Source: Alphaproteobacteria bacterium
GTDB lineage: Bacteria > Pseudomonadota > Alphaproteobacteria > Rs-D84
Direction: 5' to 3'
NCBI GenBank assembly: GCA_017528045.1
Contig: JAFXPG010000006.1
Span: 1-47,577 of the forward strand
Length of the DNA: 47,577 nt
In this document: positions 1 through 47,577 of the stretch, piece after piece
How positions within the stretch are numbered: position 1 is the stretch's first letter
Layout of the letters: each line of letters begins with the position of its first letter
Notes under the pieces: generated by a model
The model's database searches: none
What the model saw: the letters and a program-made list of their open reading frames with translations, nothing else
Told to the model about the DNA's origin: nothing
Made by a program: the position numbers and the translations under genes

Positions 1-957
1 AGCACGTCCATTATCCTGCAAAGCACCAGCAACAATTTCAGAAGCAGATGCAGACCCATGGTTTATCAGCACAACAACTGGTTTTCCATCAACTAAATCT
101 CCAGATTTTGCAAACATCCTTTCAATATCTGTTTTTTCTTTTCCACGTGTAGAAACAATTTCCCCACCATCCAAGAAAGCATCTGATACATCTATTGCTG
201 CGGTCAAATATCCCCCCGGATTATTACGTAAATCCAAAACATAACCTGCAACTTTTTTCTTTTCTAAATCTTTCAAAGCATCTTGTAATTCTTTTGTTGT
301 GGTTGCACCAAAATCAGATATACGAACATAACCAATCTTTGCCAATTTATCATCATCTTGGGCTGCTGCATCTGACTTTTCACTGAATTTAACAGACTTA
401 ACTTTAATAATATCACGTTTTAAAGTGATTTCTTTTGGTTCTTCCCCAGAATGAACAACTGTTAATTTAACCTTTGTTCCTGGTTTTCCTTTCATTTTCT
501 TAACAGCTTGATTCAAAGTCATATCAAAAACTTGTTCGCCATCAATATGAGTAATATAATCACCTGCTTCTATGCCAGCTTTTGCAGCAGGTGTATCATC
601 AATAGGAGAAATTACACGCACTGCGCCTTTATCACTGGTTATTTGAATTCCCAAACCACCAAATGCACCATGTGATTTATCTGTAAATTCTTTAAAATCA
701 TCTTTTGATAGGTATGAAGAATGTGGATCCAAAGCAGACAACATGCCATTCATTGCGCCTTCTAACATTTTTCTTTCATCTGCTTCTTCAACAAATTTAT
801 CACGAGCAGTTTCAAATACCAAAGCTAACTTTTTCAATTCAGAATAAATTTCTTCATCAGTCATATGAACAACAGGTTCTTCTTTTTTGTTCTTTTGAGG
901 TGCTGCATCACAAACAAATGGAATAAATAAAGCGAAAATTAATAATATTTTTTTCAT
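1..957 (-). CDS. ctpA: C-terminal processing protease, S41 family (partial)
   Basis: This is a periplasmic serine protease of the CtpA/Prc family, which trims the C-termini of exported proteins and often regulates cell-wall hydrolases. The frame is open from the ATG at 957 to the window edge, so 319 N-terminal residues are present and the C-terminus is missing. A signal peptide (MKKILLIFALFIPFVCDA) is followed by a helical segment, then the family signature around LDPHSSYL, a PDZ domain (GGLGIQIT to about GKPGTKVKLTV), and the start of the protease core. DLRNNPGG and GSASASEIVAGAL are visible, the latter carrying the catalytic Ser. The usual partner, an EnvC/NlpD-type activator, lies nearby at 1620 on the opposite strand. 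AAAGG precedes the ATG. The catalytic Lys lies in or just after GALQDNGRA, beyond the edge. Identification is firm; the ctpA symbol rests on family similarity. Confidence 0.93.
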   Translation of the reverse strand, partial: MKKILLIFALFIPFVCDAAPQKNKKEEPVVHMTDEEIYSELKKLALVFETARDKFVEEADERKMLEGAMNGMLSALDPHSSYLSKDDFKEFTDKSHGAFGGLGIQITSDKGAVRVISPIDDTPAAKAGIEAGDYITHIDGEQVFDMTLNQAVKKMKGKPGTKVKLTVVHSGEEPKEITLKRDIIKVKSVKFSEKSDAAAQDDDKLAKIGYVRISDFGATTTKELQDALKDLEKKKVAGYVLDLRNNPGGYLTAAIDVSDAFLDGGEIVSTRGKEKTDIERMFAKSGDLVDGKPVVVLINHGSASASEIVAGALQDNGRA

Positions 958-1062
958 TTTTAACCTTTTTATCATTTTGAAATTAGAATAATAAAATTTG
1001 AAAAATTGTGCAACACGATTTTTATACTTTAAATCATTATTTAATATATTTTATATTTAAAC

Positions 1063-1090
1063 TTGACAAACAATATTTTTGTGCTATATT
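1063..1090 (+). promoter_or_regulatory. sigma-70-type promoter
   Basis: TTGACA (1063-1068) and TATATT (1085-1090) are separated by 16 bases, and a TG one base before the -10 makes it an extended -10. The predicted start near 1097 leaves a leader of about 47 bases before the ATG at 1144. Assigned by eye from the consensus. Confidence 0.7.
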
Positions 1091-1143
1091 AAATTTAAAC
1101 AAAAGGATAAAATCCTTAAAAGAACAAAAAAAAGGAAAAGAAT

Positions 1144-1545
1144 ATGAAACAAATAAAAGCACAATACAAAGTATTATTGTTAACACCATTTATTGCATTA
1201 GTAATGAATGCATGCAAAGCATATGAAAATACTGTTATAATGGTAAGTCATAACAAAGTTTTGTTAAAAGATAATAGCACAAACGAAGAAAGATTATTAG
1301 ATTGCTCTAAAAAATCAGCAAAATATCCTAATTTGATATCAGATTTGCCTTATTTTAAAGAAGGCGATGCTGTAAAATTCAAACCAGGTAAAAAATATAC
1401 TTATGAAGGGTTCCGAGCCTACTCAATACAAGATTCTGAATTACAATATAATCCAGATTCTATCCAAATTAGAAAAGATAAAAAACTAATCGATGCTTTT
1501 AAAGCAAAAGCAGCTACTGATTCTATAAAAACATATGTAAGATAA
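1144..1545 (+). CDS. small putative lipoprotein, unknown function
   Basis: The product is 133 residues and I do not recognise its family. The N-terminus is basic and then hydrophobic (MKQIKAQYKVLLLTPFIA), followed by LVMNAC, which resembles a lipobox with Cys24 as the possible lipidated residue. The mature part is hydrophilic and Lys-rich, with a predicted small beta segment (NTVIMVSHNKVLLKD). It could be an envelope lipoprotein, or simply a secreted protein if the lipobox is not used. It has its own promoter at 1063-1090, an AAGGAAAAG ribosome site just before the ATG, and a terminator directly after the stop, so it is a single-gene unit between ctpA and the EnvC-like gene. Confidence 0.75.
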   Translation: MKQIKAQYKVLLLTPFIALVMNACKAYENTVIMVSHNKVLLKDNSTNEERLLDCSKKSAKYPNLISDLPYFKEGDAVKFKPGKKYTYEGFRAYSIQDSELQYNPDSIQIRKDKKLIDAFKAKAATDSIKTYVR

Positions 1546-1572
1546 TAAAAAACGCCCTTTTGGGCGTTTTTT
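1546..1572 (+). terminator. Rho-independent terminator
   Basis: AACGCCC (1551-1557) pairs with GGGCGTT (1562-1568) around a TTTT loop, with flanking A and T runs. It ends the lipoprotein gene and separates it from the EnvC-like gene. Confidence 0.88.
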
Positions 1573-1619
1573 TTATTTATAAATTTACAAATTCTTTATA
1601 TTTTGATAATATTATCAAC

Positions 1620-2720
1620 ATGAATAATAACAGATTTGTGTTATCTGCTGTTGTATGTTGTGCGATTTTCTCGCCCTGCTTTGCCACAAATAATGAATTG
1701 GCAAAAATTCAAAATCAAATAAAACAAACAGAGCAACAAAACAAACAAATTGAACAACAATTAAAAACATCTAATAAAAACGTAGAACAAACAAAAAAAC
1801 AATTAGTAAAAACAGCAAATCGTGTAAGTGATTTAGAAGAACAACGCGGTCTTTTAATAAAAAACATTGCTGATTTAGACAAACAACGTGACAAAATTAA
1901 TTCTGAATTAAATAAAAGCCACGACGGTATTGCTGATGCAGCCGCAGGGATTTTATTTATTTCTGCTAATCCAAATTTTGATTCACAAACAATGCACGAA
2001 TACGTTTTAAGTTCTGTGATTTTATCTGCAGCAGCAGATCAATTTGATGAACAAATTATGGATGCTACTGAAAAGTTAAAAAAATTAGATAAAATTCGTG
2101 ATGCTCGTTCAATAGAAAAAGAAAAATTGGACAGAAGTGCTAAAAAATATACAAACGAAAAAAAAGAATTAGATAAGTTATTAAAAACACGTTCTGCACA
2201 AAATGAAAAATTAAAAAGTCAACAAATTGCTTTACAAGAAAAATTAAAAAAATTATCAGCCAAAGCAAAAAATATATCTGAATTATCAGCCGGTGTTGGT
2301 TCTTCAGAGATGTCATCAGATGCTAAATTTTCAAAAAGAAAATTAAACACTCCGGTTCGTGGAAAATTAGTTGTAAGATATGGTGAAAAAACTGCATTGG
2401 GATTAAAATCAGATGGATGGAGAATACATACGCGTGGCGATGCAATTGTAATGGCACCTGCTGATGGAATAATAAAATTTGCAGACAGTTTTCGCGGTTT
2501 TGGTAAAGTAGTAATTATGTCTCATAAAAATGGATATAATACAGTTATGACAAATATGGGTTCTATTGATGCTGTATTAGGACAAGAAGTATTAGCTGGC
2601 GAACCAATTGGCAGAATGGATAAAAATAAAACAGAAATGTATTTAGAAGTAAGACGCGGAAAAGATTCTGTTGATCCAGCTCGTTTGTTTAATGAACCTA
2701 AATCAAATTCTATTTTTTAA
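1620..2720 (+). CDS. EnvC-like murein hydrolase activator, degenerate LytM/M23 domain
   Basis: The 366-residue periplasmic protein probably activates amidases that split septal peptidoglycan. It has a signal peptide (MNNNRFVLSAVVCCAIFSPCFA), a long Gln/Lys/Asn-rich coiled coil over roughly residues 25-235, and a C-terminal LytM/M23 fold. The zinc ligands of active M23 peptidases are not in place: the usual HxH region reads NTVMTNMG, and the late HLHFEVR motif reads EMYLEVRR. That pattern is typical of EnvC/NlpD activators rather than enzymes. I start at 1620 because an earlier in-frame GTG/ATG-type start would run through the upstream terminator and delay the signal peptide. EnvC and CtpA genes are commonly neighbours in proteobacteria; here they are on opposite strands with a small gene between. 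Confidence 0.88.
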   Translation: MNNNRFVLSAVVCCAIFSPCFATNNELAKIQNQIKQTEQQNKQIEQQLKTSNKNVEQTKKQLVKTANRVSDLEEQRGLLIKNIADLDKQRDKINSELNKSHDGIADAAAGILFISANPNFDSQTMHEYVLSSVILSAAADQFDEQIMDATEKLKKLDKIRDARSIEKEKLDRSAKKYTNEKKELDKLLKTRSAQNEKLKSQQIALQEKLKKLSAKAKNISELSAGVGSSEMSSDAKFSKRKLNTPVRGKLVVRYGEKTALGLKSDGWRIHTRGDAIVMAPADGIIKFADSFRGFGKVVIMSHKNGYNTVMTNMGSIDAVLGQEVLAGEPIGRMDKNKTEMYLEVRRGKDSVDPARLFNEPKSNSIF

Positions 2721-2738
2721 ATCCGGGTAAAAAACAAA

Positions 2739-3722
2739 TTAGAATTCAAATCTTAATCCCAACAAGAAATTAGTATAAATCATATTTTCTGCACTGAACC
2801 AAGAACGATGCAAAGATCCATCTTTATTTGCTAAATTCCATGTGATTTTTGGAACATACATAAAACGAACACCTGCATCTAAATAAGTACTTTGACCTAT
2901 ACCATAAGAAAGTCCCAATCCAGCTAATAAAGCAATATTATCAGAAGTTGGATATTTATCTTTATCTGTTGGGTTATCAAATTGAATAACTTTATTACTG
3001 TCCACTGTTCCATAATTTTCCAAATCTCTGGCTTCCGATAAATCACCATATATATCTGATAATTTCATTGTTGTTTTTGACATAGCATATCCAACACCAA
3101 CACCAATATATGGTATTATTTGGTTTGTTGGCTTTTGAATACCATCAAAAAAATCATAAAAAGCCATTACAGAAACAATATCTGTTGTAATTGTAGAAGA
3201 AACCCCACTGCTGGAAATACTGGCTGTTACATCACCTAATTCTGTACCTGTTAAAACTAAATCACCTTGAAACAAAGGTGTTTCATTATAACTGGTTTCA
3301 GAAATATGATCATACCCTGCTTCTAAACGCCATTGTTGGTGATACGGCACAGTAAAACCTAAACTGGCCCCAGCAGTAAAAACAGTTTTTGAAAAATCTT
3401 TTTTCACTGGTAATTTTGCAATATCACCATAACCAATTTCTGTGTATCCAAACTCTGGAGCCCCTGCGTTTTCATATGCTATACTTGATATTACATCACC
3501 ATTAGAATTATTCATATAATATCCAGCATCCAGACTGCCAATTTCATTTTTCATCTTTGCATTTGCTAAAGATAAACCACCTCTTAAACTGATAATAAAT
3601 CTGGAACCATCATCATTATAATAACCGTCACGAACATAATAACCATCATATTGCCAACCCGCAAAAGCAGAATTTGCAAATATTAACAACAATAATGAAA
3701 ATAAAGATATTTTTGTTTTCAT
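2739..3722 (-). CDS. outer-membrane beta-barrel protein (opacity/porin-like)
   Basis: The 327-residue protein has a clear Sec signal peptide ending SAFA before GWQYDG. Alternating hydrophobic strands follow, such as FIISLRGGLSLANAK, TVFTAGASLGFTV, QIIPYIGVGVGYAMS, NIALLAGLGLSYGIG and IYTNFLLGLRFEF. The terminal Phe is the usual BAM recognition residue. This is the look of an Opa/OmpW-like 8-strand barrel, and I cannot name a subfamily. It probably sits in the outer membrane as a structural or surface protein. It is convergent with the EnvC-like gene (18-base gap). No Shine-Dalgarno sequence is visible: the ATG is about four bases from the predicted transcript start, so the message may be nearly leaderless. 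Confidence 0.85.
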   Translation of the reverse strand: MKTKISLFSLLLLIFANSAFAGWQYDGYYVRDGYYNDDGSRFIISLRGGLSLANAKMKNEIGSLDAGYYMNNSNGDVISSIAYENAGAPEFGYTEIGYGDIAKLPVKKDFSKTVFTAGASLGFTVPYHQQWRLEAGYDHISETSYNETPLFQGDLVLTGTELGDVTASISSSGVSSTITTDIVSVMAFYDFFDGIQKPTNQIIPYIGVGVGYAMSKTTMKLSDIYGDLSEARDLENYGTVDSNKVIQFDNPTDKDKYPTSDNIALLAGLGLSYGIGQSTYLDAGVRFMYVPKITWNLANKDGSLHRSWFSAENMIYTNFLLGLRFEF

Positions 3723-3732
3723 GGTTTAATTT

Positions 3733-3741
3733 ATTATATCA
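3733..3741 (-). promoter_or_regulatory. extended -10 promoter element TGATATAAT
   Basis: On the minus strand TG-A-TATAAT ends about 10 bases before the ATG of the barrel protein at 3722. No convincing -35 is seen. The same element recurs upstream of several other genes in the window. Confidence 0.6.
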
Positions 3742-3775
3742 CAAAATATAATTAAAAAAAAGAATAATACGTAAA

Positions 3776-3797
3776 AAAATGCCCAATTGGGCATTTT
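3776..3797 (-). terminator. Rho-independent terminator
   Basis: The palindrome ATGCCCAATTGGGCAT (3779-3794) is flanked by A and T runs, directly after the stop of the OB-fold gene. It also insulates the barrel gene promoter. Confidence 0.85.
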
Positions 3798-4145
3798 TTA
3801 TTTTTGAACAGATGTTACATCTACTTCAATATAATCATCGTTTTTATCTAAATTACCATATACTGTGACAATATCATCAACAGTAACAGTATTTCCATTC
3901 CAGTCAGTTTCATCTATTTCTAACATAATTGTTCCTGTACTATCTTCGAACAAAAAAACCTCATTTCCCATATTTTTTGTAATTTTACCACGTAATACAA
4001 CAGGACTGTTATCTGGCAAAGACATAATTTCTGTTACAGACCAATATGTTGGATTCATTTGTTTACTTGTATTTTTATTTTGCATAGCCATTGCACCACA
4101 CATTGGTACCAAAGCTAACATTGCGATAAAAGATACTTTTTTCAT
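3798..4145 (-). CDS. periplasmic BOF-type OB-fold protein (YgiW/YdeI family)
   Basis: The 115-residue exported protein has a signal peptide (about residues 1-20, ending GAMA) followed by one OB-fold of the bacterial BOF family. The characteristic flow is SVTEIMSLPDNSPVVLRGKI, then FLFEDSTGTIMLEID and VTVYGNLDKNDDYIEVDV. Family members are small periplasmic proteins linked to stress tolerance and probably bind small ligands; the ligand is unknown. The ribosome site AAGGAG is eight bases before the ATG. An extended -10 lies at 4189-4197 and a terminator follows at once, so the gene is its own unit. Confidence 0.88.
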   Translation of the reverse strand: MKKVSFIAMLALVPMCGAMAMQNKNTSKQMNPTYWSVTEIMSLPDNSPVVLRGKITKNMGNEVFLFEDSTGTIMLEIDETDWNGNTVTVDDIVTVYGNLDKNDDYIEVDVTSVQK

Positions 4146-4188
4146 GTATTATTTCTCCTTAATGTTATTATTTGTTTTCCACAACAAC

Positions 4189-4197
4189 ATTTTATCA
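4189..4197 (-). promoter_or_regulatory. extended -10 promoter element TGATAAAAT
   Basis: The minus strand reads TG-A-TAAAAT about 44 bases upstream of the OB-fold gene ATG (4145). The -35 is poor. It matches the recurring element in this window. Confidence 0.5.
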
Positions 4198-4232
4198 AAT
4201 AAGCATAAAAAAATATCTAGGAACGATTTGCC

Positions 4233-4260
4233 AAAAAAGAACCGCTTTTCAGCGGCTCTT
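4233..4260 (-). terminator. Rho-independent terminator after protein A
   Basis: On the minus strand AAGAGCCGC pairs with GCGGTTCTT (two G-T pairs), followed by a run of T. It lies immediately after the stop of protein A. Confidence 0.85.
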
Positions 4261-4263
4261 AAA

Positions 4264-6771
4264 TTACATTGGAATATCTTGACAGCTTTCTTCTCGTTTT
4301 TCTTCACCACATTCCAATCTTCGTGTATCAACAAATAACACTGCTGCACCTTTCTGTTTGCATTCACGTGTTACTAATTCTGTACAGAAATGGCAATTAC
4401 GTGTTTCACGATTAAATGTTGCCCATTGAGATTTTGTTCCACCAGGTATGCTTGTGTTTACCTTTGAACCAGATAAACATGCAACACATACATTTGTAGA
4501 AGACATAGAAGCACCTTCAAACTTTGTAGTTCCTTTTCCACCCTTAGTCAAATCGGCCAATGTTGCACCAGCAGCCACTTCATAACTAATAGCATAAGGA
4601 GGAGTCAAAGGTCTATCTGCATCAGACAAACCAATTGAACCTGTCCCTGTTGGTAACATTTGACACATATATTGTGCAACGTCAGCAGAAGAATCTTTTA
4701 AAGCTTTTGATAATTCATCTTGCCATTTTTTGTTATAATTATCTTGTGCTTTACGCAAAGCAGACATAGCGATAGCAACACGATATTGATTTAACAATTT
4801 TGGGAAACGTGCCTTTGTTGTATTATCGCGACCTGCATCCCTTCCATTAATTTGAGATAAATCACGACCTTTTATACAATATTGAACTTCTTGATCTGTC
4901 TCGATTAAAGATATTGCACGATTAATTGTTCCTGCAATATTATTCAATTCTTCTTCAATAGAACCAATAATCACTTCAGAATTAGGTACATCTTTATTTG
5001 CTTTTTTAACTTTTGCAATATAATCGGCAACACCTATTTCCCCTGGAGCTAAAACCCTGTCCCCATCTTTTACATTGCCTGCTGCATCACCAACTTTAAT
5101 TGATCCAAAAGATATCATACCTGTAACACGATATATATTTCCATCTTTTTGTGGTTTTATAGAGCTGGTTCCTATATATTCATCAGCAGCAAAATTATTA
5201 CAATCTGTTGTAGATCCACACAATTCCATCATTTTCTTTTCTGCTAAATTCTTACAATTATCCAAAGCCTTATTATCAATGTTCAAATATAAACCCATCA
5301 ACATAGAATCTAAATCTTCCATTTTAAAGTTTTTGTTTGTTTGTTTACATACAACTAATTTATCAATTGGACAAATATCATGTATGTATTCATAATCCAT
5401 ACCTATACAATTTTGGAAATTTTGACCACATCTATCATCGGAAGTAAAACATTCTTTAACTTCTTGTGTACAAGCATCTACTCGCATAGCGGCTAATTTA
5501 CTTACAACATATTCCCAAATTTGTGGTTCCATACGTTCACAAGGATCAATTTGAACTTTACAAAAAGAACGTGCCATATCAGGTCTTGCTAAACATGCAT
5601 CCATAGAAGCAACACCTTTTCCTTCTATATCATCCTTACATGCTTTTTGGATACAATCAGAAATATCCCCCAAACAAGATTGACGTTTTTTAGATTCTAT
5701 ATTAGATTCAGCCAATCTAATAGTCGGGGCTACTTCTCTTAAAAAATCATCCCAAACATTATCGCGAACAGCAACACAACTGTCTAAAACTCTTTCACAA
5801 ATAAAACGTTTTGATTCTAATATTTCCATAGTTGATGCAGTAATATCATAAGTTTTAACTGTTTTAACTTTTGTTCCTTTTGTACTTACAGCAACATTAT
5901 TTTGCATATTTTCACCAGCAACAGTAAACACACAATTTTCCCAATCTTTACCGCAAGCATCCGCACCCATCATACATTTTTTATATTCAACCATACATTC
6001 ACCACGGTTATATTTATTAGATTCAGCTAAACTTTCTTTCAAAGCATTTCTTACTTCTGAATTTGCGGAAGCTAATTCAGATTTTGCTTCTTGTTTTTTT
6101 ACTTCTACACTGTTTGCAAAACCTTTACAATCTGAAACAATTTGTCTTGAATACATTTTCACTAATAGTGGTAAATCTGTTTCACAAGAATCTTGAATTT
6201 GTTGTTTACATAATTTATTAGCAGAATCATATAAAGCAGCACCTTTCTGAGAGAAGATATCCATATCTTCATCCATTTCTGTTAAATCTTCATCATTTTC
6301 TTCATCATAAATTGAAGACCACATAGATTTTTTTAATTCATTTTTATCTTTAGTTGCTTTTGTTTGAACAACGTTACCATTTTTATCGTAAGATCTACTG
6401 CCATCAAAAACAATATCAGCATTAGCTCCGGCTTTTACTTTTTCAACTTCTTCCATTTTTATACGTTCAGCATCTGATAACATATTTTTGATTTTTTGAA
6501 CTTCTTCTTGCAAAGCTATTGAATCATCACTACAAGCACAAGATCCACCATCTTCATTATCCATTATACAAAATTGATCCATACAACTGTAATATTTATC
6601 ATAACATTCTTGATTATATAAACCAGAAGCTTCTGTTTTAGTTCTAACTTTTGTTCCACCTTGGATAGCAGATTGTTTTTTTGCTGTTTTAGCAGCAGCA
6701 AAAGAATCTGTTGCATTAAAAACTAATGCAACAGCAATCAAGCTATAAAATATTCTATAAAAATTTTTCAT
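4264..6771 (-). CDS. exported cysteine-rich protein A (family unknown)
   Basis: The product is 835 residues with about 38 cysteines counted by eye. The Sec signal peptide ends near DSFA, followed by a short basic linker with QGGTKV. The N-terminal pattern is C56, C63-M-D, C68, C78, C80 (C-x6-C-M-D-x2-C-x9-C-x-C). An acidic stretch lies near 155-172. Further blocks shared with E, F and G are NKYNRGEC (252-259), ERVLDSC, SKLAAMRVDAC, SDDRCG and QYCIKGR followed by ARFPKLL. A C-terminal CHFC lies at 793-796, and the end is CQDIPM. The cysteine density and export signal suggest a disulfide-bonded periplasmic or surface protein. The gene lies 24 bases after B and has a strong AGGGGAGAG ribosome site, so it is probably cotranscribed. 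Function not recognised; no enzyme motif seen. Confidence 0.9.
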   Translation of the reverse strand: MKNFYRIFYSLIAVALVFNATDSFAAAKTAKKQSAIQGGTKVRTKTEASGLYNQECYDKYYSCMDQFCIMDNEDGGSCACSDDSIALQEEVQKIKNMLSDAERIKMEEVEKVKAGANADIVFDGSRSYDKNGNVVQTKATKDKNELKKSMWSSIYDEENDEDLTEMDEDMDIFSQKGAALYDSANKLCKQQIQDSCETDLPLLVKMYSRQIVSDCKGFANSVEVKKQEAKSELASANSEVRNALKESLAESNKYNRGECMVEYKKCMMGADACGKDWENCVFTVAGENMQNNVAVSTKGTKVKTVKTYDITASTMEILESKRFICERVLDSCVAVRDNVWDDFLREVAPTIRLAESNIESKKRQSCLGDISDCIQKACKDDIEGKGVASMDACLARPDMARSFCKVQIDPCERMEPQIWEYVVSKLAAMRVDACTQEVKECFTSDDRCGQNFQNCIGMDYEYIHDICPIDKLVVCKQTNKNFKMEDLDSMLMGLYLNIDNKALDNCKNLAEKKMMELCGSTTDCNNFAADEYIGTSSIKPQKDGNIYRVTGMISFGSIKVGDAAGNVKDGDRVLAPGEIGVADYIAKVKKANKDVPNSEVIIGSIEEELNNIAGTINRAISLIETDQEVQYCIKGRDLSQINGRDAGRDNTTKARFPKLLNQYRVAIAMSALRKAQDNYNKKWQDELSKALKDSSADVAQYMCQMLPTGTGSIGLSDADRPLTPPYAISYEVAAGATLADLTKGGKGTTKFEGASMSSTNVCVACLSGSKVNTSIPGGTKSQWATFNRETRNCHFCTELVTRECKQKGAAVLFVDTRRLECGEEKREESCQDIPM

Positions 6772-6795
6772 GTATTCTCTCCCCTACAAGAAATA

Positions 6796-9021
6796 TTACA
6801 TATTTATATCTTCACAAGATTCTATTTCTTGGCAAAATTCTTTCTTACCACCGGATAAAGCACCCAACACACCAGCACCAACGGCACCAACGACACCACC
6901 AATAGCAGTACCCCAACCAGCACTTATCATTGTTCCAGCAGAAGCACCAGCAGACAAACCACCAGCAGCAGCTTTCAAAGCAGATGTAGCCTTTGATTCC
7001 CCACCTTCTTCACAAACTTGTTGCATACGACAAACATGACAATTACGTAAATCAGGTTGGAAAGAAGAACTTCTTATATACATATAGTTACTTTTAGATT
7101 TATCTGGTTTTTCAGGAGCATATGTTTTTAAACATAATTTTTCTGCTTCTTTTAAATCTTTTTTGCGTGACAATTCTGCAATTCTAGAATCTAATTCACG
7201 TAAATTACGGTTTTCAGCAGACATTTTTGCTAACAATTTTGCCGTATTAAACACACTTACACCCAAAGCATTTTTACCTTTTAACTTTTTATTAGAAACA
7301 CTTTGACTGTCTGAACATGCAGCCACAGTTTTATCGTTTTCAAATTGTGTAAAGAATTCTTCTACACTTGCATCAGAATCTTTAATAACTTTTTTACGCA
7401 AATCTGACAAGAAAGTATCCATTTCTTCATCATCTTCTGGTATGTTAGACAAAGATTCGACAGATGTTACTATCGGCAAACAGGCCATATCTGTTCCACA
7501 CACTTTACCCAACTGTTCACCAAAATAATTTACACAACCTTGCAACATTTGATAATCCATTTGCAAAATAGCTGATTGAACAATTATATCAAATTGAACT
7601 GCTGTTTTACATGAAGGGAACATATCTTGTGGACACAAAGCGGCAATCTCATAAGGTTTTTTTCCAACACATTCTGGTTTAGTAAAATCTATACCACATT
7701 TATCTTGTAAACATTTATCAACATCGTTTTCACAGAATTTAGTTTGTAAATACCCCAATTTGTCATTAACAACCGCTTGAAATCCAGGTATCATTTCATC
7801 ACATTCTGTAATAATAGGACAAATTCCAGCCGCAACATTCACATCAGATAAACATTCTGCATTTGTAGACGTTGAACAACTTTCTTCCAAACAATATTGT
7901 ACTTTTGCTAAACATGTTCCACGTTTGTTTTTGTCAGCATACTTTGCAGCTTCTTCTAAAACACTTTTTGATTCTTCTGCCCAATCTTGAACAACATAAT
8001 CACGAACAGCCATACATTGATCTAATATATTTTCACAAGCATTAGAACGACGTTGTAAAAGTGAAGCATCTAAACAATTTTCAAAATTTGCACCACAACC
8101 ACCTTTATCTGCAATGCAAGAACGATAAGCTAACAAACATTCACCACGATTATATTTATTTGTTGTATCTAACATTTCCAAACGCGCCTTACGAACTGCA
8201 GATTCAGCTATACGTTTATTTGATTCTGCATTTGTCTTTTGGTCTGACAAATATGCATCATAACTTTTACAATCTTGAACAATCATTCTTGTATATAACA
8301 TTTCTTCCATTTCTGCTTTTTTACCACAAGAAGCTAATTCAGAAGCACAAAAATCTGCAGCCATACCATATAAAGAATCACCTATTTCTTCGTCTTCACC
8401 AACACCTTTTTCATCATCATCACCATTTAACCAAGCTGTAAAGCTTATTTTTTTACCAGTAGATTTATTTGTCTTATCAACAAAAACTAAACGAGCTTTT
8501 GCACCTAGCTGTTCACGTTCAACACCTTCTGTAAATAATTTATCCGCTTCTTCTTGAATAGCCAAAACTTCTTTAATTTTATTTTTTGCACGATTTATAT
8601 TGTCTGAACAAGCACAACGTTCACCCTGACTTTCATCTAACAAACAAAAATTATCCATACATTCACGATAAGCATCTCTACAATCTGACGACGATGCAGA
8701 AGTATCAGCCGTTTTATCAGACGATGCCGTTGTCGTTTCTGATACATTTGTATTGGTTACAGTTGCTGTATTTGTAGTACTGTTTGAAACAGGGGCAACA
8801 GAAACATTACTTTCATAAACATTTTGAACAGGCAAACCACCAACATTTTTATTAACATCATTTAATGTTCCAGGCATTCCATGAACAACCACTGTAGAAA
8901 TACGCGAAGCAGCTTGGGTATCACGGTTCATACCAACCCTTGCATTTGAATCCCCACGTGTTGCCCCGAAAGAAACAACTGGAAAAATCAGTAAAACTGG
9001 TAAAAATTTAAATATTTTCAT
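6796..9021 (-). CDS. exported cysteine-rich protein B (same family as A)
   Basis: The product is 741 residues. A signal peptide ending SFGA is followed by a Ser/Thr/Asn/Val-rich linker of about 90 residues, then the family pattern at C114, C121-M-D, C126, C136, C138. NKYNRGEC recurs at 288-295, followed by ENILDQC. Near the end, RNCHVC (C661, C664) precedes a glycine-rich hydrophobic segment at about 681-725 with repeated GxxxG spacing, and the tail is CQEIESCEDINM. The glycine-zipper-like segment could insert into or span a membrane, or pack in an oligomer; that is inference. Ribosome site AGGGAAGG; promoter at 9047-9075. It is the first gene of a probable B-A operon. Function not recognised. 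Confidence 0.9.
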   Translation of the reverse strand: MKIFKFLPVLLIFPVVSFGATRGDSNARVGMNRDTQAASRISTVVVHGMPGTLNDVNKNVGGLPVQNVYESNVSVAPVSNSTTNTATVTNTNVSETTTASSDKTADTSASSSDCRDAYRECMDNFCLLDESQGERCACSDNINRAKNKIKEVLAIQEEADKLFTEGVEREQLGAKARLVFVDKTNKSTGKKISFTAWLNGDDDEKGVGEDEEIGDSLYGMAADFCASELASCGKKAEMEEMLYTRMIVQDCKSYDAYLSDQKTNAESNKRIAESAVRKARLEMLDTTNKYNRGECLLAYRSCIADKGGCGANFENCLDASLLQRRSNACENILDQCMAVRDYVVQDWAEESKSVLEEAAKYADKNKRGTCLAKVQYCLEESCSTSTNAECLSDVNVAAGICPIITECDEMIPGFQAVVNDKLGYLQTKFCENDVDKCLQDKCGIDFTKPECVGKKPYEIAALCPQDMFPSCKTAVQFDIIVQSAILQMDYQMLQGCVNYFGEQLGKVCGTDMACLPIVTSVESLSNIPEDDEEMDTFLSDLRKKVIKDSDASVEEFFTQFENDKTVAACSDSQSVSNKKLKGKNALGVSVFNTAKLLAKMSAENRNLRELDSRIAELSRKKDLKEAEKLCLKTYAPEKPDKSKSNYMYIRSSSFQPDLRNCHVCRMQQVCEEGGESKATSALKAAAGGLSAGASAGTMISAGWGTAIGGVVGAVGAGVLGALSGGKKEFCQEIESCEDINM

Positions 9022-9046
9022 TTTGCCTTCCCTACATTTTTGTTTT

Positions 9047-9075
9047 ATTTTATCAAAAAAATCACTTCCTTACAA
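9047..9075 (-). promoter_or_regulatory. promoter of the B-A operon
   Basis: On the minus strand TTGTAA (9075-9070), 17 bases, then TAAAAT (9052-9047) with an upstream TG. The predicted start near 9040 leaves a leader of about 19 bases before the ATG at 9021. Confidence 0.6.
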
Positions 9076-9084
9076 GAAAATTTC

Positions 9085-9113
9085 TTGCATTTTTATGTTA
9101 TGATCAATATTAT
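9085..9113 (+). promoter_or_regulatory. promoter of infA
   Basis: TTGCAT (9085-9090), 17 bases, then TATTAT (9108-9113), upstream of infA at 9136. It is divergent from the B-A promoter, with only about 10 bases between the two -35 boxes. Confidence 0.55.
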
Positions 9114-9135
9114 AACAAAAAAATAGAGGTTATAG

Positions 9136-9387
9136 ATGGCAAAAGATGACGTTATTGTTTTTTCCGGTACCGTAGAAGAAAGATTACCAAATACTATGTT
9201 TCGTGTTCGTTTGGAAAACGGTCATATGATTTTGGCAACCGTATGTGGTAAAATGCGCAAAGCACGCATTTGGGTGAACGTTGGTGAAAAAGTTCATGTA
9301 GAAATGACACCTTATGATTTAGATAAAGGAAGAATTACTTTTGTTGAAAGAACACATGCAAGTACCGAACAAAATCAAAATCATTAA
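9136..9387 (+). CDS. infA: translation initiation factor IF-1
   Basis: IF-1 is an 83-residue S1/OB-fold protein that binds the 30S A site during initiation. The typical opening ([19 protein letters not shown]) and the core [20 protein letters not shown], then [19 protein letters not shown], match the family along its length. A short Gln/Asn/His-rich tail follows. The ribosome site TAGAGG lies seven bases before the ATG. The gene has its own promoter and terminator. It is away from the ribosomal operon, between two genes for exported cysteine-rich proteins, which is an odd setting but leaves it as an independent unit. Confidence 0.97.
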
Positions 9388-9388
9388 A

Positions 9389-9417
9389 AAGATCCACAAG
9401 AAATTGTGGATTTTTTT
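9389..9417 (+). terminator. Rho-independent terminator of infA
   Basis: GATCCACAA (9391-9399) pairs with TTGTGGATT (from 9404), followed by a T run. Confidence 0.88.
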
Positions 9418-9427
9418 ATTTTAATTC

Positions 9428-9457
9428 TTGCTTAAAATATCTTATTTTTGTTATCAT
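9428..9457 (+). promoter_or_regulatory. possible promoter of protein C
   Basis: TTGCTT (9428-9433), 18 bases, then TATCAT (9452-9457). The predicted start near 9464 leaves a leader of only about 10 bases before the ATG at 9474. The only purine-rich site (AAAGG) touches the ATG. Confidence 0.4.
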
Positions 9458-9473
9458 TATTAAAAAGTAAAGG

Positions 9474-11819
9474 ATGAGGAAGTTTCTTATAACTTTTTTA
9501 AGTGTGTTTTTATGTGTTAATTTTGTTAACGCAGCTACTGTTCGTTCACAAAATGCAGTTGTTCGTTCTGAAACAACAAACACATCTGTTCGGCAAAAAA
9601 ACACTACAAAAGCAAGATCTACCATATCAAGAATAAAAAACCAAAATACCAGAACAAACAACTCTATAAAAAGAGTTTCTGCCAGAACAGCAACTAATCA
9701 AAAAGTAATATCAGGTCGTATTGGAACAACACAAAAAGTTTTATCTGGGCGCAATATAAAAACACAAAACTCAAAAAAAGCACGAGCCACAGCAACAACA
9801 AAAACATTTGGAACCAGCTATAATGATTGTCGAGATGCTTATTTTTCTTGTATGGATCAATTTTGTGCTACACAAAATGAAACTTACCGCAGATGTGTTT
9901 GTTCTTCTAAATTAAAAAATATTCAAGAAAAAGAACAAAAGTTATCCAATACAGCAAACAGTCTAAAAGATTTCCAAGATTTTAATATTGATGCCATATC
10001 AAAAACAGCAGCAGAAGTTACAGCTATGAGTTCTGCATCAGAAGGTGAACAAGCCATAAAAAAAGACACTTCTGACAGTGCAAATACTTTAAGCAACATA
10101 TCAAGTGTTTTAAATACAACGAAACAAAAATCTTTATCCACACAAGGAACATTGGATATTGGCGGAAATATGAAATCTGTTTGGGGAACAACAGATTTAA
10201 TAGGTGGTTCAGATATAGCCAACATGACAGGAGAATCTTTATACAATGCGGTACATACCCAATGTGCAGAAATGGTTACAGAAAATTGTACATCTTCTAA
10301 TTTAACAATGGTGGCTTCTGCATATGGAATGTATATAGAAAACGATTGTACATTACTAGAAGCATCTATAAAATCAAAAACCACAGAAGCAAATGCTGCA
10401 ATAAGAACAACTCGACATAATATGCAAGATGCAAGGTACGATAATTATAACGCACATAATTCTTTATCTTTAAATGATTGTATTTCAAAAGTTCGTCAAG
10501 ATATCACTTCTAATACAGCATGTGGAACAAATTATATTCATTGCCTAGACGTAACAGGAAAATATTTAAATTCAACAACTGGTGAACCAATTTATTCTAA
10601 TGAATTTTTTCAAATATCTAACCAAATTTCTTTATCTGGTGATGTTTTAAACAATAATGCAAACAAATTGTTTATAGATGCTTTAGATAAGAAGCGTCCT
10701 TTTGCAAAAACAACTTTAGAATTATGTGAAGACAATTCAGATTATGTATGGAAAGAATTTTTACAACAAGCCTTGGTTGAAATATATCAAGGACAGTTAT
10801 CCAGAGTTCAATCTGTAAAAGCAGAATGTTTACAAGTTGTAAATGAATGTTACGATGAACAAACTGGTCAATTAAAAGAATTTAGTAATGATTCAGACAA
10901 AATATCTTTGGGTTTAACATTGGAAGTTGCTGAAGATATGTGTAAAGAAAAATTAACAGCTTGCAGTAATTTATATGGTGGAGGATCAGAAGGATTAAGT
11001 TTATTAGTGAATACTATGAGAGATATTACAGATAAAACAATTGGTCAATCATGTAAGGACTTATTGATAAAATATACAAAAGATATTTGTGCAGTTCCAA
11101 ACAGTGATTCTGAACATTCTTATCCATATGGATGCAGAACATTTGATCCAGGAGAATCTTTATATGCAAAAAATGGTACATGTAATTCTACATTGGTTAA
11201 CCCATTTATAAAAAACGATATTGTTATAAACACATCTTCATCAAATATAGATTTTTATTTAGGTTTTGTTGAAACAGATAAATATTACGGATGTTATACT
11301 CAAATAGAAGAAAACCAATTACAAAAAGCATATACCTCTTGTAATTCCGGATACTATATGTATTCAAACATAAGCAACGCTAAATTCAATTATTCTGGTG
11401 GAAACGATGCAGATGAATGCAGAATTTGTCCATCTGGTTATACTTGTTTAGGTGGAACATCTGCACCACAAGCACAAGATTCAACATTATATACACAATG
11501 TGGCACTAATTATATAGGCAGTTTATATCACAAAATGGTAAGATATGCGCTTCAAAATTGTTTGCGTTCATCAAGCGAAAGTACAGTATTACCAGAATAT
11601 ATATTATCTGATGTAAATATTGTTATGAATCAAGTTCAATATGATTTAGTAAAAGAATTATCATCAGAATGTGAAAAGCAGAAAGGTTTATGGGTAGATT
11701 TACCATGGCAAGATGAAAATGCAGATGGTATACATGATGCAAATGGTGATAAATTATCACAAGCTTTTTATGCTTATACCGGAACTAGTATTTTATGGGG
11801 ATATTGCAAAGCCCAATAA
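9474..11819 (+). CDS. exported cysteine-rich protein C (divergent family member)
   Basis: The product is 781 residues, on the opposite strand from its relatives. A signal peptide ends FVNA, then an Arg/Asn/Thr-rich linker with two copies of a QKV-SGR unit (about 73-93). The family N-terminal pattern follows at C119, C126-M-D, C131, C141, C143. The middle is less alike than in A, E, F and G, and has no NKY-x3-EC block. Near residue 650, CRICPSGYTCLGG resembles the cysteine repeats in the exported protein at 32993-34210, which links the two groups. The end, ILWGYCKAQ, lacks the CEDI-type tail. The leader is very short and AAAGG abuts the ATG, so initiation may be unusual. It shares a bidirectional terminator with clpX. 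Confidence 0.87.
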   Translation: MRKFLITFLSVFLCVNFVNAATVRSQNAVVRSETTNTSVRQKNTTKARSTISRIKNQNTRTNNSIKRVSARTATNQKVISGRIGTTQKVLSGRNIKTQNSKKARATATTKTFGTSYNDCRDAYFSCMDQFCATQNETYRRCVCSSKLKNIQEKEQKLSNTANSLKDFQDFNIDAISKTAAEVTAMSSASEGEQAIKKDTSDSANTLSNISSVLNTTKQKSLSTQGTLDIGGNMKSVWGTTDLIGGSDIANMTGESLYNAVHTQCAEMVTENCTSSNLTMVASAYGMYIENDCTLLEASIKSKTTEANAAIRTTRHNMQDARYDNYNAHNSLSLNDCISKVRQDITSNTACGTNYIHCLDVTGKYLNSTTGEPIYSNEFFQISNQISLSGDVLNNNANKLFIDALDKKRPFAKTTLELCEDNSDYVWKEFLQQALVEIYQGQLSRVQSVKAECLQVVNECYDEQTGQLKEFSNDSDKISLGLTLEVAEDMCKEKLTACSNLYGGGSEGLSLLVNTMRDITDKTIGQSCKDLLIKYTKDICAVPNSDSEHSYPYGCRTFDPGESLYAKNGTCNSTLVNPFIKNDIVINTSSSNIDFYLGFVETDKYYGCYTQIEENQLQKAYTSCNSGYYMYSNISNAKFNYSGGNDADECRICPSGYTCLGGTSAPQAQDSTLYTQCGTNYIGSLYHKMVRYALQNCLRSSSESTVLPEYILSDVNIVMNQVQYDLVKELSSECEKQKGLWVDLPWQDENADGIHDANGDKLSQAFYAYTGTSILWGYCKAQ

Positions 11820-11850
11820 AAAAGTTGGTTTAGAAACCAACTTTTTTATT
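11818..11850. terminator. bidirectional terminator between protein C and clpX
   Basis: AAAGTTGGTTT pairs with AAACCAACTTT, flanked by A and T runs on both sides, in the 38-base gap between convergent genes. Confidence 0.85.
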
Positions 11851-11857
11851 TTAGTAT

Positions 11858-13120
11858 TTATGCAACTTTTTTATTTTCTGCATATATTTCCACAGGTGCT
11901 TTTTTATTATTAACAACTTCAGCATCTATAACTATTTCTTGTAAATCTTTTTTATCAGGAGCTTCAAACATAGGTTGCAATAAAATCTTTTCTAAAATAG
12001 AACGCAACCCTCTGGCACCTGTTTTTCTTTTTATTGCTAAATCAGCAATTGCTTGCAAACCATCTTTTGTTATATTTAATTTTATTCCATCCATTTCTAA
12101 CATAGCAGTATATTGCTTTACAATTGCATTCTTTGGTTCTGTTAAAATCTTTATTAACGCTTTTTCATCCAAAGGCTCTAAAGTTGTAATAATCGGCAAA
12201 CGACCGATTAATTCTGGAATAATACCAAATCTTACCAAATCAGCAGATTGCACTTCACTTAATCTATTTTTATTTTCTCGTTCTTGTTTATCAGAAACCT
12301 CTGCACCAAAACCTATTCCTGCACGTGCAGATGTTCTTGATTCTATAATTTTATTTAAACCATCAAAAGCACCACCACAAATAAATAATATCTTGCTGGT
12401 ATCCAATTGAACAGTAGATTCACCAGGATGTTTACGCCCTGCTCCACCAGCTGGCACGTTAGCCACGGTTCCTTCTATTAATTTCAATAAAGCTTGTTGA
12501 ACACCTTCACCAGAAACATCACGTGTCAAAGATGGGTTTTCAGATTTACGTGATATTTTATCAATTTCGTCAATATAAATTATACCACGTTGTGCACGTT
12601 CAACGTCAAAATTTGCATTTTGTAATAAACGAGTTAACACAGATTCAACATCATCACCAACGTATCCAGCTTCTGTTAAAGTGGTAGCATCAGCAATTGC
12701 AAATGGAACATCTAAAACACGAGCCAAAGTTTGTGCAAATAATGTTTTTCCTGTTCCTGTTGAACCAATCATCAAAATATTAGATTTTTGAATTTCTACA
12801 TTAGATGCAACAGATGCAGTATTTCTTTTATAATGATTATATACTGCTACAGATAAAGTCTTTTTTGCATCATCCTGACCAATTACATATTCATTTAAGT
12901 ATTTATAAATTTCTGATGGTTTTGGTAACTTTTCAGAATCTTTACTTATTTGTATTTGTTTATCATCTGCCATAATATCATTACAAAGATTTATGCATTC
13001 ATCACAAATACAAACATTACGACCACTAACTAATTTTTTTACTTCGTATACAGACTTACCACAAAAGCTGCAGAACTGTTGTGGTGTTTCTGGTGTATTT
13101 TGTTTTTTATCGTCACTCAT
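11858..13120 (-). CDS. clpX: ClpX, ATPase and unfoldase of the ClpXP protease
   Basis: ClpX is an AAA+ hexamer that unfolds tagged proteins and feeds them to ClpP. The 420-residue product has the N-terminal zinc-binding domain (C17, C20, C39, C42), a Walker A of GSTGTGKT (119-126), a Walker B of IIYIDEID (D183, E184) and a full C-terminal small domain with the sensor-2 GARGLRS. The usual Walker A in this family reads GPTGSGKT; the substitutions keep the catalytic Lys. The gene follows clpP by 26 bases, and the two are probably cotranscribed. Confidence 0.98.
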
Positions 13121-13146
13121 CTTTTATAACCTTGAAATAAAAAATA

Positions 13147-13728
13147 TTACTTACGAGTTAAAATTCCATCAATTAAACCAAATTTCTTTGCAGCCTCTGC
13201 ATCCATCCAATTATCACGTTCCATAGCTTCAAAGACTTCTTTTTCTTTACGACCTGTAAATTCAGACATTTGTTTTATAATAACCTGTTTTACACGTTGT
13301 GTTTCACGCAAAGATATTTCCATATCTGTAACTTGACCTTGGGTTCCAGAAGATGGTTGATGAATCATAATTTCTGTATTTGGCAAAACAAAACGTTTAC
13401 CTTTTTCACCAGCAGCCAACAATACAGAACCCATAGAAGCAACCAATCCCATACCAATTGTTGAAACTTTTGGTTTTATATATTGCATTGTATCCATAAT
13501 TGCCCAACCAGCAGTCACATCACCACCAGGTGTATTAATATACAAAGAAATATCTGCATTTGGATTTTCTGATTCTAGAAACAATAATTGTGCCACAACA
13601 GTATTTGCCATTGCTGCTTCAATTGGACCAGAAATCATAACAATTCTATCACGTAACAAACGAGAATAAATATCAAAAGAACGTTCACCACGTGGAGATT
13701 CTTCAATCACTACAGGTACTAAAGACAT
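13147..13728 (-). CDS. clpP: ClpP, proteolytic subunit of the ClpXP protease
   Basis: This is the serine protease ring subunit, 193 residues from the ATG at 13728. The triad is visible as Ser98 (GLVASMGS), His123 (MIHQP) and Asp172 (ERDNWMD). The ATG at 13728 is chosen over a TTG six bases upstream because GAGG lies eight bases before it and MSLVPVVIE is the usual family opening. It is followed directly by clpX. A -10 (TATAAT) lies about 30 bases upstream, and a GANTC-containing motif, also found beside ccrM and nrdR, is at 13771-13781. Confidence 0.98.
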
Positions 13729-13770
13729 AAGCAAAACCTCTTTTTACTCTGAATTATAACATAAAATTAC

Positions 13771-13781
13771 CCGATTCGCTA
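13771..13781. promoter_or_regulatory. GANTC-containing 11-mer CCGATTCGCTA, copy 1
   Basis: This identical 11-mer is found again at 17945-17955. Here it sits in the pgk-clpP gap, where it overlaps the expected -35 region of a minus-strand -10 TATAAT serving clpP. GATTC is a site for a CcrM-type methylase. Confidence 0.45.
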
Positions 13782-13835
13782 ATTTTATAGTTTATAAATA
13801 GGGATTTTTTGCAAAAATGCAAGACTGTTATAAAT

Positions 13836-15002
13836 TTATTTTATCAAAACAGATATTCCCGGCAATTCTTTACCTTCTATAAATTCCAAGAAAGCACCGC
13901 CACCAGTTGATACATATGTTATATTGTTAAAGACGCCACAATCATTTAATACCGCAACAGTATCGCCGCCACCAACTACACTTTCTATATCACCAGATTT
14001 TGTAAATTCACTTAAATTTTTTGCAAAATTATAAGAGGCCTTTCCCCACTTTTCCCCCCATTCAGTGACACCAAAAGAACCGTTCCAAAAGACTGTTTTA
14101 ACTTCTTTTAATAATTGTTTATTACGTTCTATAGTCTTTTCACCATCATCCATTATCACATCATCATCACGAATTTCTTTACAATCACGATTTATACGAT
14201 TTTCGTCTTTTGAAAAAGATTTTCCAACACCTTTGTCCAAAGGTAACAAAACTTCACAATTATGTTTTTTTGCTGTATTCAATATATCCAGCGCAACATT
14301 TGCCATATTTTCTTCATATAAAGAATTTCCAACTGGCATTCCCAACGCAAAATTAAATGTTGTTCCCATTGCACCACCAACAACAATTTTATCTGCGATA
14401 GAAACTAATTTTTTTAATACACCTATTTTTGTTGAAACTTTGCCTCCACCTACAAAAGCAACCAATGGTCTTTTTGGATTTTCCATAAACAGAGAAATAT
14501 TTTTTATTTCTTTTTCTAATAATAAACCAGCATAAGAAGGTAAATATTTAGTAACACCAACAACACTGGCAGCTGTACGATGTGAAACCGCGAATCCATC
14601 ATTTACATAAATGTCAAAACCAGATGCTAATTTTTTTGCAAAATCATCATCATTTTTTTCTTCGCCAGGATAAAAACGTAAATTTTCTAACAAAACAATA
14701 TCACCATCTTGCATAAAAGACATGAAATCTTTATTCAAACAATCATCTATAAAAGGTATGTTCATATATTCTGCTACAATACGCAAAGAAAGACTTTCGT
14801 TTTTTTCACCTTTTGGTCGTCCAAGATGCGAACAAATCACAACCTTTGCACCAGCTTGTGATAAATATTTTATAGTTGGCAAAGAAGCGTTTATACGAAA
14901 AGCATCTGTTATTTGCCCGTCAACAATCTGCACATTAAAATCTTCACGTAATAAAATATATTTACCACGAACATCTAAATTTTGAATATTACGAATTTCC
15001 AT
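13836..15002 (-). CDS. pgk: phosphoglycerate kinase
   Basis: This is the glycolytic enzyme that transfers phosphate between 1,3-bisphosphoglycerate and ADP, 388 residues from the chosen start. Diagnostic segments are LREDFNVQ, SHLGRPKG, ENLRFYPGEEKND, FVGGGKVSTKIGVL and the C-terminal SVVGGGDTVAVL with STGGGAFLEF. The start at 15002 is chosen because AAAGGA lies about ten bases upstream and MEIRNIQNLDVRGK is the normal family opening; an upstream in-frame start would add 17 residues inside rnhB. The gene overlaps the end of rnhB by 14 bases, which suggests translational coupling. It is last in the nrdR-slt-rnhB-pgk run. Confidence 0.97.
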   Translation of the reverse strand: MEIRNIQNLDVRGKYILLREDFNVQIVDGQITDAFRINASLPTIKYLSQAGAKVVICSHLGRPKGEKNESLSLRIVAEYMNIPFIDDCLNKDFMSFMQDGDIVLLENLRFYPGEEKNDDDFAKKLASGFDIYVNDGFAVSHRTAASVVGVTKYLPSYAGLLLEKEIKNISLFMENPKRPLVAFVGGGKVSTKIGVLKKLVSIADKIVVGGAMGTTFNFALGMPVGNSLYEENMANVALDILNTAKKHNCEVLLPLDKGVGKSFSKDENRINRDCKEIRDDDVIMDDGEKTIERNKQLLKEVKTVFWNGSFGVTEWGEKWGKASYNFAKNLSEFTKSGDIESVVGGGDTVAVLNDCGVFNNITYVSTGGGAFLEFIEGKELPGISVLIK

Positions 15003-15615
15003 TTTTATCAATCCTTTCTTTAATTGGACGATATGACTTTCTATAATATTCATTTATACCATATTTATCAATTGCTTGCAAATGTTGTTGTGTTGGATAT
15101 CCTGCATTTTTATCCCAACAATATTCTGGAAACTGTTTTGATAAATCGCCCATTATTCTATCACGAGTAACCTTAGCAATAATCGAAGCTGCAGCAATAG
15201 ATAAAGATTTTGCATCACCTTTTACCACGGCTTCACCTATTAAACCTTTTGGCATTTTATTACCATCAATTAAACAATATTCTGGTTTTATATTTAATTT
15301 ATTAACAGCACGTGTCATTGCCGTTAACGATGCTTGTAAAATATTTAATTCATCTATTTCAGATGCACTGCATTCTGCAACAGCCCATATAACATCAGGA
15401 TTATTTACCAACCAATCATATGCTATATTGCGTTGTTTTTCTGTCATTTGTTTAGAATCAGAAATTAATGGCATACTATCAAATTCATATTTAGTAAAAA
15501 TAACAGCCCCAGCAACAACTGGTCCACATAACGGTCCACGGCCTGCTTCATCAACACCGGCAACGATTTTTTTGCAACAATTTTTTTCTATAGAAAAATC
15601 AGGGACACTGCGCAT
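14989..15615 (-). CDS. rnhB: ribonuclease HII
   Basis: RNase HII removes RNA from RNA-DNA hybrids, including single misincorporated ribonucleotides. The 208-residue product has the signature VAGVDEAGRGPLCGPVVAGAV with catalytic D22 and E23. The later acidic residues lie in ECSASEIDELNI and in PEYCLIDGNK, and AAASIIAKVTRDRIM is the conserved substrate-binding helix. The ATG is two bases from the stop of the lytic transglycosylase reading frame, and the 3' end overlaps pgk, so it sits in a tightly packed operon. Confidence 0.97.
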   Translation of the reverse strand: MRSVPDFSIEKNCCKKIVAGVDEAGRGPLCGPVVAGAVIFTKYEFDSMPLISDSKQMTEKQRNIAYDWLVNNPDVIWAVAECSASEIDELNILQASLTAMTRAVNKLNIKPEYCLIDGNKMPKGLIGEAVVKGDAKSLSIAAASIIAKVTRDRIMGDLSKQFPEYCWDKNAGYPTQQHLQAIDKYGINEYYRKSYRPIKERIDKNGNS

Positions 15616-15617
15616 GA

Positions 15618-17342
15618 TTACAAAGTATATCTGTTATAAATTTGTTGTTGAACATATTCATCTTCACTGTTGTAATATGGCCATTTACCATCAGATAAAT
15701 CTTTTAATTCATTTAAAGGCTGATTTAATCTGGCATGATATAACCACAAATTAGACATAACACGCTTTATATAATTTCTGGTTTCATAAGCAGGGAAACT
15801 TTCTACATACAATAAAGGGTCCGATGTTGAAAATGTTTTTTCAAATTTAACTAAATTTCCCATCCCTGCATTATAAGCAATCAACATTTTTATGATGTTA
15901 TTTTGAATCATCTGATGCTGTAATAAATCAACAATAAACTGTTGACCAAGAAACATATTATGTTAAGGATTTGACATATCTATATCAGACATTTTTACAT
16001 CATTTTTACGTGCAACACGTTTTGCTGTCCCTGGCATAATTTGCATTAACCCATTCGCACCAGCATTGGATTTTGCGTTTGGTTTAAAACCACTTTCTTG
16101 TTTTGTAATTGCCAGCAACAAAGCTCTATCTATGGACCAACCACCCAAAGGTTCCCAATCAGGCAATGGATATTGTGCAGAATAAATAATATCATCATTA
16201 ATTTCTAATACCCCCCTATCACGCATTACACCTGATACTAAAATAGAAACACTTGGCAAACCATATAAAGAAGAAACAGCATTAACAGCATGTAACATTT
16301 TATCTGATGATTTTGCTGTTACCAAATATTTTAAATATTGTTCAGCCCTATCTTTACGACCAACCTGAATCAAAGCCAAAGCCTTTTTACCATATTTATT
16401 TTGTTGTAATTCAATTATATCTTCATCAGAACAATCTTGATCAAAAAATTCATATTCCGGGGTATCACCCAACATTGTTGCAGCCAAAGCACCATAGAAA
16501 GACATGGGATAAGCAGCTGCAATTTTCCAATATTCTTTTGCAGATTTTGAATTTCCCATTAAATCAAAAACACGACCTGCCCAAAAAGCAGCTTCTGTTT
16601 TTCTGGCATTGTTTATATGATTCAATTTTAAAATTTCTGTAAAATATTTTTGACTTTCTTTATATTTTTGTTCTTTAAAATATAATAACCCCATTGTCCA
16701 CAAACCATATTCTGATTTTGCATCACTGGCAACAAATCCCCATTTTTTTGACAATTCATATTCACCATTTGTATAATACAAAAAAGATAAACGACCGGAC
16801 AATCTTCCATAATCTGCTTCTGAAATTTTATTTTTAAAAGATTTGGTTTCTAATATATTTCTTGCTGTCTTAGAACTGCCAGAACGAATCGCTTTTTTAA
16901 ATTTATCTATTTGTTTAGTAACACTGGAATTATATGTTTTTGCAGTCCAATTTTCTGATTGTGCAGTTTCAATATGATCTGTTCCTGTTATAATAGATGG
17001 CACAACTGCTTTACGAACCGTAGCTTGTTTTATTTTTGCCATCTTTGATAATCTTTCAGCGCCAGGCATATCATAATATTTATCCATCCAAGATTTTAAT
17101 TCTGCACCACGAGTATGATATGTTTTAGAAATAAATCTTTGATACAAAACTTCGTTCATCAAAAATTTATCTGTTAATTTATTTTCTAGTCTTGTAGCAG
17201 TTTCTATTTTTTCTTTATCTTGTAACATAAAAATTTGTGCATAAATTGCAGCATCTTCATCAGTTAATACCTGCAAGTATTCAGTTGCAAAACTTTGAAC
17301 TGAACAAAATACAGTTAATAAAAGAACTAATATTTTTTTCAT
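15618..17342 (-). pseudogene. soluble lytic transglycosylase, interrupted by one in-frame TAA
   Basis: This is a periplasmic SLT-type enzyme that cleaves glycan strands of peptidoglycan. It has a signal peptide (MKKILVLLLTVFCSVQSFA), a long helical-repeat region, then the catalytic domain with E416 in AITKQESGF and NGLMQIMPGTA. The frame stops after DIDMSNP at a TAA (15965-15963) and continues in the same frame with HNMFLGQQFIVDLL and MLIAYNAGMGNL, which are the second half of the SLT domain, to a normal stop at 15618. Without the TAA there would be 574 residues; one base change from GAA (Glu, common here in the family) would explain it. It is either a recent nonsense mutation, a readthrough gene or a sequence error. 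An ATG at 15956 could start a fragment, but the fragment would lack an export signal. nrdR ends three bases upstream. Confidence 0.85.
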
Positions 17343-17345
17343 GAA

Positions 17346-17846
17346 TCAAAATAATGAAGTTTTTGGTAATTTACAAACCATAGCATCATCTTCTGCTTCT
17401 GGTATTTGACTGATAATCTTTTTGAAATCTGCAACTTTAGAAAATTTTCTGTACACAGAAACAAATCTTATAAAAGCGATAGGATCCAAATTCAACAAAG
17501 AATCTGAAACCATTTGTCCAACTTGGATACTGGTAACGGTATCATCGGCACTTTCTGTTTCTAAACGTCTTTGTATAGAAGCAACCAAACGTTCAATTTG
17601 ATCATCTTTGACATCACGATTACGGCAAGCCAATTTTATACTGCGAAATAATTTTTCTCGATCAAAAGCTTCTGTTTTTCCACTGTTTTTTACAACAACC
17701 AAATCACGCATTTGAACGCGTTCCACAGTTGTAAATTTAGCACCGCATTGATTACAAACGCGCCTGCGTCTTATAACCGCATCGCCAATATCAGGACGGG
17801 AATCCGCCACTCTGCTGTCTGTAGAATTACAATATGGACATCTCAT
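17346..17846 (-). CDS. nrdR: transcriptional repressor NrdR
   Basis: NrdR represses ribonucleotide reductase genes in response to nucleotides bound by its ATP cone. The 166-residue product opens MRCPYCNSTDSRVADSRP, has a zinc ribbon with C3, C6, C31 and C34, the basic RRRRVC patch, and an ATP-cone domain at about residues 49-139. The start at 17846 is fixed by the invariant opening; the open frame extends about 76 codons further upstream without family similarity. No strong ribosome site is visible. It leads the run nrdR-slt-rnhB-pgk. I see no NrdR-box pair or ribonucleotide reductase gene in the window. Confidence 0.97.
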   Translation of the reverse strand: MRCPYCNSTDSRVADSRPDIGDAVIRRRRVCNQCGAKFTTVERVQMRDLVVVKNSGKTEAFDREKLFRSIKLACRNRDVKDDQIERLVASIQRRLETESADDTVTSIQVGQMVSDSLLNLDPIAFIRFVSVYRKFSKVADFKKIISQIPEAEDDAMVCKLPKTSLF

Positions 17847-17889
17847 GTTTAATAACGGTAGAAAAAAATCATCTAAAAGTAAAGTATAT

Positions 17890-17898
17890 TTTATATCA
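17890..17898 (-). promoter_or_regulatory. extended -10 promoter element upstream of nrdR
   Basis: The minus strand reads TG-A-TATAAA, with the predicted start near 17883 and a leader of about 37 bases. It belongs to the same recurring group as the element at 3733. Confidence 0.5.
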
Positions 17899-17944
17899 CA
17901 AAAAAATTGCTTTTTTATAAAAATCAAGTGTTTTTTTTTATAAA

Positions 17945-17955
17945 CCGATTCGCTA
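17945..17955. promoter_or_regulatory. GANTC-containing 11-mer CCGATTCGCTA, copy 2
   Basis: This lies between the divergent nrdR and ccrM genes and is identical to 13771-13781. The GATTC inside it is a target for the enzyme encoded next door, so methylation-dependent control of ccrM is plausible, as known in Caulobacter. Confidence 0.45.
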
Positions 17956-17980
17956 GGAACTTTTTTATAAGCCAAAAATA

Positions 17981-17989
17981 TGATAAAAT
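17981..17989 (+). promoter_or_regulatory. extended -10 promoter element upstream of ccrM
   Basis: TG-A-TAAAAT ends 44 bases before the ccrM ATG. A small hairpin with CTGG and CCAG arms follows in the leader, just before the GAGAG ribosome site. Confidence 0.5.
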
Positions 17990-18033
17990 ACATTAAAAGA
18001 ACTGGGTAGAAAATACCAGAGTGAGAGAAAACA

Positions 18034-19134
18034 ATGCAAAAATATTTGAACCAAATTTTATGTGGTGATTGCATCGAAATAATGCGTAAAATTCCAGACG
18101 CATCCGTTGATGCAGTTTTTGCAGATTCTCCATATAATTTACAATTAGGCGAAAAAACTTTATACAGACCAGAAGACCAAACCGCGGCACGTGCAGTTCG
18201 TGACAGCTGGGATTTTTTTGAATCTAACGAACAATACGATGAATTTACACGTCAGTGGATGCGTGAATGCAAACGCATATTAAAACCAGACGGTGCAATG
18301 TGGGTTATTGGTTCTTATCATAATATTTTTCGCATAGGGGCTATTTTACAAGACATGGGTTTTTGGATTTTAAATGATATAGTTTGGGTAAAAACTAATC
18401 CTATGCCTAATTTCCGTGGGACACGTTTTACCAATGCTCATGAAACATTGATATGGGCAACACCAACAAAAACCGGTAAATACACATTTAATTATGAAAC
18501 AATGAAAAAATTAAATGGCGGAAAACAAATGCGTTCTGATTGGGACATAAACATTTGTTTAGGGGAAGAACGTGTCAAAGGCGAAGACGGGAAAAGTTTA
18601 CATAACACACAAAAGCCTATGGATTTATTAAGACGCGTTATATTATCTTCTACTAAACCAGGAGATATCATACTAGATCCTTTTGTTGGTTCCGGTACAA
18701 CAGCCGCTGTAGCGAAAGAATTAGGACGTCAATTCATTGGTATTGACCGCGAAGAAACTTATGTCAAAGCGGCACGTGAACGTGTAGATAACATAACACC
18801 AATAGATTTATCTGATATAGAAGTCAGTGCACCAAAACGCGAAGCAATCAAAGTTGCTTTCCGTGAATTAATAGATGCAGGACTTTTATATGTTGGTCAA
18901 ACATTATTAAGTCCACGTGGGGAACGTGTTATGATTACCCAAGACGGTCAATTAATGCACAGCTTATATGGCAAAGCATCAATTCATGTTATGGCTGCAC
19001 GAATTCAACACAGTGTCAGTTTTAATGGTTGGGATTATTGGTCTGCACAAAAACAAGACGGATCATTGGTTGCCATAGATGAATTAAGAAAATATTTACG
19101 CGATATAAAACAAAATATGAAGAAAGCCGCTTAA
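18034..19134 (+). CDS. ccrM: CcrM-type DNA adenine-N6 methyltransferase (GANTC)
   Basis: This is a solitary beta-class methyltransferase that methylates the adenine in GANTC and times the alphaproteobacterial cell cycle. The 366-residue product matches CcrM end to end: GDCIEIM, motif IV at 31-34, RADDQ-like region, WVIGSYHNIFRIG, NDIVWVKTNPMPNFRGTRF, HNTQKP, and motif I DPFVGSGTT (215-223). The CcrM-specific C-terminal domain is present, with FNGWDYW near the end. Motif IV reads DSPY instead of the DPPY usual in CcrM; DSPY is tolerated in related enzymes, so activity is expected. No restriction gene is nearby. It is transcribed divergently from nrdR. Confidence 0.97.
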   Translation: MQKYLNQILCGDCIEIMRKIPDASVDAVFADSPYNLQLGEKTLYRPEDQTAARAVRDSWDFFESNEQYDEFTRQWMRECKRILKPDGAMWVIGSYHNIFRIGAILQDMGFWILNDIVWVKTNPMPNFRGTRFTNAHETLIWATPTKTGKYTFNYETMKKLNGGKQMRSDWDINICLGEERVKGEDGKSLHNTQKPMDLLRRVILSSTKPGDIILDPFVGSGTTAAVAKELGRQFIGIDREETYVKAARERVDNITPIDLSDIEVSAPKREAIKVAFRELIDAGLLYVGQTLLSPRGERVMITQDGQLMHSLYGKASIHVMAARIQHSVSFNGWDYWSAQKQDGSLVAIDELRKYLRDIKQNMKKAA

Positions 19135-19151
19135 TAAAAAAAACTATATAT

Positions 19152-19184
19152 AAAAAAAGAACACCTTTTGGTGTTCTTTTTTAT
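19152..19184. terminator. bidirectional terminator between ccrM and protein D
   Basis: AAAGAACACC pairs with GGTGTTCTTT around TTTT, with A and T runs on both sides. Confidence 0.88.
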
Positions 19185-19198
19185 CTTACATCCACAAA

Positions 19199-21208
19199 TC
19201 ATTTTGCAGATTTCTTTTGGTCAAAGTTATAACACATTGCTTCCAAGCTGTTTGAATAAGTTGCATTTGAACCTGTGCCACTTGGAATTGCAGAATCTGG
19301 TAAATGTAAATTCCATTTGATATAGAAATCTTTCAAAGAATCTATGGTATAAGATTTACCCAAAGCAATAGAATTCAAACCATCACCAACTTTGCAAGTA
19401 ATATGACTGCGTTCTACGAATGCTGTAATCATTGTTGCCAAACCACCTGCCCCAGCACCAGCTGCAGCACCAATACCCAAACCTTTACCAATTTCTTTAC
19501 CTTTATTTGGTTCTGAACCTTTGTTTGGTAAGATTCTAGCCAATAAAGATTTCAAACTTTTTATTTCTGCTGCTATTTCATCTTTTGTTTTACATCTGCC
19601 ATCAAAATCACAGTAAGGTGTTTCTGATTCTATCATTAATCCCAATTGTAAAGGTTTGAAAGAACACACTTTCAATTTTTCTTTTACTGCATTATAAACA
19701 TCTTCATCACAACCAATAGCAGTAAGTTGAGCATTGGTAAGGTTCCCTTCTGATTTACACATTTCCTTGATAAGTTTTTGTTTAACATCTTGTGTTATAA
19801 GGTTATTTTCAATAGTAATTTTTATTTCATTATCACACTTTTCCATTGCATCTTCATACAATTTTATTTTTGAATTTAAATATACAATGGAACGACATCC
19901 TTCTTCATCCATATTTAATATGTCGTCATTTGTTGCAAATACAGGTGTTGATTTTGCTGTATCTACAACAACTTTATCACCTGATCTATCAAGGACAACA
20001 TTTGAATAAGCAAATGACCTTAATAAATCCTGGTCATTTTTATTGCCAATATTTGCCACCAATTTCTTTATGAATTCAGGATTATTACAAGCATCACCAT
20101 CATTAAGATCATCATATTCTGCTTTCTTTTTAGCATAAACCCCTGCCCCAGCAGCAGCATCAATAGAAGCCCCCAAAACAGTTCCACCACCAACACCAAT
20201 TACAGCAGCAGTTTTTGTATCATTCAACAAAGAAAATCCGAACAAATCTTTACTGCATGTAAAAGAAGATCCTGCTTTTTGCCATACTTCTGCAACATTA
20301 TCGTTACCAACAGCACCAAACAACCAACTGTTTGTAATATTCTTATCTTTGTTATAAGCCCCAACACGGATTAAACATTCTGCTTTTGTTGCATCCCAAC
20401 GTGCATAATGACCACGATTACCATCGTATCCTGTGGTATTAAGAACAACACCTTGTGGATTATCTTTGCTTAATGTACCACCATTTGCTGAATTATAAGC
20501 ACCGATACCTTTATTATATTCTGCGTTAACATCGTTTTGGTCAGACACGGCGGCAAATGCAGCACCGTATGTATTTTTATCTAATAACAAACAAGTATTT
20601 TCAGCCTGATTTGGTGTCAAACCTGTTTTACGTAAAACGAAATTATAATATTCTGGTTGAACAACACGACAGTTAAAATCCATCCAAACATCTGTATTGG
20701 AAGCATAAACAGATTTACAATCTTCACGAACATCTTTAATACATTTATCTACAACATCTTGGCATAATCTCATACCAGACATAATAGAATTACGAACTTC
20801 TTCGTTATACATATCATTTAAACCAGAAGGCAAAGCCCCAGAATTAATACAATTCAAAAGATCGTTACGACACATTGATGCCGTATATTCAGAATTTTTT
20901 ACCCCACCATCTTCACATTCTTTCACTGGTTCTGGTTCTGGGGTTGGAGTTGGGGTTGGTGTAGGAACGATATGTTGTGTTTGAACAACTTGTACTGGCA
21001 CATCAGTAGTTGTAACAGCAGGATTATTAATAACAGATAAACCCGTGACATTTTGTACAGGCATACGTGCAGAAGCATTAACCATTGTCACACTTGGCAT
21101 CATACTGCGATTACCATTACGACCATTATCAGCAGCATAACAAGCACCAAAAGCCGCCAACACAGCAACACTGACCACAGATTTTCCAAACACATTTATT
21201 ATTTTCAT
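19199..21208 (-). CDS. exported cysteine-rich protein D (distant relative or analogue)
   Basis: The product is 669 residues with about 21 cysteines. A signal peptide ends near CYAA, followed by a Met/Val/Asn-rich linker that shares the MPVQNV-type motif with protein B (LPVQNV), then a Pro-Thr/Pro-Glu repeat (about 86-96). It lacks the C-x6-C-M-D pattern; the first cysteines are CEDGG, MCRNDLLNC and LCQDVVDKC. Two glycine-rich hydrophobic segments occur: GVGGGTVLGASIDAAAGAG, and GIGAAAGAGAGGLATMITAF near the C-terminus, resembling those of B and E. Ribosome site GGGGGAAAG; an extended -10 lies at 21238-21246. The layout suggests the same class of envelope proteins, but common ancestry is unproven. 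Function not recognised. Confidence 0.85.
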   Translation of the reverse strand: MKIINVFGKSVVSVAVLAAFGACYAADNGRNGNRSMMPSVTMVNASARMPVQNVTGLSVINNPAVTTTDVPVQVVQTQHIVPTPTPTPTPEPEPVKECEDGGVKNSEYTASMCRNDLLNCINSGALPSGLNDMYNEEVRNSIMSGMRLCQDVVDKCIKDVREDCKSVYASNTDVWMDFNCRVVQPEYYNFVLRKTGLTPNQAENTCLLLDKNTYGAAFAAVSDQNDVNAEYNKGIGAYNSANGGTLSKDNPQGVVLNTTGYDGNRGHYARWDATKAECLIRVGAYNKDKNITNSWLFGAVGNDNVAEVWQKAGSSFTCSKDLFGFSLLNDTKTAAVIGVGGGTVLGASIDAAAGAGVYAKKKAEYDDLNDGDACNNPEFIKKLVANIGNKNDQDLLRSFAYSNVVLDRSGDKVVVDTAKSTPVFATNDDILNMDEEGCRSIVYLNSKIKLYEDAMEKCDNEIKITIENNLITQDVKQKLIKEMCKSEGNLTNAQLTAIGCDEDVYNAVKEKLKVCSFKPLQLGLMIESETPYCDFDGRCKTKDEIAAEIKSLKSLLARILPNKGSEPNKGKEIGKGLGIGAAAGAGAGGLATMITAFVERSHITCKVGDGLNSIALGKSYTIDSLKDFYIKWNLHLPDSAIPSGTGSNATYSNSLEAMCYNFDQKKSAK

Positions 21209-21237
21209 AATCTTTCCCCCAAATTCTTATGCATAAT

Positions 21238-21246
21238 ATTATATCA
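21238..21246 (-). promoter_or_regulatory. extended -10 promoter element TGATATAAT upstream of D
   Basis: The minus strand reads TG-A-TATAAT about 30 bases before the ATG of D (21208). No clear -35. Confidence 0.55.
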
Positions 21247-21310
21247 TACACACAGGTTAAAAAAAAGCGTTTTTTAAGAAAATCAGATACGATAAAAATC
21301 TTTTTATATA

Positions 21311-21338
21311 TTGACAAACTGTTATTATTGTCTATAAT
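21311..21338 (+). promoter_or_regulatory. consensus promoter with predicted leaderless start
   Basis: A perfect TTGACA (21311-21316), 16 bases, and a perfect TATAAT (21333-21338). The start of transcription is expected about seven bases downstream, on or beside the ATG at 21345, and no ribosome site lies between. Confidence 0.75.
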
Positions 21339-21344
21339 ATTAAT

Positions 21345-22307
21345 ATGTTAAAATTATTAAATTTTTTAAAATCTAAAAAATACGTTATCCAATGGACGAT
21401 TGGATATTTTGCTTTTGCATGGTTATTTTTTAAATTTATATTTAATTTTGATATATTTTTAACAAATCATTGGATTAAATTTTTTCATTCACATTTTAAT
21501 GGGTTTATTGGAAATGTATTTTGTTTTTTTGTATATTCACTTATACCAATATACATTGCAACAACAATGGTAGTAAACAGAAAAAATACACTTTTAATAA
21601 AAATACCATTGATAGATAAAATTTTTGAATTTATATCAAAATTTTTTCCTCAAAAAGAAATACAAAAAGAACCAGAACCAGAACCAGAAATTTCTACTGA
21701 ACCAGAAACATTTGAATATCCACAAGATTTACCACCTGAATTACGTGTTCCATTTATGCGAGCAAAACAAAAAATCAAAATATCGTCCAGCGTTTCTGTA
21801 TATAATAAAATACAAAATACTGAAAACATAACAATTCAAAACGCATCTGAATCTTTCAGTGAAATATTACCAACAGATTTTGATATTCCTGAATCAGATT
21901 CTAATTCTTTGCCTGACTTTAATCCAGAAAATGATTTTGTTCCAACTTTTACAGATATAAATTTTGACGATGAACCAAAACCAGAAAAAAAAGAAAATTA
22001 CACAACAAAATATTTTGATGAAAAACATATAGATTATGAAATTTATAAAGATTTTATAAAAACAGATAAACATTTAATATATGAACATAATGATGGTGAT
22101 TTTTGGATAATGGATGAAAACGATTGGTTTGCATCTGGAAAGCAAATTGATTCCCCTGTTCCAGAATTAATTGATACAGCAAAACAAAATGGATTGATAC
22201 CGATATTATATTTACAATCACAAAATATTATGGACATAGAAAATACAATAAATACATTTGAAAATATGGGTGTCCGTGTAATAAAAAGTTTGGAAGAATT
22301 AAATTAA
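21345..22307 (+). CDS. two-helix membrane protein with acidic linker, unknown function
   Basis: I do not recognise the family of this 320-residue protein. Two hydrophobic helices (about residues 15-36 and 53-75) are separated by a short loop, then a basic stretch (VVNRKNTLLIK) that suggests the rest is cytoplasmic. A Pro/Glu repeat (EPEPEPE) and an acidic, low-complexity linker run to about residue 215. A compact C-terminal domain of about 100 residues follows, with DGDFWIMDENDWFASGK and LIPILYLQSQNIMDIENT. Its alternating pattern looks like a small alpha/beta fold, possibly nuclease-like, but I see no catalytic signature. The gene has the strongest promoter in the window and probably a leaderless message; it ends at a bidirectional terminator shared with protein E. 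Confidence 0.85.
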   Translation: MLKLLNFLKSKKYVIQWTIGYFAFAWLFFKFIFNFDIFLTNHWIKFFHSHFNGFIGNVFCFFVYSLIPIYIATTMVVNRKNTLLIKIPLIDKIFEFISKFFPQKEIQKEPEPEPEISTEPETFEYPQDLPPELRVPFMRAKQKIKISSSVSVYNKIQNTENITIQNASESFSEILPTDFDIPESDSNSLPDFNPENDFVPTFTDINFDDEPKPEKKENYTTKYFDEKHIDYEIYKDFIKTDKHLIYEHNDGDFWIMDENDWFASGKQIDSPVPELIDTAKQNGLIPILYLQSQNIMDIENTINTFENMGVRVIKSLEELN

Positions 22308-22334
22308 AAAAACACCCAAATGGGTGTTTTTTTA
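22306..22334. terminator. bidirectional terminator
   Basis: AAACACCC pairs with GGGTGTTT around AAAT, with A and T runs on both sides, between the convergent gene at 21345 and protein E. Confidence 0.87.
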
Positions 22335-25328
22335 GAACTGTGTTTCGGTACAACGTTCATCTACAAAATCTTCTGTCTCCCATTTTTTGCAATTTCTATC
22401 AGAAAATATATGCCATGCAGTTTTTTTACATTTCATATGCGAAATACATTTTTTACATTTCATAGTTTCTTCATCAAAATCTGTGGTGATTTTTTCACGA
22501 TAATTCCATTCATTTGCAAAATATTCGCCATGATTATTAACTTTCTGGTTTTCTTGACCTATCATCATATTGGCATTTTCTTGTTTTATATAAGATTCTT
22601 CAGATAACGCAACACCTGTGGCAATCATAGCACCAGCAGTAGCAACGCCAATACCAGCACCAACAGCAGCACCAACAGCAGCTGTCGCTGCGGCAGCAGA
22701 TGCAGCAGCAGCAGATGCTGCTATTGCAGCGCTTGTTGCAGCAGCAGATGCACCAATAGTAGCCGCTGTTGCAGCACCCATACCAGCTGTTAAAGCTGCC
22801 GAAGTAGCTAAAGACCCTGAGATAGCAGCCAAACTGGCTGTAGCACTAGCGGTAGCTGCTGCTGCACCCGCTGCCGCACCACTAGCTAAAACAGCACCAT
22901 TTGCCGCCATAAAACTTCCGATAACCCCTCCAGCTACGCCAGCCGCAGCTCCACAAGTGAATACAGTAGCTACAACTATTGCCGCAACAACAATTATACC
23001 TATCAAAATCTTTGCCCACAACGATTGACCAACCGGTGCTTTGGCAAATGCTGATAAAGCCGCCATATTAACACATGCTTCACGAGCAACCGTAATTTCA
23101 ACATCATGTTGATTTGCATCTGCAATCTTTGCCAAACGTTCGGATATTTTTACCAAATCTTGTTGCATACGATCAGTCAATTCATCATATTTTGCATAAT
23201 AATTATTACGTGCTTGATTTAGTGCAGTCGTTGCCATTTGTCTGCGAATTGTGTTTGCCATTTTTGGAAAACGAACTTTGTTTTTACCAAATTTATCTGT
23301 GACACCTTCGATTTCACGTCCATTTATACAGAATTGAACCCATTGATCTTGTTCAACCGAAGTTATCACACGATTAATATCACCTTGTAATTGTTCCAAA
23401 GTTGAACGAACACGATTTTTTTCTTCGTCTGATATTTTTTCTTTTGTTAATTCATCCATATATTTATCTATATCAACATACCCTTCATCATTGATTTCAA
23501 CAAATTCCCATTTGATAACACCGGTTATAACACCTGCAAATGGTTTTACTGGGCCCATTTCACCATCTTGTGATCCATGAACACGTCCCAATTCTGCATC
23601 GGAAATATGATCAATATCGGCACGACAATCAAACCATTTGAAACCTTCGGTTGAATCTGGGGAATCAGTTGTATATTGACAAACACTGTAATTCAAAGCA
23701 TCCGCACCAACATGTGGTGCAACAGCAAAACTTTGACATGTTTCACCAGCGCAAACTTCATCCATTGCCCTGTCTACTGCGTTTTCGCATGTCTGCAACA
23801 TTTCATTATCAATATTTAAAATTACGCCTTCGATAATTTGTGCAACTTCATCATAAATTGCTTCACCTTTGACAGCTTCAGCCCCATATACTTTTTCACA
23901 ACCTGTTAATTTATCATACGGACACATACGCATAATTATATTTGTATCCAAACCAATACATTTTGAATAATCGGAACCACATCTGTCATCACTTTGCATA
24001 CAAGTTTTAATTTCTTCTGTACAAGAATCAACACGCATAGCTGATAATTTCGCCAACACAGATGGCCAAAGGGTTGACGCTTCTGGATTATCATAAGAAC
24101 CACCGGTAGCAGCCAAACAAGGTTCCATTTCAACTTTGCAAAAACTTTTCATAGATTCTGGTCTTGTTAAACACATATCATAAGAATCATTTCCATCTAT
24201 GTTTTCTTTACAGGCTTTTACAAAACAATTTGATATATTATCTAAACAAGATGTTCTGACGTTTGATTCTGCTGTTAATTCAGCTAATTTAATATCAGCC
24301 ACACTGTTTCTTAAAAACATATCCCAAACTTGATCTTTAACGCTTACACAACTGTCTAAAACCCTTTCGCAAATATATTTTTTAGAATCTAAAACATCCA
24401 TAGTTGATTGAGCAATCATTATCGAAGCGTTTGGACCCGATACAGCAACAGTTGCTGTTTCACCAGAATATATTTTATCTTTTGCAACAGTTCCAACACA
24501 ACCTGTAAAATCTTTGCCACATTCAGCATCTTTTTGCATACAAGATGTAAATTCAATTACACATTGACCCAAATCATATTTATTTGTTTCATTATATTGT
24601 TCCAAAGCTGCTGCACGTACAGATTTTTTTACTTCCGCACGTCTGTCTTGACTGGCATGTTGTTGTTCAACCAAAGCGTTTTCAAAAGCCGCACAATCTG
24701 ATTTTATTTTTTGTGTGTACATATTTGAAATTAAATTAACTTGCGCTTTGCATTCTGGAATTCTTTCCATACATAACTTATGCATTTCTGAACGCAATTT
24801 ATCACCCACAGAATCATATGTCACAGAATCAGAATCTAAATCATCCACATCATCATCTGCATCAGAAAAATCAGATTGAATTATATCAGAACCATATTTT
24901 TGTTCATCTAATACACTTTCAGTGGCTTCCAACATACGTTGGCTTTGAATATCTTTCTTTTTGATTTTATCTAATTTTGCATTTAATTCTGTGATTTTAT
25001 TACTGCATTGGCAACGACCACCAGAATCGTTATCTATAATACAACCAGCATCCATACAAGCTTCGTATTTTTCTTGGCATGAAGAAGATTTTGCTGTCGA
25101 TTCTTGTACTTTGGTTCCTATATTAATTACTTTTTGATTAGTAGCCGCACGCTTTTTAGTATCATTTTTCGCAGTATTATTCTTGGTATTTTTTGTATTA
25201 TTTGTTTTTGTATTTTTTTGTGCGACCGTTGTATTGCTGCGTGCACTTGGACGCGTTGCAGAATACACCGGCCCTGCAATAACAGTTAACGCAAAAATAA
25301 CAGCAAAAAATCTTATAAACTTTTTCAT
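22332..25328 (-). CDS. exported cysteine-rich protein E with long Ala/Gly segment
   Basis: The largest of the family, at 998 residues. The signal peptide ends VYSA, followed by an Asn/Thr/Lys-rich linker and RAATNQKVINIGTKV. The family pattern is at C84, C91-M-D, C96, C106, C108. Shared blocks NKYDLGQC, ERVLDSC, AKLSAMRVDSC, SDDRCG and QFCINGR with VRFPKMA occur in the same order as in A, F and G. Unique to E is a segment of about 138 residues (769-906) that begins with a true transmembrane-like stretch (IIVVAAIVVATVFT) and continues as Ala/Gly/Ser/Thr low complexity. The tail has CKKC, further Cys and ends CTETQF. The segment may anchor or span a membrane; that is inference. The ATG is only three bases from the stop of F, so F-E is one operon. 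Confidence 0.9.
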   Translation of the reverse strand: MKKFIRFFAVIFALTVIAGPVYSATRPSARSNTTVAQKNTKTNNTKNTKNNTAKNDTKKRAATNQKVINIGTKVQESTAKSSSCQEKYEACMDAGCIIDNDSGGRCQCSNKITELNAKLDKIKKKDIQSQRMLEATESVLDEQKYGSDIIQSDFSDADDDVDDLDSDSVTYDSVGDKLRSEMHKLCMERIPECKAQVNLISNMYTQKIKSDCAAFENALVEQQHASQDRRAEVKKSVRAAALEQYNETNKYDLGQCVIEFTSCMQKDAECGKDFTGCVGTVAKDKIYSGETATVAVSGPNASIMIAQSTMDVLDSKKYICERVLDSCVSVKDQVWDMFLRNSVADIKLAELTAESNVRTSCLDNISNCFVKACKENIDGNDSYDMCLTRPESMKSFCKVEMEPCLAATGGSYDNPEASTLWPSVLAKLSAMRVDSCTEEIKTCMQSDDRCGSDYSKCIGLDTNIIMRMCPYDKLTGCEKVYGAEAVKGEAIYDEVAQIIEGVILNIDNEMLQTCENAVDRAMDEVCAGETCQSFAVAPHVGADALNYSVCQYTTDSPDSTEGFKWFDCRADIDHISDAELGRVHGSQDGEMGPVKPFAGVITGVIKWEFVEINDEGYVDIDKYMDELTKEKISDEEKNRVRSTLEQLQGDINRVITSVEQDQWVQFCINGREIEGVTDKFGKNKVRFPKMANTIRRQMATTALNQARNNYYAKYDELTDRMQQDLVKISERLAKIADANQHDVEITVAREACVNMAALSAFAKAPVGQSLWAKILIGIIVVAAIVVATVFTCGAAAGVAGGVIGSFMAANGAVLASGAAAGAAAATASATASLAAISGSLATSAALTAGMGAATAATIGASAAATSAAIAASAAAASAAAATAAVGAAVGAGIGVATAGAMIATGVALSEESYIKQENANMMIGQENQKVNNHGEYFANEWNYREKITTDFDEETMKCKKCISHMKCKKTAWHIFSDRNCKKWETEDFVDERCTETQF

Positions 25329-25331
25329 ATT

Positions 25332-28019
25332 TTAATATTGAATATCTTCACAAGTTTCTTGTTCATCGCCCCATTTTTTACAATAACTTGTTCTTGTTTT
25401 TTCACATTGTTGTGTTCTTACACATTTATGACAAGATAAAGCTTCCATATTAAATGTTGTAATAACACTGCGTTTGAAATTATATGTAGATGCAGCACTT
25501 TGTCCGGTTAATTTATCACTGCTGGATGTAGTGTTAACTTTTTGATTCGCCCTGCTGCCCATGGCACCACCCATAGAAGCATCTTCACCCAAAGCAATAC
25601 ATGCTTTTCTGGCCCAATCTTGTTTGTTGGCTTTATCATTTTTACCTTCAATTTCAGAAATACGTTCAGATATTTTTATTTCATCTTCTAAACGTTTTTG
25701 ATGTAATTCATCAAATTTATTATAATAATTTTGTTTAGCTAATCTTAAAGCAGAATCAACAATTATATTACGATAAGATTGTGTTATATTTGGAAATCTG
25801 GCGTTATCTTCTTTACCTATCATTTGTGTAAATCCAGAATCATCAGACAAACCTTCTACTTGACGTCCGGTCATACAATATTGAACTTTTGGATCGGATT
25901 CTATTGCAGAAATTGCATTCTTAATAGACGATGACAAAGCAGATATTTCTGTTTTAACTTTTTGTTTAAATTCATCATCCAAAGGATTAGACTTTTTAAT
26001 ACCTTCATAATATTCTTCAAATTCTGTAATACCAGAAGCATCTTCTTTTGCAGCTATATTTTCCCACAACAATTCACCAAAGATTACACCATAAAAGTCT
26101 TTTCTTTCGTGTTTTGTTTGTTTCATATTGACATCACGTGTTGTTTTACCCAATTCAATATCTGTAATCATACCTTCGTTTTGTTTACAATTTACATATG
26201 CATCTCTATCCAAATCATCTTTACCAATTTCACAGAATTTCAATTCTAAACTTCTGCTGCCAACACCTTTATCTACGGCCAAATTATCACAATTTTCTGT
26301 ATCACCACAAACTTTGACCATTGCTTCTTCTACTGCTTTTTGACAAGCAGTTAACAAAGAATTATCAACATTTATCAAAATACCATTTGCAATTTTTTCT
26401 AATGTTTCACGAACAGTTTCACGTTGGTTATTATATTCACTGTAACAAGCGGTCAATTTATCTTCTGGACATAAACCGGCAATATCATCATTATCAAACC
26501 CAATACATTGTGAATAATCTTCACCACATCTGTCATCACTTTGTAAACATTGTTTAAATTCTGTTGTACATGCATCAACACGCATAGAAGATAATTTAGA
26601 TAAAATTCCATTCCATAAACTGGATGTATCTGGTTCTTCATAAGTTCCACCGGTTGCATTTAAACATGGTTCCAATTGAACTTTACAGAAAGATTTATAA
26701 TTGTCTGGACGTGATAAACACATATCATAAGAACCATCAGGATCTTTTGGATCCATATGTTCTTTACATGCTTTTAAATGACAATCTGAAATATCAGCCA
26801 AACAATTTGTTCTTAAATTTGATTCCGCTGCTAATTCAGCATTTTTAACATCAAAAGCAATATCACCCAATACAACATCCCAAACCTGATCTTGAACAGC
26901 AACACAATTATTCAAAACAGTTTCACACATAGGTTTTTTAACCAACAAAACATCCATAGTTGCAGCAGCAATCGAAACAAAACCAATTTTAACTTGTGAT
27001 AATTTATTACCTTTCATATTTTCAGATGCAGCCAAACTTACACAACCCGTGAAATCTTCGCCACAACCAGCCGTTGTTTTCAAACAATTTTTAAATTCAA
27101 TAGCACATTGAGCCAAATCATATTTATTAGAATCTTTGAAATCTTCCAAAGCAGCAGTTCTGACCGTAGCTTTGGCTTCTTCCAACTTTGCATTACTTTC
27201 AGATTTTTGTTGTTTAATAGAATTTTCAAATGCCGCACAATCACCTTTGATTTTTTGTGTGTACAACATTTTTGTAAAATCTTCTTTGGCTTTACATTTA
27301 TCTGGAACCTGACTCCAACACATATCCATAGAATATTTATATAATTCATCACCTGTTTTATCAGAAATATCTGTTCCACCTAATGAAAAAACTTCCTCTT
27401 CTTCTTCATCGTCTTCAGCAGTGGCAAATTGTTTATTCCAATCATCTAAACTGACAGATTTTTTTGTATTATCTGCAACCGGTGTTCCATCTAACGATTC
27501 GTCAGCAGCATCTTTTTTTGCTTTTTCAAAAGCTTTTTCAGAAGCAGCCAACACATCACCAGCGGCTTTGCCGTATTCAATATGATCTGTTCCATATGTA
27601 GCAATCGCATACGCTTCTTCATTCACAGCCATAATTTCATTTAATTGAACCATCAAATCATGATGTTTGTTACTGCATTGACAACGACCACCGGAAACAT
27701 TATCAACAATACAGAAAGCATCCATACAGCCAAAATAAGATTCTTGACATTCTTCATCTACTAAATTGCTTGTCTGTGCGGCAGAAATTTTAGTTCCTGT
27801 ATTAACAACTTTCTGGGTAGAAGCAGCACGTGCAGCATTTGTTTTTTTAGAAGACGTATTTTTATTTGTATTTTTATTATTATTTGTTTTGTTGTTTGTT
27901 TTGTTAGATGTTGTTGTTTTTGTGTTCGAAGAACCTGCTTTTTTCTTAACAGGTGCGGCATCTGCGTTAACACACATAACAGACAACATTGCCAAAACAG
28001 ACACAAAAAATTTGAACAT
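25332..28019 (-). CDS. exported cysteine-rich protein F (same family)
   Basis: The product is 895 residues. The signal peptide ends NADA, followed by a long Asn/Lys/Thr linker (about 25-62) and RAASTQKVVNTGTKI. The family pattern is at C91, C98-M-D, C103, C113, C115. An acidic run (EDDEEEEE) lies near residue 205. NKYDLAQC, ETVLNNC, SKLSSMRVDAC, SDDRCG and QYCMTGR with ARFPNIT follow the A/E/G order. Near the end are CHKC, then CEKTRTSYC and the tail CEDIQY. Ribosome site CGGAGAGA and an extended -10 at 28050-28058. It is first in the F-E operon and, with G, one of three consecutive paralogues. Function not recognised. Confidence 0.9.
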   Translation of the reverse strand: MFKFFVSVLAMLSVMCVNADAAPVKKKAGSSNTKTTTSNKTNNKTNNNKNTNKNTSSKKTNAARAASTQKVVNTGTKISAAQTSNLVDEECQESYFGCMDAFCIVDNVSGGRCQCSNKHHDLMVQLNEIMAVNEEAYAIATYGTDHIEYGKAAGDVLAASEKAFEKAKKDAADESLDGTPVADNTKKSVSLDDWNKQFATAEDDEEEEEVFSLGGTDISDKTGDELYKYSMDMCWSQVPDKCKAKEDFTKMLYTQKIKGDCAAFENSIKQQKSESNAKLEEAKATVRTAALEDFKDSNKYDLAQCAIEFKNCLKTTAGCGEDFTGCVSLAASENMKGNKLSQVKIGFVSIAAATMDVLLVKKPMCETVLNNCVAVQDQVWDVVLGDIAFDVKNAELAAESNLRTNCLADISDCHLKACKEHMDPKDPDGSYDMCLSRPDNYKSFCKVQLEPCLNATGGTYEEPDTSSLWNGILSKLSSMRVDACTTEFKQCLQSDDRCGEDYSQCIGFDNDDIAGLCPEDKLTACYSEYNNQRETVRETLEKIANGILINVDNSLLTACQKAVEEAMVKVCGDTENCDNLAVDKGVGSRSLELKFCEIGKDDLDRDAYVNCKQNEGMITDIELGKTTRDVNMKQTKHERKDFYGVIFGELLWENIAAKEDASGITEFEEYYEGIKKSNPLDDEFKQKVKTEISALSSSIKNAISAIESDPKVQYCMTGRQVEGLSDDSGFTQMIGKEDNARFPNITQSYRNIIVDSALRLAKQNYYNKFDELHQKRLEDEIKISERISEIEGKNDKANKQDWARKACIALGEDASMGGAMGSRANQKVNTTSSSDKLTGQSAASTYNFKRSVITTFNMEALSCHKCVRTQQCEKTRTSYCKKWGDEQETCEDIQY

Positions 28020-28049
28020 AAAAAATCTCTCCGTATATATACTTAAATT

Positions 28050-28058
28050 ATTATATCA
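28050..28058 (-). promoter_or_regulatory. extended -10 promoter element TGATATAAT upstream of F-E
   Basis: The minus strand reads TG-A-TATAAT about 31 bases before the ATG at 28019, with a predicted start near 28043. No clear -35. Confidence 0.6.
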
Positions 28059-28109
28059 CATTTTTAATATACAAAAAAACGAAAATTTGAAAAATAAATA
28101 AAAATTTTA

Positions 28110-28141
28110 AATAAAAAACACCGCCCAAACGGGCGGCATTT
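28110..28141 (-). terminator. Rho-independent terminator after protein G
   Basis: CCGCCC (28121-28126) pairs with GGGCGG (28131-28136) around AAAC; on the minus strand it is followed by a T run. It separates G from the F-E operon. Confidence 0.87.
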
Positions 28142-30962
28142 TTATCTATGTTCCAAAGCATATTGATGTTGTGCTTCTAATTTAATTTTATCTGATTCAC
28201 TAACACTAGCACCACTTTTAAAACCGCCTGTCAAAGCATCTTCTCGATTATATTTATGCAATTGCAACTGAGTAGTTACGCTGCCAGCTTTTTCCCATTG
28301 ACGTCTGCAACGTGGCGATATGTAATATGGACAACGCCATTGTATTGTTTCCAGATTACAAATATTTGTTTGTGTATCATACTTTGGTTCTACACTTGTT
28401 GCAAATTTAGCATACCTTCCGAAATCACCAGTGACCGCACGTGCAGAACAAGAAGCACTGTTAACTTCATCTTGTGCAGCTTCGCCTGCGCCATCAATTC
28501 GTGCCAAACGATCATTAATTGTTTTTTGAGCTTTGTCAAATTTTTCATCCAAAGAACCCAAAGCTTTCGAATACGAAGTTCTCATATCATCAAACAAAGA
28601 AGAAATCATAATATCTTTTTTATTATCCAATAAATTTGGAAAACGTGCAACATCGGCTCCTTCTTTACCAAATTTTTCTCCATCAAACCCTTGGACTTTA
28701 CGTCCTTCCATACAATAAACAACTGTTGGATCAGATTTTATAGCATTAAATTTAGAATCTAACGACGTATTCAACTGATTAACTACAGTGTCTAACCAAT
28801 TAGTACTTTTGTAATAACGGTTATCACCATCAGATGATAAAGTTTCGTTGTCAGTTAATTTAGATTCAAATTTATGTTCATTATCGCTAAAATTTATTCC
28901 AGATAAATCAAACATTCCTGTTACCGTCGGAATAACATGACCTTCTAAAACATATTGTGCATTAAATCCATCTGCTGTGTTTGAACAAATATAATTTTCA
29001 TTTATATCTGTAGTATTTTCTTTTCCAAACATGCATACTTGAACATTTAAATTATCTTTAAATATTTGATCATTAAATGTCAAAGATGGACATTCTTCAG
29101 CACTGCCACATACTTTGATCATAGCATTATCAGCAGCCTTTTGACATATTGTTAACATATTATTATCAATATTCAAAGCAATACCTTGTGCAACTTCTGC
29201 AATATATTTACGTATATCATCTGGTGTTTGATCTTTACCATTTTTTTCTTTACAAGCTGTTAATTTATCGGTTGGGCACAATTCACCAATTGAATTAGTA
29301 TCCAAACCAACGCATTTTGAATAATCTTTACCGCAAACATCATCAGACATCAAACAATTTTTAATTTCTGATGTACAAGCATCAACACGCATAGCAGATA
29401 ATCTCGCTGTGATACCAGCCCACAATCTAGAATTCTTAATAGATTTTTCATCACCCAATGTTCCACCTGTTGCATTGATACATGGTTCCAATTTAACTTT
29501 ACATAAATCAACTACCAACATAGGATCAGATAAACACATATCATAAGAACCATCTGGATTCTTTGGATCCATATATTCTTTACATGCTTTTTGGAAACAT
29601 TCAGAAACATCACTGATACAGTTGCTTCTTAAATTATCTTCTGCGATTAATTCAGCAGATTTCAAAGTTGGTGCAATATTTGCCAAGAAAGTATCCCAAA
29701 CTTTATCTTGAACTTTCTTACATTGTTTCAAAACACTTTCACACAAAGGTTTTTTAGCTGTGATTTGATCAATAGTAGCAGCAGCCAAAGTTATACTTGA
29801 TACCGCACCCTTAATTGTTGTTTGTTTTGCTTGTTTATTTTTTTGTTTATCACCTTTTGCTTGTGCAGAAACTTTTACATTTTCAGCTGCGGCCAAAGTT
29901 ACACATCCTGTAAAGTCTTCTTGGCAGCCCGCTGTTGTTTGCATACATTCTGTGAAACGCAATGTACATTGACCCAAATCATATTTATTTTCATTTTGGA
30001 ATTCTTCTAATGCTGTATCACGTAAAGCTTTTTGAGCTGTTTGTAATTTTTGTGTACTTGCATTTTTTTGTTGTTTCAAAGAATTTTCGTATGCTGTACA
30101 ATCTGATTTAATTTTTTGAGCATACATCATTTGTAACATAGAAGCTGATTGTTTACATTGTGCTGGAACCATAGGTGCACACATTTGTATAGATACTTTA
30201 TACAAAGCATCACCTGTTTTATCTTGCAGAGCTTGTGTAGCATCAGTATCAATTTCAAAAGGATTTTCTTCATCTTCATCAAATAAAGCATTATTGTTGA
30301 ATATAGATAAATCTAATGTTCTGGATTTTTTAGCGCTTTCTTCTGCTGCTATTTTTTTATTTGCCGCAGCATCACCAGCAGCTTTTGCTCTGGCCAAAAT
30401 TTCATCGGCGTTTTCACCCATTTTCAAACGTTCTACGCCTTCTGTTGCCATGATATAAGATTGTTCATCTAATTTTAAAATTTCTTCTTGGATTTTATTG
30501 TAATCATTGATTTTATCACTGCACATACAACGACCACCACTGGCATTATCAACCATACACAAAGAATCCATACAACCAAAGAAAGCATCCTTACATTCTT
30601 CACTTACAGTTGTATTTTCTGTCTTGGCAGAAACTTTTGTTCCCGCTTGAACAACTTTTTGTGTTGCAGCAGCTCTGGCACCATTAGGTTTACCAGCAGA
30701 TGGTTTTGCAGAATTACCAGCCGTTGCTTTTACACCAACACCACTTGTTTTACCAGCACCAGTAGATTTACCGGCAACACCAGCATTCTTTTGTCCAGAC
30801 ATCTTAGCAGCACGAGCACCATTAGCCCTGCCCGCTGTTTTATTGCCAGGTCGCAGCAGCAGTATTTCCACCACGTACACCACGTGCAGGCGCAGCAGAA
30901 AAAGCGCTGGAATCTAAGATTAAACCTGCTATAACAATAGGTAAAACAAACAGTTTACGCAT
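28142..30962 (-). pseudogene. exported cysteine-rich protein G, 5' frameshift
   Basis: The body (about 913 codons) carries the family features: a Gly/Ala/Lys linker, RAAATQKVVQAGTKV, the C-x6-C-M-D-x2-C-x9-C-x-C pattern, NKYDLGQC, ESVLKQC, ARLSAMRVDAC, SDDVCG and VYCMEGR with ARFPNLL. Its open frame has no signal peptide. The signal peptide (MRKLFVLPIVIAGLILDSSA, then FSA) starts at the ATG at 30962, after a strong AAGGAGA site and promoter, in another frame that ends at a TAA at 30842-30840. Skipping one base, or restoring two, near the GCT repeat at 30851-30862 joins them into about 939 residues. It could be a decaying gene, phase variation, programmed frameshifting or a sequence error. The C-terminus also differs, with no CxxC/CEDI tail. 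Confidence 0.8.
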
Positions 30963-30988
30963 ATAAATCTCCTTATACTTTCTGTCTT

Positions 30989-31017
30989 ATTTTATCACAA
31001 TACACAAAACCACGCAA
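30989..31017 (-). promoter_or_regulatory. promoter of protein G
   Basis: On the minus strand TTGCGT (31017-31012), 17 bases, then TAAAAT (30994-30989) with an upstream TG. The leader is about 20 bases to the ATG at 30962. Confidence 0.55.
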
Positions 31018-31041
31018 GCACATTTAATCAAAAAACAGATA

Positions 31042-31074
31042 TAAAAAAACCGTTCACTTCTGAACGGTTTTAAT
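31042..31074 (-). terminator. Rho-independent terminator after rplQ
   Basis: AAAACCGTTCA pairs with TGAACGGTTTT around CTTC; it ends the ribosomal superoperon on the minus strand with a T run. Confidence 0.88.
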
Positions 31075-31089
31075 TTGCAAAAATTATAA

Positions 31090-31647
31090 TTATTTGCCTG
31101 TTGCACGACGTTTAACCGCAACAGTTTTTGCACCAGCTTTTGCTTTAGGAGCAGCAGCTTTCTTTTCAGCAGCAACCTTTGTTGTTTTTTCTGCTTTTGG
31201 TGCAGCAGATTTTTTTGTTTCTGTTGCAACAGCTTCTGTTGTTTCAGCAGCAACTGTTTTTGGTGCAACTTTCTTTGCATTTTCGTCACGATCAACCAAT
31301 TCAATAATAGCCATTGGTGCAGCATCGCCATAACGGAAGCCCGCTTTCAAAACGCGTGTATAACCACCAGGACGTTTTGCATATCTTGGTCCCAATACAG
31401 CAAATAATTTTTTAACTGTTTTTTCAGAATTGTTTCCCAATTCAGAAGCAGTCAAACGACGATTTGCAACTGTATCAACTTTTGCACGGGTAATCAATTT
31501 TTCAACTACACTGCGCAAATCTTTTGCTTTTGGTAAAGTTGTTTTAATTTGTTCTTTTTCAATCAAATTTTTTGCCAAACCAATAAACATGGCTTTGCGA
31601 GCATTAGTGTCGCGATTGAATGTACGACCTGCTTTCATATGTCTCAT
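31090..31647 (-). CDS. rplQ: 50S ribosomal protein L17 with long Ala/Lys tail
   Basis: This is bL17, near the peptide exit tunnel. The 185-residue product has the normal core ([20 protein letters not shown] to [20 protein letters not shown], about 118 residues). A C-terminal extension of about 65 residues follows, made mostly of Ala, Lys and Thr and ending [10 protein letters not shown]. Such tails occur in some alphaproteobacteria, but this one is long. The ribosome site GGAG precedes the ATG. It is the last gene of the operon. Two hairpins lie in its leader at 31669-31724. Confidence 0.96.
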
Positions 31648-31668
31648 TGATTACTCCTTTTGTTTCTG

Positions 31669-31724
31669 CCCTGTATTCAGGGATTTATGAGACACGCATC
31701 CTGGGGCTGCCCCCAGTAATGCGT
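31669..31724 (-). promoter_or_regulatory. paired hairpins in the rplQ leader
   Basis: CCCTG/CAGGG with a TATT loop (31669-31682) lies next to a longer stem in which ACGCAT pairs with ATGCGT and CTGGGG with CCCCAG (31694-31724). There is no T run, so a terminator is unlikely; a translational or processing element is possible. Confidence 0.45.
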
Positions 31725-31728
31725 TATT

Positions 31729-31845
31729 TTAATATTGTTTTCCGAAACCAAAAATAGCACCAAAAATTTGACCCAACCAATTTCTTTCAAAAATTGATTT
31801 GCCTTGTTTAAATTTTCTTGCTACTTCAGTATTCTTTTTTTTCAT
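31729..31845 (-). CDS. 38-residue microprotein between rpoA and rplQ
   Basis: A short ORF lies 18 bases after rpoA with a well-placed AAAGGG nine bases before its ATG. The product starts MKKKNTEVARKFKQGK, strongly basic, and ends with a hydrophobic, Gly/Phe-rich part (WLGQIFGAIFGFGKQY). It could be a membrane-associated or ribosome-associated peptide. I do not recognise it. The coding call rests on the ribosome site, the operon position and the ordered basic-then-hydrophobic composition; no comparison was possible. Confidence 0.55.
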   Translation of the reverse strand: MKKKNTEVARKFKQGKSIFERNWLGQIFGAIFGFGKQY

Positions 31846-31863
31846 TATGATAACCCTTTAATA

Positions 31864-32892
31864 TTATTTATATGGATCTTCATATTTTTTTGCCAATTCA
31901 GCAATATTTTCAGGTGGCCATTCAGGAACTTCCATTCCCAAAGACAATCCCATTGCTTCCAATTGAACTTTAATTTCGTTCAAAGATTTACGACCGAAAT
32001 TAGGTGTTTTCAACATGTCGTTTTCTGTTTTTTGAACTAATTCACCCAACCAATTGATTTTATCATTTTTCAAACAATTTGTTGCACGAACAGACAATTC
32101 CAATTCATCAACATGTTTCAACAATTTTGGATCAAATGGTAAAACATCTTTAGCTTTTTCTTCATCACTTGCAGCATTGATTTGTGCAGGATCTTCAAAG
32201 TTAATAAAGACGCTTAATTGATCTGTCAAAATGCGTGCTGCATATGCAATCGCATCTTCAGGAGATACAGAACCATTTGTTTTAACTGTTAATTCCAATT
32301 TATCGTAATCAGTGCTTTGTCCAACACGAGTTTGAGATACACTGGATGCGACATTCAAAATTGGAGAATAAATAGAATCTACAGGAATTGTTCCCAAAGG
32401 CAAATCTGTTGCATTAACAGATGCTGGAACATAACCACGTCCAGATGCCAATGTGATTTCCATATCTAATACAGCACCATTATCCAAAGTGCAAATTTCT
32501 GCATCTTTGTTCATAACTTCAACACTGCCAGAAGTTTCAATCATTCCAGCTGTGACAACTGCTGGACCTTTAACTTTCAAATAAGCTTTGTGTTGACCTT
32601 CGGTTAAAGCTTTGAAATAAACACCTTTTAAATTCAAAATGATATCTGTGACATCTTCATGAACACCGGCTAAACTGCTGAATTCATGTTGAACACCATC
32701 TATTTTGATATATACAGGTGCACATCCTTGCAAAGAAGACAACAATACACGACGTAATGCTGTTCCTAAAGTCAAACCGAAACCTTTTTCCAAAGGTTCT
32801 GCAATTAATGTTGCAATATCAGGATTATTTTCATCAACTTTGATACTCAATTTTTTTGGTTTGATCAAAGTCATCCAATTTTTTTCAATCAT
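31864..32892 (-). CDS. rpoA: RNA polymerase alpha subunit
   Basis: The 342-residue alpha subunit has an N-terminal assembly domain ([20 protein letters not shown]) and a C-terminal DNA- and activator-binding domain ([16 protein letters not shown] to [17 protein letters not shown]). The start at 32892 gives the usual [15 protein letters not shown] opening and has GGAG six bases upstream; an ATG 12 bases earlier overlaps that site. It has its own promoter, unlike the classical arrangement in which it follows rpsK in one message. Confidence 0.98.
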
Positions 32893-32958
32893 ATTAAACT
32901 CCATCAGGCTTAGTTTATTATTTTCACCAGATTTACACGTCTTTCAACGTGCCGTCAG

Positions 32959-32987
32959 ATTTTATAACAAAATATTTTGAAAGTCAA
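32959..32987 (-). promoter_or_regulatory. promoter of rpoA-rplQ
   Basis: On the minus strand TTGACT (32987-32982), 17 bases, then TAAAAT (32964-32959). The leader of about 60 bases contains a CACGT/ACGTG hairpin. Confidence 0.65.
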
Positions 32988-32992
32988 ATTAT

Positions 32993-34210
32993 TTATTGTT
33001 CTGCTTTTAATTTAACATTATATATATTATTGCTAACTTCTAGTGTTTTGGATAAACCTTCCCAGTTCCATACTTTTCTATCATCATTTTTAACTTTAAA
33101 CGTCAAATTTGTAAACAAATAGGTATCACAAGAAGCAGACCCTGTTTGTGTATTTGTCTTTGATGAAGGGCAAGGGATACAATAATTTCTGTACCTAGGT
33201 TCTGCAGGGTCTTTTGCATAATTAGAATAAAAACCTATGGGACATTCATACATGATTCCTTTTTTATAATCTTTATCTGTGATAATATTATCTCTTTCTA
33301 AAGCAGTTTTAAAATTATTGTTGTCTTGAATATTTTTATATTCAATATTACCTGGGCAAAAATATCCAGAATCACAAGGTTTACACTCTTCTTGACCTGT
33401 TTCATGTTGGTATGTTCCCGGTTCACAAATGGAACAAGATTCTTGACCTTCGTAATTTTGGTGTGTCCCTACGGCACAAGGTTTACAAGATGTTTGACCG
33501 GGTTCATTTTGGTATTCTCCCTTACCACAAGGTTTACACTCTGTTTGACCTGTTTCACCTTGGTATTTTCCCGCAGCACATGCTTTTTTTATTCCATTTT
33601 TGCAAGAATACCCCGTTTCACAAGTTACACAAGTCGTTCCATTGCTATATGTTCCGTCAGAACATGCTGTTGTACTTTGTTTACCGTTACTGCAAGTATA
33701 TCCCTCTGGACATTCTTTACATTCTCTATCAGAAGAATCATAATAAGTTCCAGGATTACAAGTCATACAACCTGTTCTGTCTTTATTAACATATTGTAAA
33801 TCTGGACATGTTTTACATTTTGATTGTATTGATTCACGATAATACCCATCTTTGCAAATAAATTTCTTCAACCCGCTACTATCGTCCTTGGGTTTACAAT
33901 TTTCTTCTGTAAAATTACTAATTACAACCCATTTACCATTATCACAACTATAAGTAACACTCCCCTCTGTTATACACCCATCAGATTGTTCAATCTGTTC
34001 TGTTGCAGAATCATACTCGACACCGTAATCATCAGAAAAATCGGTTTTACACTTTAATACACATGCATTATCATCAGGCGACCATTTACATTCACCATTA
34101 CACTGATCCTTTTGTGTAGCTTCACTACACAATCCAAAAGCAACCAGTGGTGTACATAAAAATACCAAAAAAAATGCAAATATTTTAAATTTCAAGAAAA
34201 TTCCTTTCAT
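32993..34210 (-). CDS. exported protein with GCC2/GCC3-like cysteine repeats
   Basis: The 405-residue protein has a signal peptide ending VAFG and then dense cysteines. Residues about 211-279 form four tandem units of about 17 residues with the rule C-x2-C-x2-G-x-Y/H-Q-x4-G-Q-x3, for example CGKGEYQNEPGQTSC. These resemble the GCC2/GCC3 (ephrin-receptor-like) repeats common in eukaryotic surface proteins. Related CPEGYTC and CETGYSC units precede them, and a CPSGYTC unit also occurs in protein C. The likely location is periplasm or cell surface; the partner is unknown. It sits between rpsK and rpoA, inside what is normally one ribosomal operon, with its own promoter. The ATG at 34210 is about three bases from the predicted transcript start; an alternative TTG (six codons in) has AAAGGA before it. 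Confidence 0.85.
   Translation of the reverse strand: MKGIFLKFKIFAFFLVFLCTPLVAFGLCSEATQKDQCNGECKWSPDDNACVLKCKTDFSDDYGVEYDSATEQIEQSDGCITEGSVTYSCDNGKWVVISNFTEENCKPKDDSSGLKKFICKDGYYRESIQSKCKTCPDLQYVNKDRTGCMTCNPGTYYDSSDRECKECPEGYTCSNGKQSTTACSDGTYSNGTTCVTCETGYSCKNGIKKACAAGKYQGETGQTECKPCGKGEYQNEPGQTSCKPCAVGTHQNYEGQESCSICEPGTYQHETGQEECKPCDSGYFCPGNIEYKNIQDNNNFKTALERDNIITDKDYKKGIMYECPIGFYSNYAKDPAEPRYRNYCIPCPSSKTNTQTGSASCDTYLFTNLTFKVKNDDRKVWNWEGLSKTLEVSNNIYNVKLKAEQ
33374..33580 (-). repeat. four tandem cysteine-repeat units of about 51 bases
   Basis: This is the coding repeat inside the exported protein: residues about 211-279, four units with conserved C-x2-C, Tyr/His-Gln and Gly-Gln positions. Units differ enough that the DNA is not an exact tandem repeat. 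Confidence 0.75.
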
Positions 34211-34219
34211 GAAATATAC

Positions 34220-34247
34220 TTTATAAAAAATAATATCATTCGGTCAA
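34220..34247 (-). promoter_or_regulatory. promoter of the cysteine-repeat gene
   Basis: On the minus strand TTGACC (34247-34242), 16 bases, then TATAAA (34225-34220), nine bases before the ATG. A leader of only about three bases is predicted. Confidence 0.6.
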
Positions 34248-34256
34248 CAATAAAAA

Positions 34257-34281
34257 TAAAAAAACCGCCCGATGGGCGGTA
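34257..34281 (-). terminator. Rho-independent terminator after rpsK
   Basis: ACCGCCC pairs with GGGCGGT around GAT, followed on the minus strand by a T run. It ends the upstream ribosomal message before the cysteine-repeat gene. Confidence 0.88.
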
Positions 34282-34288
34282 ATTTTTA

Positions 34289-34672
34289 TTAAACACGACG
34301 TACTTTCTTTGGACGGCACCCATTGTGTGGAATACGTGTCGTGTCTGTAATAGATTGAACAACCAATCCTGCATTTGCTAATCCACGAACTGCAGATTCA
34401 CGACCTTGACCAATACCGCGCATTAAAACGTCTATTGTTTTCATGCCCATTTCAGCAACTTTTTTACCAACAGCATCAGCAACAACAGTTGCAGCATAAG
34501 GTGTAGATTTTTTTGCACCTTTGAAATTATTAGCCCCAGCAGTTGCCCATGTTAATACAGCACCGCTTTGGTCTGTGATTGTAATACGTGTATTATTATT
34601 TGTTGCGACCACATGTGCAATACCATGTGATACTTTTTTTACAACTTTCTTTTTTGATTTATTAATTGCCAT
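34289..34672 (-). CDS. rpsK: 30S ribosomal protein S11
   Basis: This is uS11 of the 30S platform, 127 residues. The core NTRITITDQSGAVLTWATAG and IDVLMRGIGQGRESAVRGL, with the tail PHNGCRPKKVRRV, is typical. The start at 34672 (MAINKSKKK) is chosen because AAAGGA lies six bases upstream; an earlier in-frame ATG would use that site as coding. It is followed by a terminator, which is unusual in this operon. Confidence 0.98.
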   Translation of the reverse strand: MAINKSKKKVVKKVSHGIAHVVATNNNTRITITDQSGAVLTWATAGANNFKGAKKSTPYAATVVADAVGKKVAEMGMKTIDVLMRGIGQGRESAVRGLANAGLVVQSITDTTRIPHNGCRPKKVRRV

Positions 34673-34727
34673 TTTTTTTCCTTTAGATGTCTTCAATTAA
34701 CTATCGTGTTAATCTCTACCCAATTGA

Positions 34728-35105
34728 TTATTTACCCTTGGTCGCAGAACCTGCAACAACAACGCGTTTTCCTTTACGAGTACGTGCGTTTGTTTGTGTG
34801 CGTTGACCACGAACTGGTAAACGGTTACGATGACGAATTCCGCGATATGTTTTCAAATCTTGCAAACGTTTAATATTCATTGCAACTTCGCGGCGAACAT
34901 CACCTTCTACTTTAAAGTTTTGTTCAATATAATTTGAAATTTTGATAACATCCTCGTCAGTCAAATCTTTTGCGCGCAAACCGTCTTTTAATTTCAAAGC
35001 AGAACAAATTTGTGCAGATTTAGCTGGGCCAATACCATGAATGTATTGCAACGCAATTTCAATGCGTTTTTCAGTTGGGATGTTAACACCTGCTATACGT
35101 GCCAT
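34728..35105 (-). CDS. rpsM: 30S ribosomal protein S13
   Basis: This is uS13 of the 30S head, 125 residues: [20 protein letters not shown], the helix-two-turn-helix region, and the basic tail [15 protein letters not shown]. It begins a transcription unit with its own promoter (35212-35240) and a structured leader of about 100 bases. adk and rpmJ, often found between secY and rpsM, are absent. Confidence 0.98.
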
Positions 35106-35136
35106 CTTTTATTTTCCTTTTTTCGTTATTTTATTC

Positions 35137-35189
35137 GGATGATTTCTCATCCAACCAAAGCATTTAAAATCCACACGTTTTTTAAATGC
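35137..35189 (-). promoter_or_regulatory. structured leader of rpsM-rpsK
   Basis: Two hairpins lie between the promoter and the ribosome site: GCATTTAAAA/TTTTAAATGC (35160-35189, 10-base stem, 10-base loop) and GGATGA/TCATCC with a TTTC loop (35137-35152). The position suggests autoregulation by a ribosomal protein, which is inference. Confidence 0.5.
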
Positions 35190-35211
35190 ATTCTGACTTT
35201 TAACACAACCT

Positions 35212-35240
35212 ATTTTATTATGCGTTATGGTAAAAATCAA
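35212..35240 (-). promoter_or_regulatory. promoter of rpsM-rpsK
   Basis: On the minus strand TTGATT (35240-35235), 17 bases, then TAAAAT (35217-35212), just after the secY stop. The predicted start near 35205 leaves a leader of about 100 bases. Confidence 0.6.
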
Positions 35241-35262
35241 ATTTTGTTTTTATTTTCACGAA

Positions 35263-36579
35263 TTAATCGCGAAAACGACCTTTCTTTTGTGTTTTATTCA
35301 CAACACCACTGTATTGCTTTTCAACCAAATAAGATTTTATTTGATTCATTGTATCTAATACAACACCTGCTACGATTAAAACACTGGTTCCACCAATCAT
35401 CAATGGCATTCCACCACGAGTATTTAAAATGATTGGTAATACACAAACAACTATCAAATATACAACACCAATAGCTGTTGTTCTTGAAACAACATTATCT
35501 AAATAATGCATAGTTTGTTCACCTGGGCGAACGCCTGGGATATAACCACCCATATTTTTCAAATTAGTGCTGGTTTCTTCTGAATTAAATACCACAGCAG
35601 TTTGAAAATAAGCAAAGAAAGCTATCAAAAATGTGTACAATATCATATAAGACCATGTTCCGTATGTAAAGAACCCTAAAATGTTTTGAACAAATAAATT
35701 TTCACTTTGAACAAAACGTTGAACGAATGCTGGCAACATCATAATAGAAGCAGCAAACACAGGTCCCATAACACCAGACATATTTACTTTAATTGGCAAA
35801 TAAGAAACATTTGTATTCATTACACCGTTTGCCATTGCTTGACGTGGATATAAAATTTGAATACGACGTTGTGCTTGTTCCATAAAAGCAATCAAAGCTA
35901 TGATACCGATAACAAAACCTAAGACCAAAGCAATCATTGCAGGTGACATTTGTCCAACACGTGCCAAAGATAATAATTTAGCAATTCCACCTGGGACTTC
36001 TGCTATGATACCCGCAAAGATTAATAATGAAGCACCCTGACCTACACCACGTGCAGTAACTTGTTCAGCCAACCACATGATAAATACTGTACCACCAACC
36101 AAAGCGATTATTGCAGATAATTCAAATGCAAAACCAGGATTAGCAACCGCACTAATTCCATTCACAGGTGCCATAGATTCCAAACCACGAACCACTGCAA
36201 ATCCCTGAACTACAGCCAACACAACCGCCAAATAACGCGTATATTGGTTGATTTTAATACGTCCAGATTCACCTTCTTTACGTAAATCAGTCAAAGATTT
36301 ACTGGTTGCAGTCAACAATTGGATAACGATAGACGCAGAAATATATGGGAAAATATTTAATGCCAAAACTGACATACGTGATAAAGATCCCCCTGAAAAC
36401 ATATCAAACATGCCCATCATTCCATTATCCCCATCAAATAAATGTAAAACAGCTTCTGCGTTTACACCAGGTAATGGAATATAAGAACCTATACGATAAA
36501 CAACTAACGCTCCCAAAGTAAACAGTATACGTTTTTGTAAATCTGATAAATTTGTAAATATTTTTTTCAAGAATTTCAT
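35263..36579 (-). CDS. secY: protein translocase subunit SecY
   Basis: SecY is the channel of the Sec translocon in the inner membrane. The 438-residue product has ten hydrophobic helices, the opening RILFTLGALVVYRIGSYIPLPG, the plug-region sequence MFDMFSGGSLSRMSVLALNIFPYI (read in parts) and the late cytoplasmic motif GYIPGVRPGEQT. Given how many exported proteins this window encodes, it is the exit route they all need. A strong intercistronic hairpin (36601-36633) separates it from rplO. Confidence 0.98.
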   Translation of the reverse strand: MKFLKKIFTNLSDLQKRILFTLGALVVYRIGSYIPLPGVNAEAVLHLFDGDNGMMGMFDMFSGGSLSRMSVLALNIFPYISASIVIQLLTATSKSLTDLRKEGESGRIKINQYTRYLAVVLAVVQGFAVVRGLESMAPVNGISAVANPGFAFELSAIIALVGGTVFIMWLAEQVTARGVGQGASLLIFAGIIAEVPGGIAKLLSLARVGQMSPAMIALVLGFVIGIIALIAFMEQAQRRIQILYPRQAMANGVMNTNVSYLPIKVNMSGVMGPVFAASIMMLPAFVQRFVQSENLFVQNILGFFTYGTWSYMILYTFLIAFFAYFQTAVVFNSEETSTNLKNMGGYIPGVRPGEQTMHYLDNVVSRTTAIGVVYLIVVCVLPIILNTRGGMPLMIGGTSVLIVAGVVLDTMNQIKSYLVEKQYSGVVNKTQKKGRFRD

Positions 36580-36600
36580 TGTGTCTAAACTTTATCTCTT

Positions 36601-36633
36601 GATGTGTTTGCATAAAATTTAGGCAAACACATC
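36601..36633 (-). promoter_or_regulatory. intercistronic hairpin rplO-secY
   Basis: GATGTGTTTGC pairs perfectly with GCAAACACATC (11 base pairs, 11-base loop). No T run follows on the minus strand, so processing or attenuation is more likely than simple termination. Confidence 0.55.
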
Positions 36634-36643
36634 GTTATCCCTA

Positions 36644-37102
36644 TTATTTAGATTGAATTTTTCCACCAGCTTTAACGATTGCAGCTTCTGCGGATTTTGA
36701 CCATTTATCTGCAACAATATTTACAGCTGATTTAATTTCGCCTTTGGCTAAAACTTTCAAACCATCCATTTTACGGTTCAAAATTTTTGCTTCAAACAAA
36801 GAATCTAATGTGATTTCTTTTTTAGCATCAATTTTACCCGCAGCGATAAATTTTTCAATATCACCTAAATTGATAGTTGCGTAAACTTTAGCAAATGGAT
36901 TGTTAAAACCAAATTTTGGAAAACGACGCAAAATTGGCATTTGTCCACCTTGGAATGTTGCCTGTTTGCGAGATCCAGAACGTGATTTTTGACCTTTGTT
37001 ACCACGACCAGATGTTTTTCCATAACCTGATGCCATACCACGACCAACGCGTTTAACGTCTTTACGAGCACCGAAATTATCCATCAAAGCATTTAATTTC
37101 AT
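36644..37102 (-). CDS. rplO: 50S ribosomal protein L15
   Basis: This is uL15, 152 residues. The Gly/Arg-rich opening (KRVGRGMASGYGKTSGRG, then NKGQKSRSG) and GGQMPILRRFPKFGF identify it. The gap to rpsE (79 bases, 37103-37181) is where rpmD (L30) usually lies. It holds only two small hairpins (37125-37139 and 37148-37166), so L30 is missing from this operon. Confidence 0.97.
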   Translation of the reverse strand: MKLNALMDNFGARKDVKRVGRGMASGYGKTSGRGNKGQKSRSGSRKQATFQGGQMPILRRFPKFGFNNPFAKVYATINLGDIEKFIAAGKIDAKKEITLDSLFEAKILNRKMDGLKVLAKGEIKSAVNIVADKWSKSAEAAIVKAGGKIQSK

Positions 37103-37124
37103 TTCTTTTTCCTCTTATTCCTAT

Positions 37125-37166
37125 GACTAATATATAGTCTGTTTCGCACATAATACAAGATTATGT
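37125..37166 (-). promoter_or_regulatory. two small hairpins in the rpsE-rplO gap
   Basis: GACTA/TAGTC (37125-37139) and ACATAAT/ATTATGT (37148-37166) occupy the place where rpmD would be expected. Confidence 0.35.
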
Positions 37167-37181
37167 ACTCGGTTTATTCAA

Positions 37182-37736
37182 TTATTTTGATTCTGTTGCA
37201 GCTTCCAGTTTTTTACCATCACGGCCTGCAATGATTTCTGCAACTGTTTTACCACGACGTGCAGCAACAGTTTTTGGAGAATTCATTTTTTCAAAAGCCA
37301 AGAAAGCAGCACGAATCATATTATTTGGATTATTAGAACCTTGTGATTTAACAACAACGTCTTGTACACCCAAACATTCAAATACTGCACGCAAAGCACC
37401 ACCAGCGATGATACCTGTACCTGGAACAGCACTGCGAACAACCAATTTGCTGGCGCCATATTTTGCAGAGCTATCATGATGTAATGTACGACCTTCTTTC
37501 AAAGGAACACGCAACATTCTTGCTTTTGCAGCCTTAGTAGCTTTTTGGACAGCAGCTTGAACTTCCAAAGCTTTACCTTTACCAAAACCAACCATACCAG
37601 ATTTATCACCAACAACAACCAAAGCAGAGAAAGACATATTACGTCCACCTTTCACTGTTTTAGAAACGCGGTTGATAGAAACTAATTTATCTACCAAATT
37701 ATCTGATTGTAATTTTTTTTCATCAAAACGTGCCAT
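37182..37736 (-). CDS. rpsE: 30S ribosomal protein S5
   Basis: This is uS5, 184 residues, at the mRNA entry side of the 30S subunit. [20 protein letters not shown], then [16 protein letters not shown] and [19 protein letters not shown], mark the double-stranded-RNA-binding and C-terminal domains. It follows rplR by 18 bases. Confidence 0.97.
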
Positions 37737-37754
37737 TGTTTTTTGCTCCTAAGA

Positions 37755-38111
37755 TTAAATATTCATTCCGTTTGCGCGCATTGCATCGCCCAAAGCTTTT
37801 ACACGACCATGATATAAATAACGACCACGATCGAAATAATAATTGTCTTTAATACCTGCTTTTGCCATACGTTCAGCAAACATTTTGCCAACTATTTCAG
37901 CACCAGCGATATTCCAACCTTTGCCTTTGAAATCTTTTTCTTTTGAAGATGCAGCACATAATGTGTGACCTTTTACATCATCAATAGCTTGAATTTCAAT
38001 ATGACGAGCAGAACGGAACACTGACAAACGAATTTTGCCAGGATTCTTTCTTTTCAACGCACCGCGATTTGCCAATGTACGTCTTTCATCAGAAGATAAA
38101 TGTCTTAACAT
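37755..38111 (-). CDS. rplR: 50S ribosomal protein L18
   Basis: This is uL18, 118 residues, which binds 5S rRNA. The conserved segments are RLSVFRSARHIEIQAID, then DRGRYLYHGRVKALGDAMR. The gap to rplF (52 bases) contains the hairpin at 38134-38149, which is duplicated upstream of rplE. Confidence 0.97.
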   Translation of the reverse strand: MLRHLSSDERRTLANRGALKRKNPGKIRLSVFRSARHIEIQAIDDVKGHTLCAASSKEKDFKGKGWNIAGAEIVGKMFAERMAKAGIKDNYYFDRGRYLYHGRVKALGDAMRANGMNI

Positions 38112-38133
38112 TTTATTTTTCCTTATTTTATAT

Positions 38134-38149
38134 TTCCGTAACAGCGGAA
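38134..38149 (-). repeat. intercistronic hairpin repeat, copy 1
   Basis: TTCCGTAACAGCGGAA forms a 5-base stem with a 6-base loop. The identical 16 bases occur at 40092-40107, also in a ribosomal gene gap. Confidence 0.55.
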
Positions 38150-38163
38150 ATTATATTGTTTTA

Positions 38164-38715
38164 TTATTTCTTCTTGCCTTCTTTGCGACGGATATATTCG
38201 TCTTTATAGAAGATACCTTTACCTTTATATGGGTCAGCCTTACGGATTTTATGGATTTTATCAGCAAATTGTCCCAATAAATTTTTATCAATACCAGAAA
38301 TTGTAAAATCTGTTGGTGTTTCACCCATTGTAACAGTTAAACCAGCTGGGATTTCCATAACTACATCATGAGAAAAACCAACAACCAATGTAAAGATGTT
38401 TCCTTTTACAGATGCTTTATAACCAACACCTTTCATATACATGGCTTTTGAAAAACCTTCTGATACACCTTGTACTGCTGATTTAATATTACGTGTCATT
38501 GTTCCCCACATAGCACGAGAAGATTTATCTTCTGCATTTTTAGGTGTAACAACTACATGACCATCAGCAACTTTAATATCAACCAAATTAGCATTTTTTG
38601 TATTCAAAGATACATTTAATTCGCCTTTTGGACCTTTTACTACTACAGCGTTATCTGTCACTTCAACCGATACGCCATTTTTAATTTCTACTGGATATTT
38701 TCCTGCACGAGACAT
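38164..38715 (-). CDS. rplF: 50S ribosomal protein L6
   Basis: This is uL6, 183 residues. MSRAGKYPVEIKNGV, the two-domain repeat, and the C-terminal GKFADKIHKIR-like segment (here LLGQFADKIHKIRKADPYKG) with GKGIFYKDEYIRRKEGKKK identify it. It follows rpsH by 15 bases. Confidence 0.97.
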   Translation of the reverse strand: MSRAGKYPVEIKNGVSVEVTDNAVVVKGPKGELNVSLNTKNANLVDIKVADGHVVVTPKNAEDKSSRAMWGTMTRNIKSAVQGVSEGFSKAMYMKGVGYKASVKGNIFTLVVGFSHDVVMEIPAGLTVTMGETPTDFTISGIDKNLLGQFADKIHKIRKADPYKGKGIFYKDEYIRRKEGKKK

Positions 38716-38730
38716 AACGATTTCCTTTAA

Positions 38731-39129
38731 TTAGATAACTTTACATAATACTTCACCGCCGACATTCATCAAGCGAGCTTTGTGATCAGTCATAACGCCA
38801 TTTGGTGTAGACACAATAGCGATACCCAAACCATTCAATACACGTGGCATCTTAGCACAGCTAGAATATACACGACGTCCTGGTTTAGAAACTGTTGTTA
38901 TTTCTTGAATTGCACCGTTACCATTAACGTATTTCAATTCAATAACTAAATTGCTACGTTTTTCATCAATTTGTTCTTGACGAAAATCTGTTATGAAACC
39001 TTCGTCTTTCAAAACCGCCAATACTGCAGCACGTAATTTACTGTTTGGAACGGCGACGAATTCTTTACCTGCATTTTGACCATTACGAATGCGGGTAATC
39101 ATATCTCCGATTGGATGTGATAATGACAT
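38731..39129 (-). CDS. rpsH: 30S ribosomal protein S8
   Basis: This is uS8, 132 residues: MSLSHPIGDMITRIRNGQNA at the start and NGLGIAIVSTPNGVMTDHKA near the end. In E. coli this protein regulates the spc operon through the rplE message. A small hairpin (GCAGA/TCTGC, 39147-39164) lies in the 75-base gap before it. Confidence 0.97.
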   Translation of the reverse strand: MSLSHPIGDMITRIRNGQNAGKEFVAVPNSKLRAAVLAVLKDEGFITDFRQEQIDEKRSNLVIELKYVNGNGAIQEITTVSKPGRRVYSSCAKMPRVLNGLGIAIVSTPNGVMTDHKARLMNVGGEVLCKVI

Positions 39130-39146
39130 ATTTTACTCCTTGTTTT

Positions 39147-39187
39147 GCAGATTTTTATTTCTGCTCTTGGGCTGCATTGTCCACAGC
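39147..39187 (-). promoter_or_regulatory. hairpins in the rpsN-rpsH gap
   Basis: GCAGA/TCTGC (39147-39164) and GCTG/CAGC (39171-39187). Weak individually; part of the general pattern in this operon. Confidence 0.3.
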
Positions 39188-39204
39188 TTGCTTTTTGTTA
39201 ATCT

Positions 39205-39507
39205 TTACCAGCTGGATTTACGTACACCTGGTAACTTTCCTTCAGATGCCATAGTGCGAACCTGTTGACGGCACAAACCGAACAAGCGGGAGAAACCGCG
39301 TGCACGTCCTGTGACAGAACAACGGTTGTGCAAACGTGTTGGATTTGCATTGCGTGGCAATTTTGCCAATTTTTTCATTGCATCCATACGTTCTTCTGGG
39401 GTTGCATTAACGGACATTTTTGCTTTGATTGCTTCGCGTTTTTTTGCATATTGAGCAACCATTTTTTCACGTTTCTTTTGTTTATTTATCAACGCTAATT
39501 TAGCCAT
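39205..39507 (-). CDS. rpsN: 30S ribosomal protein S14
   Basis: This is uS14 of the long, zinc-free type, 100 residues. PRNANPTRLHNRCSVTGRAR and the tail KLPGVRKSSW identify it. Two Cys are present, but not the CxxC pairs of the zinc form. It follows rplE by 15 bases. Confidence 0.96.
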   Translation of the reverse strand: MAKLALINKQKKREKMVAQYAKKREAIKAKMSVNATPEERMDAMKKLAKLPRNANPTRLHNRCSVTGRARGFSRLFGLCRQQVRTMASEGKLPGVRKSSW

Positions 39508-39522
39508 CTTTATTTCCTTATA

Positions 39523-40068
39523 TTATTTCAAAACCAATGGCAAGCCGATTTTTGTCAGCAATGCACGAGCTTCATCATCTGTTTTAGCTGTTGTAACAAT
39601 AACGATATCCATACCACGGATAGCATCAATTTTATCAACAGAAATTTCTGGGAATATCAAATGTTCTTTGATACCAAAAGCATAATTTCCACGACCATCA
39701 AATTTAGATTTTGATAATCCACGAAAGTCCTTTACACGTGGTAAAGCCACTGTAATTAACTTATCCAAGAAATCATACATTCTTTTTCCACGCAAAGTTA
39801 CTTTTGTTCCAATTGCTTGACCTTCGCGTAAACGATATGTAGCAATAGATTTCTTTGCATGTGTGATGATAGATTTTTGTGCTGCAATAGCTGTCAAATC
39901 AGCAGCAGCAGAATCTAATTTCTTTTTATCGGATACAGCTTCTCCAACGCCCATATTCAAAACGATTTTGGACATTTTTGGAACTGCAAACATATTTGTG
40001 TACCCAAATTCTTTAACTAATTCAGGAACAACATTTTTTTCATAAATTTCACGCAATCTGCTTTGCAT
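39523..40068 (-). CDS. rplE: 50S ribosomal protein L5
   Basis: This is uL5, 181 residues, binding 5S rRNA at the central protuberance. [37 protein letters not shown] and RDFRGLS-like [18 protein letters not shown] are diagnostic. The leader contains the repeated hairpin at 40092-40107. In E. coli the S8 target lies at this position; whether this hairpin plays that part is unknown. Confidence 0.97.
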
Positions 40069-40091
40069 TTTTTGTACCTTTTCGTTGTCAA

Positions 40092-40107
40092 TTCCGTAAC
40101 AGCGGAA
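40092..40107 (-). repeat. intercistronic hairpin repeat, copy 2
   Basis: Identical to 38134-38149 (TTCCGTAACAGCGGAA). Lies in the 49-base gap between rplX and rplE. Confidence 0.55.
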
Positions 40108-40117
40108 TCATTGGTTT

Positions 40118-40420
40118 TTAAATTTCTGTTCCAGATTTTTTGGAAACGCGAACCTTTTTATCACCTTCCATTTTGTATCCTGCACGTGTTGCTTTTTTTG
40201 TTTTAGGATCAATTAATGCAACATTAGATACATGAATTGGTGCTTCGCGATCAACAATGTGACCTGGTTGTTCTTGTGTTGGTTTTATGTGCCATTTATG
40301 ACGGTTAACACCTTCAACCACTACGCGGGATTCACTTGGACGTGCTTGTAATACTTTACCTTTGACGCCTTTGTATTTTCCCGAAATAACTACGACTTCG
40401 TCGCCTTTCTTAATTTTCAT
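40118..40420 (-). CDS. rplX: 50S ribosomal protein L24
   Basis: This is uL24, 100 residues, an early assembly protein with a KOW motif ([20 protein letters not shown]) and [18 protein letters not shown]. It follows rplN by 27 bases. Confidence 0.97.
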
Positions 40421-40447
40421 ATTATAGCCTTTTTGTTGTCAAAAGTA

Positions 40448-40822
40448 TTATATTACTTCTGGTGCCAAAGACACAATTTTTTGAACGTCATATTTACGAC
40501 GAACTTCACGTGCGATTGGTCCAAAAATACGTGTCCCAATTGGTTCAAAATTGTTTTTATTGATTAAAACAACTGCGTTATCGTCAAAACGGATAATAGA
40601 TCCATCTGGACGTTTTACAGGGAATTTTGTTCTAACGATAATTGCACGTTGAACAGTTCCTTTTTGAACTTTACCACGAGGAATGGCATCTTTAATAGCA
40701 ACAACAATTTTGTCGCCAACTGTTGCATAACGACGATGAGAACCGCCTAAAACCTTGATACACATAGCTTTACGTGCACCAGAGTTATCTGCAACTGTCA
40801 TAACTGTTTCATTTTGTATCAT
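40448..40822 (-). CDS. rplN: 50S ribosomal protein L14
   Basis: This is uL14, 124 residues: [20 protein letters not shown] and the tail [13 protein letters not shown]. The start at 40822 is chosen because of the AAGG site nine bases upstream and the invariant opening; the open frame runs 11 codons further. Its 118-base leader carries a strong hairpin. Confidence 0.97.
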
Positions 40823-40875
40823 AACTTTTTTCCTTAGTACCTGCAAATGAGGCAATCCCCCACTGCTTTGTTATC

Positions 40876-40931
40876 GGGTTTCGACTGTCTTGAATTTTTC
40901 ATATTTTATAATTCAAGACCTCAAAAAACCC
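40876..40931 (-). promoter_or_regulatory. long hairpin in the rpsQ-rplN gap
   Basis: GTCTTGAATT (40887-40896) pairs with AATTCAAGAC (40910-40919), and an outer GGGTTT/AAACCC pairing extends it. The gap is the second longest within the operon. Confidence 0.5.
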
Positions 40932-40940
40932 ACCTACTCT

Positions 40941-41207
40941 TTAGTCAACATTAACAGATGTGTCTTTGTTAACCCCAACACGACCTTTTACAACCCAAGT
41001 TTTTGTCTTGGATATAGGACGATGTTCTTCAATTGCAACGATTTCACCAACTTTAAATTCGTTGTTTTCATCGTGTGCCTTGTATTTTTTATTCTGCTTA
41101 ACGAACTTACCATACAAAGGATGACGGAAACGGCGTTCTACTTCTACAACGACTGTTTTATCATTTGCTGTACTGGTTACTGTTCCTTGCAGTATACGTC
41201 TTGGCAT
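40941..41207 (-). CDS. rpsQ: 30S ribosomal protein S17
   Basis: This is uS17, 88 residues, with an OB-fold: [33 protein letters not shown], and [20 protein letters not shown]. The 72-base gap to rpmC holds an 11-base-pair AT-rich hairpin. Confidence 0.97.
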
Positions 41208-41237
41208 AACTTTTGTCCTTATTTTTCTTGTTTCCGG

Positions 41238-41267
41238 CTTTTGATTTTACACTAAAAAAATCAAAAG
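41238..41267 (-). promoter_or_regulatory. hairpin in the rpmC-rpsQ gap
   Basis: CTTTTGATTTT (41238-41248) pairs with AAAATCAAAAG (41257-41267). No T run after it on the minus strand. Confidence 0.45.
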
Positions 41268-41279
41268 TCAAAGATTTAG

Positions 41280-41483
41280 TTATTTCGCAGCATTCAACTT
41301 AGTTTTTACACGTGCAATTTCACGGCGAGTTTTACGCAAAACATGAGTTTTTGGCAATTGACCCGCAGCCAGTTGAAAGCGTTGATTCATTTGTTCTTTT
41401 TTCAAATCAACCAATTTACTTTGCAAAGCTTCCTTTGTCAAAGCTTCTTTTTCGGCTGTTTTTGTTACTTTCTTTTCTGCCAT
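41280..41483 (-). CDS. rpmC: 50S ribosomal protein L29
   Basis: This is uL29, 67 residues, at the tunnel exit: [20 protein letters not shown] and [16 protein letters not shown] Lys/Glu/Ala-rich N-terminal extension (about 18 residues) precedes the core. It follows rplP by 24 bases. Confidence 0.95.
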
Positions 41484-41507
41484 ATCTTTAACCTTTTTGC
41501 ACTTGTA

Positions 41508-41921
41508 TTAGTTTACTTTGCGTTCTACGATTTTTGTTTTAACTGGCAATTTTGCAGCAGCCAAAGCAAATGCTTCATATGCGACTTCTGGTTTAACACC
41601 ATCTAATTCGAACATGATGCGGCCTGGTTTAACGCGGCAAATCCAGTATTCAACAGCACCTTTACCTTTACCCATACGAACACCACCTGGTTTTGCTGTC
41701 ACAGGAACATCTGGGAAAATACGAATCCATAATTTACCCATACGTCTCATATGACGTGTGATGGCACGACGGGCTGCTTCTATCTGACGTGCAGTTACAC
41801 GTTCAGGAGACATTGCTTTCAATCCAAACGAACCAAATGCCAATTCACTACCGCCTTTTGCAGCGCCGTGAATACGACCTTTGTGCTGTTTGCGAAATTT
41901 TGTTTTATTTGGCATTAACAT
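41508..41921 (-). CDS. rplP: 50S ribosomal protein L16
   Basis: This is uL16, 137 residues: [40 protein letters not shown], and [19 protein letters not shown]. The first ATG (41921) is chosen over the one two codons later because AAAGG lies eight bases upstream and the ML-x-P opening is typical. Confidence 0.97.
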
Positions 41922-41946
41922 GATTAAAACCTTTAAATTTTAATTA

Positions 41947-42648
41947 TTATTTGCTTTTCTTTTCGCTGCTGCCCGCATATTCTGTCGGACGAGCCATTTC
42001 AGAAGCCAGTTTTTCTTTGTTTACAACATCACCAGTGTAAATCCAAACTTTAACACCAATAACGCCATATGTTGTTTTGGCTTGAATTGCTGCATAATCA
42101 ATATCTGCACGCAATGTATGAAGCGGAATACGTCCTTCACGGATTTGTTCACTTCTTGCAATTTCTGCACCATTCAAACGACCAGAACACATTACTTTAA
42201 TACCTTGAGCACCGGCTTTTTGAGCATTTTGAACAGCTTTTTTCATTGCACGTTTGAAAGAAACACGTCCTTCAATCTGTTGTGCGATGTTTTGAGCAAC
42301 CAATTGTGCATTCAAATCTGGACGACGAACTTCATATATGTTAACAACAACTTGATCGTTTTTAACCAGTTTTTTGATATCGTTACGCAAAGCTTCGATA
42401 TCTGCACCGTTTTTACCAATAATCATACCTGGACGTGATGTATGGATAGTAACAACTACCTTTTTAGCAAAACGTTCGATAACGACTTTGGCTAATCCTG
42501 CTTTCTTTAATTTCTTTTCAACGAATTTACGGATTTTAACATCTTCTGCTAATAACGCTGCATAATCTTTCTTACCAGCAATCCAACGAGAATCTGTGAT
42601 TTTATTAATAAATTCGCGTAATGAAATTGGTGATACTTTTTGTCCCAT
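41947..42648 (-). CDS. rpsC: 30S ribosomal protein S3
   Basis: This is uS3, 233 residues, with the KH domain ([19 protein letters not shown]) and the C-terminal domain [20 protein letters not shown]. The start at 42648 (MGQKVSPI) is chosen because GGAG is eight bases upstream; a GTG nine bases earlier overlaps that site. Confidence 0.98.
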
Positions 42649-42663
42649 TTTATTCACTCCACT

Positions 42664-43059
42664 TTATTTTGTTACTTTTTTTGTTTTTTTCTTTTCAGGA
42701 GCCACACCAGATTCCAAAACTATTGTTAAGTTAGAAAATGGTTTCAAAATTGGACGAGCACTTCCACGAGGTCCTGCCATAATACGTTTCATTGTCAACG
42801 CTTTACCACACCAAATTTCTTTGATGAATAATGTATCTGCAGACAAGTTTTTATTGTGTTCTGCATTTGCAACAGCAGACAACAATGTTTTCAAAACTTC
42901 GCCAGAAACGCGTTTTTTAGAAAACTTTAAAACGTCAACGGCACGGTCAACAGGCAAGCCGCGAACCATATCACAAACCAGATTTAATTTCTGGTGGCTG
43001 ATGCGAATCATTTTATTGAACGCACGAACCTGATTGTCTTTTATTCCATATCTTGTCAT
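42664..43059 (-). CDS. rplV: 50S ribosomal protein L22
   Basis: This is uL22, 131 residues, with the exit-tunnel loop region (IWCGKALTMKRIMAGPRGSA) and the opening RISHQKLNLVCDMVRGLPVD. A basic tail (KKKTKKVTK) ends it. It follows rpsS by 11 bases. Confidence 0.97.
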   Translation of the reverse strand: MTRYGIKDNQVRAFNKMIRISHQKLNLVCDMVRGLPVDRAVDVLKFSKKRVSGEVLKTLLSAVANAEHNKNLSADTLFIKEIWCGKALTMKRIMAGPRGSARPILKPFSNLTIVLESGVAPEKKKTKKVTK

Positions 43060-43070
43060 AATACCCTACC

Positions 43071-43349
43071 TTATTTTGTTGCTGCTTTTTTATTTGCGGC
43101 ATGACCTTTGAAAGTACGAGTTGGAGCAAATTCACCCAATTTATGTCCAATCATATCTTCTACGATTGAAACAGGTATAAATTTGTTACCATTATGAACT
43201 TCAAATGTCAAACCAACCATAGGTGGCACAATTGTACTGCCACGAGACCATGTTTTGATAGGTTTATGGTCATCTTTTTCAATAGCCACAGCTACCTTTT
43301 TCAAGATAGATGGGTGAACATAAGGACCTTTCCATACTGAACGAGACAT
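43071..43349 (-). CDS. rpsS: 30S ribosomal protein S19
   Basis: This is uS19 of the 30S head, 92 residues: [18 protein letters not shown], then [20 protein letters not shown] and [18 protein letters not shown]. It follows rplB by 13 bases. Confidence 0.98.
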
Positions 43350-43362
43350 TTTACACTCCTAT

Positions 43363-44196
43363 TTATTTCTTCTTTGCCAAATGTCTGCTACGGATTATCA
43401 TCTTTGCAGTACGTTTATTGCTACGAGTACGATATCCCTTGGCTGGAATACCTGTGCGGGATACAGGTTCATGTCCTTTGGAATGACCATTACCACCACC
43501 CATTGGGTGATCGTTAGGATTCATTGCCATACCACGTGTAGATGGGCGAATTCCCAACCAACGTGCACGACCGGCTTTACCCAAATTAACATTACGTTGT
43601 TCTGGGTTAGAAACGCTTCCCACTGTTGCCAAACATTCAGAATGAACTTTACGTAATTCACCACTGTTCATTTTAATCTGGGCATACACACCATCTTTAC
43701 CCATCAATTGAGCATAACAACCAGCACTGCGTGCTAATTGACCACCAGCACCTGGTTTTAATTCTACGTTATGAACAATAGTTCCGATTGGCATATTTTT
43801 CAATGGCATTGTGTTACCTGGTTTAATATCTTCACGTGTTCCAGAAATAACTGTATCACCTGGTTTCAAATCACGTGGTGCCAAGATATAAGAACGAACA
43901 CCATCTTTATATTCAATTAAAGCAATAAAAGCAGTACGGTTTGGATCATATTCCAAACGAACTACTGTTGCTGGGATATCTGTTTTCTTACGGTCAAAGT
44001 CAATTCTACGATATTTACGTTTATGTCCACCACCTTGGTGAGGAACTGTGACATGACCAAAATTATTACGTCCACCTTTGGACTTTAAACCAACAGTCAA
44101 AGACTTTTCAGGTGCACCTTTGTGCAATTCACTGTGGTCAATCAATGTTAAACCACGTGTTCCTGGTGTTGTTGGCTTGTAATGTTTCAATGCCAT
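43363..44196 (-). CDS. rplB: 50S ribosomal protein L2
   Basis: This is uL2, 277 residues, needed for subunit joining and peptidyl transfer. [20 protein letters not shown], then [15 protein letters not shown] and the C-terminal [20 protein letters not shown], with the conserved His residue in the last segment. The 72-base gap to rplW has a hairpin (44218-44259). Confidence 0.98.
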
Positions 44197-44217
44197 TTTA
44201 TTTTACCTTTGTTTATA

Positions 44218-44259
44218 TTTTGACACTAACATCCGAATATTACGGGTTCTCTGTCAAAA
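44218..44259 (-). promoter_or_regulatory. hairpin in the rplW-rplB gap
   Basis: TTTTGACA (44218-44225) pairs with TGTCAAAA (44252-44259), with an inner TCCG/CGGG-like pairing. Confidence 0.4.
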
Positions 44260-44268
44260 CTGTTTACT

Positions 44269-44595
44269 TTATATATTTGCTGACAAATCCAATTTTGCAT
44301 CTGCCGGCAAAGATACATATGCTTTTTTAACACTGCGTTGTGTACCTGTGCTGCGACCACGGAAAGATTTAACTTTACCTTTTGTAATAACGATATTAAT
44401 TTTTGTTGGTTTAATACCGAATAATACTTCAACAGCTTTTGCAACATCTTCTTTAGTAGCAGACATTGCGATTTCAAACACAACACCGTTGCTTTCGGAA
44501 AGCTTTGCAGCTTTTTCCGATATGATTGGACGACGCAATACATCATAAGTATTGGCCGAAGCAACTAATTTCTTTTGAACTTTTTTTTCTGCCAT
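44269..44595 (-). CDS. rplW: 50S ribosomal protein L23
   Basis: This is uL23, 108 residues, at the tunnel exit, the docking site for trigger factor and SRP: YDVLRRPIISEKAAKLSES, FGIKPTKINIVITKGKVKSF. It follows rplD by 16 bases. Confidence 0.97.
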   Translation of the reverse strand: MAEKKVQKKLVASANTYDVLRRPIISEKAAKLSESNGVVFEIAMSATKEDVAKAVEVLFGIKPTKINIVITKGKVKSFRGRSTGTQRSVKKAYVSLPADAKLDLSANI

Positions 44596-44611
44596 ATCTT
44601 CAAACCTTTAA

Positions 44612-45232
44612 TTACGCTAATCTTGCTTCTACAGCTTTAACAGCATCTGCTGTCAAAACTAATTTTTCGTGTTTCAAGATATCCAAAACATTTAAACCAA
44701 TTGTTGGTAATACATCAACATTGATAATGTTAGCAGCAGATTTCTTGAAGTTTTCATCAATTTTTTCAGCTCCAACAAATAAAGCAGAAGCAACATTCAA
44801 TTTTTTCAATTGTTTTGCCAAAGTATTTGTTTTAGCAGCTGACATTTTTTCGCTGTCAATAACAATTAAAGCGCCATCTTTTACTTTTGAAGACAAAGCC
44901 ATTTTCAAACCCAAAGCACGAATTTTCTTTGGTAAATCGATGTTATGATCACGAACAACTGGTCCATGAACTACACCACCACCACGCATGTGAACATTGT
45001 ATCTTTCACCTTCACGTGCGTTACCTGTTTTCTTTTGTTTGAATGCTTTTTTACCACTTCCTGCAACATCAGATACAGTTTTAACTGCATGAGTGCCTGC
45101 ACGAGCATTTGCACGTTGCCATGTAACAACACGATGCAAAATGTCTGCACGTGGATCAATTCCAAAGATGCTGTCGGATAATTCTACTTTACCGACTGAT
45201 TTACCATCTAAATTTAAAATATCTACTTGCAT
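44612..45232 (-). CDS. rplD: 50S ribosomal protein L4
   Basis: This is uL4, 206 residues. The tunnel loop (AGTHAVKTVSDVAGSGKKAF, then KQKKTGNAREG) and RDHNIDLPKKIRALGLKMAL identify it. The start at 45232 follows AAGGTG by six bases; a GTG nine bases earlier overlaps that site. Confidence 0.97.
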   Translation of the reverse strand: MQVDILNLDGKSVGKVELSDSIFGIDPRADILHRVVTWQRANARAGTHAVKTVSDVAGSGKKAFKQKKTGNAREGERYNVHMRGGGVVHGPVVRDHNIDLPKKIRALGLKMALSSKVKDGALIVIDSEKMSAAKTNTLAKQLKKLNVASALFVGAEKIDENFKKSAANIINVDVLPTIGLNVLDILKHEKLVLTADAVKAVEARLA

Positions 45233-45255
45233 TTTATTCACCTTATATTGTGTCG

Positions 45256-45984
45256 TTATGCTTGTTCTGCTTCATTTACAGTTTCAACAACAGGTTCTGC
45301 AACTTCTTCTTTAACTGCGACAAATGTTGGAACTGGCAATTGATCTTGTACTTTCTTTACAGCATCACTTACCAATACAAATGTTCCGTTGCTACCTGGA
45401 ACTGCGCCTTCTACAAAGATAAGATTTTCAGCTGAATCTGTTCCAAAAACTTTCAAGTTTTGAACAGTTACTGTTTCGTTACCCATTTGACCGGACATTT
45501 TCTTACCTTTCAAAACACGGCCTGGCCATTCACGCATACCTGTACCACCCAAGGAACGATGTGCTTTTAATACACCGTGAGTTGCTTCTTTACCACCAAA
45601 ATTATGGCGTTTCATAGCACCTTGGAAACCTTTACCTTTGCTGGTTGCTTGAACATCAACATATTGACCGGCAATAAAATGTGCGGCAGACAATTGTGTT
45701 CCTGCTGGAATTACACAATCATCAGAAACGCGGAATTCTACAACCTTGCGATAAGGTTTTACACCCGCTTTTTCTGCTGCTACTGCTTGAGGTTTTGCAA
45801 CATGTTTTGCTTTTGCTTCACGCAAACCTAAAATATTTGCAACATAACCATTTTTTTCTGTTGTACGATTTCCAATAACAGCACAATCCCCAACAGATAA
45901 AACTGTTACTGCATGAGCGATGCCACTTTCATCATAAAGACGTGTCATCCCTATTTTTGTTGTAATTAATCCGCTACGTTTCAT
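45256..45984 (-). CDS. rplC: 50S ribosomal protein L3
   Basis: This is uL3, 242 residues: MKRSGLITTKIGMTRLYDES, KGFQGAMKRHNFGGKEATHG, and WPGRVLKGKKMSGQMGNETV. The loop that in E. coli reads GSIGQN, with the Gln methylated by PrmB, here reads GGTGMR, so the modified residue is missing. An acidic Glu/Val/Ala tail (about 20 residues) follows the normal end. The start at 45984 follows AAAAAAGG and gives the invariant opening. Confidence 0.97.
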   Translation of the reverse strand: MKRSGLITTKIGMTRLYDESGIAHAVTVLSVGDCAVIGNRTTEKNGYVANILGLREAKAKHVAKPQAVAAEKAGVKPYRKVVEFRVSDDCVIPAGTQLSAAHFIAGQYVDVQATSKGKGFQGAMKRHNFGGKEATHGVLKAHRSLGGTGMREWPGRVLKGKKMSGQMGNETVTVQNLKVFGTDSAENLIFVEGAVPGSNGTFVLVSDAVKKVQDQLPVPTFVAVKEEVAEPVVETVNEAEQA

Positions 45985-46052
45985 TTTTTTGCCTTTTTTG
46001 TCAGTGGTTAATAGACTACACACCGTCCATCAACATACACATATTATTAATT

Positions 46053-46364
46053 TTATAATTTAATTTTTACATCAACACCAGATGCCAAATCCAACTTCAT
46101 CAGTGCATCAACTGTCTGAGGGGTTGGGTTAACAATATCGACAACCGCTTTATGATTACGGATTTCGAATTGTTCACGTGATTTTTTATCAACGTGTGGA
46201 GAACGGTTCACTGTAAACTTTTGAATCAAAGTTGGCAAGCGAACGGGTCCAACGACATCGGCGCCTGTGCGCTTTGCTGTTTTGACTATTTCTTCTACTG
46301 ATTCCATCAAGACCCTGTGGTCGAAAGCTGTTAATTTGATGCGAATCTTAGATGCTGGTACCAT
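46053..46364 (-). CDS. rpsJ: 30S ribosomal protein S10
   Basis: This is uS10, 103 residues, of the 30S head and also the NusE partner of NusB in antitermination: [40 protein letters not shown]. Ribosome site AAGGAAAA. It starts the S10 part of the operon, after tuf. Confidence 0.98.
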
Positions 46365-46402
46365 TGTTCGTTTTCCTTATTTTATTTTGTTATTATTGTT
46401 TC

Positions 46403-46431
46403 GCGGGTTATAGGATAAACCCATAACCCGC
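46403..46431 (-). promoter_or_regulatory. hairpin in the tuf-rpsJ gap
   Basis: GCGGGTTAT (46403-46411) pairs perfectly with ATAACCCGC (46423-46431). No T run follows on the minus strand, so partial readthrough into rpsJ or processing is likely. Confidence 0.55.
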
Positions 46432-46443
46432 AAAATGCAACAA

Positions 46444-47577
46444 TTATTTAACAATTTTTGATACAACACCTGCACCAACTGTGCGTCCGCCTTCACGGAT
46501 AGCAAAGCGGCGACCTTCGCTCATAGCAATAGGTGCAATCAATTGCACGCTGATACGAACGTTATCACCTGGCAAGACCATTTCTTTGTCTGCTGGCAAA
46601 GTAATTGTACCTGTTACGTCTGTTGTGCTGAAGTAGAATTGTGGACGATAGTTAGAGAAGAATGCTGTATGACGGCCACCTTCTTCTTTTGTCAAGATAT
46701 AAACTTCAGCTTCGAAATCTGTGTGTGGTGTGATAGAACCTGGTTTGCAGATAATTTGTCCACGTTCTACATCTTCTTTCTTTGTACCACGCAACAACAA
46801 ACCTACATTATCACCGGCTTCACCTTGATCCAACAATTTGCGGAACATTTCAACGCCAGTAACAGTTGTTTTTTGTGTTGGTTTCAAACCTACGATTTCG
46901 CATTCGTCACCTACTTTGATAACACCAGATTCAATACGACCTGTTACTACTGTACCACGACCTGTGATAGAGAACACGTCTTCAATTGGCATCAAGAATG
47001 GTTTATCAACTGGACGATCTGGTAATGGGATGTATGAATCACATGCTGCCAACAATGCATCAATAGATTCTTTACCCAAACCATCAGATTTACCTTCTAA
47101 TGCAGAAATAGCTGAACCACGGATAATAGGAGCATTATCGCCATCGAAGTCATTTGCAGACAACAATTCACGAATTTCCATTTCAACCAATTCCAACAAT
47201 TCTGGATCGTTTGCCAAATCACATTTATTCAAGTAAACTACGATTTTTGGAATACCTACTTGACGTGCTAACAAGATGTGTTCACGTGTTTGTGGCATAG
47301 GACCATCTGTTGCAGCAACTACCAAGATAGCACCGTCCATTTGAGCAGCACCAGTGATCATGTTTTTAACATAGTCCGCGTGTCCTGGGCAGTCAACGTG
47401 TGCATAGTGACGGTTGGCTGTTTCGTATTCAACGTGTGCGGTATTAATTGTTATACCACGTGCCTTTTCTTCTGGGGCGCTATCAATTTCGTTAACACCT
47501 TTCTGTGCATCGGCACCGACGCCATAGTAATGAACGATAGCAGCAGTTAATGTCGTTTTACCGTGGTCAACGTGACC
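46444..47577 (-). CDS. tuf: elongation factor Tu (partial, N-terminus off the edge)
   Basis: EF-Tu is the GTPase that delivers aminoacyl-tRNA to the ribosome. 377 residues are present, beginning at [13 protein letters not shown] (G1 motif); about 18 N-terminal residues lie beyond the window. G2 ([14 protein letters not shown]), G3 ([12 protein letters not shown]) and NKCD (G4) are all intact. The C-terminal barrel ends [15 protein letters not shown]. Its place before rpsJ suggests the str operon (rpsL, rpsG, fusA) continues upstream. Confidence 0.98.

Follow-up and report, generated by a model that had tools for sequence, protein, structure and literature searches.

Exported cysteine-rich proteins with a six-cysteine repeat in the alphaproteobacterial order Rs-D84

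What are the long cysteine-rich proteins that occupy more than a third of a contig from an uncultured gut alphaproteobacterium, and what might they do for its cell? The analysed stretch of DNA (the window, 47,577 nucleotides) is contig C12 of assembly G000, which comprises 891,511 bases in 16 contigs and is 92.6% complete. For protein A, the first of these proteins, orthologs were found in 21 loci with identities of 52-71%. The best named relative is Candidatus Enterousia merdequi (71%), while the other 20 loci belong mostly to MAGs from ruminants, horse and other sources, which carry the labels Alphaproteobacteria, proteobacterium or, in one case, Rickettsiales. In NCBI, Enterousia is listed under Alphaproteobacteria incertae sedis; according to PMC8035907, it is the name for the GTDB genus Rs-D84, with family and order bearing the name Rs-D84 as well. 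On the basis of these matches, the genome of the window probably belongs to this group.

Assemblies of the order searched here have sizes of 0.5-1.1 Mb. Its members are uncultured gut organisms. They are described as genome-reduced, without flagella, many biosynthetic pathways and standard uptake transporters, and are predicted to be obligate symbionts or parasites, probably dependent on a partner. They carry rod-shape and peptidoglycan genes, and hypothetical membrane proteins or intercellular connections have been suggested for uptake (all PMC12306168). The cysteine-rich proteins considered here are not described in that paper.

The core shared by six of the seven proteins

The sequence-only reading of the window had described seven genes for giant exported proteins. 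Seven open reading frames, A to G, are indeed present at these places, and with a sum of 17.5 kb they make up 37% of the window:

4264..6771, minus strand: protein A, 835 aa, 38 Cys; adjoins B; one ortholog per genome in the three genus genomes compared
6796..9021, minus strand: protein B, 741 aa, 36 Cys; Gly-rich hydrophobic segment close to the C-terminus
9136..9387, plus strand: infA-like gene between B and C, a syntenic marker
9474..11819, plus strand: protein C, 781 aa, 30 Cys
19199..21208, minus strand: protein D, 669 aa, 21 Cys, exported-looking
22332..25328, minus strand: protein E, 998 aa, 39 Cys; long Ala/Gly-rich hydrophobic insert; E/F/G cluster
25332..28019, minus strand: protein F, 895 aa, 39 Cys; E/F/G cluster
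28142..30883, minus strand: body of protein G, 913 aa from an internal GTG; E/F/G cluster
30840..30962, minus strand: apparent start and signal peptide of G; ATG at 30962, 40 codons followed by a stop; frame differs from that of the body
31090..31647, minus strand: rplQ-like gene directly upstream of G

The gene between B and C is presumably infA and the one upstream of G presumably rplQ.

The motif C-x6-CMD-x2-C-x9-C-x-C, which had been noticed behind the signal peptide and linker, is present in A, B, C, E, F and G (six of the seven, D excepted). Five further motifs and RFP occur in the same order in A, E, F and G, and B also contains NKY-N-x2-E-C as well as the CEDI tail. Among open reading frames of at least 100 aa that do not belong to the local member list, 2 of 1,858 showed the CMD motif; both represent one paralog of the same genome on contig C8 that is absent from the list. 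In shuffled copies the motif did not occur at all (0/14,000). The list itself is incomplete and lacks at least the 763-aa protein of locus L075 and the 1,004-aa protein of locus L130, the core of the latter being included in the tree described below. An alignment of the six proteins showed 40 invariant columns, of which 22 are cysteine. In the core alignment A5, whose 22 rows represent six of the order's families, 12 columns were invariant and nine of these are cysteine; the Asp of the CMD motif is nearly invariant in the core, and A5 contains no invariant His. The cysteine content of A to G amounts to 3.1-4.9%, compared to 0.74% over 11 other window proteins, which were picked by hand with the cysteine-rich protein at 32993 left out. 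Judged from their sequences, these six proteins have an exported, cysteine-rich core in common. Of the seven-member family that had been proposed, the six are supported as members, and D, in which none of the family motifs was found, is a doubtful one.

Searches of four sequences, D and three orthologs, gave E-values of 0.16-3.9 with profile A2; with profile A5, D reached 6.5e-4 and the three orthologs 0.023, 4 and 4. The repeat HMM described below gave an E-value of 0.57 for D. Among 32 related loci, orthologs of D were observed in 8, which correspond to six genes, as two of these are split between neighbouring stretches; the loci include those beside the E/F/G cluster in relatives. D is a conserved, exported-looking, cysteine-rich neighbour. 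For G, the signal peptide and the body occupy different frames, and its C-terminus is without the module found in A, B, E and F. Due to this frame break and the missing C-terminal module, G may be a damaged gene or result from an assembly error.

The six-cysteine repeat and the layout of the proteins

A tandem unit can be read in the homolog of family f6 (L124). Its consensus is C-x6-C-x(4-6)-CG-x5-C ... C-x(4-5)-x-C ... VW, and it occurs in one to three copies. In protein A, the following parts can be distinguished:

6607..6771, minus strand: signal peptide and Cys-free linker, residues 1-55; conserved G-T-x-[VI]-R, from the sequence and an alignment of 21 orthologs
6532..6606, minus strand: N-terminal CMD motif, residues 56-80; C-x6-CMD-x2-C-x9-C-x-C
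5746..6000, minus strand: six-Cys repeat unit, residues 258-342; interrupted by an insert
5512..5676, minus strand: six-Cys repeat unit, residues 366-420
5332..5475, minus strand: six-Cys repeat unit, residues 433-480
4267..4416, minus strand: C-terminal Cys module, residues 786-835; predicted mainly as beta strands; ends in C-x4-M

An HMM built only from the three units of one f6 protein matched 151 of 166 other members at a domain E-value of at most 0.01, these members being mutually related and not independent, while among 166 shuffled sequences there was no match and among 166 reversed ones a single match. With an iterated repeat HMM, for whose training a selection of sequences including the window proteins was used, three units each were found in A, E, F and G, some of them split by inserts, and two in B. 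In the same way three units were determined for f6 and one each for f2 and f4, and the controls gave 0 and 3 matches. A, B, C, E, F and G match this HMM at 6e-12 or better, having been part of its training; the independent test of the repeat is the HMM seeded from f6. In the 315-aa protein of L077, no six-Cys repeat was found. Within A, hhalign of unit 2 with unit 4 resulted in an E-value of 4.7e-6, and the pairs 2-3 (0.17) and 3-4 (0.0077) were not significant. Since the comparison of the N-terminal part of A with each of the units was not significant either (0.085-0.26), the guess that the CMD motif might be a degenerate first repeat unit takes its basis from the spacing.

Among the 110 members for which the linker could be measured, it carries a net positive charge in 86 and is free of cysteine in 102. 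At the other end, A, B, E and F finish in the C-terminal Cys/beta module, and tails specific to single paralogs extend beyond the core, e.g. in L074-L076. Of 149 members whose 3' end is closed, 97 showed the ending C-x4-[MFY]. It was compared with the C-terminal beta-signal of outer-membrane beta-barrels or Bam substrates, which finishes in an aromatic residue; 84 of the 97 finish in Met instead. As the ending is absent in the remaining 52 and some B orthologs run past it, it is not claimed to be a C-terminal sorting signal.

The structure of full-length A was modelled with AlphaFold from an alignment of 33 rows (pLDDT 70, pTM 0.42) and showed long helices and the C-terminal beta module. The model of residues 250-530 (pLDDT 73, pTM 0.47) was essentially all helical, both models being of moderate confidence. 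At an E-value of at most 0.001, Foldseek returned no match for either of these moderate models in the PDB and none for the full model in BFVD. The best BFVD match of the full model (0.05) was rejected, as were PDB matches of the C-terminal meander to levivirus-coat-like folds, which were weak (best E-value 0.68), and fold matches of the rod, which were regarded as helical noise (best PDB E-value 1.8).

The description of the family as unrecognised held in the databases searched, none of which gave a convincing match. A to G showed no match at cut-off in Pfam or NCBIfam and none at 1e-3 in PHROGs and PADLOC, and the search of PDB sequences returned nothing under an E-value of 0.1; what these searches did give was regarded as sub-threshold noise. 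In the open-access literature, searched partly with loosely aimed queries, no paper on the family was found.

Distribution, paralogs and gene neighbourhood

The family reaches well beyond the window. In the genome to which the window belongs, profile A2 gave matches on contigs C12, C14, C11, C8, C4 and C6, and 13 core-bearing proteins were identified, namely A, B, C, E, F and G and seven elsewhere (one each in L072, L073, L074, L076 and L077 and two in L075). Together with one repeat-only relative of 1,249 aa (L078), they comprise 11,832 codons, summed from ORF lengths with the first start codons, which corresponds to ca. 4% of the assembly. A reduced genome spends about this share on an unnamed family for which no relative was found outside the order. 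At L075:5073-13501 on contig C8, three long exported-looking cysteine-rich proteins of 763, 851 and 891 aa follow one another; the CMD motif is present in the first and the third and absent from the second, and Pfam gave no match over cut-off for any of the three.

The lineage-specific expansion that had been proposed is borne out by HMM searches for the family core in genomes of the order, the class and the phylum, whose matches were confined to the order. Profile A2 matched 53 of 59 genomes, comprising all 35 of the genus, 18 of the order and none of 6 other class members. At 1e-4, profile A5 gave a match in 190 of the 191 genomes searched from the order, some of which had supplied rows of A5; the single miss, G040 of family f2, had been matched by A2 at 5.4e-4. 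In the class sample 5 of 385 and in the phylum sample 2 of 398 genomes were matched, in both cases including the window's own, and all of these lie within the order. Judged by these profiles, the family is order-restricted in the genomes sampled, up to the phylum level. The numbers per genome obtained with A5 are approximate counts of matched stretches. Among the matches listed, genomes of family f1 showed about 8-16 stretches (4, 4 and 7 in three incomplete assemblies), those of f2, f4 and f6 about 0-3, and the single genomes of f3 and f5 about 7 each; for most genomes that do not belong to the family of the window, the number lies between one and three. A mobile-element origin was considered as well, and neither the phage search with protein A nor the plasmid search with residues 250-530 of A gave a match.

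The core tree comprised 58 rows from the genome of the window, three relatives of the genus (G003, G029 and G021) and families f2-f6; its bootstrap was not fully settled and long branches were flagged. Supported clades containing all four genomes were obtained for each of the types A, B, C, L073, L074 and L076, and these six common groups are nearly all single-copy, with two near-identical copies of the L076 type in G029. For the L072 and L075 types, each genome contributes one row, and their placement is unresolved. E, F and G form one clade (98/96) with three copies in the genome of the window, two in G003, two in G029 and one in G021. The expansion can therefore be described more precisely as six paralog groups common to four genus genomes and an E/F/G group of varying copy number.

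In all 21 related loci B adjoins A and points in the same direction, A being split into two ORFs in L063. C is present in 14 of the 21, some contigs ending early, and diverges from B-A in 13 of these 14; the infA-like gene is present in 18. On the other side of A, the window encodes an exported-looking protein at 2739-3722 (minus strand) that adjoins A, shows a weak PagL-like match below cut-off (0.004) and has counterparts in 3 of 32 related loci, all three from close relatives. The E/F/G cluster is located within ca. 1.4 kb of an rplQ-like gene in the window, L083, L086, L089 and L080, with the two on opposite strands in L080, and the cluster of f5 (L129) follows rplQ with an integrase-like gene between them; all these genes were named by eye.

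In two genomes of f4, G045 (L122) and G037 (L123), the family gene and a second linker protein immediately precede rseP-bamA-ompH, beyond which lpxD and fabZ are located, and the family gene is itself preceded by genes for HPF and rubrerythrin; Pfam domains of this neighbourhood were checked for L122 (G045). In G039 of f6 (L124), the family gene lies 1.4 kb downstream of a Pfam-checked bamA. The bamA linkage was observed in three contexts only, and in the genome of the window no family match was found on contig C5, which carries bamA. By eye, HPF and rubrerythrin were also recognised near one of the two copies in G047, and HPF near the f2 gene of G035. The conserved partner protein of f4 directly follows the family gene (L122:10518-11855, L123:2886-4139, L127:10451-11440) and has a low-complexity linker and 6-9 Cys; among the fetched loci it had one further weak match, in L106 (2e-8), probably via the linker.

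A possible role in the cell envelope

The proposed export is supported by the N-terminal hydrophobic segment that a hydropathy rule detected in 114 of 118 closed members. No lipobox was seen by eye in the window members. An internal TM-like segment was found in 33 of 114 members and none in the other 81. Contig C11 encodes a DsbA-like protein whose DSBA domain lies over the Pfam cut-off, and for DsbB and VKOR no match was obtained in the genome, which is 92.6% complete. The cysteine count is even in 95 of 114 members, after thinning in 20 of 27 and with looser thinning in 24 of 35 and 41 of 57. Control exported-looking proteins showed even counts in 34 of 52 cases, or in 31 of 49 without three relatives contained in the set (the 763-aa L075, the 1,004-aa L130 and the repeat-only L078 proteins). 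Since this bias is similar, cysteine parity is weak evidence for disulfides and was rejected as proof of them. The control also contains two long exported-looking proteins with 36 and 42 Cys outside the local member list (L082:3643-6735 and L087:1512-4364), which suggests that exported proteins of the order are broadly cysteine-rich. From the conserved cysteines, the DsbA-like protein and the bamA linkage in a few relatives, we infer that the proteins are disulfide-rich and located in the envelope, although DsbB and VKOR were not found.

As the best explanation, with a probability of roughly 45%, we propose that the proteins form a scaffold or stalk of the envelope that is oxidised, stapled by the repeat and involved in contact. 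The family, the repeat, the distribution and the synteny are shown by the sequence data, and disulfides, location, assembly and function are inferred. A to C, E to G and the seven further core-bearing proteins would be exported via Sec into the cell envelope. Behind the signal peptide, a low-complexity, mostly Cys-free and usually basic linker would be followed by a rod of long helices stapled by the six-Cys repeat. DsbA-type oxidation in the periplasm would lock the rods. At the outer membrane, these might join to form stalks or a cross-linked scaffold, which could strengthen the envelope and hold the cell to a partner cell or the gut surface. A, B and C would represent the conserved core and E/F/G the copy-variable part. 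Homology, repeat, export, linker, DsbA-like gene, bamA linkage, retention and the lifestyle of Rs-D84 were counted for this explanation. Counted against it were the missing DsbB and VKOR, the weak parity, the moderate models, the bamA without a family neighbour in the same genome, the non-significant unit pairs of A and the absence of the C-terminal motif in 52 of 149 members. A wider version appears doubtful, according to which a new disulfide-stapled helical repeat would be the order-defining envelope layer or stalk system and the main partner interface, grown from a single bamA-adjacent gene linked to outer-membrane biogenesis by repeat and gene duplication while the genome shrank. If an envelope or contact structure is true, the proteins would be an expressible target for finding the partner of genome-reduced alphaproteobacteria and a handle on how these attach and feed.

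The proteins could also act as surface adhesins or in partner recognition, with the linker and the Cys rod facing outward and binding glycans or proteins of protists, gut bacteria or the mucosa. The basic linker resembles the adhesive basic N-terminus reported for OmcB in PMC2229832, and the partner-dependent lifestyle (PMC12306168), the E/F/G copy numbers of 3, 2, 2 and 1 in four genomes and the paralog-specific tails after the core point in the same direction. However, six near-single-copy paralog groups common to these genomes are unlike a rapid-turnover repertoire, and known adhesin domains were not found over the Pfam cut-off. This role is possible and still rather unlikely. The strict B-A arrangement (21/21 loci) could alternatively reflect a complex of A and B serving as a conduit for export, uptake or cell-to-cell exchange; B, E and the f4 homologs would insert into a membrane through their hydrophobic segments. 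This would suit the reported lack of standard uptake transporters and the suggested hypothetical membrane proteins or intercellular connections (PMC12306168) as well as the TM-like segments in 33 of 114 members, but the majority (81/114) are without such a segment and no similarity to pore or secretion proteins was found. A conduit is improbable.

Less probable still is a role of the conserved cysteines in metal binding or redox chemistry instead of structural disulfides. The proteins are exported-looking, a DsbA-like gene is present and the core alignment contains no invariant His; in favour of such a role are the C-x-C and C-x2-C pairs, the nearly invariant Asp of CMD, the rubrerythrin gene near single-copy f4 genes and the lack of a recognised DsbB or VKOR. 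That the set merely collects unrelated low-complexity cysteine-rich ORFs, as the compositional bias of the linkers might suggest, is refuted for practical purposes by the ordered motifs, the absence of the CMD motif from 14,000 shuffled copies, the identities among A orthologs in 21 loci and the matches in 190 of 191 genomes.

For the preferred reading of a cross-linked scaffold, a comparison is offered by Chlamydia, whose envelope is disulfide cross-linked and whose OmcB has a basic, adhesive N-terminal region, as stated in PMC2229832 and PMC6752827. Like OmcA and OmcB, the proteins described here are exported-looking, cysteine-rich and encoded by host-associated bacteria, and they resemble OmcB in the layout of signal peptide, basic N-terminus and cysteine-rich part, the cross-linked envelope of Rs-D84 being only a proposal. 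Pfam holds models of the chlamydial cysteine-rich proteins. A to G differ in having no Pfam match over cut-off, in belonging to another phylum, in the number of ca. 13 genes in one genome and in the six-Cys helical repeat. Rs-D84 further differs by its rod-shape and peptidoglycan genes (PMC12306168). The best reading of this comparison is an analogy, in which the proteins may work like chlamydial OmcB, with no relatedness indicated by Pfam. DUF1311/LprI-like proteins are similar in being helical and exported, with Cys and a W/F motif; A to G differ from them by showing no Pfam match.

Exported cysteine-rich repeats are also known from the Ephrin_rec_like and TNFR families (PF07699 and PF00020), whereas A to G have no Pfam match to these and a core that is helical in the models; PF07699 was observed below threshold in the tail of paralog L076. 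A protein with Ephrin_rec_like repeats (PF07699 over cut-off) is encoded in the window at 32993-34210 (minus strand). It is exported-looking, comprises 405 aa with 35 Cys and had no match in 32 related loci searched. Its gene is located between genes resembling rpsK and rpoA. Since L080, L083 and L086 hold other genes in this gap, the ribosomal operon may have a hot spot for insertions here.
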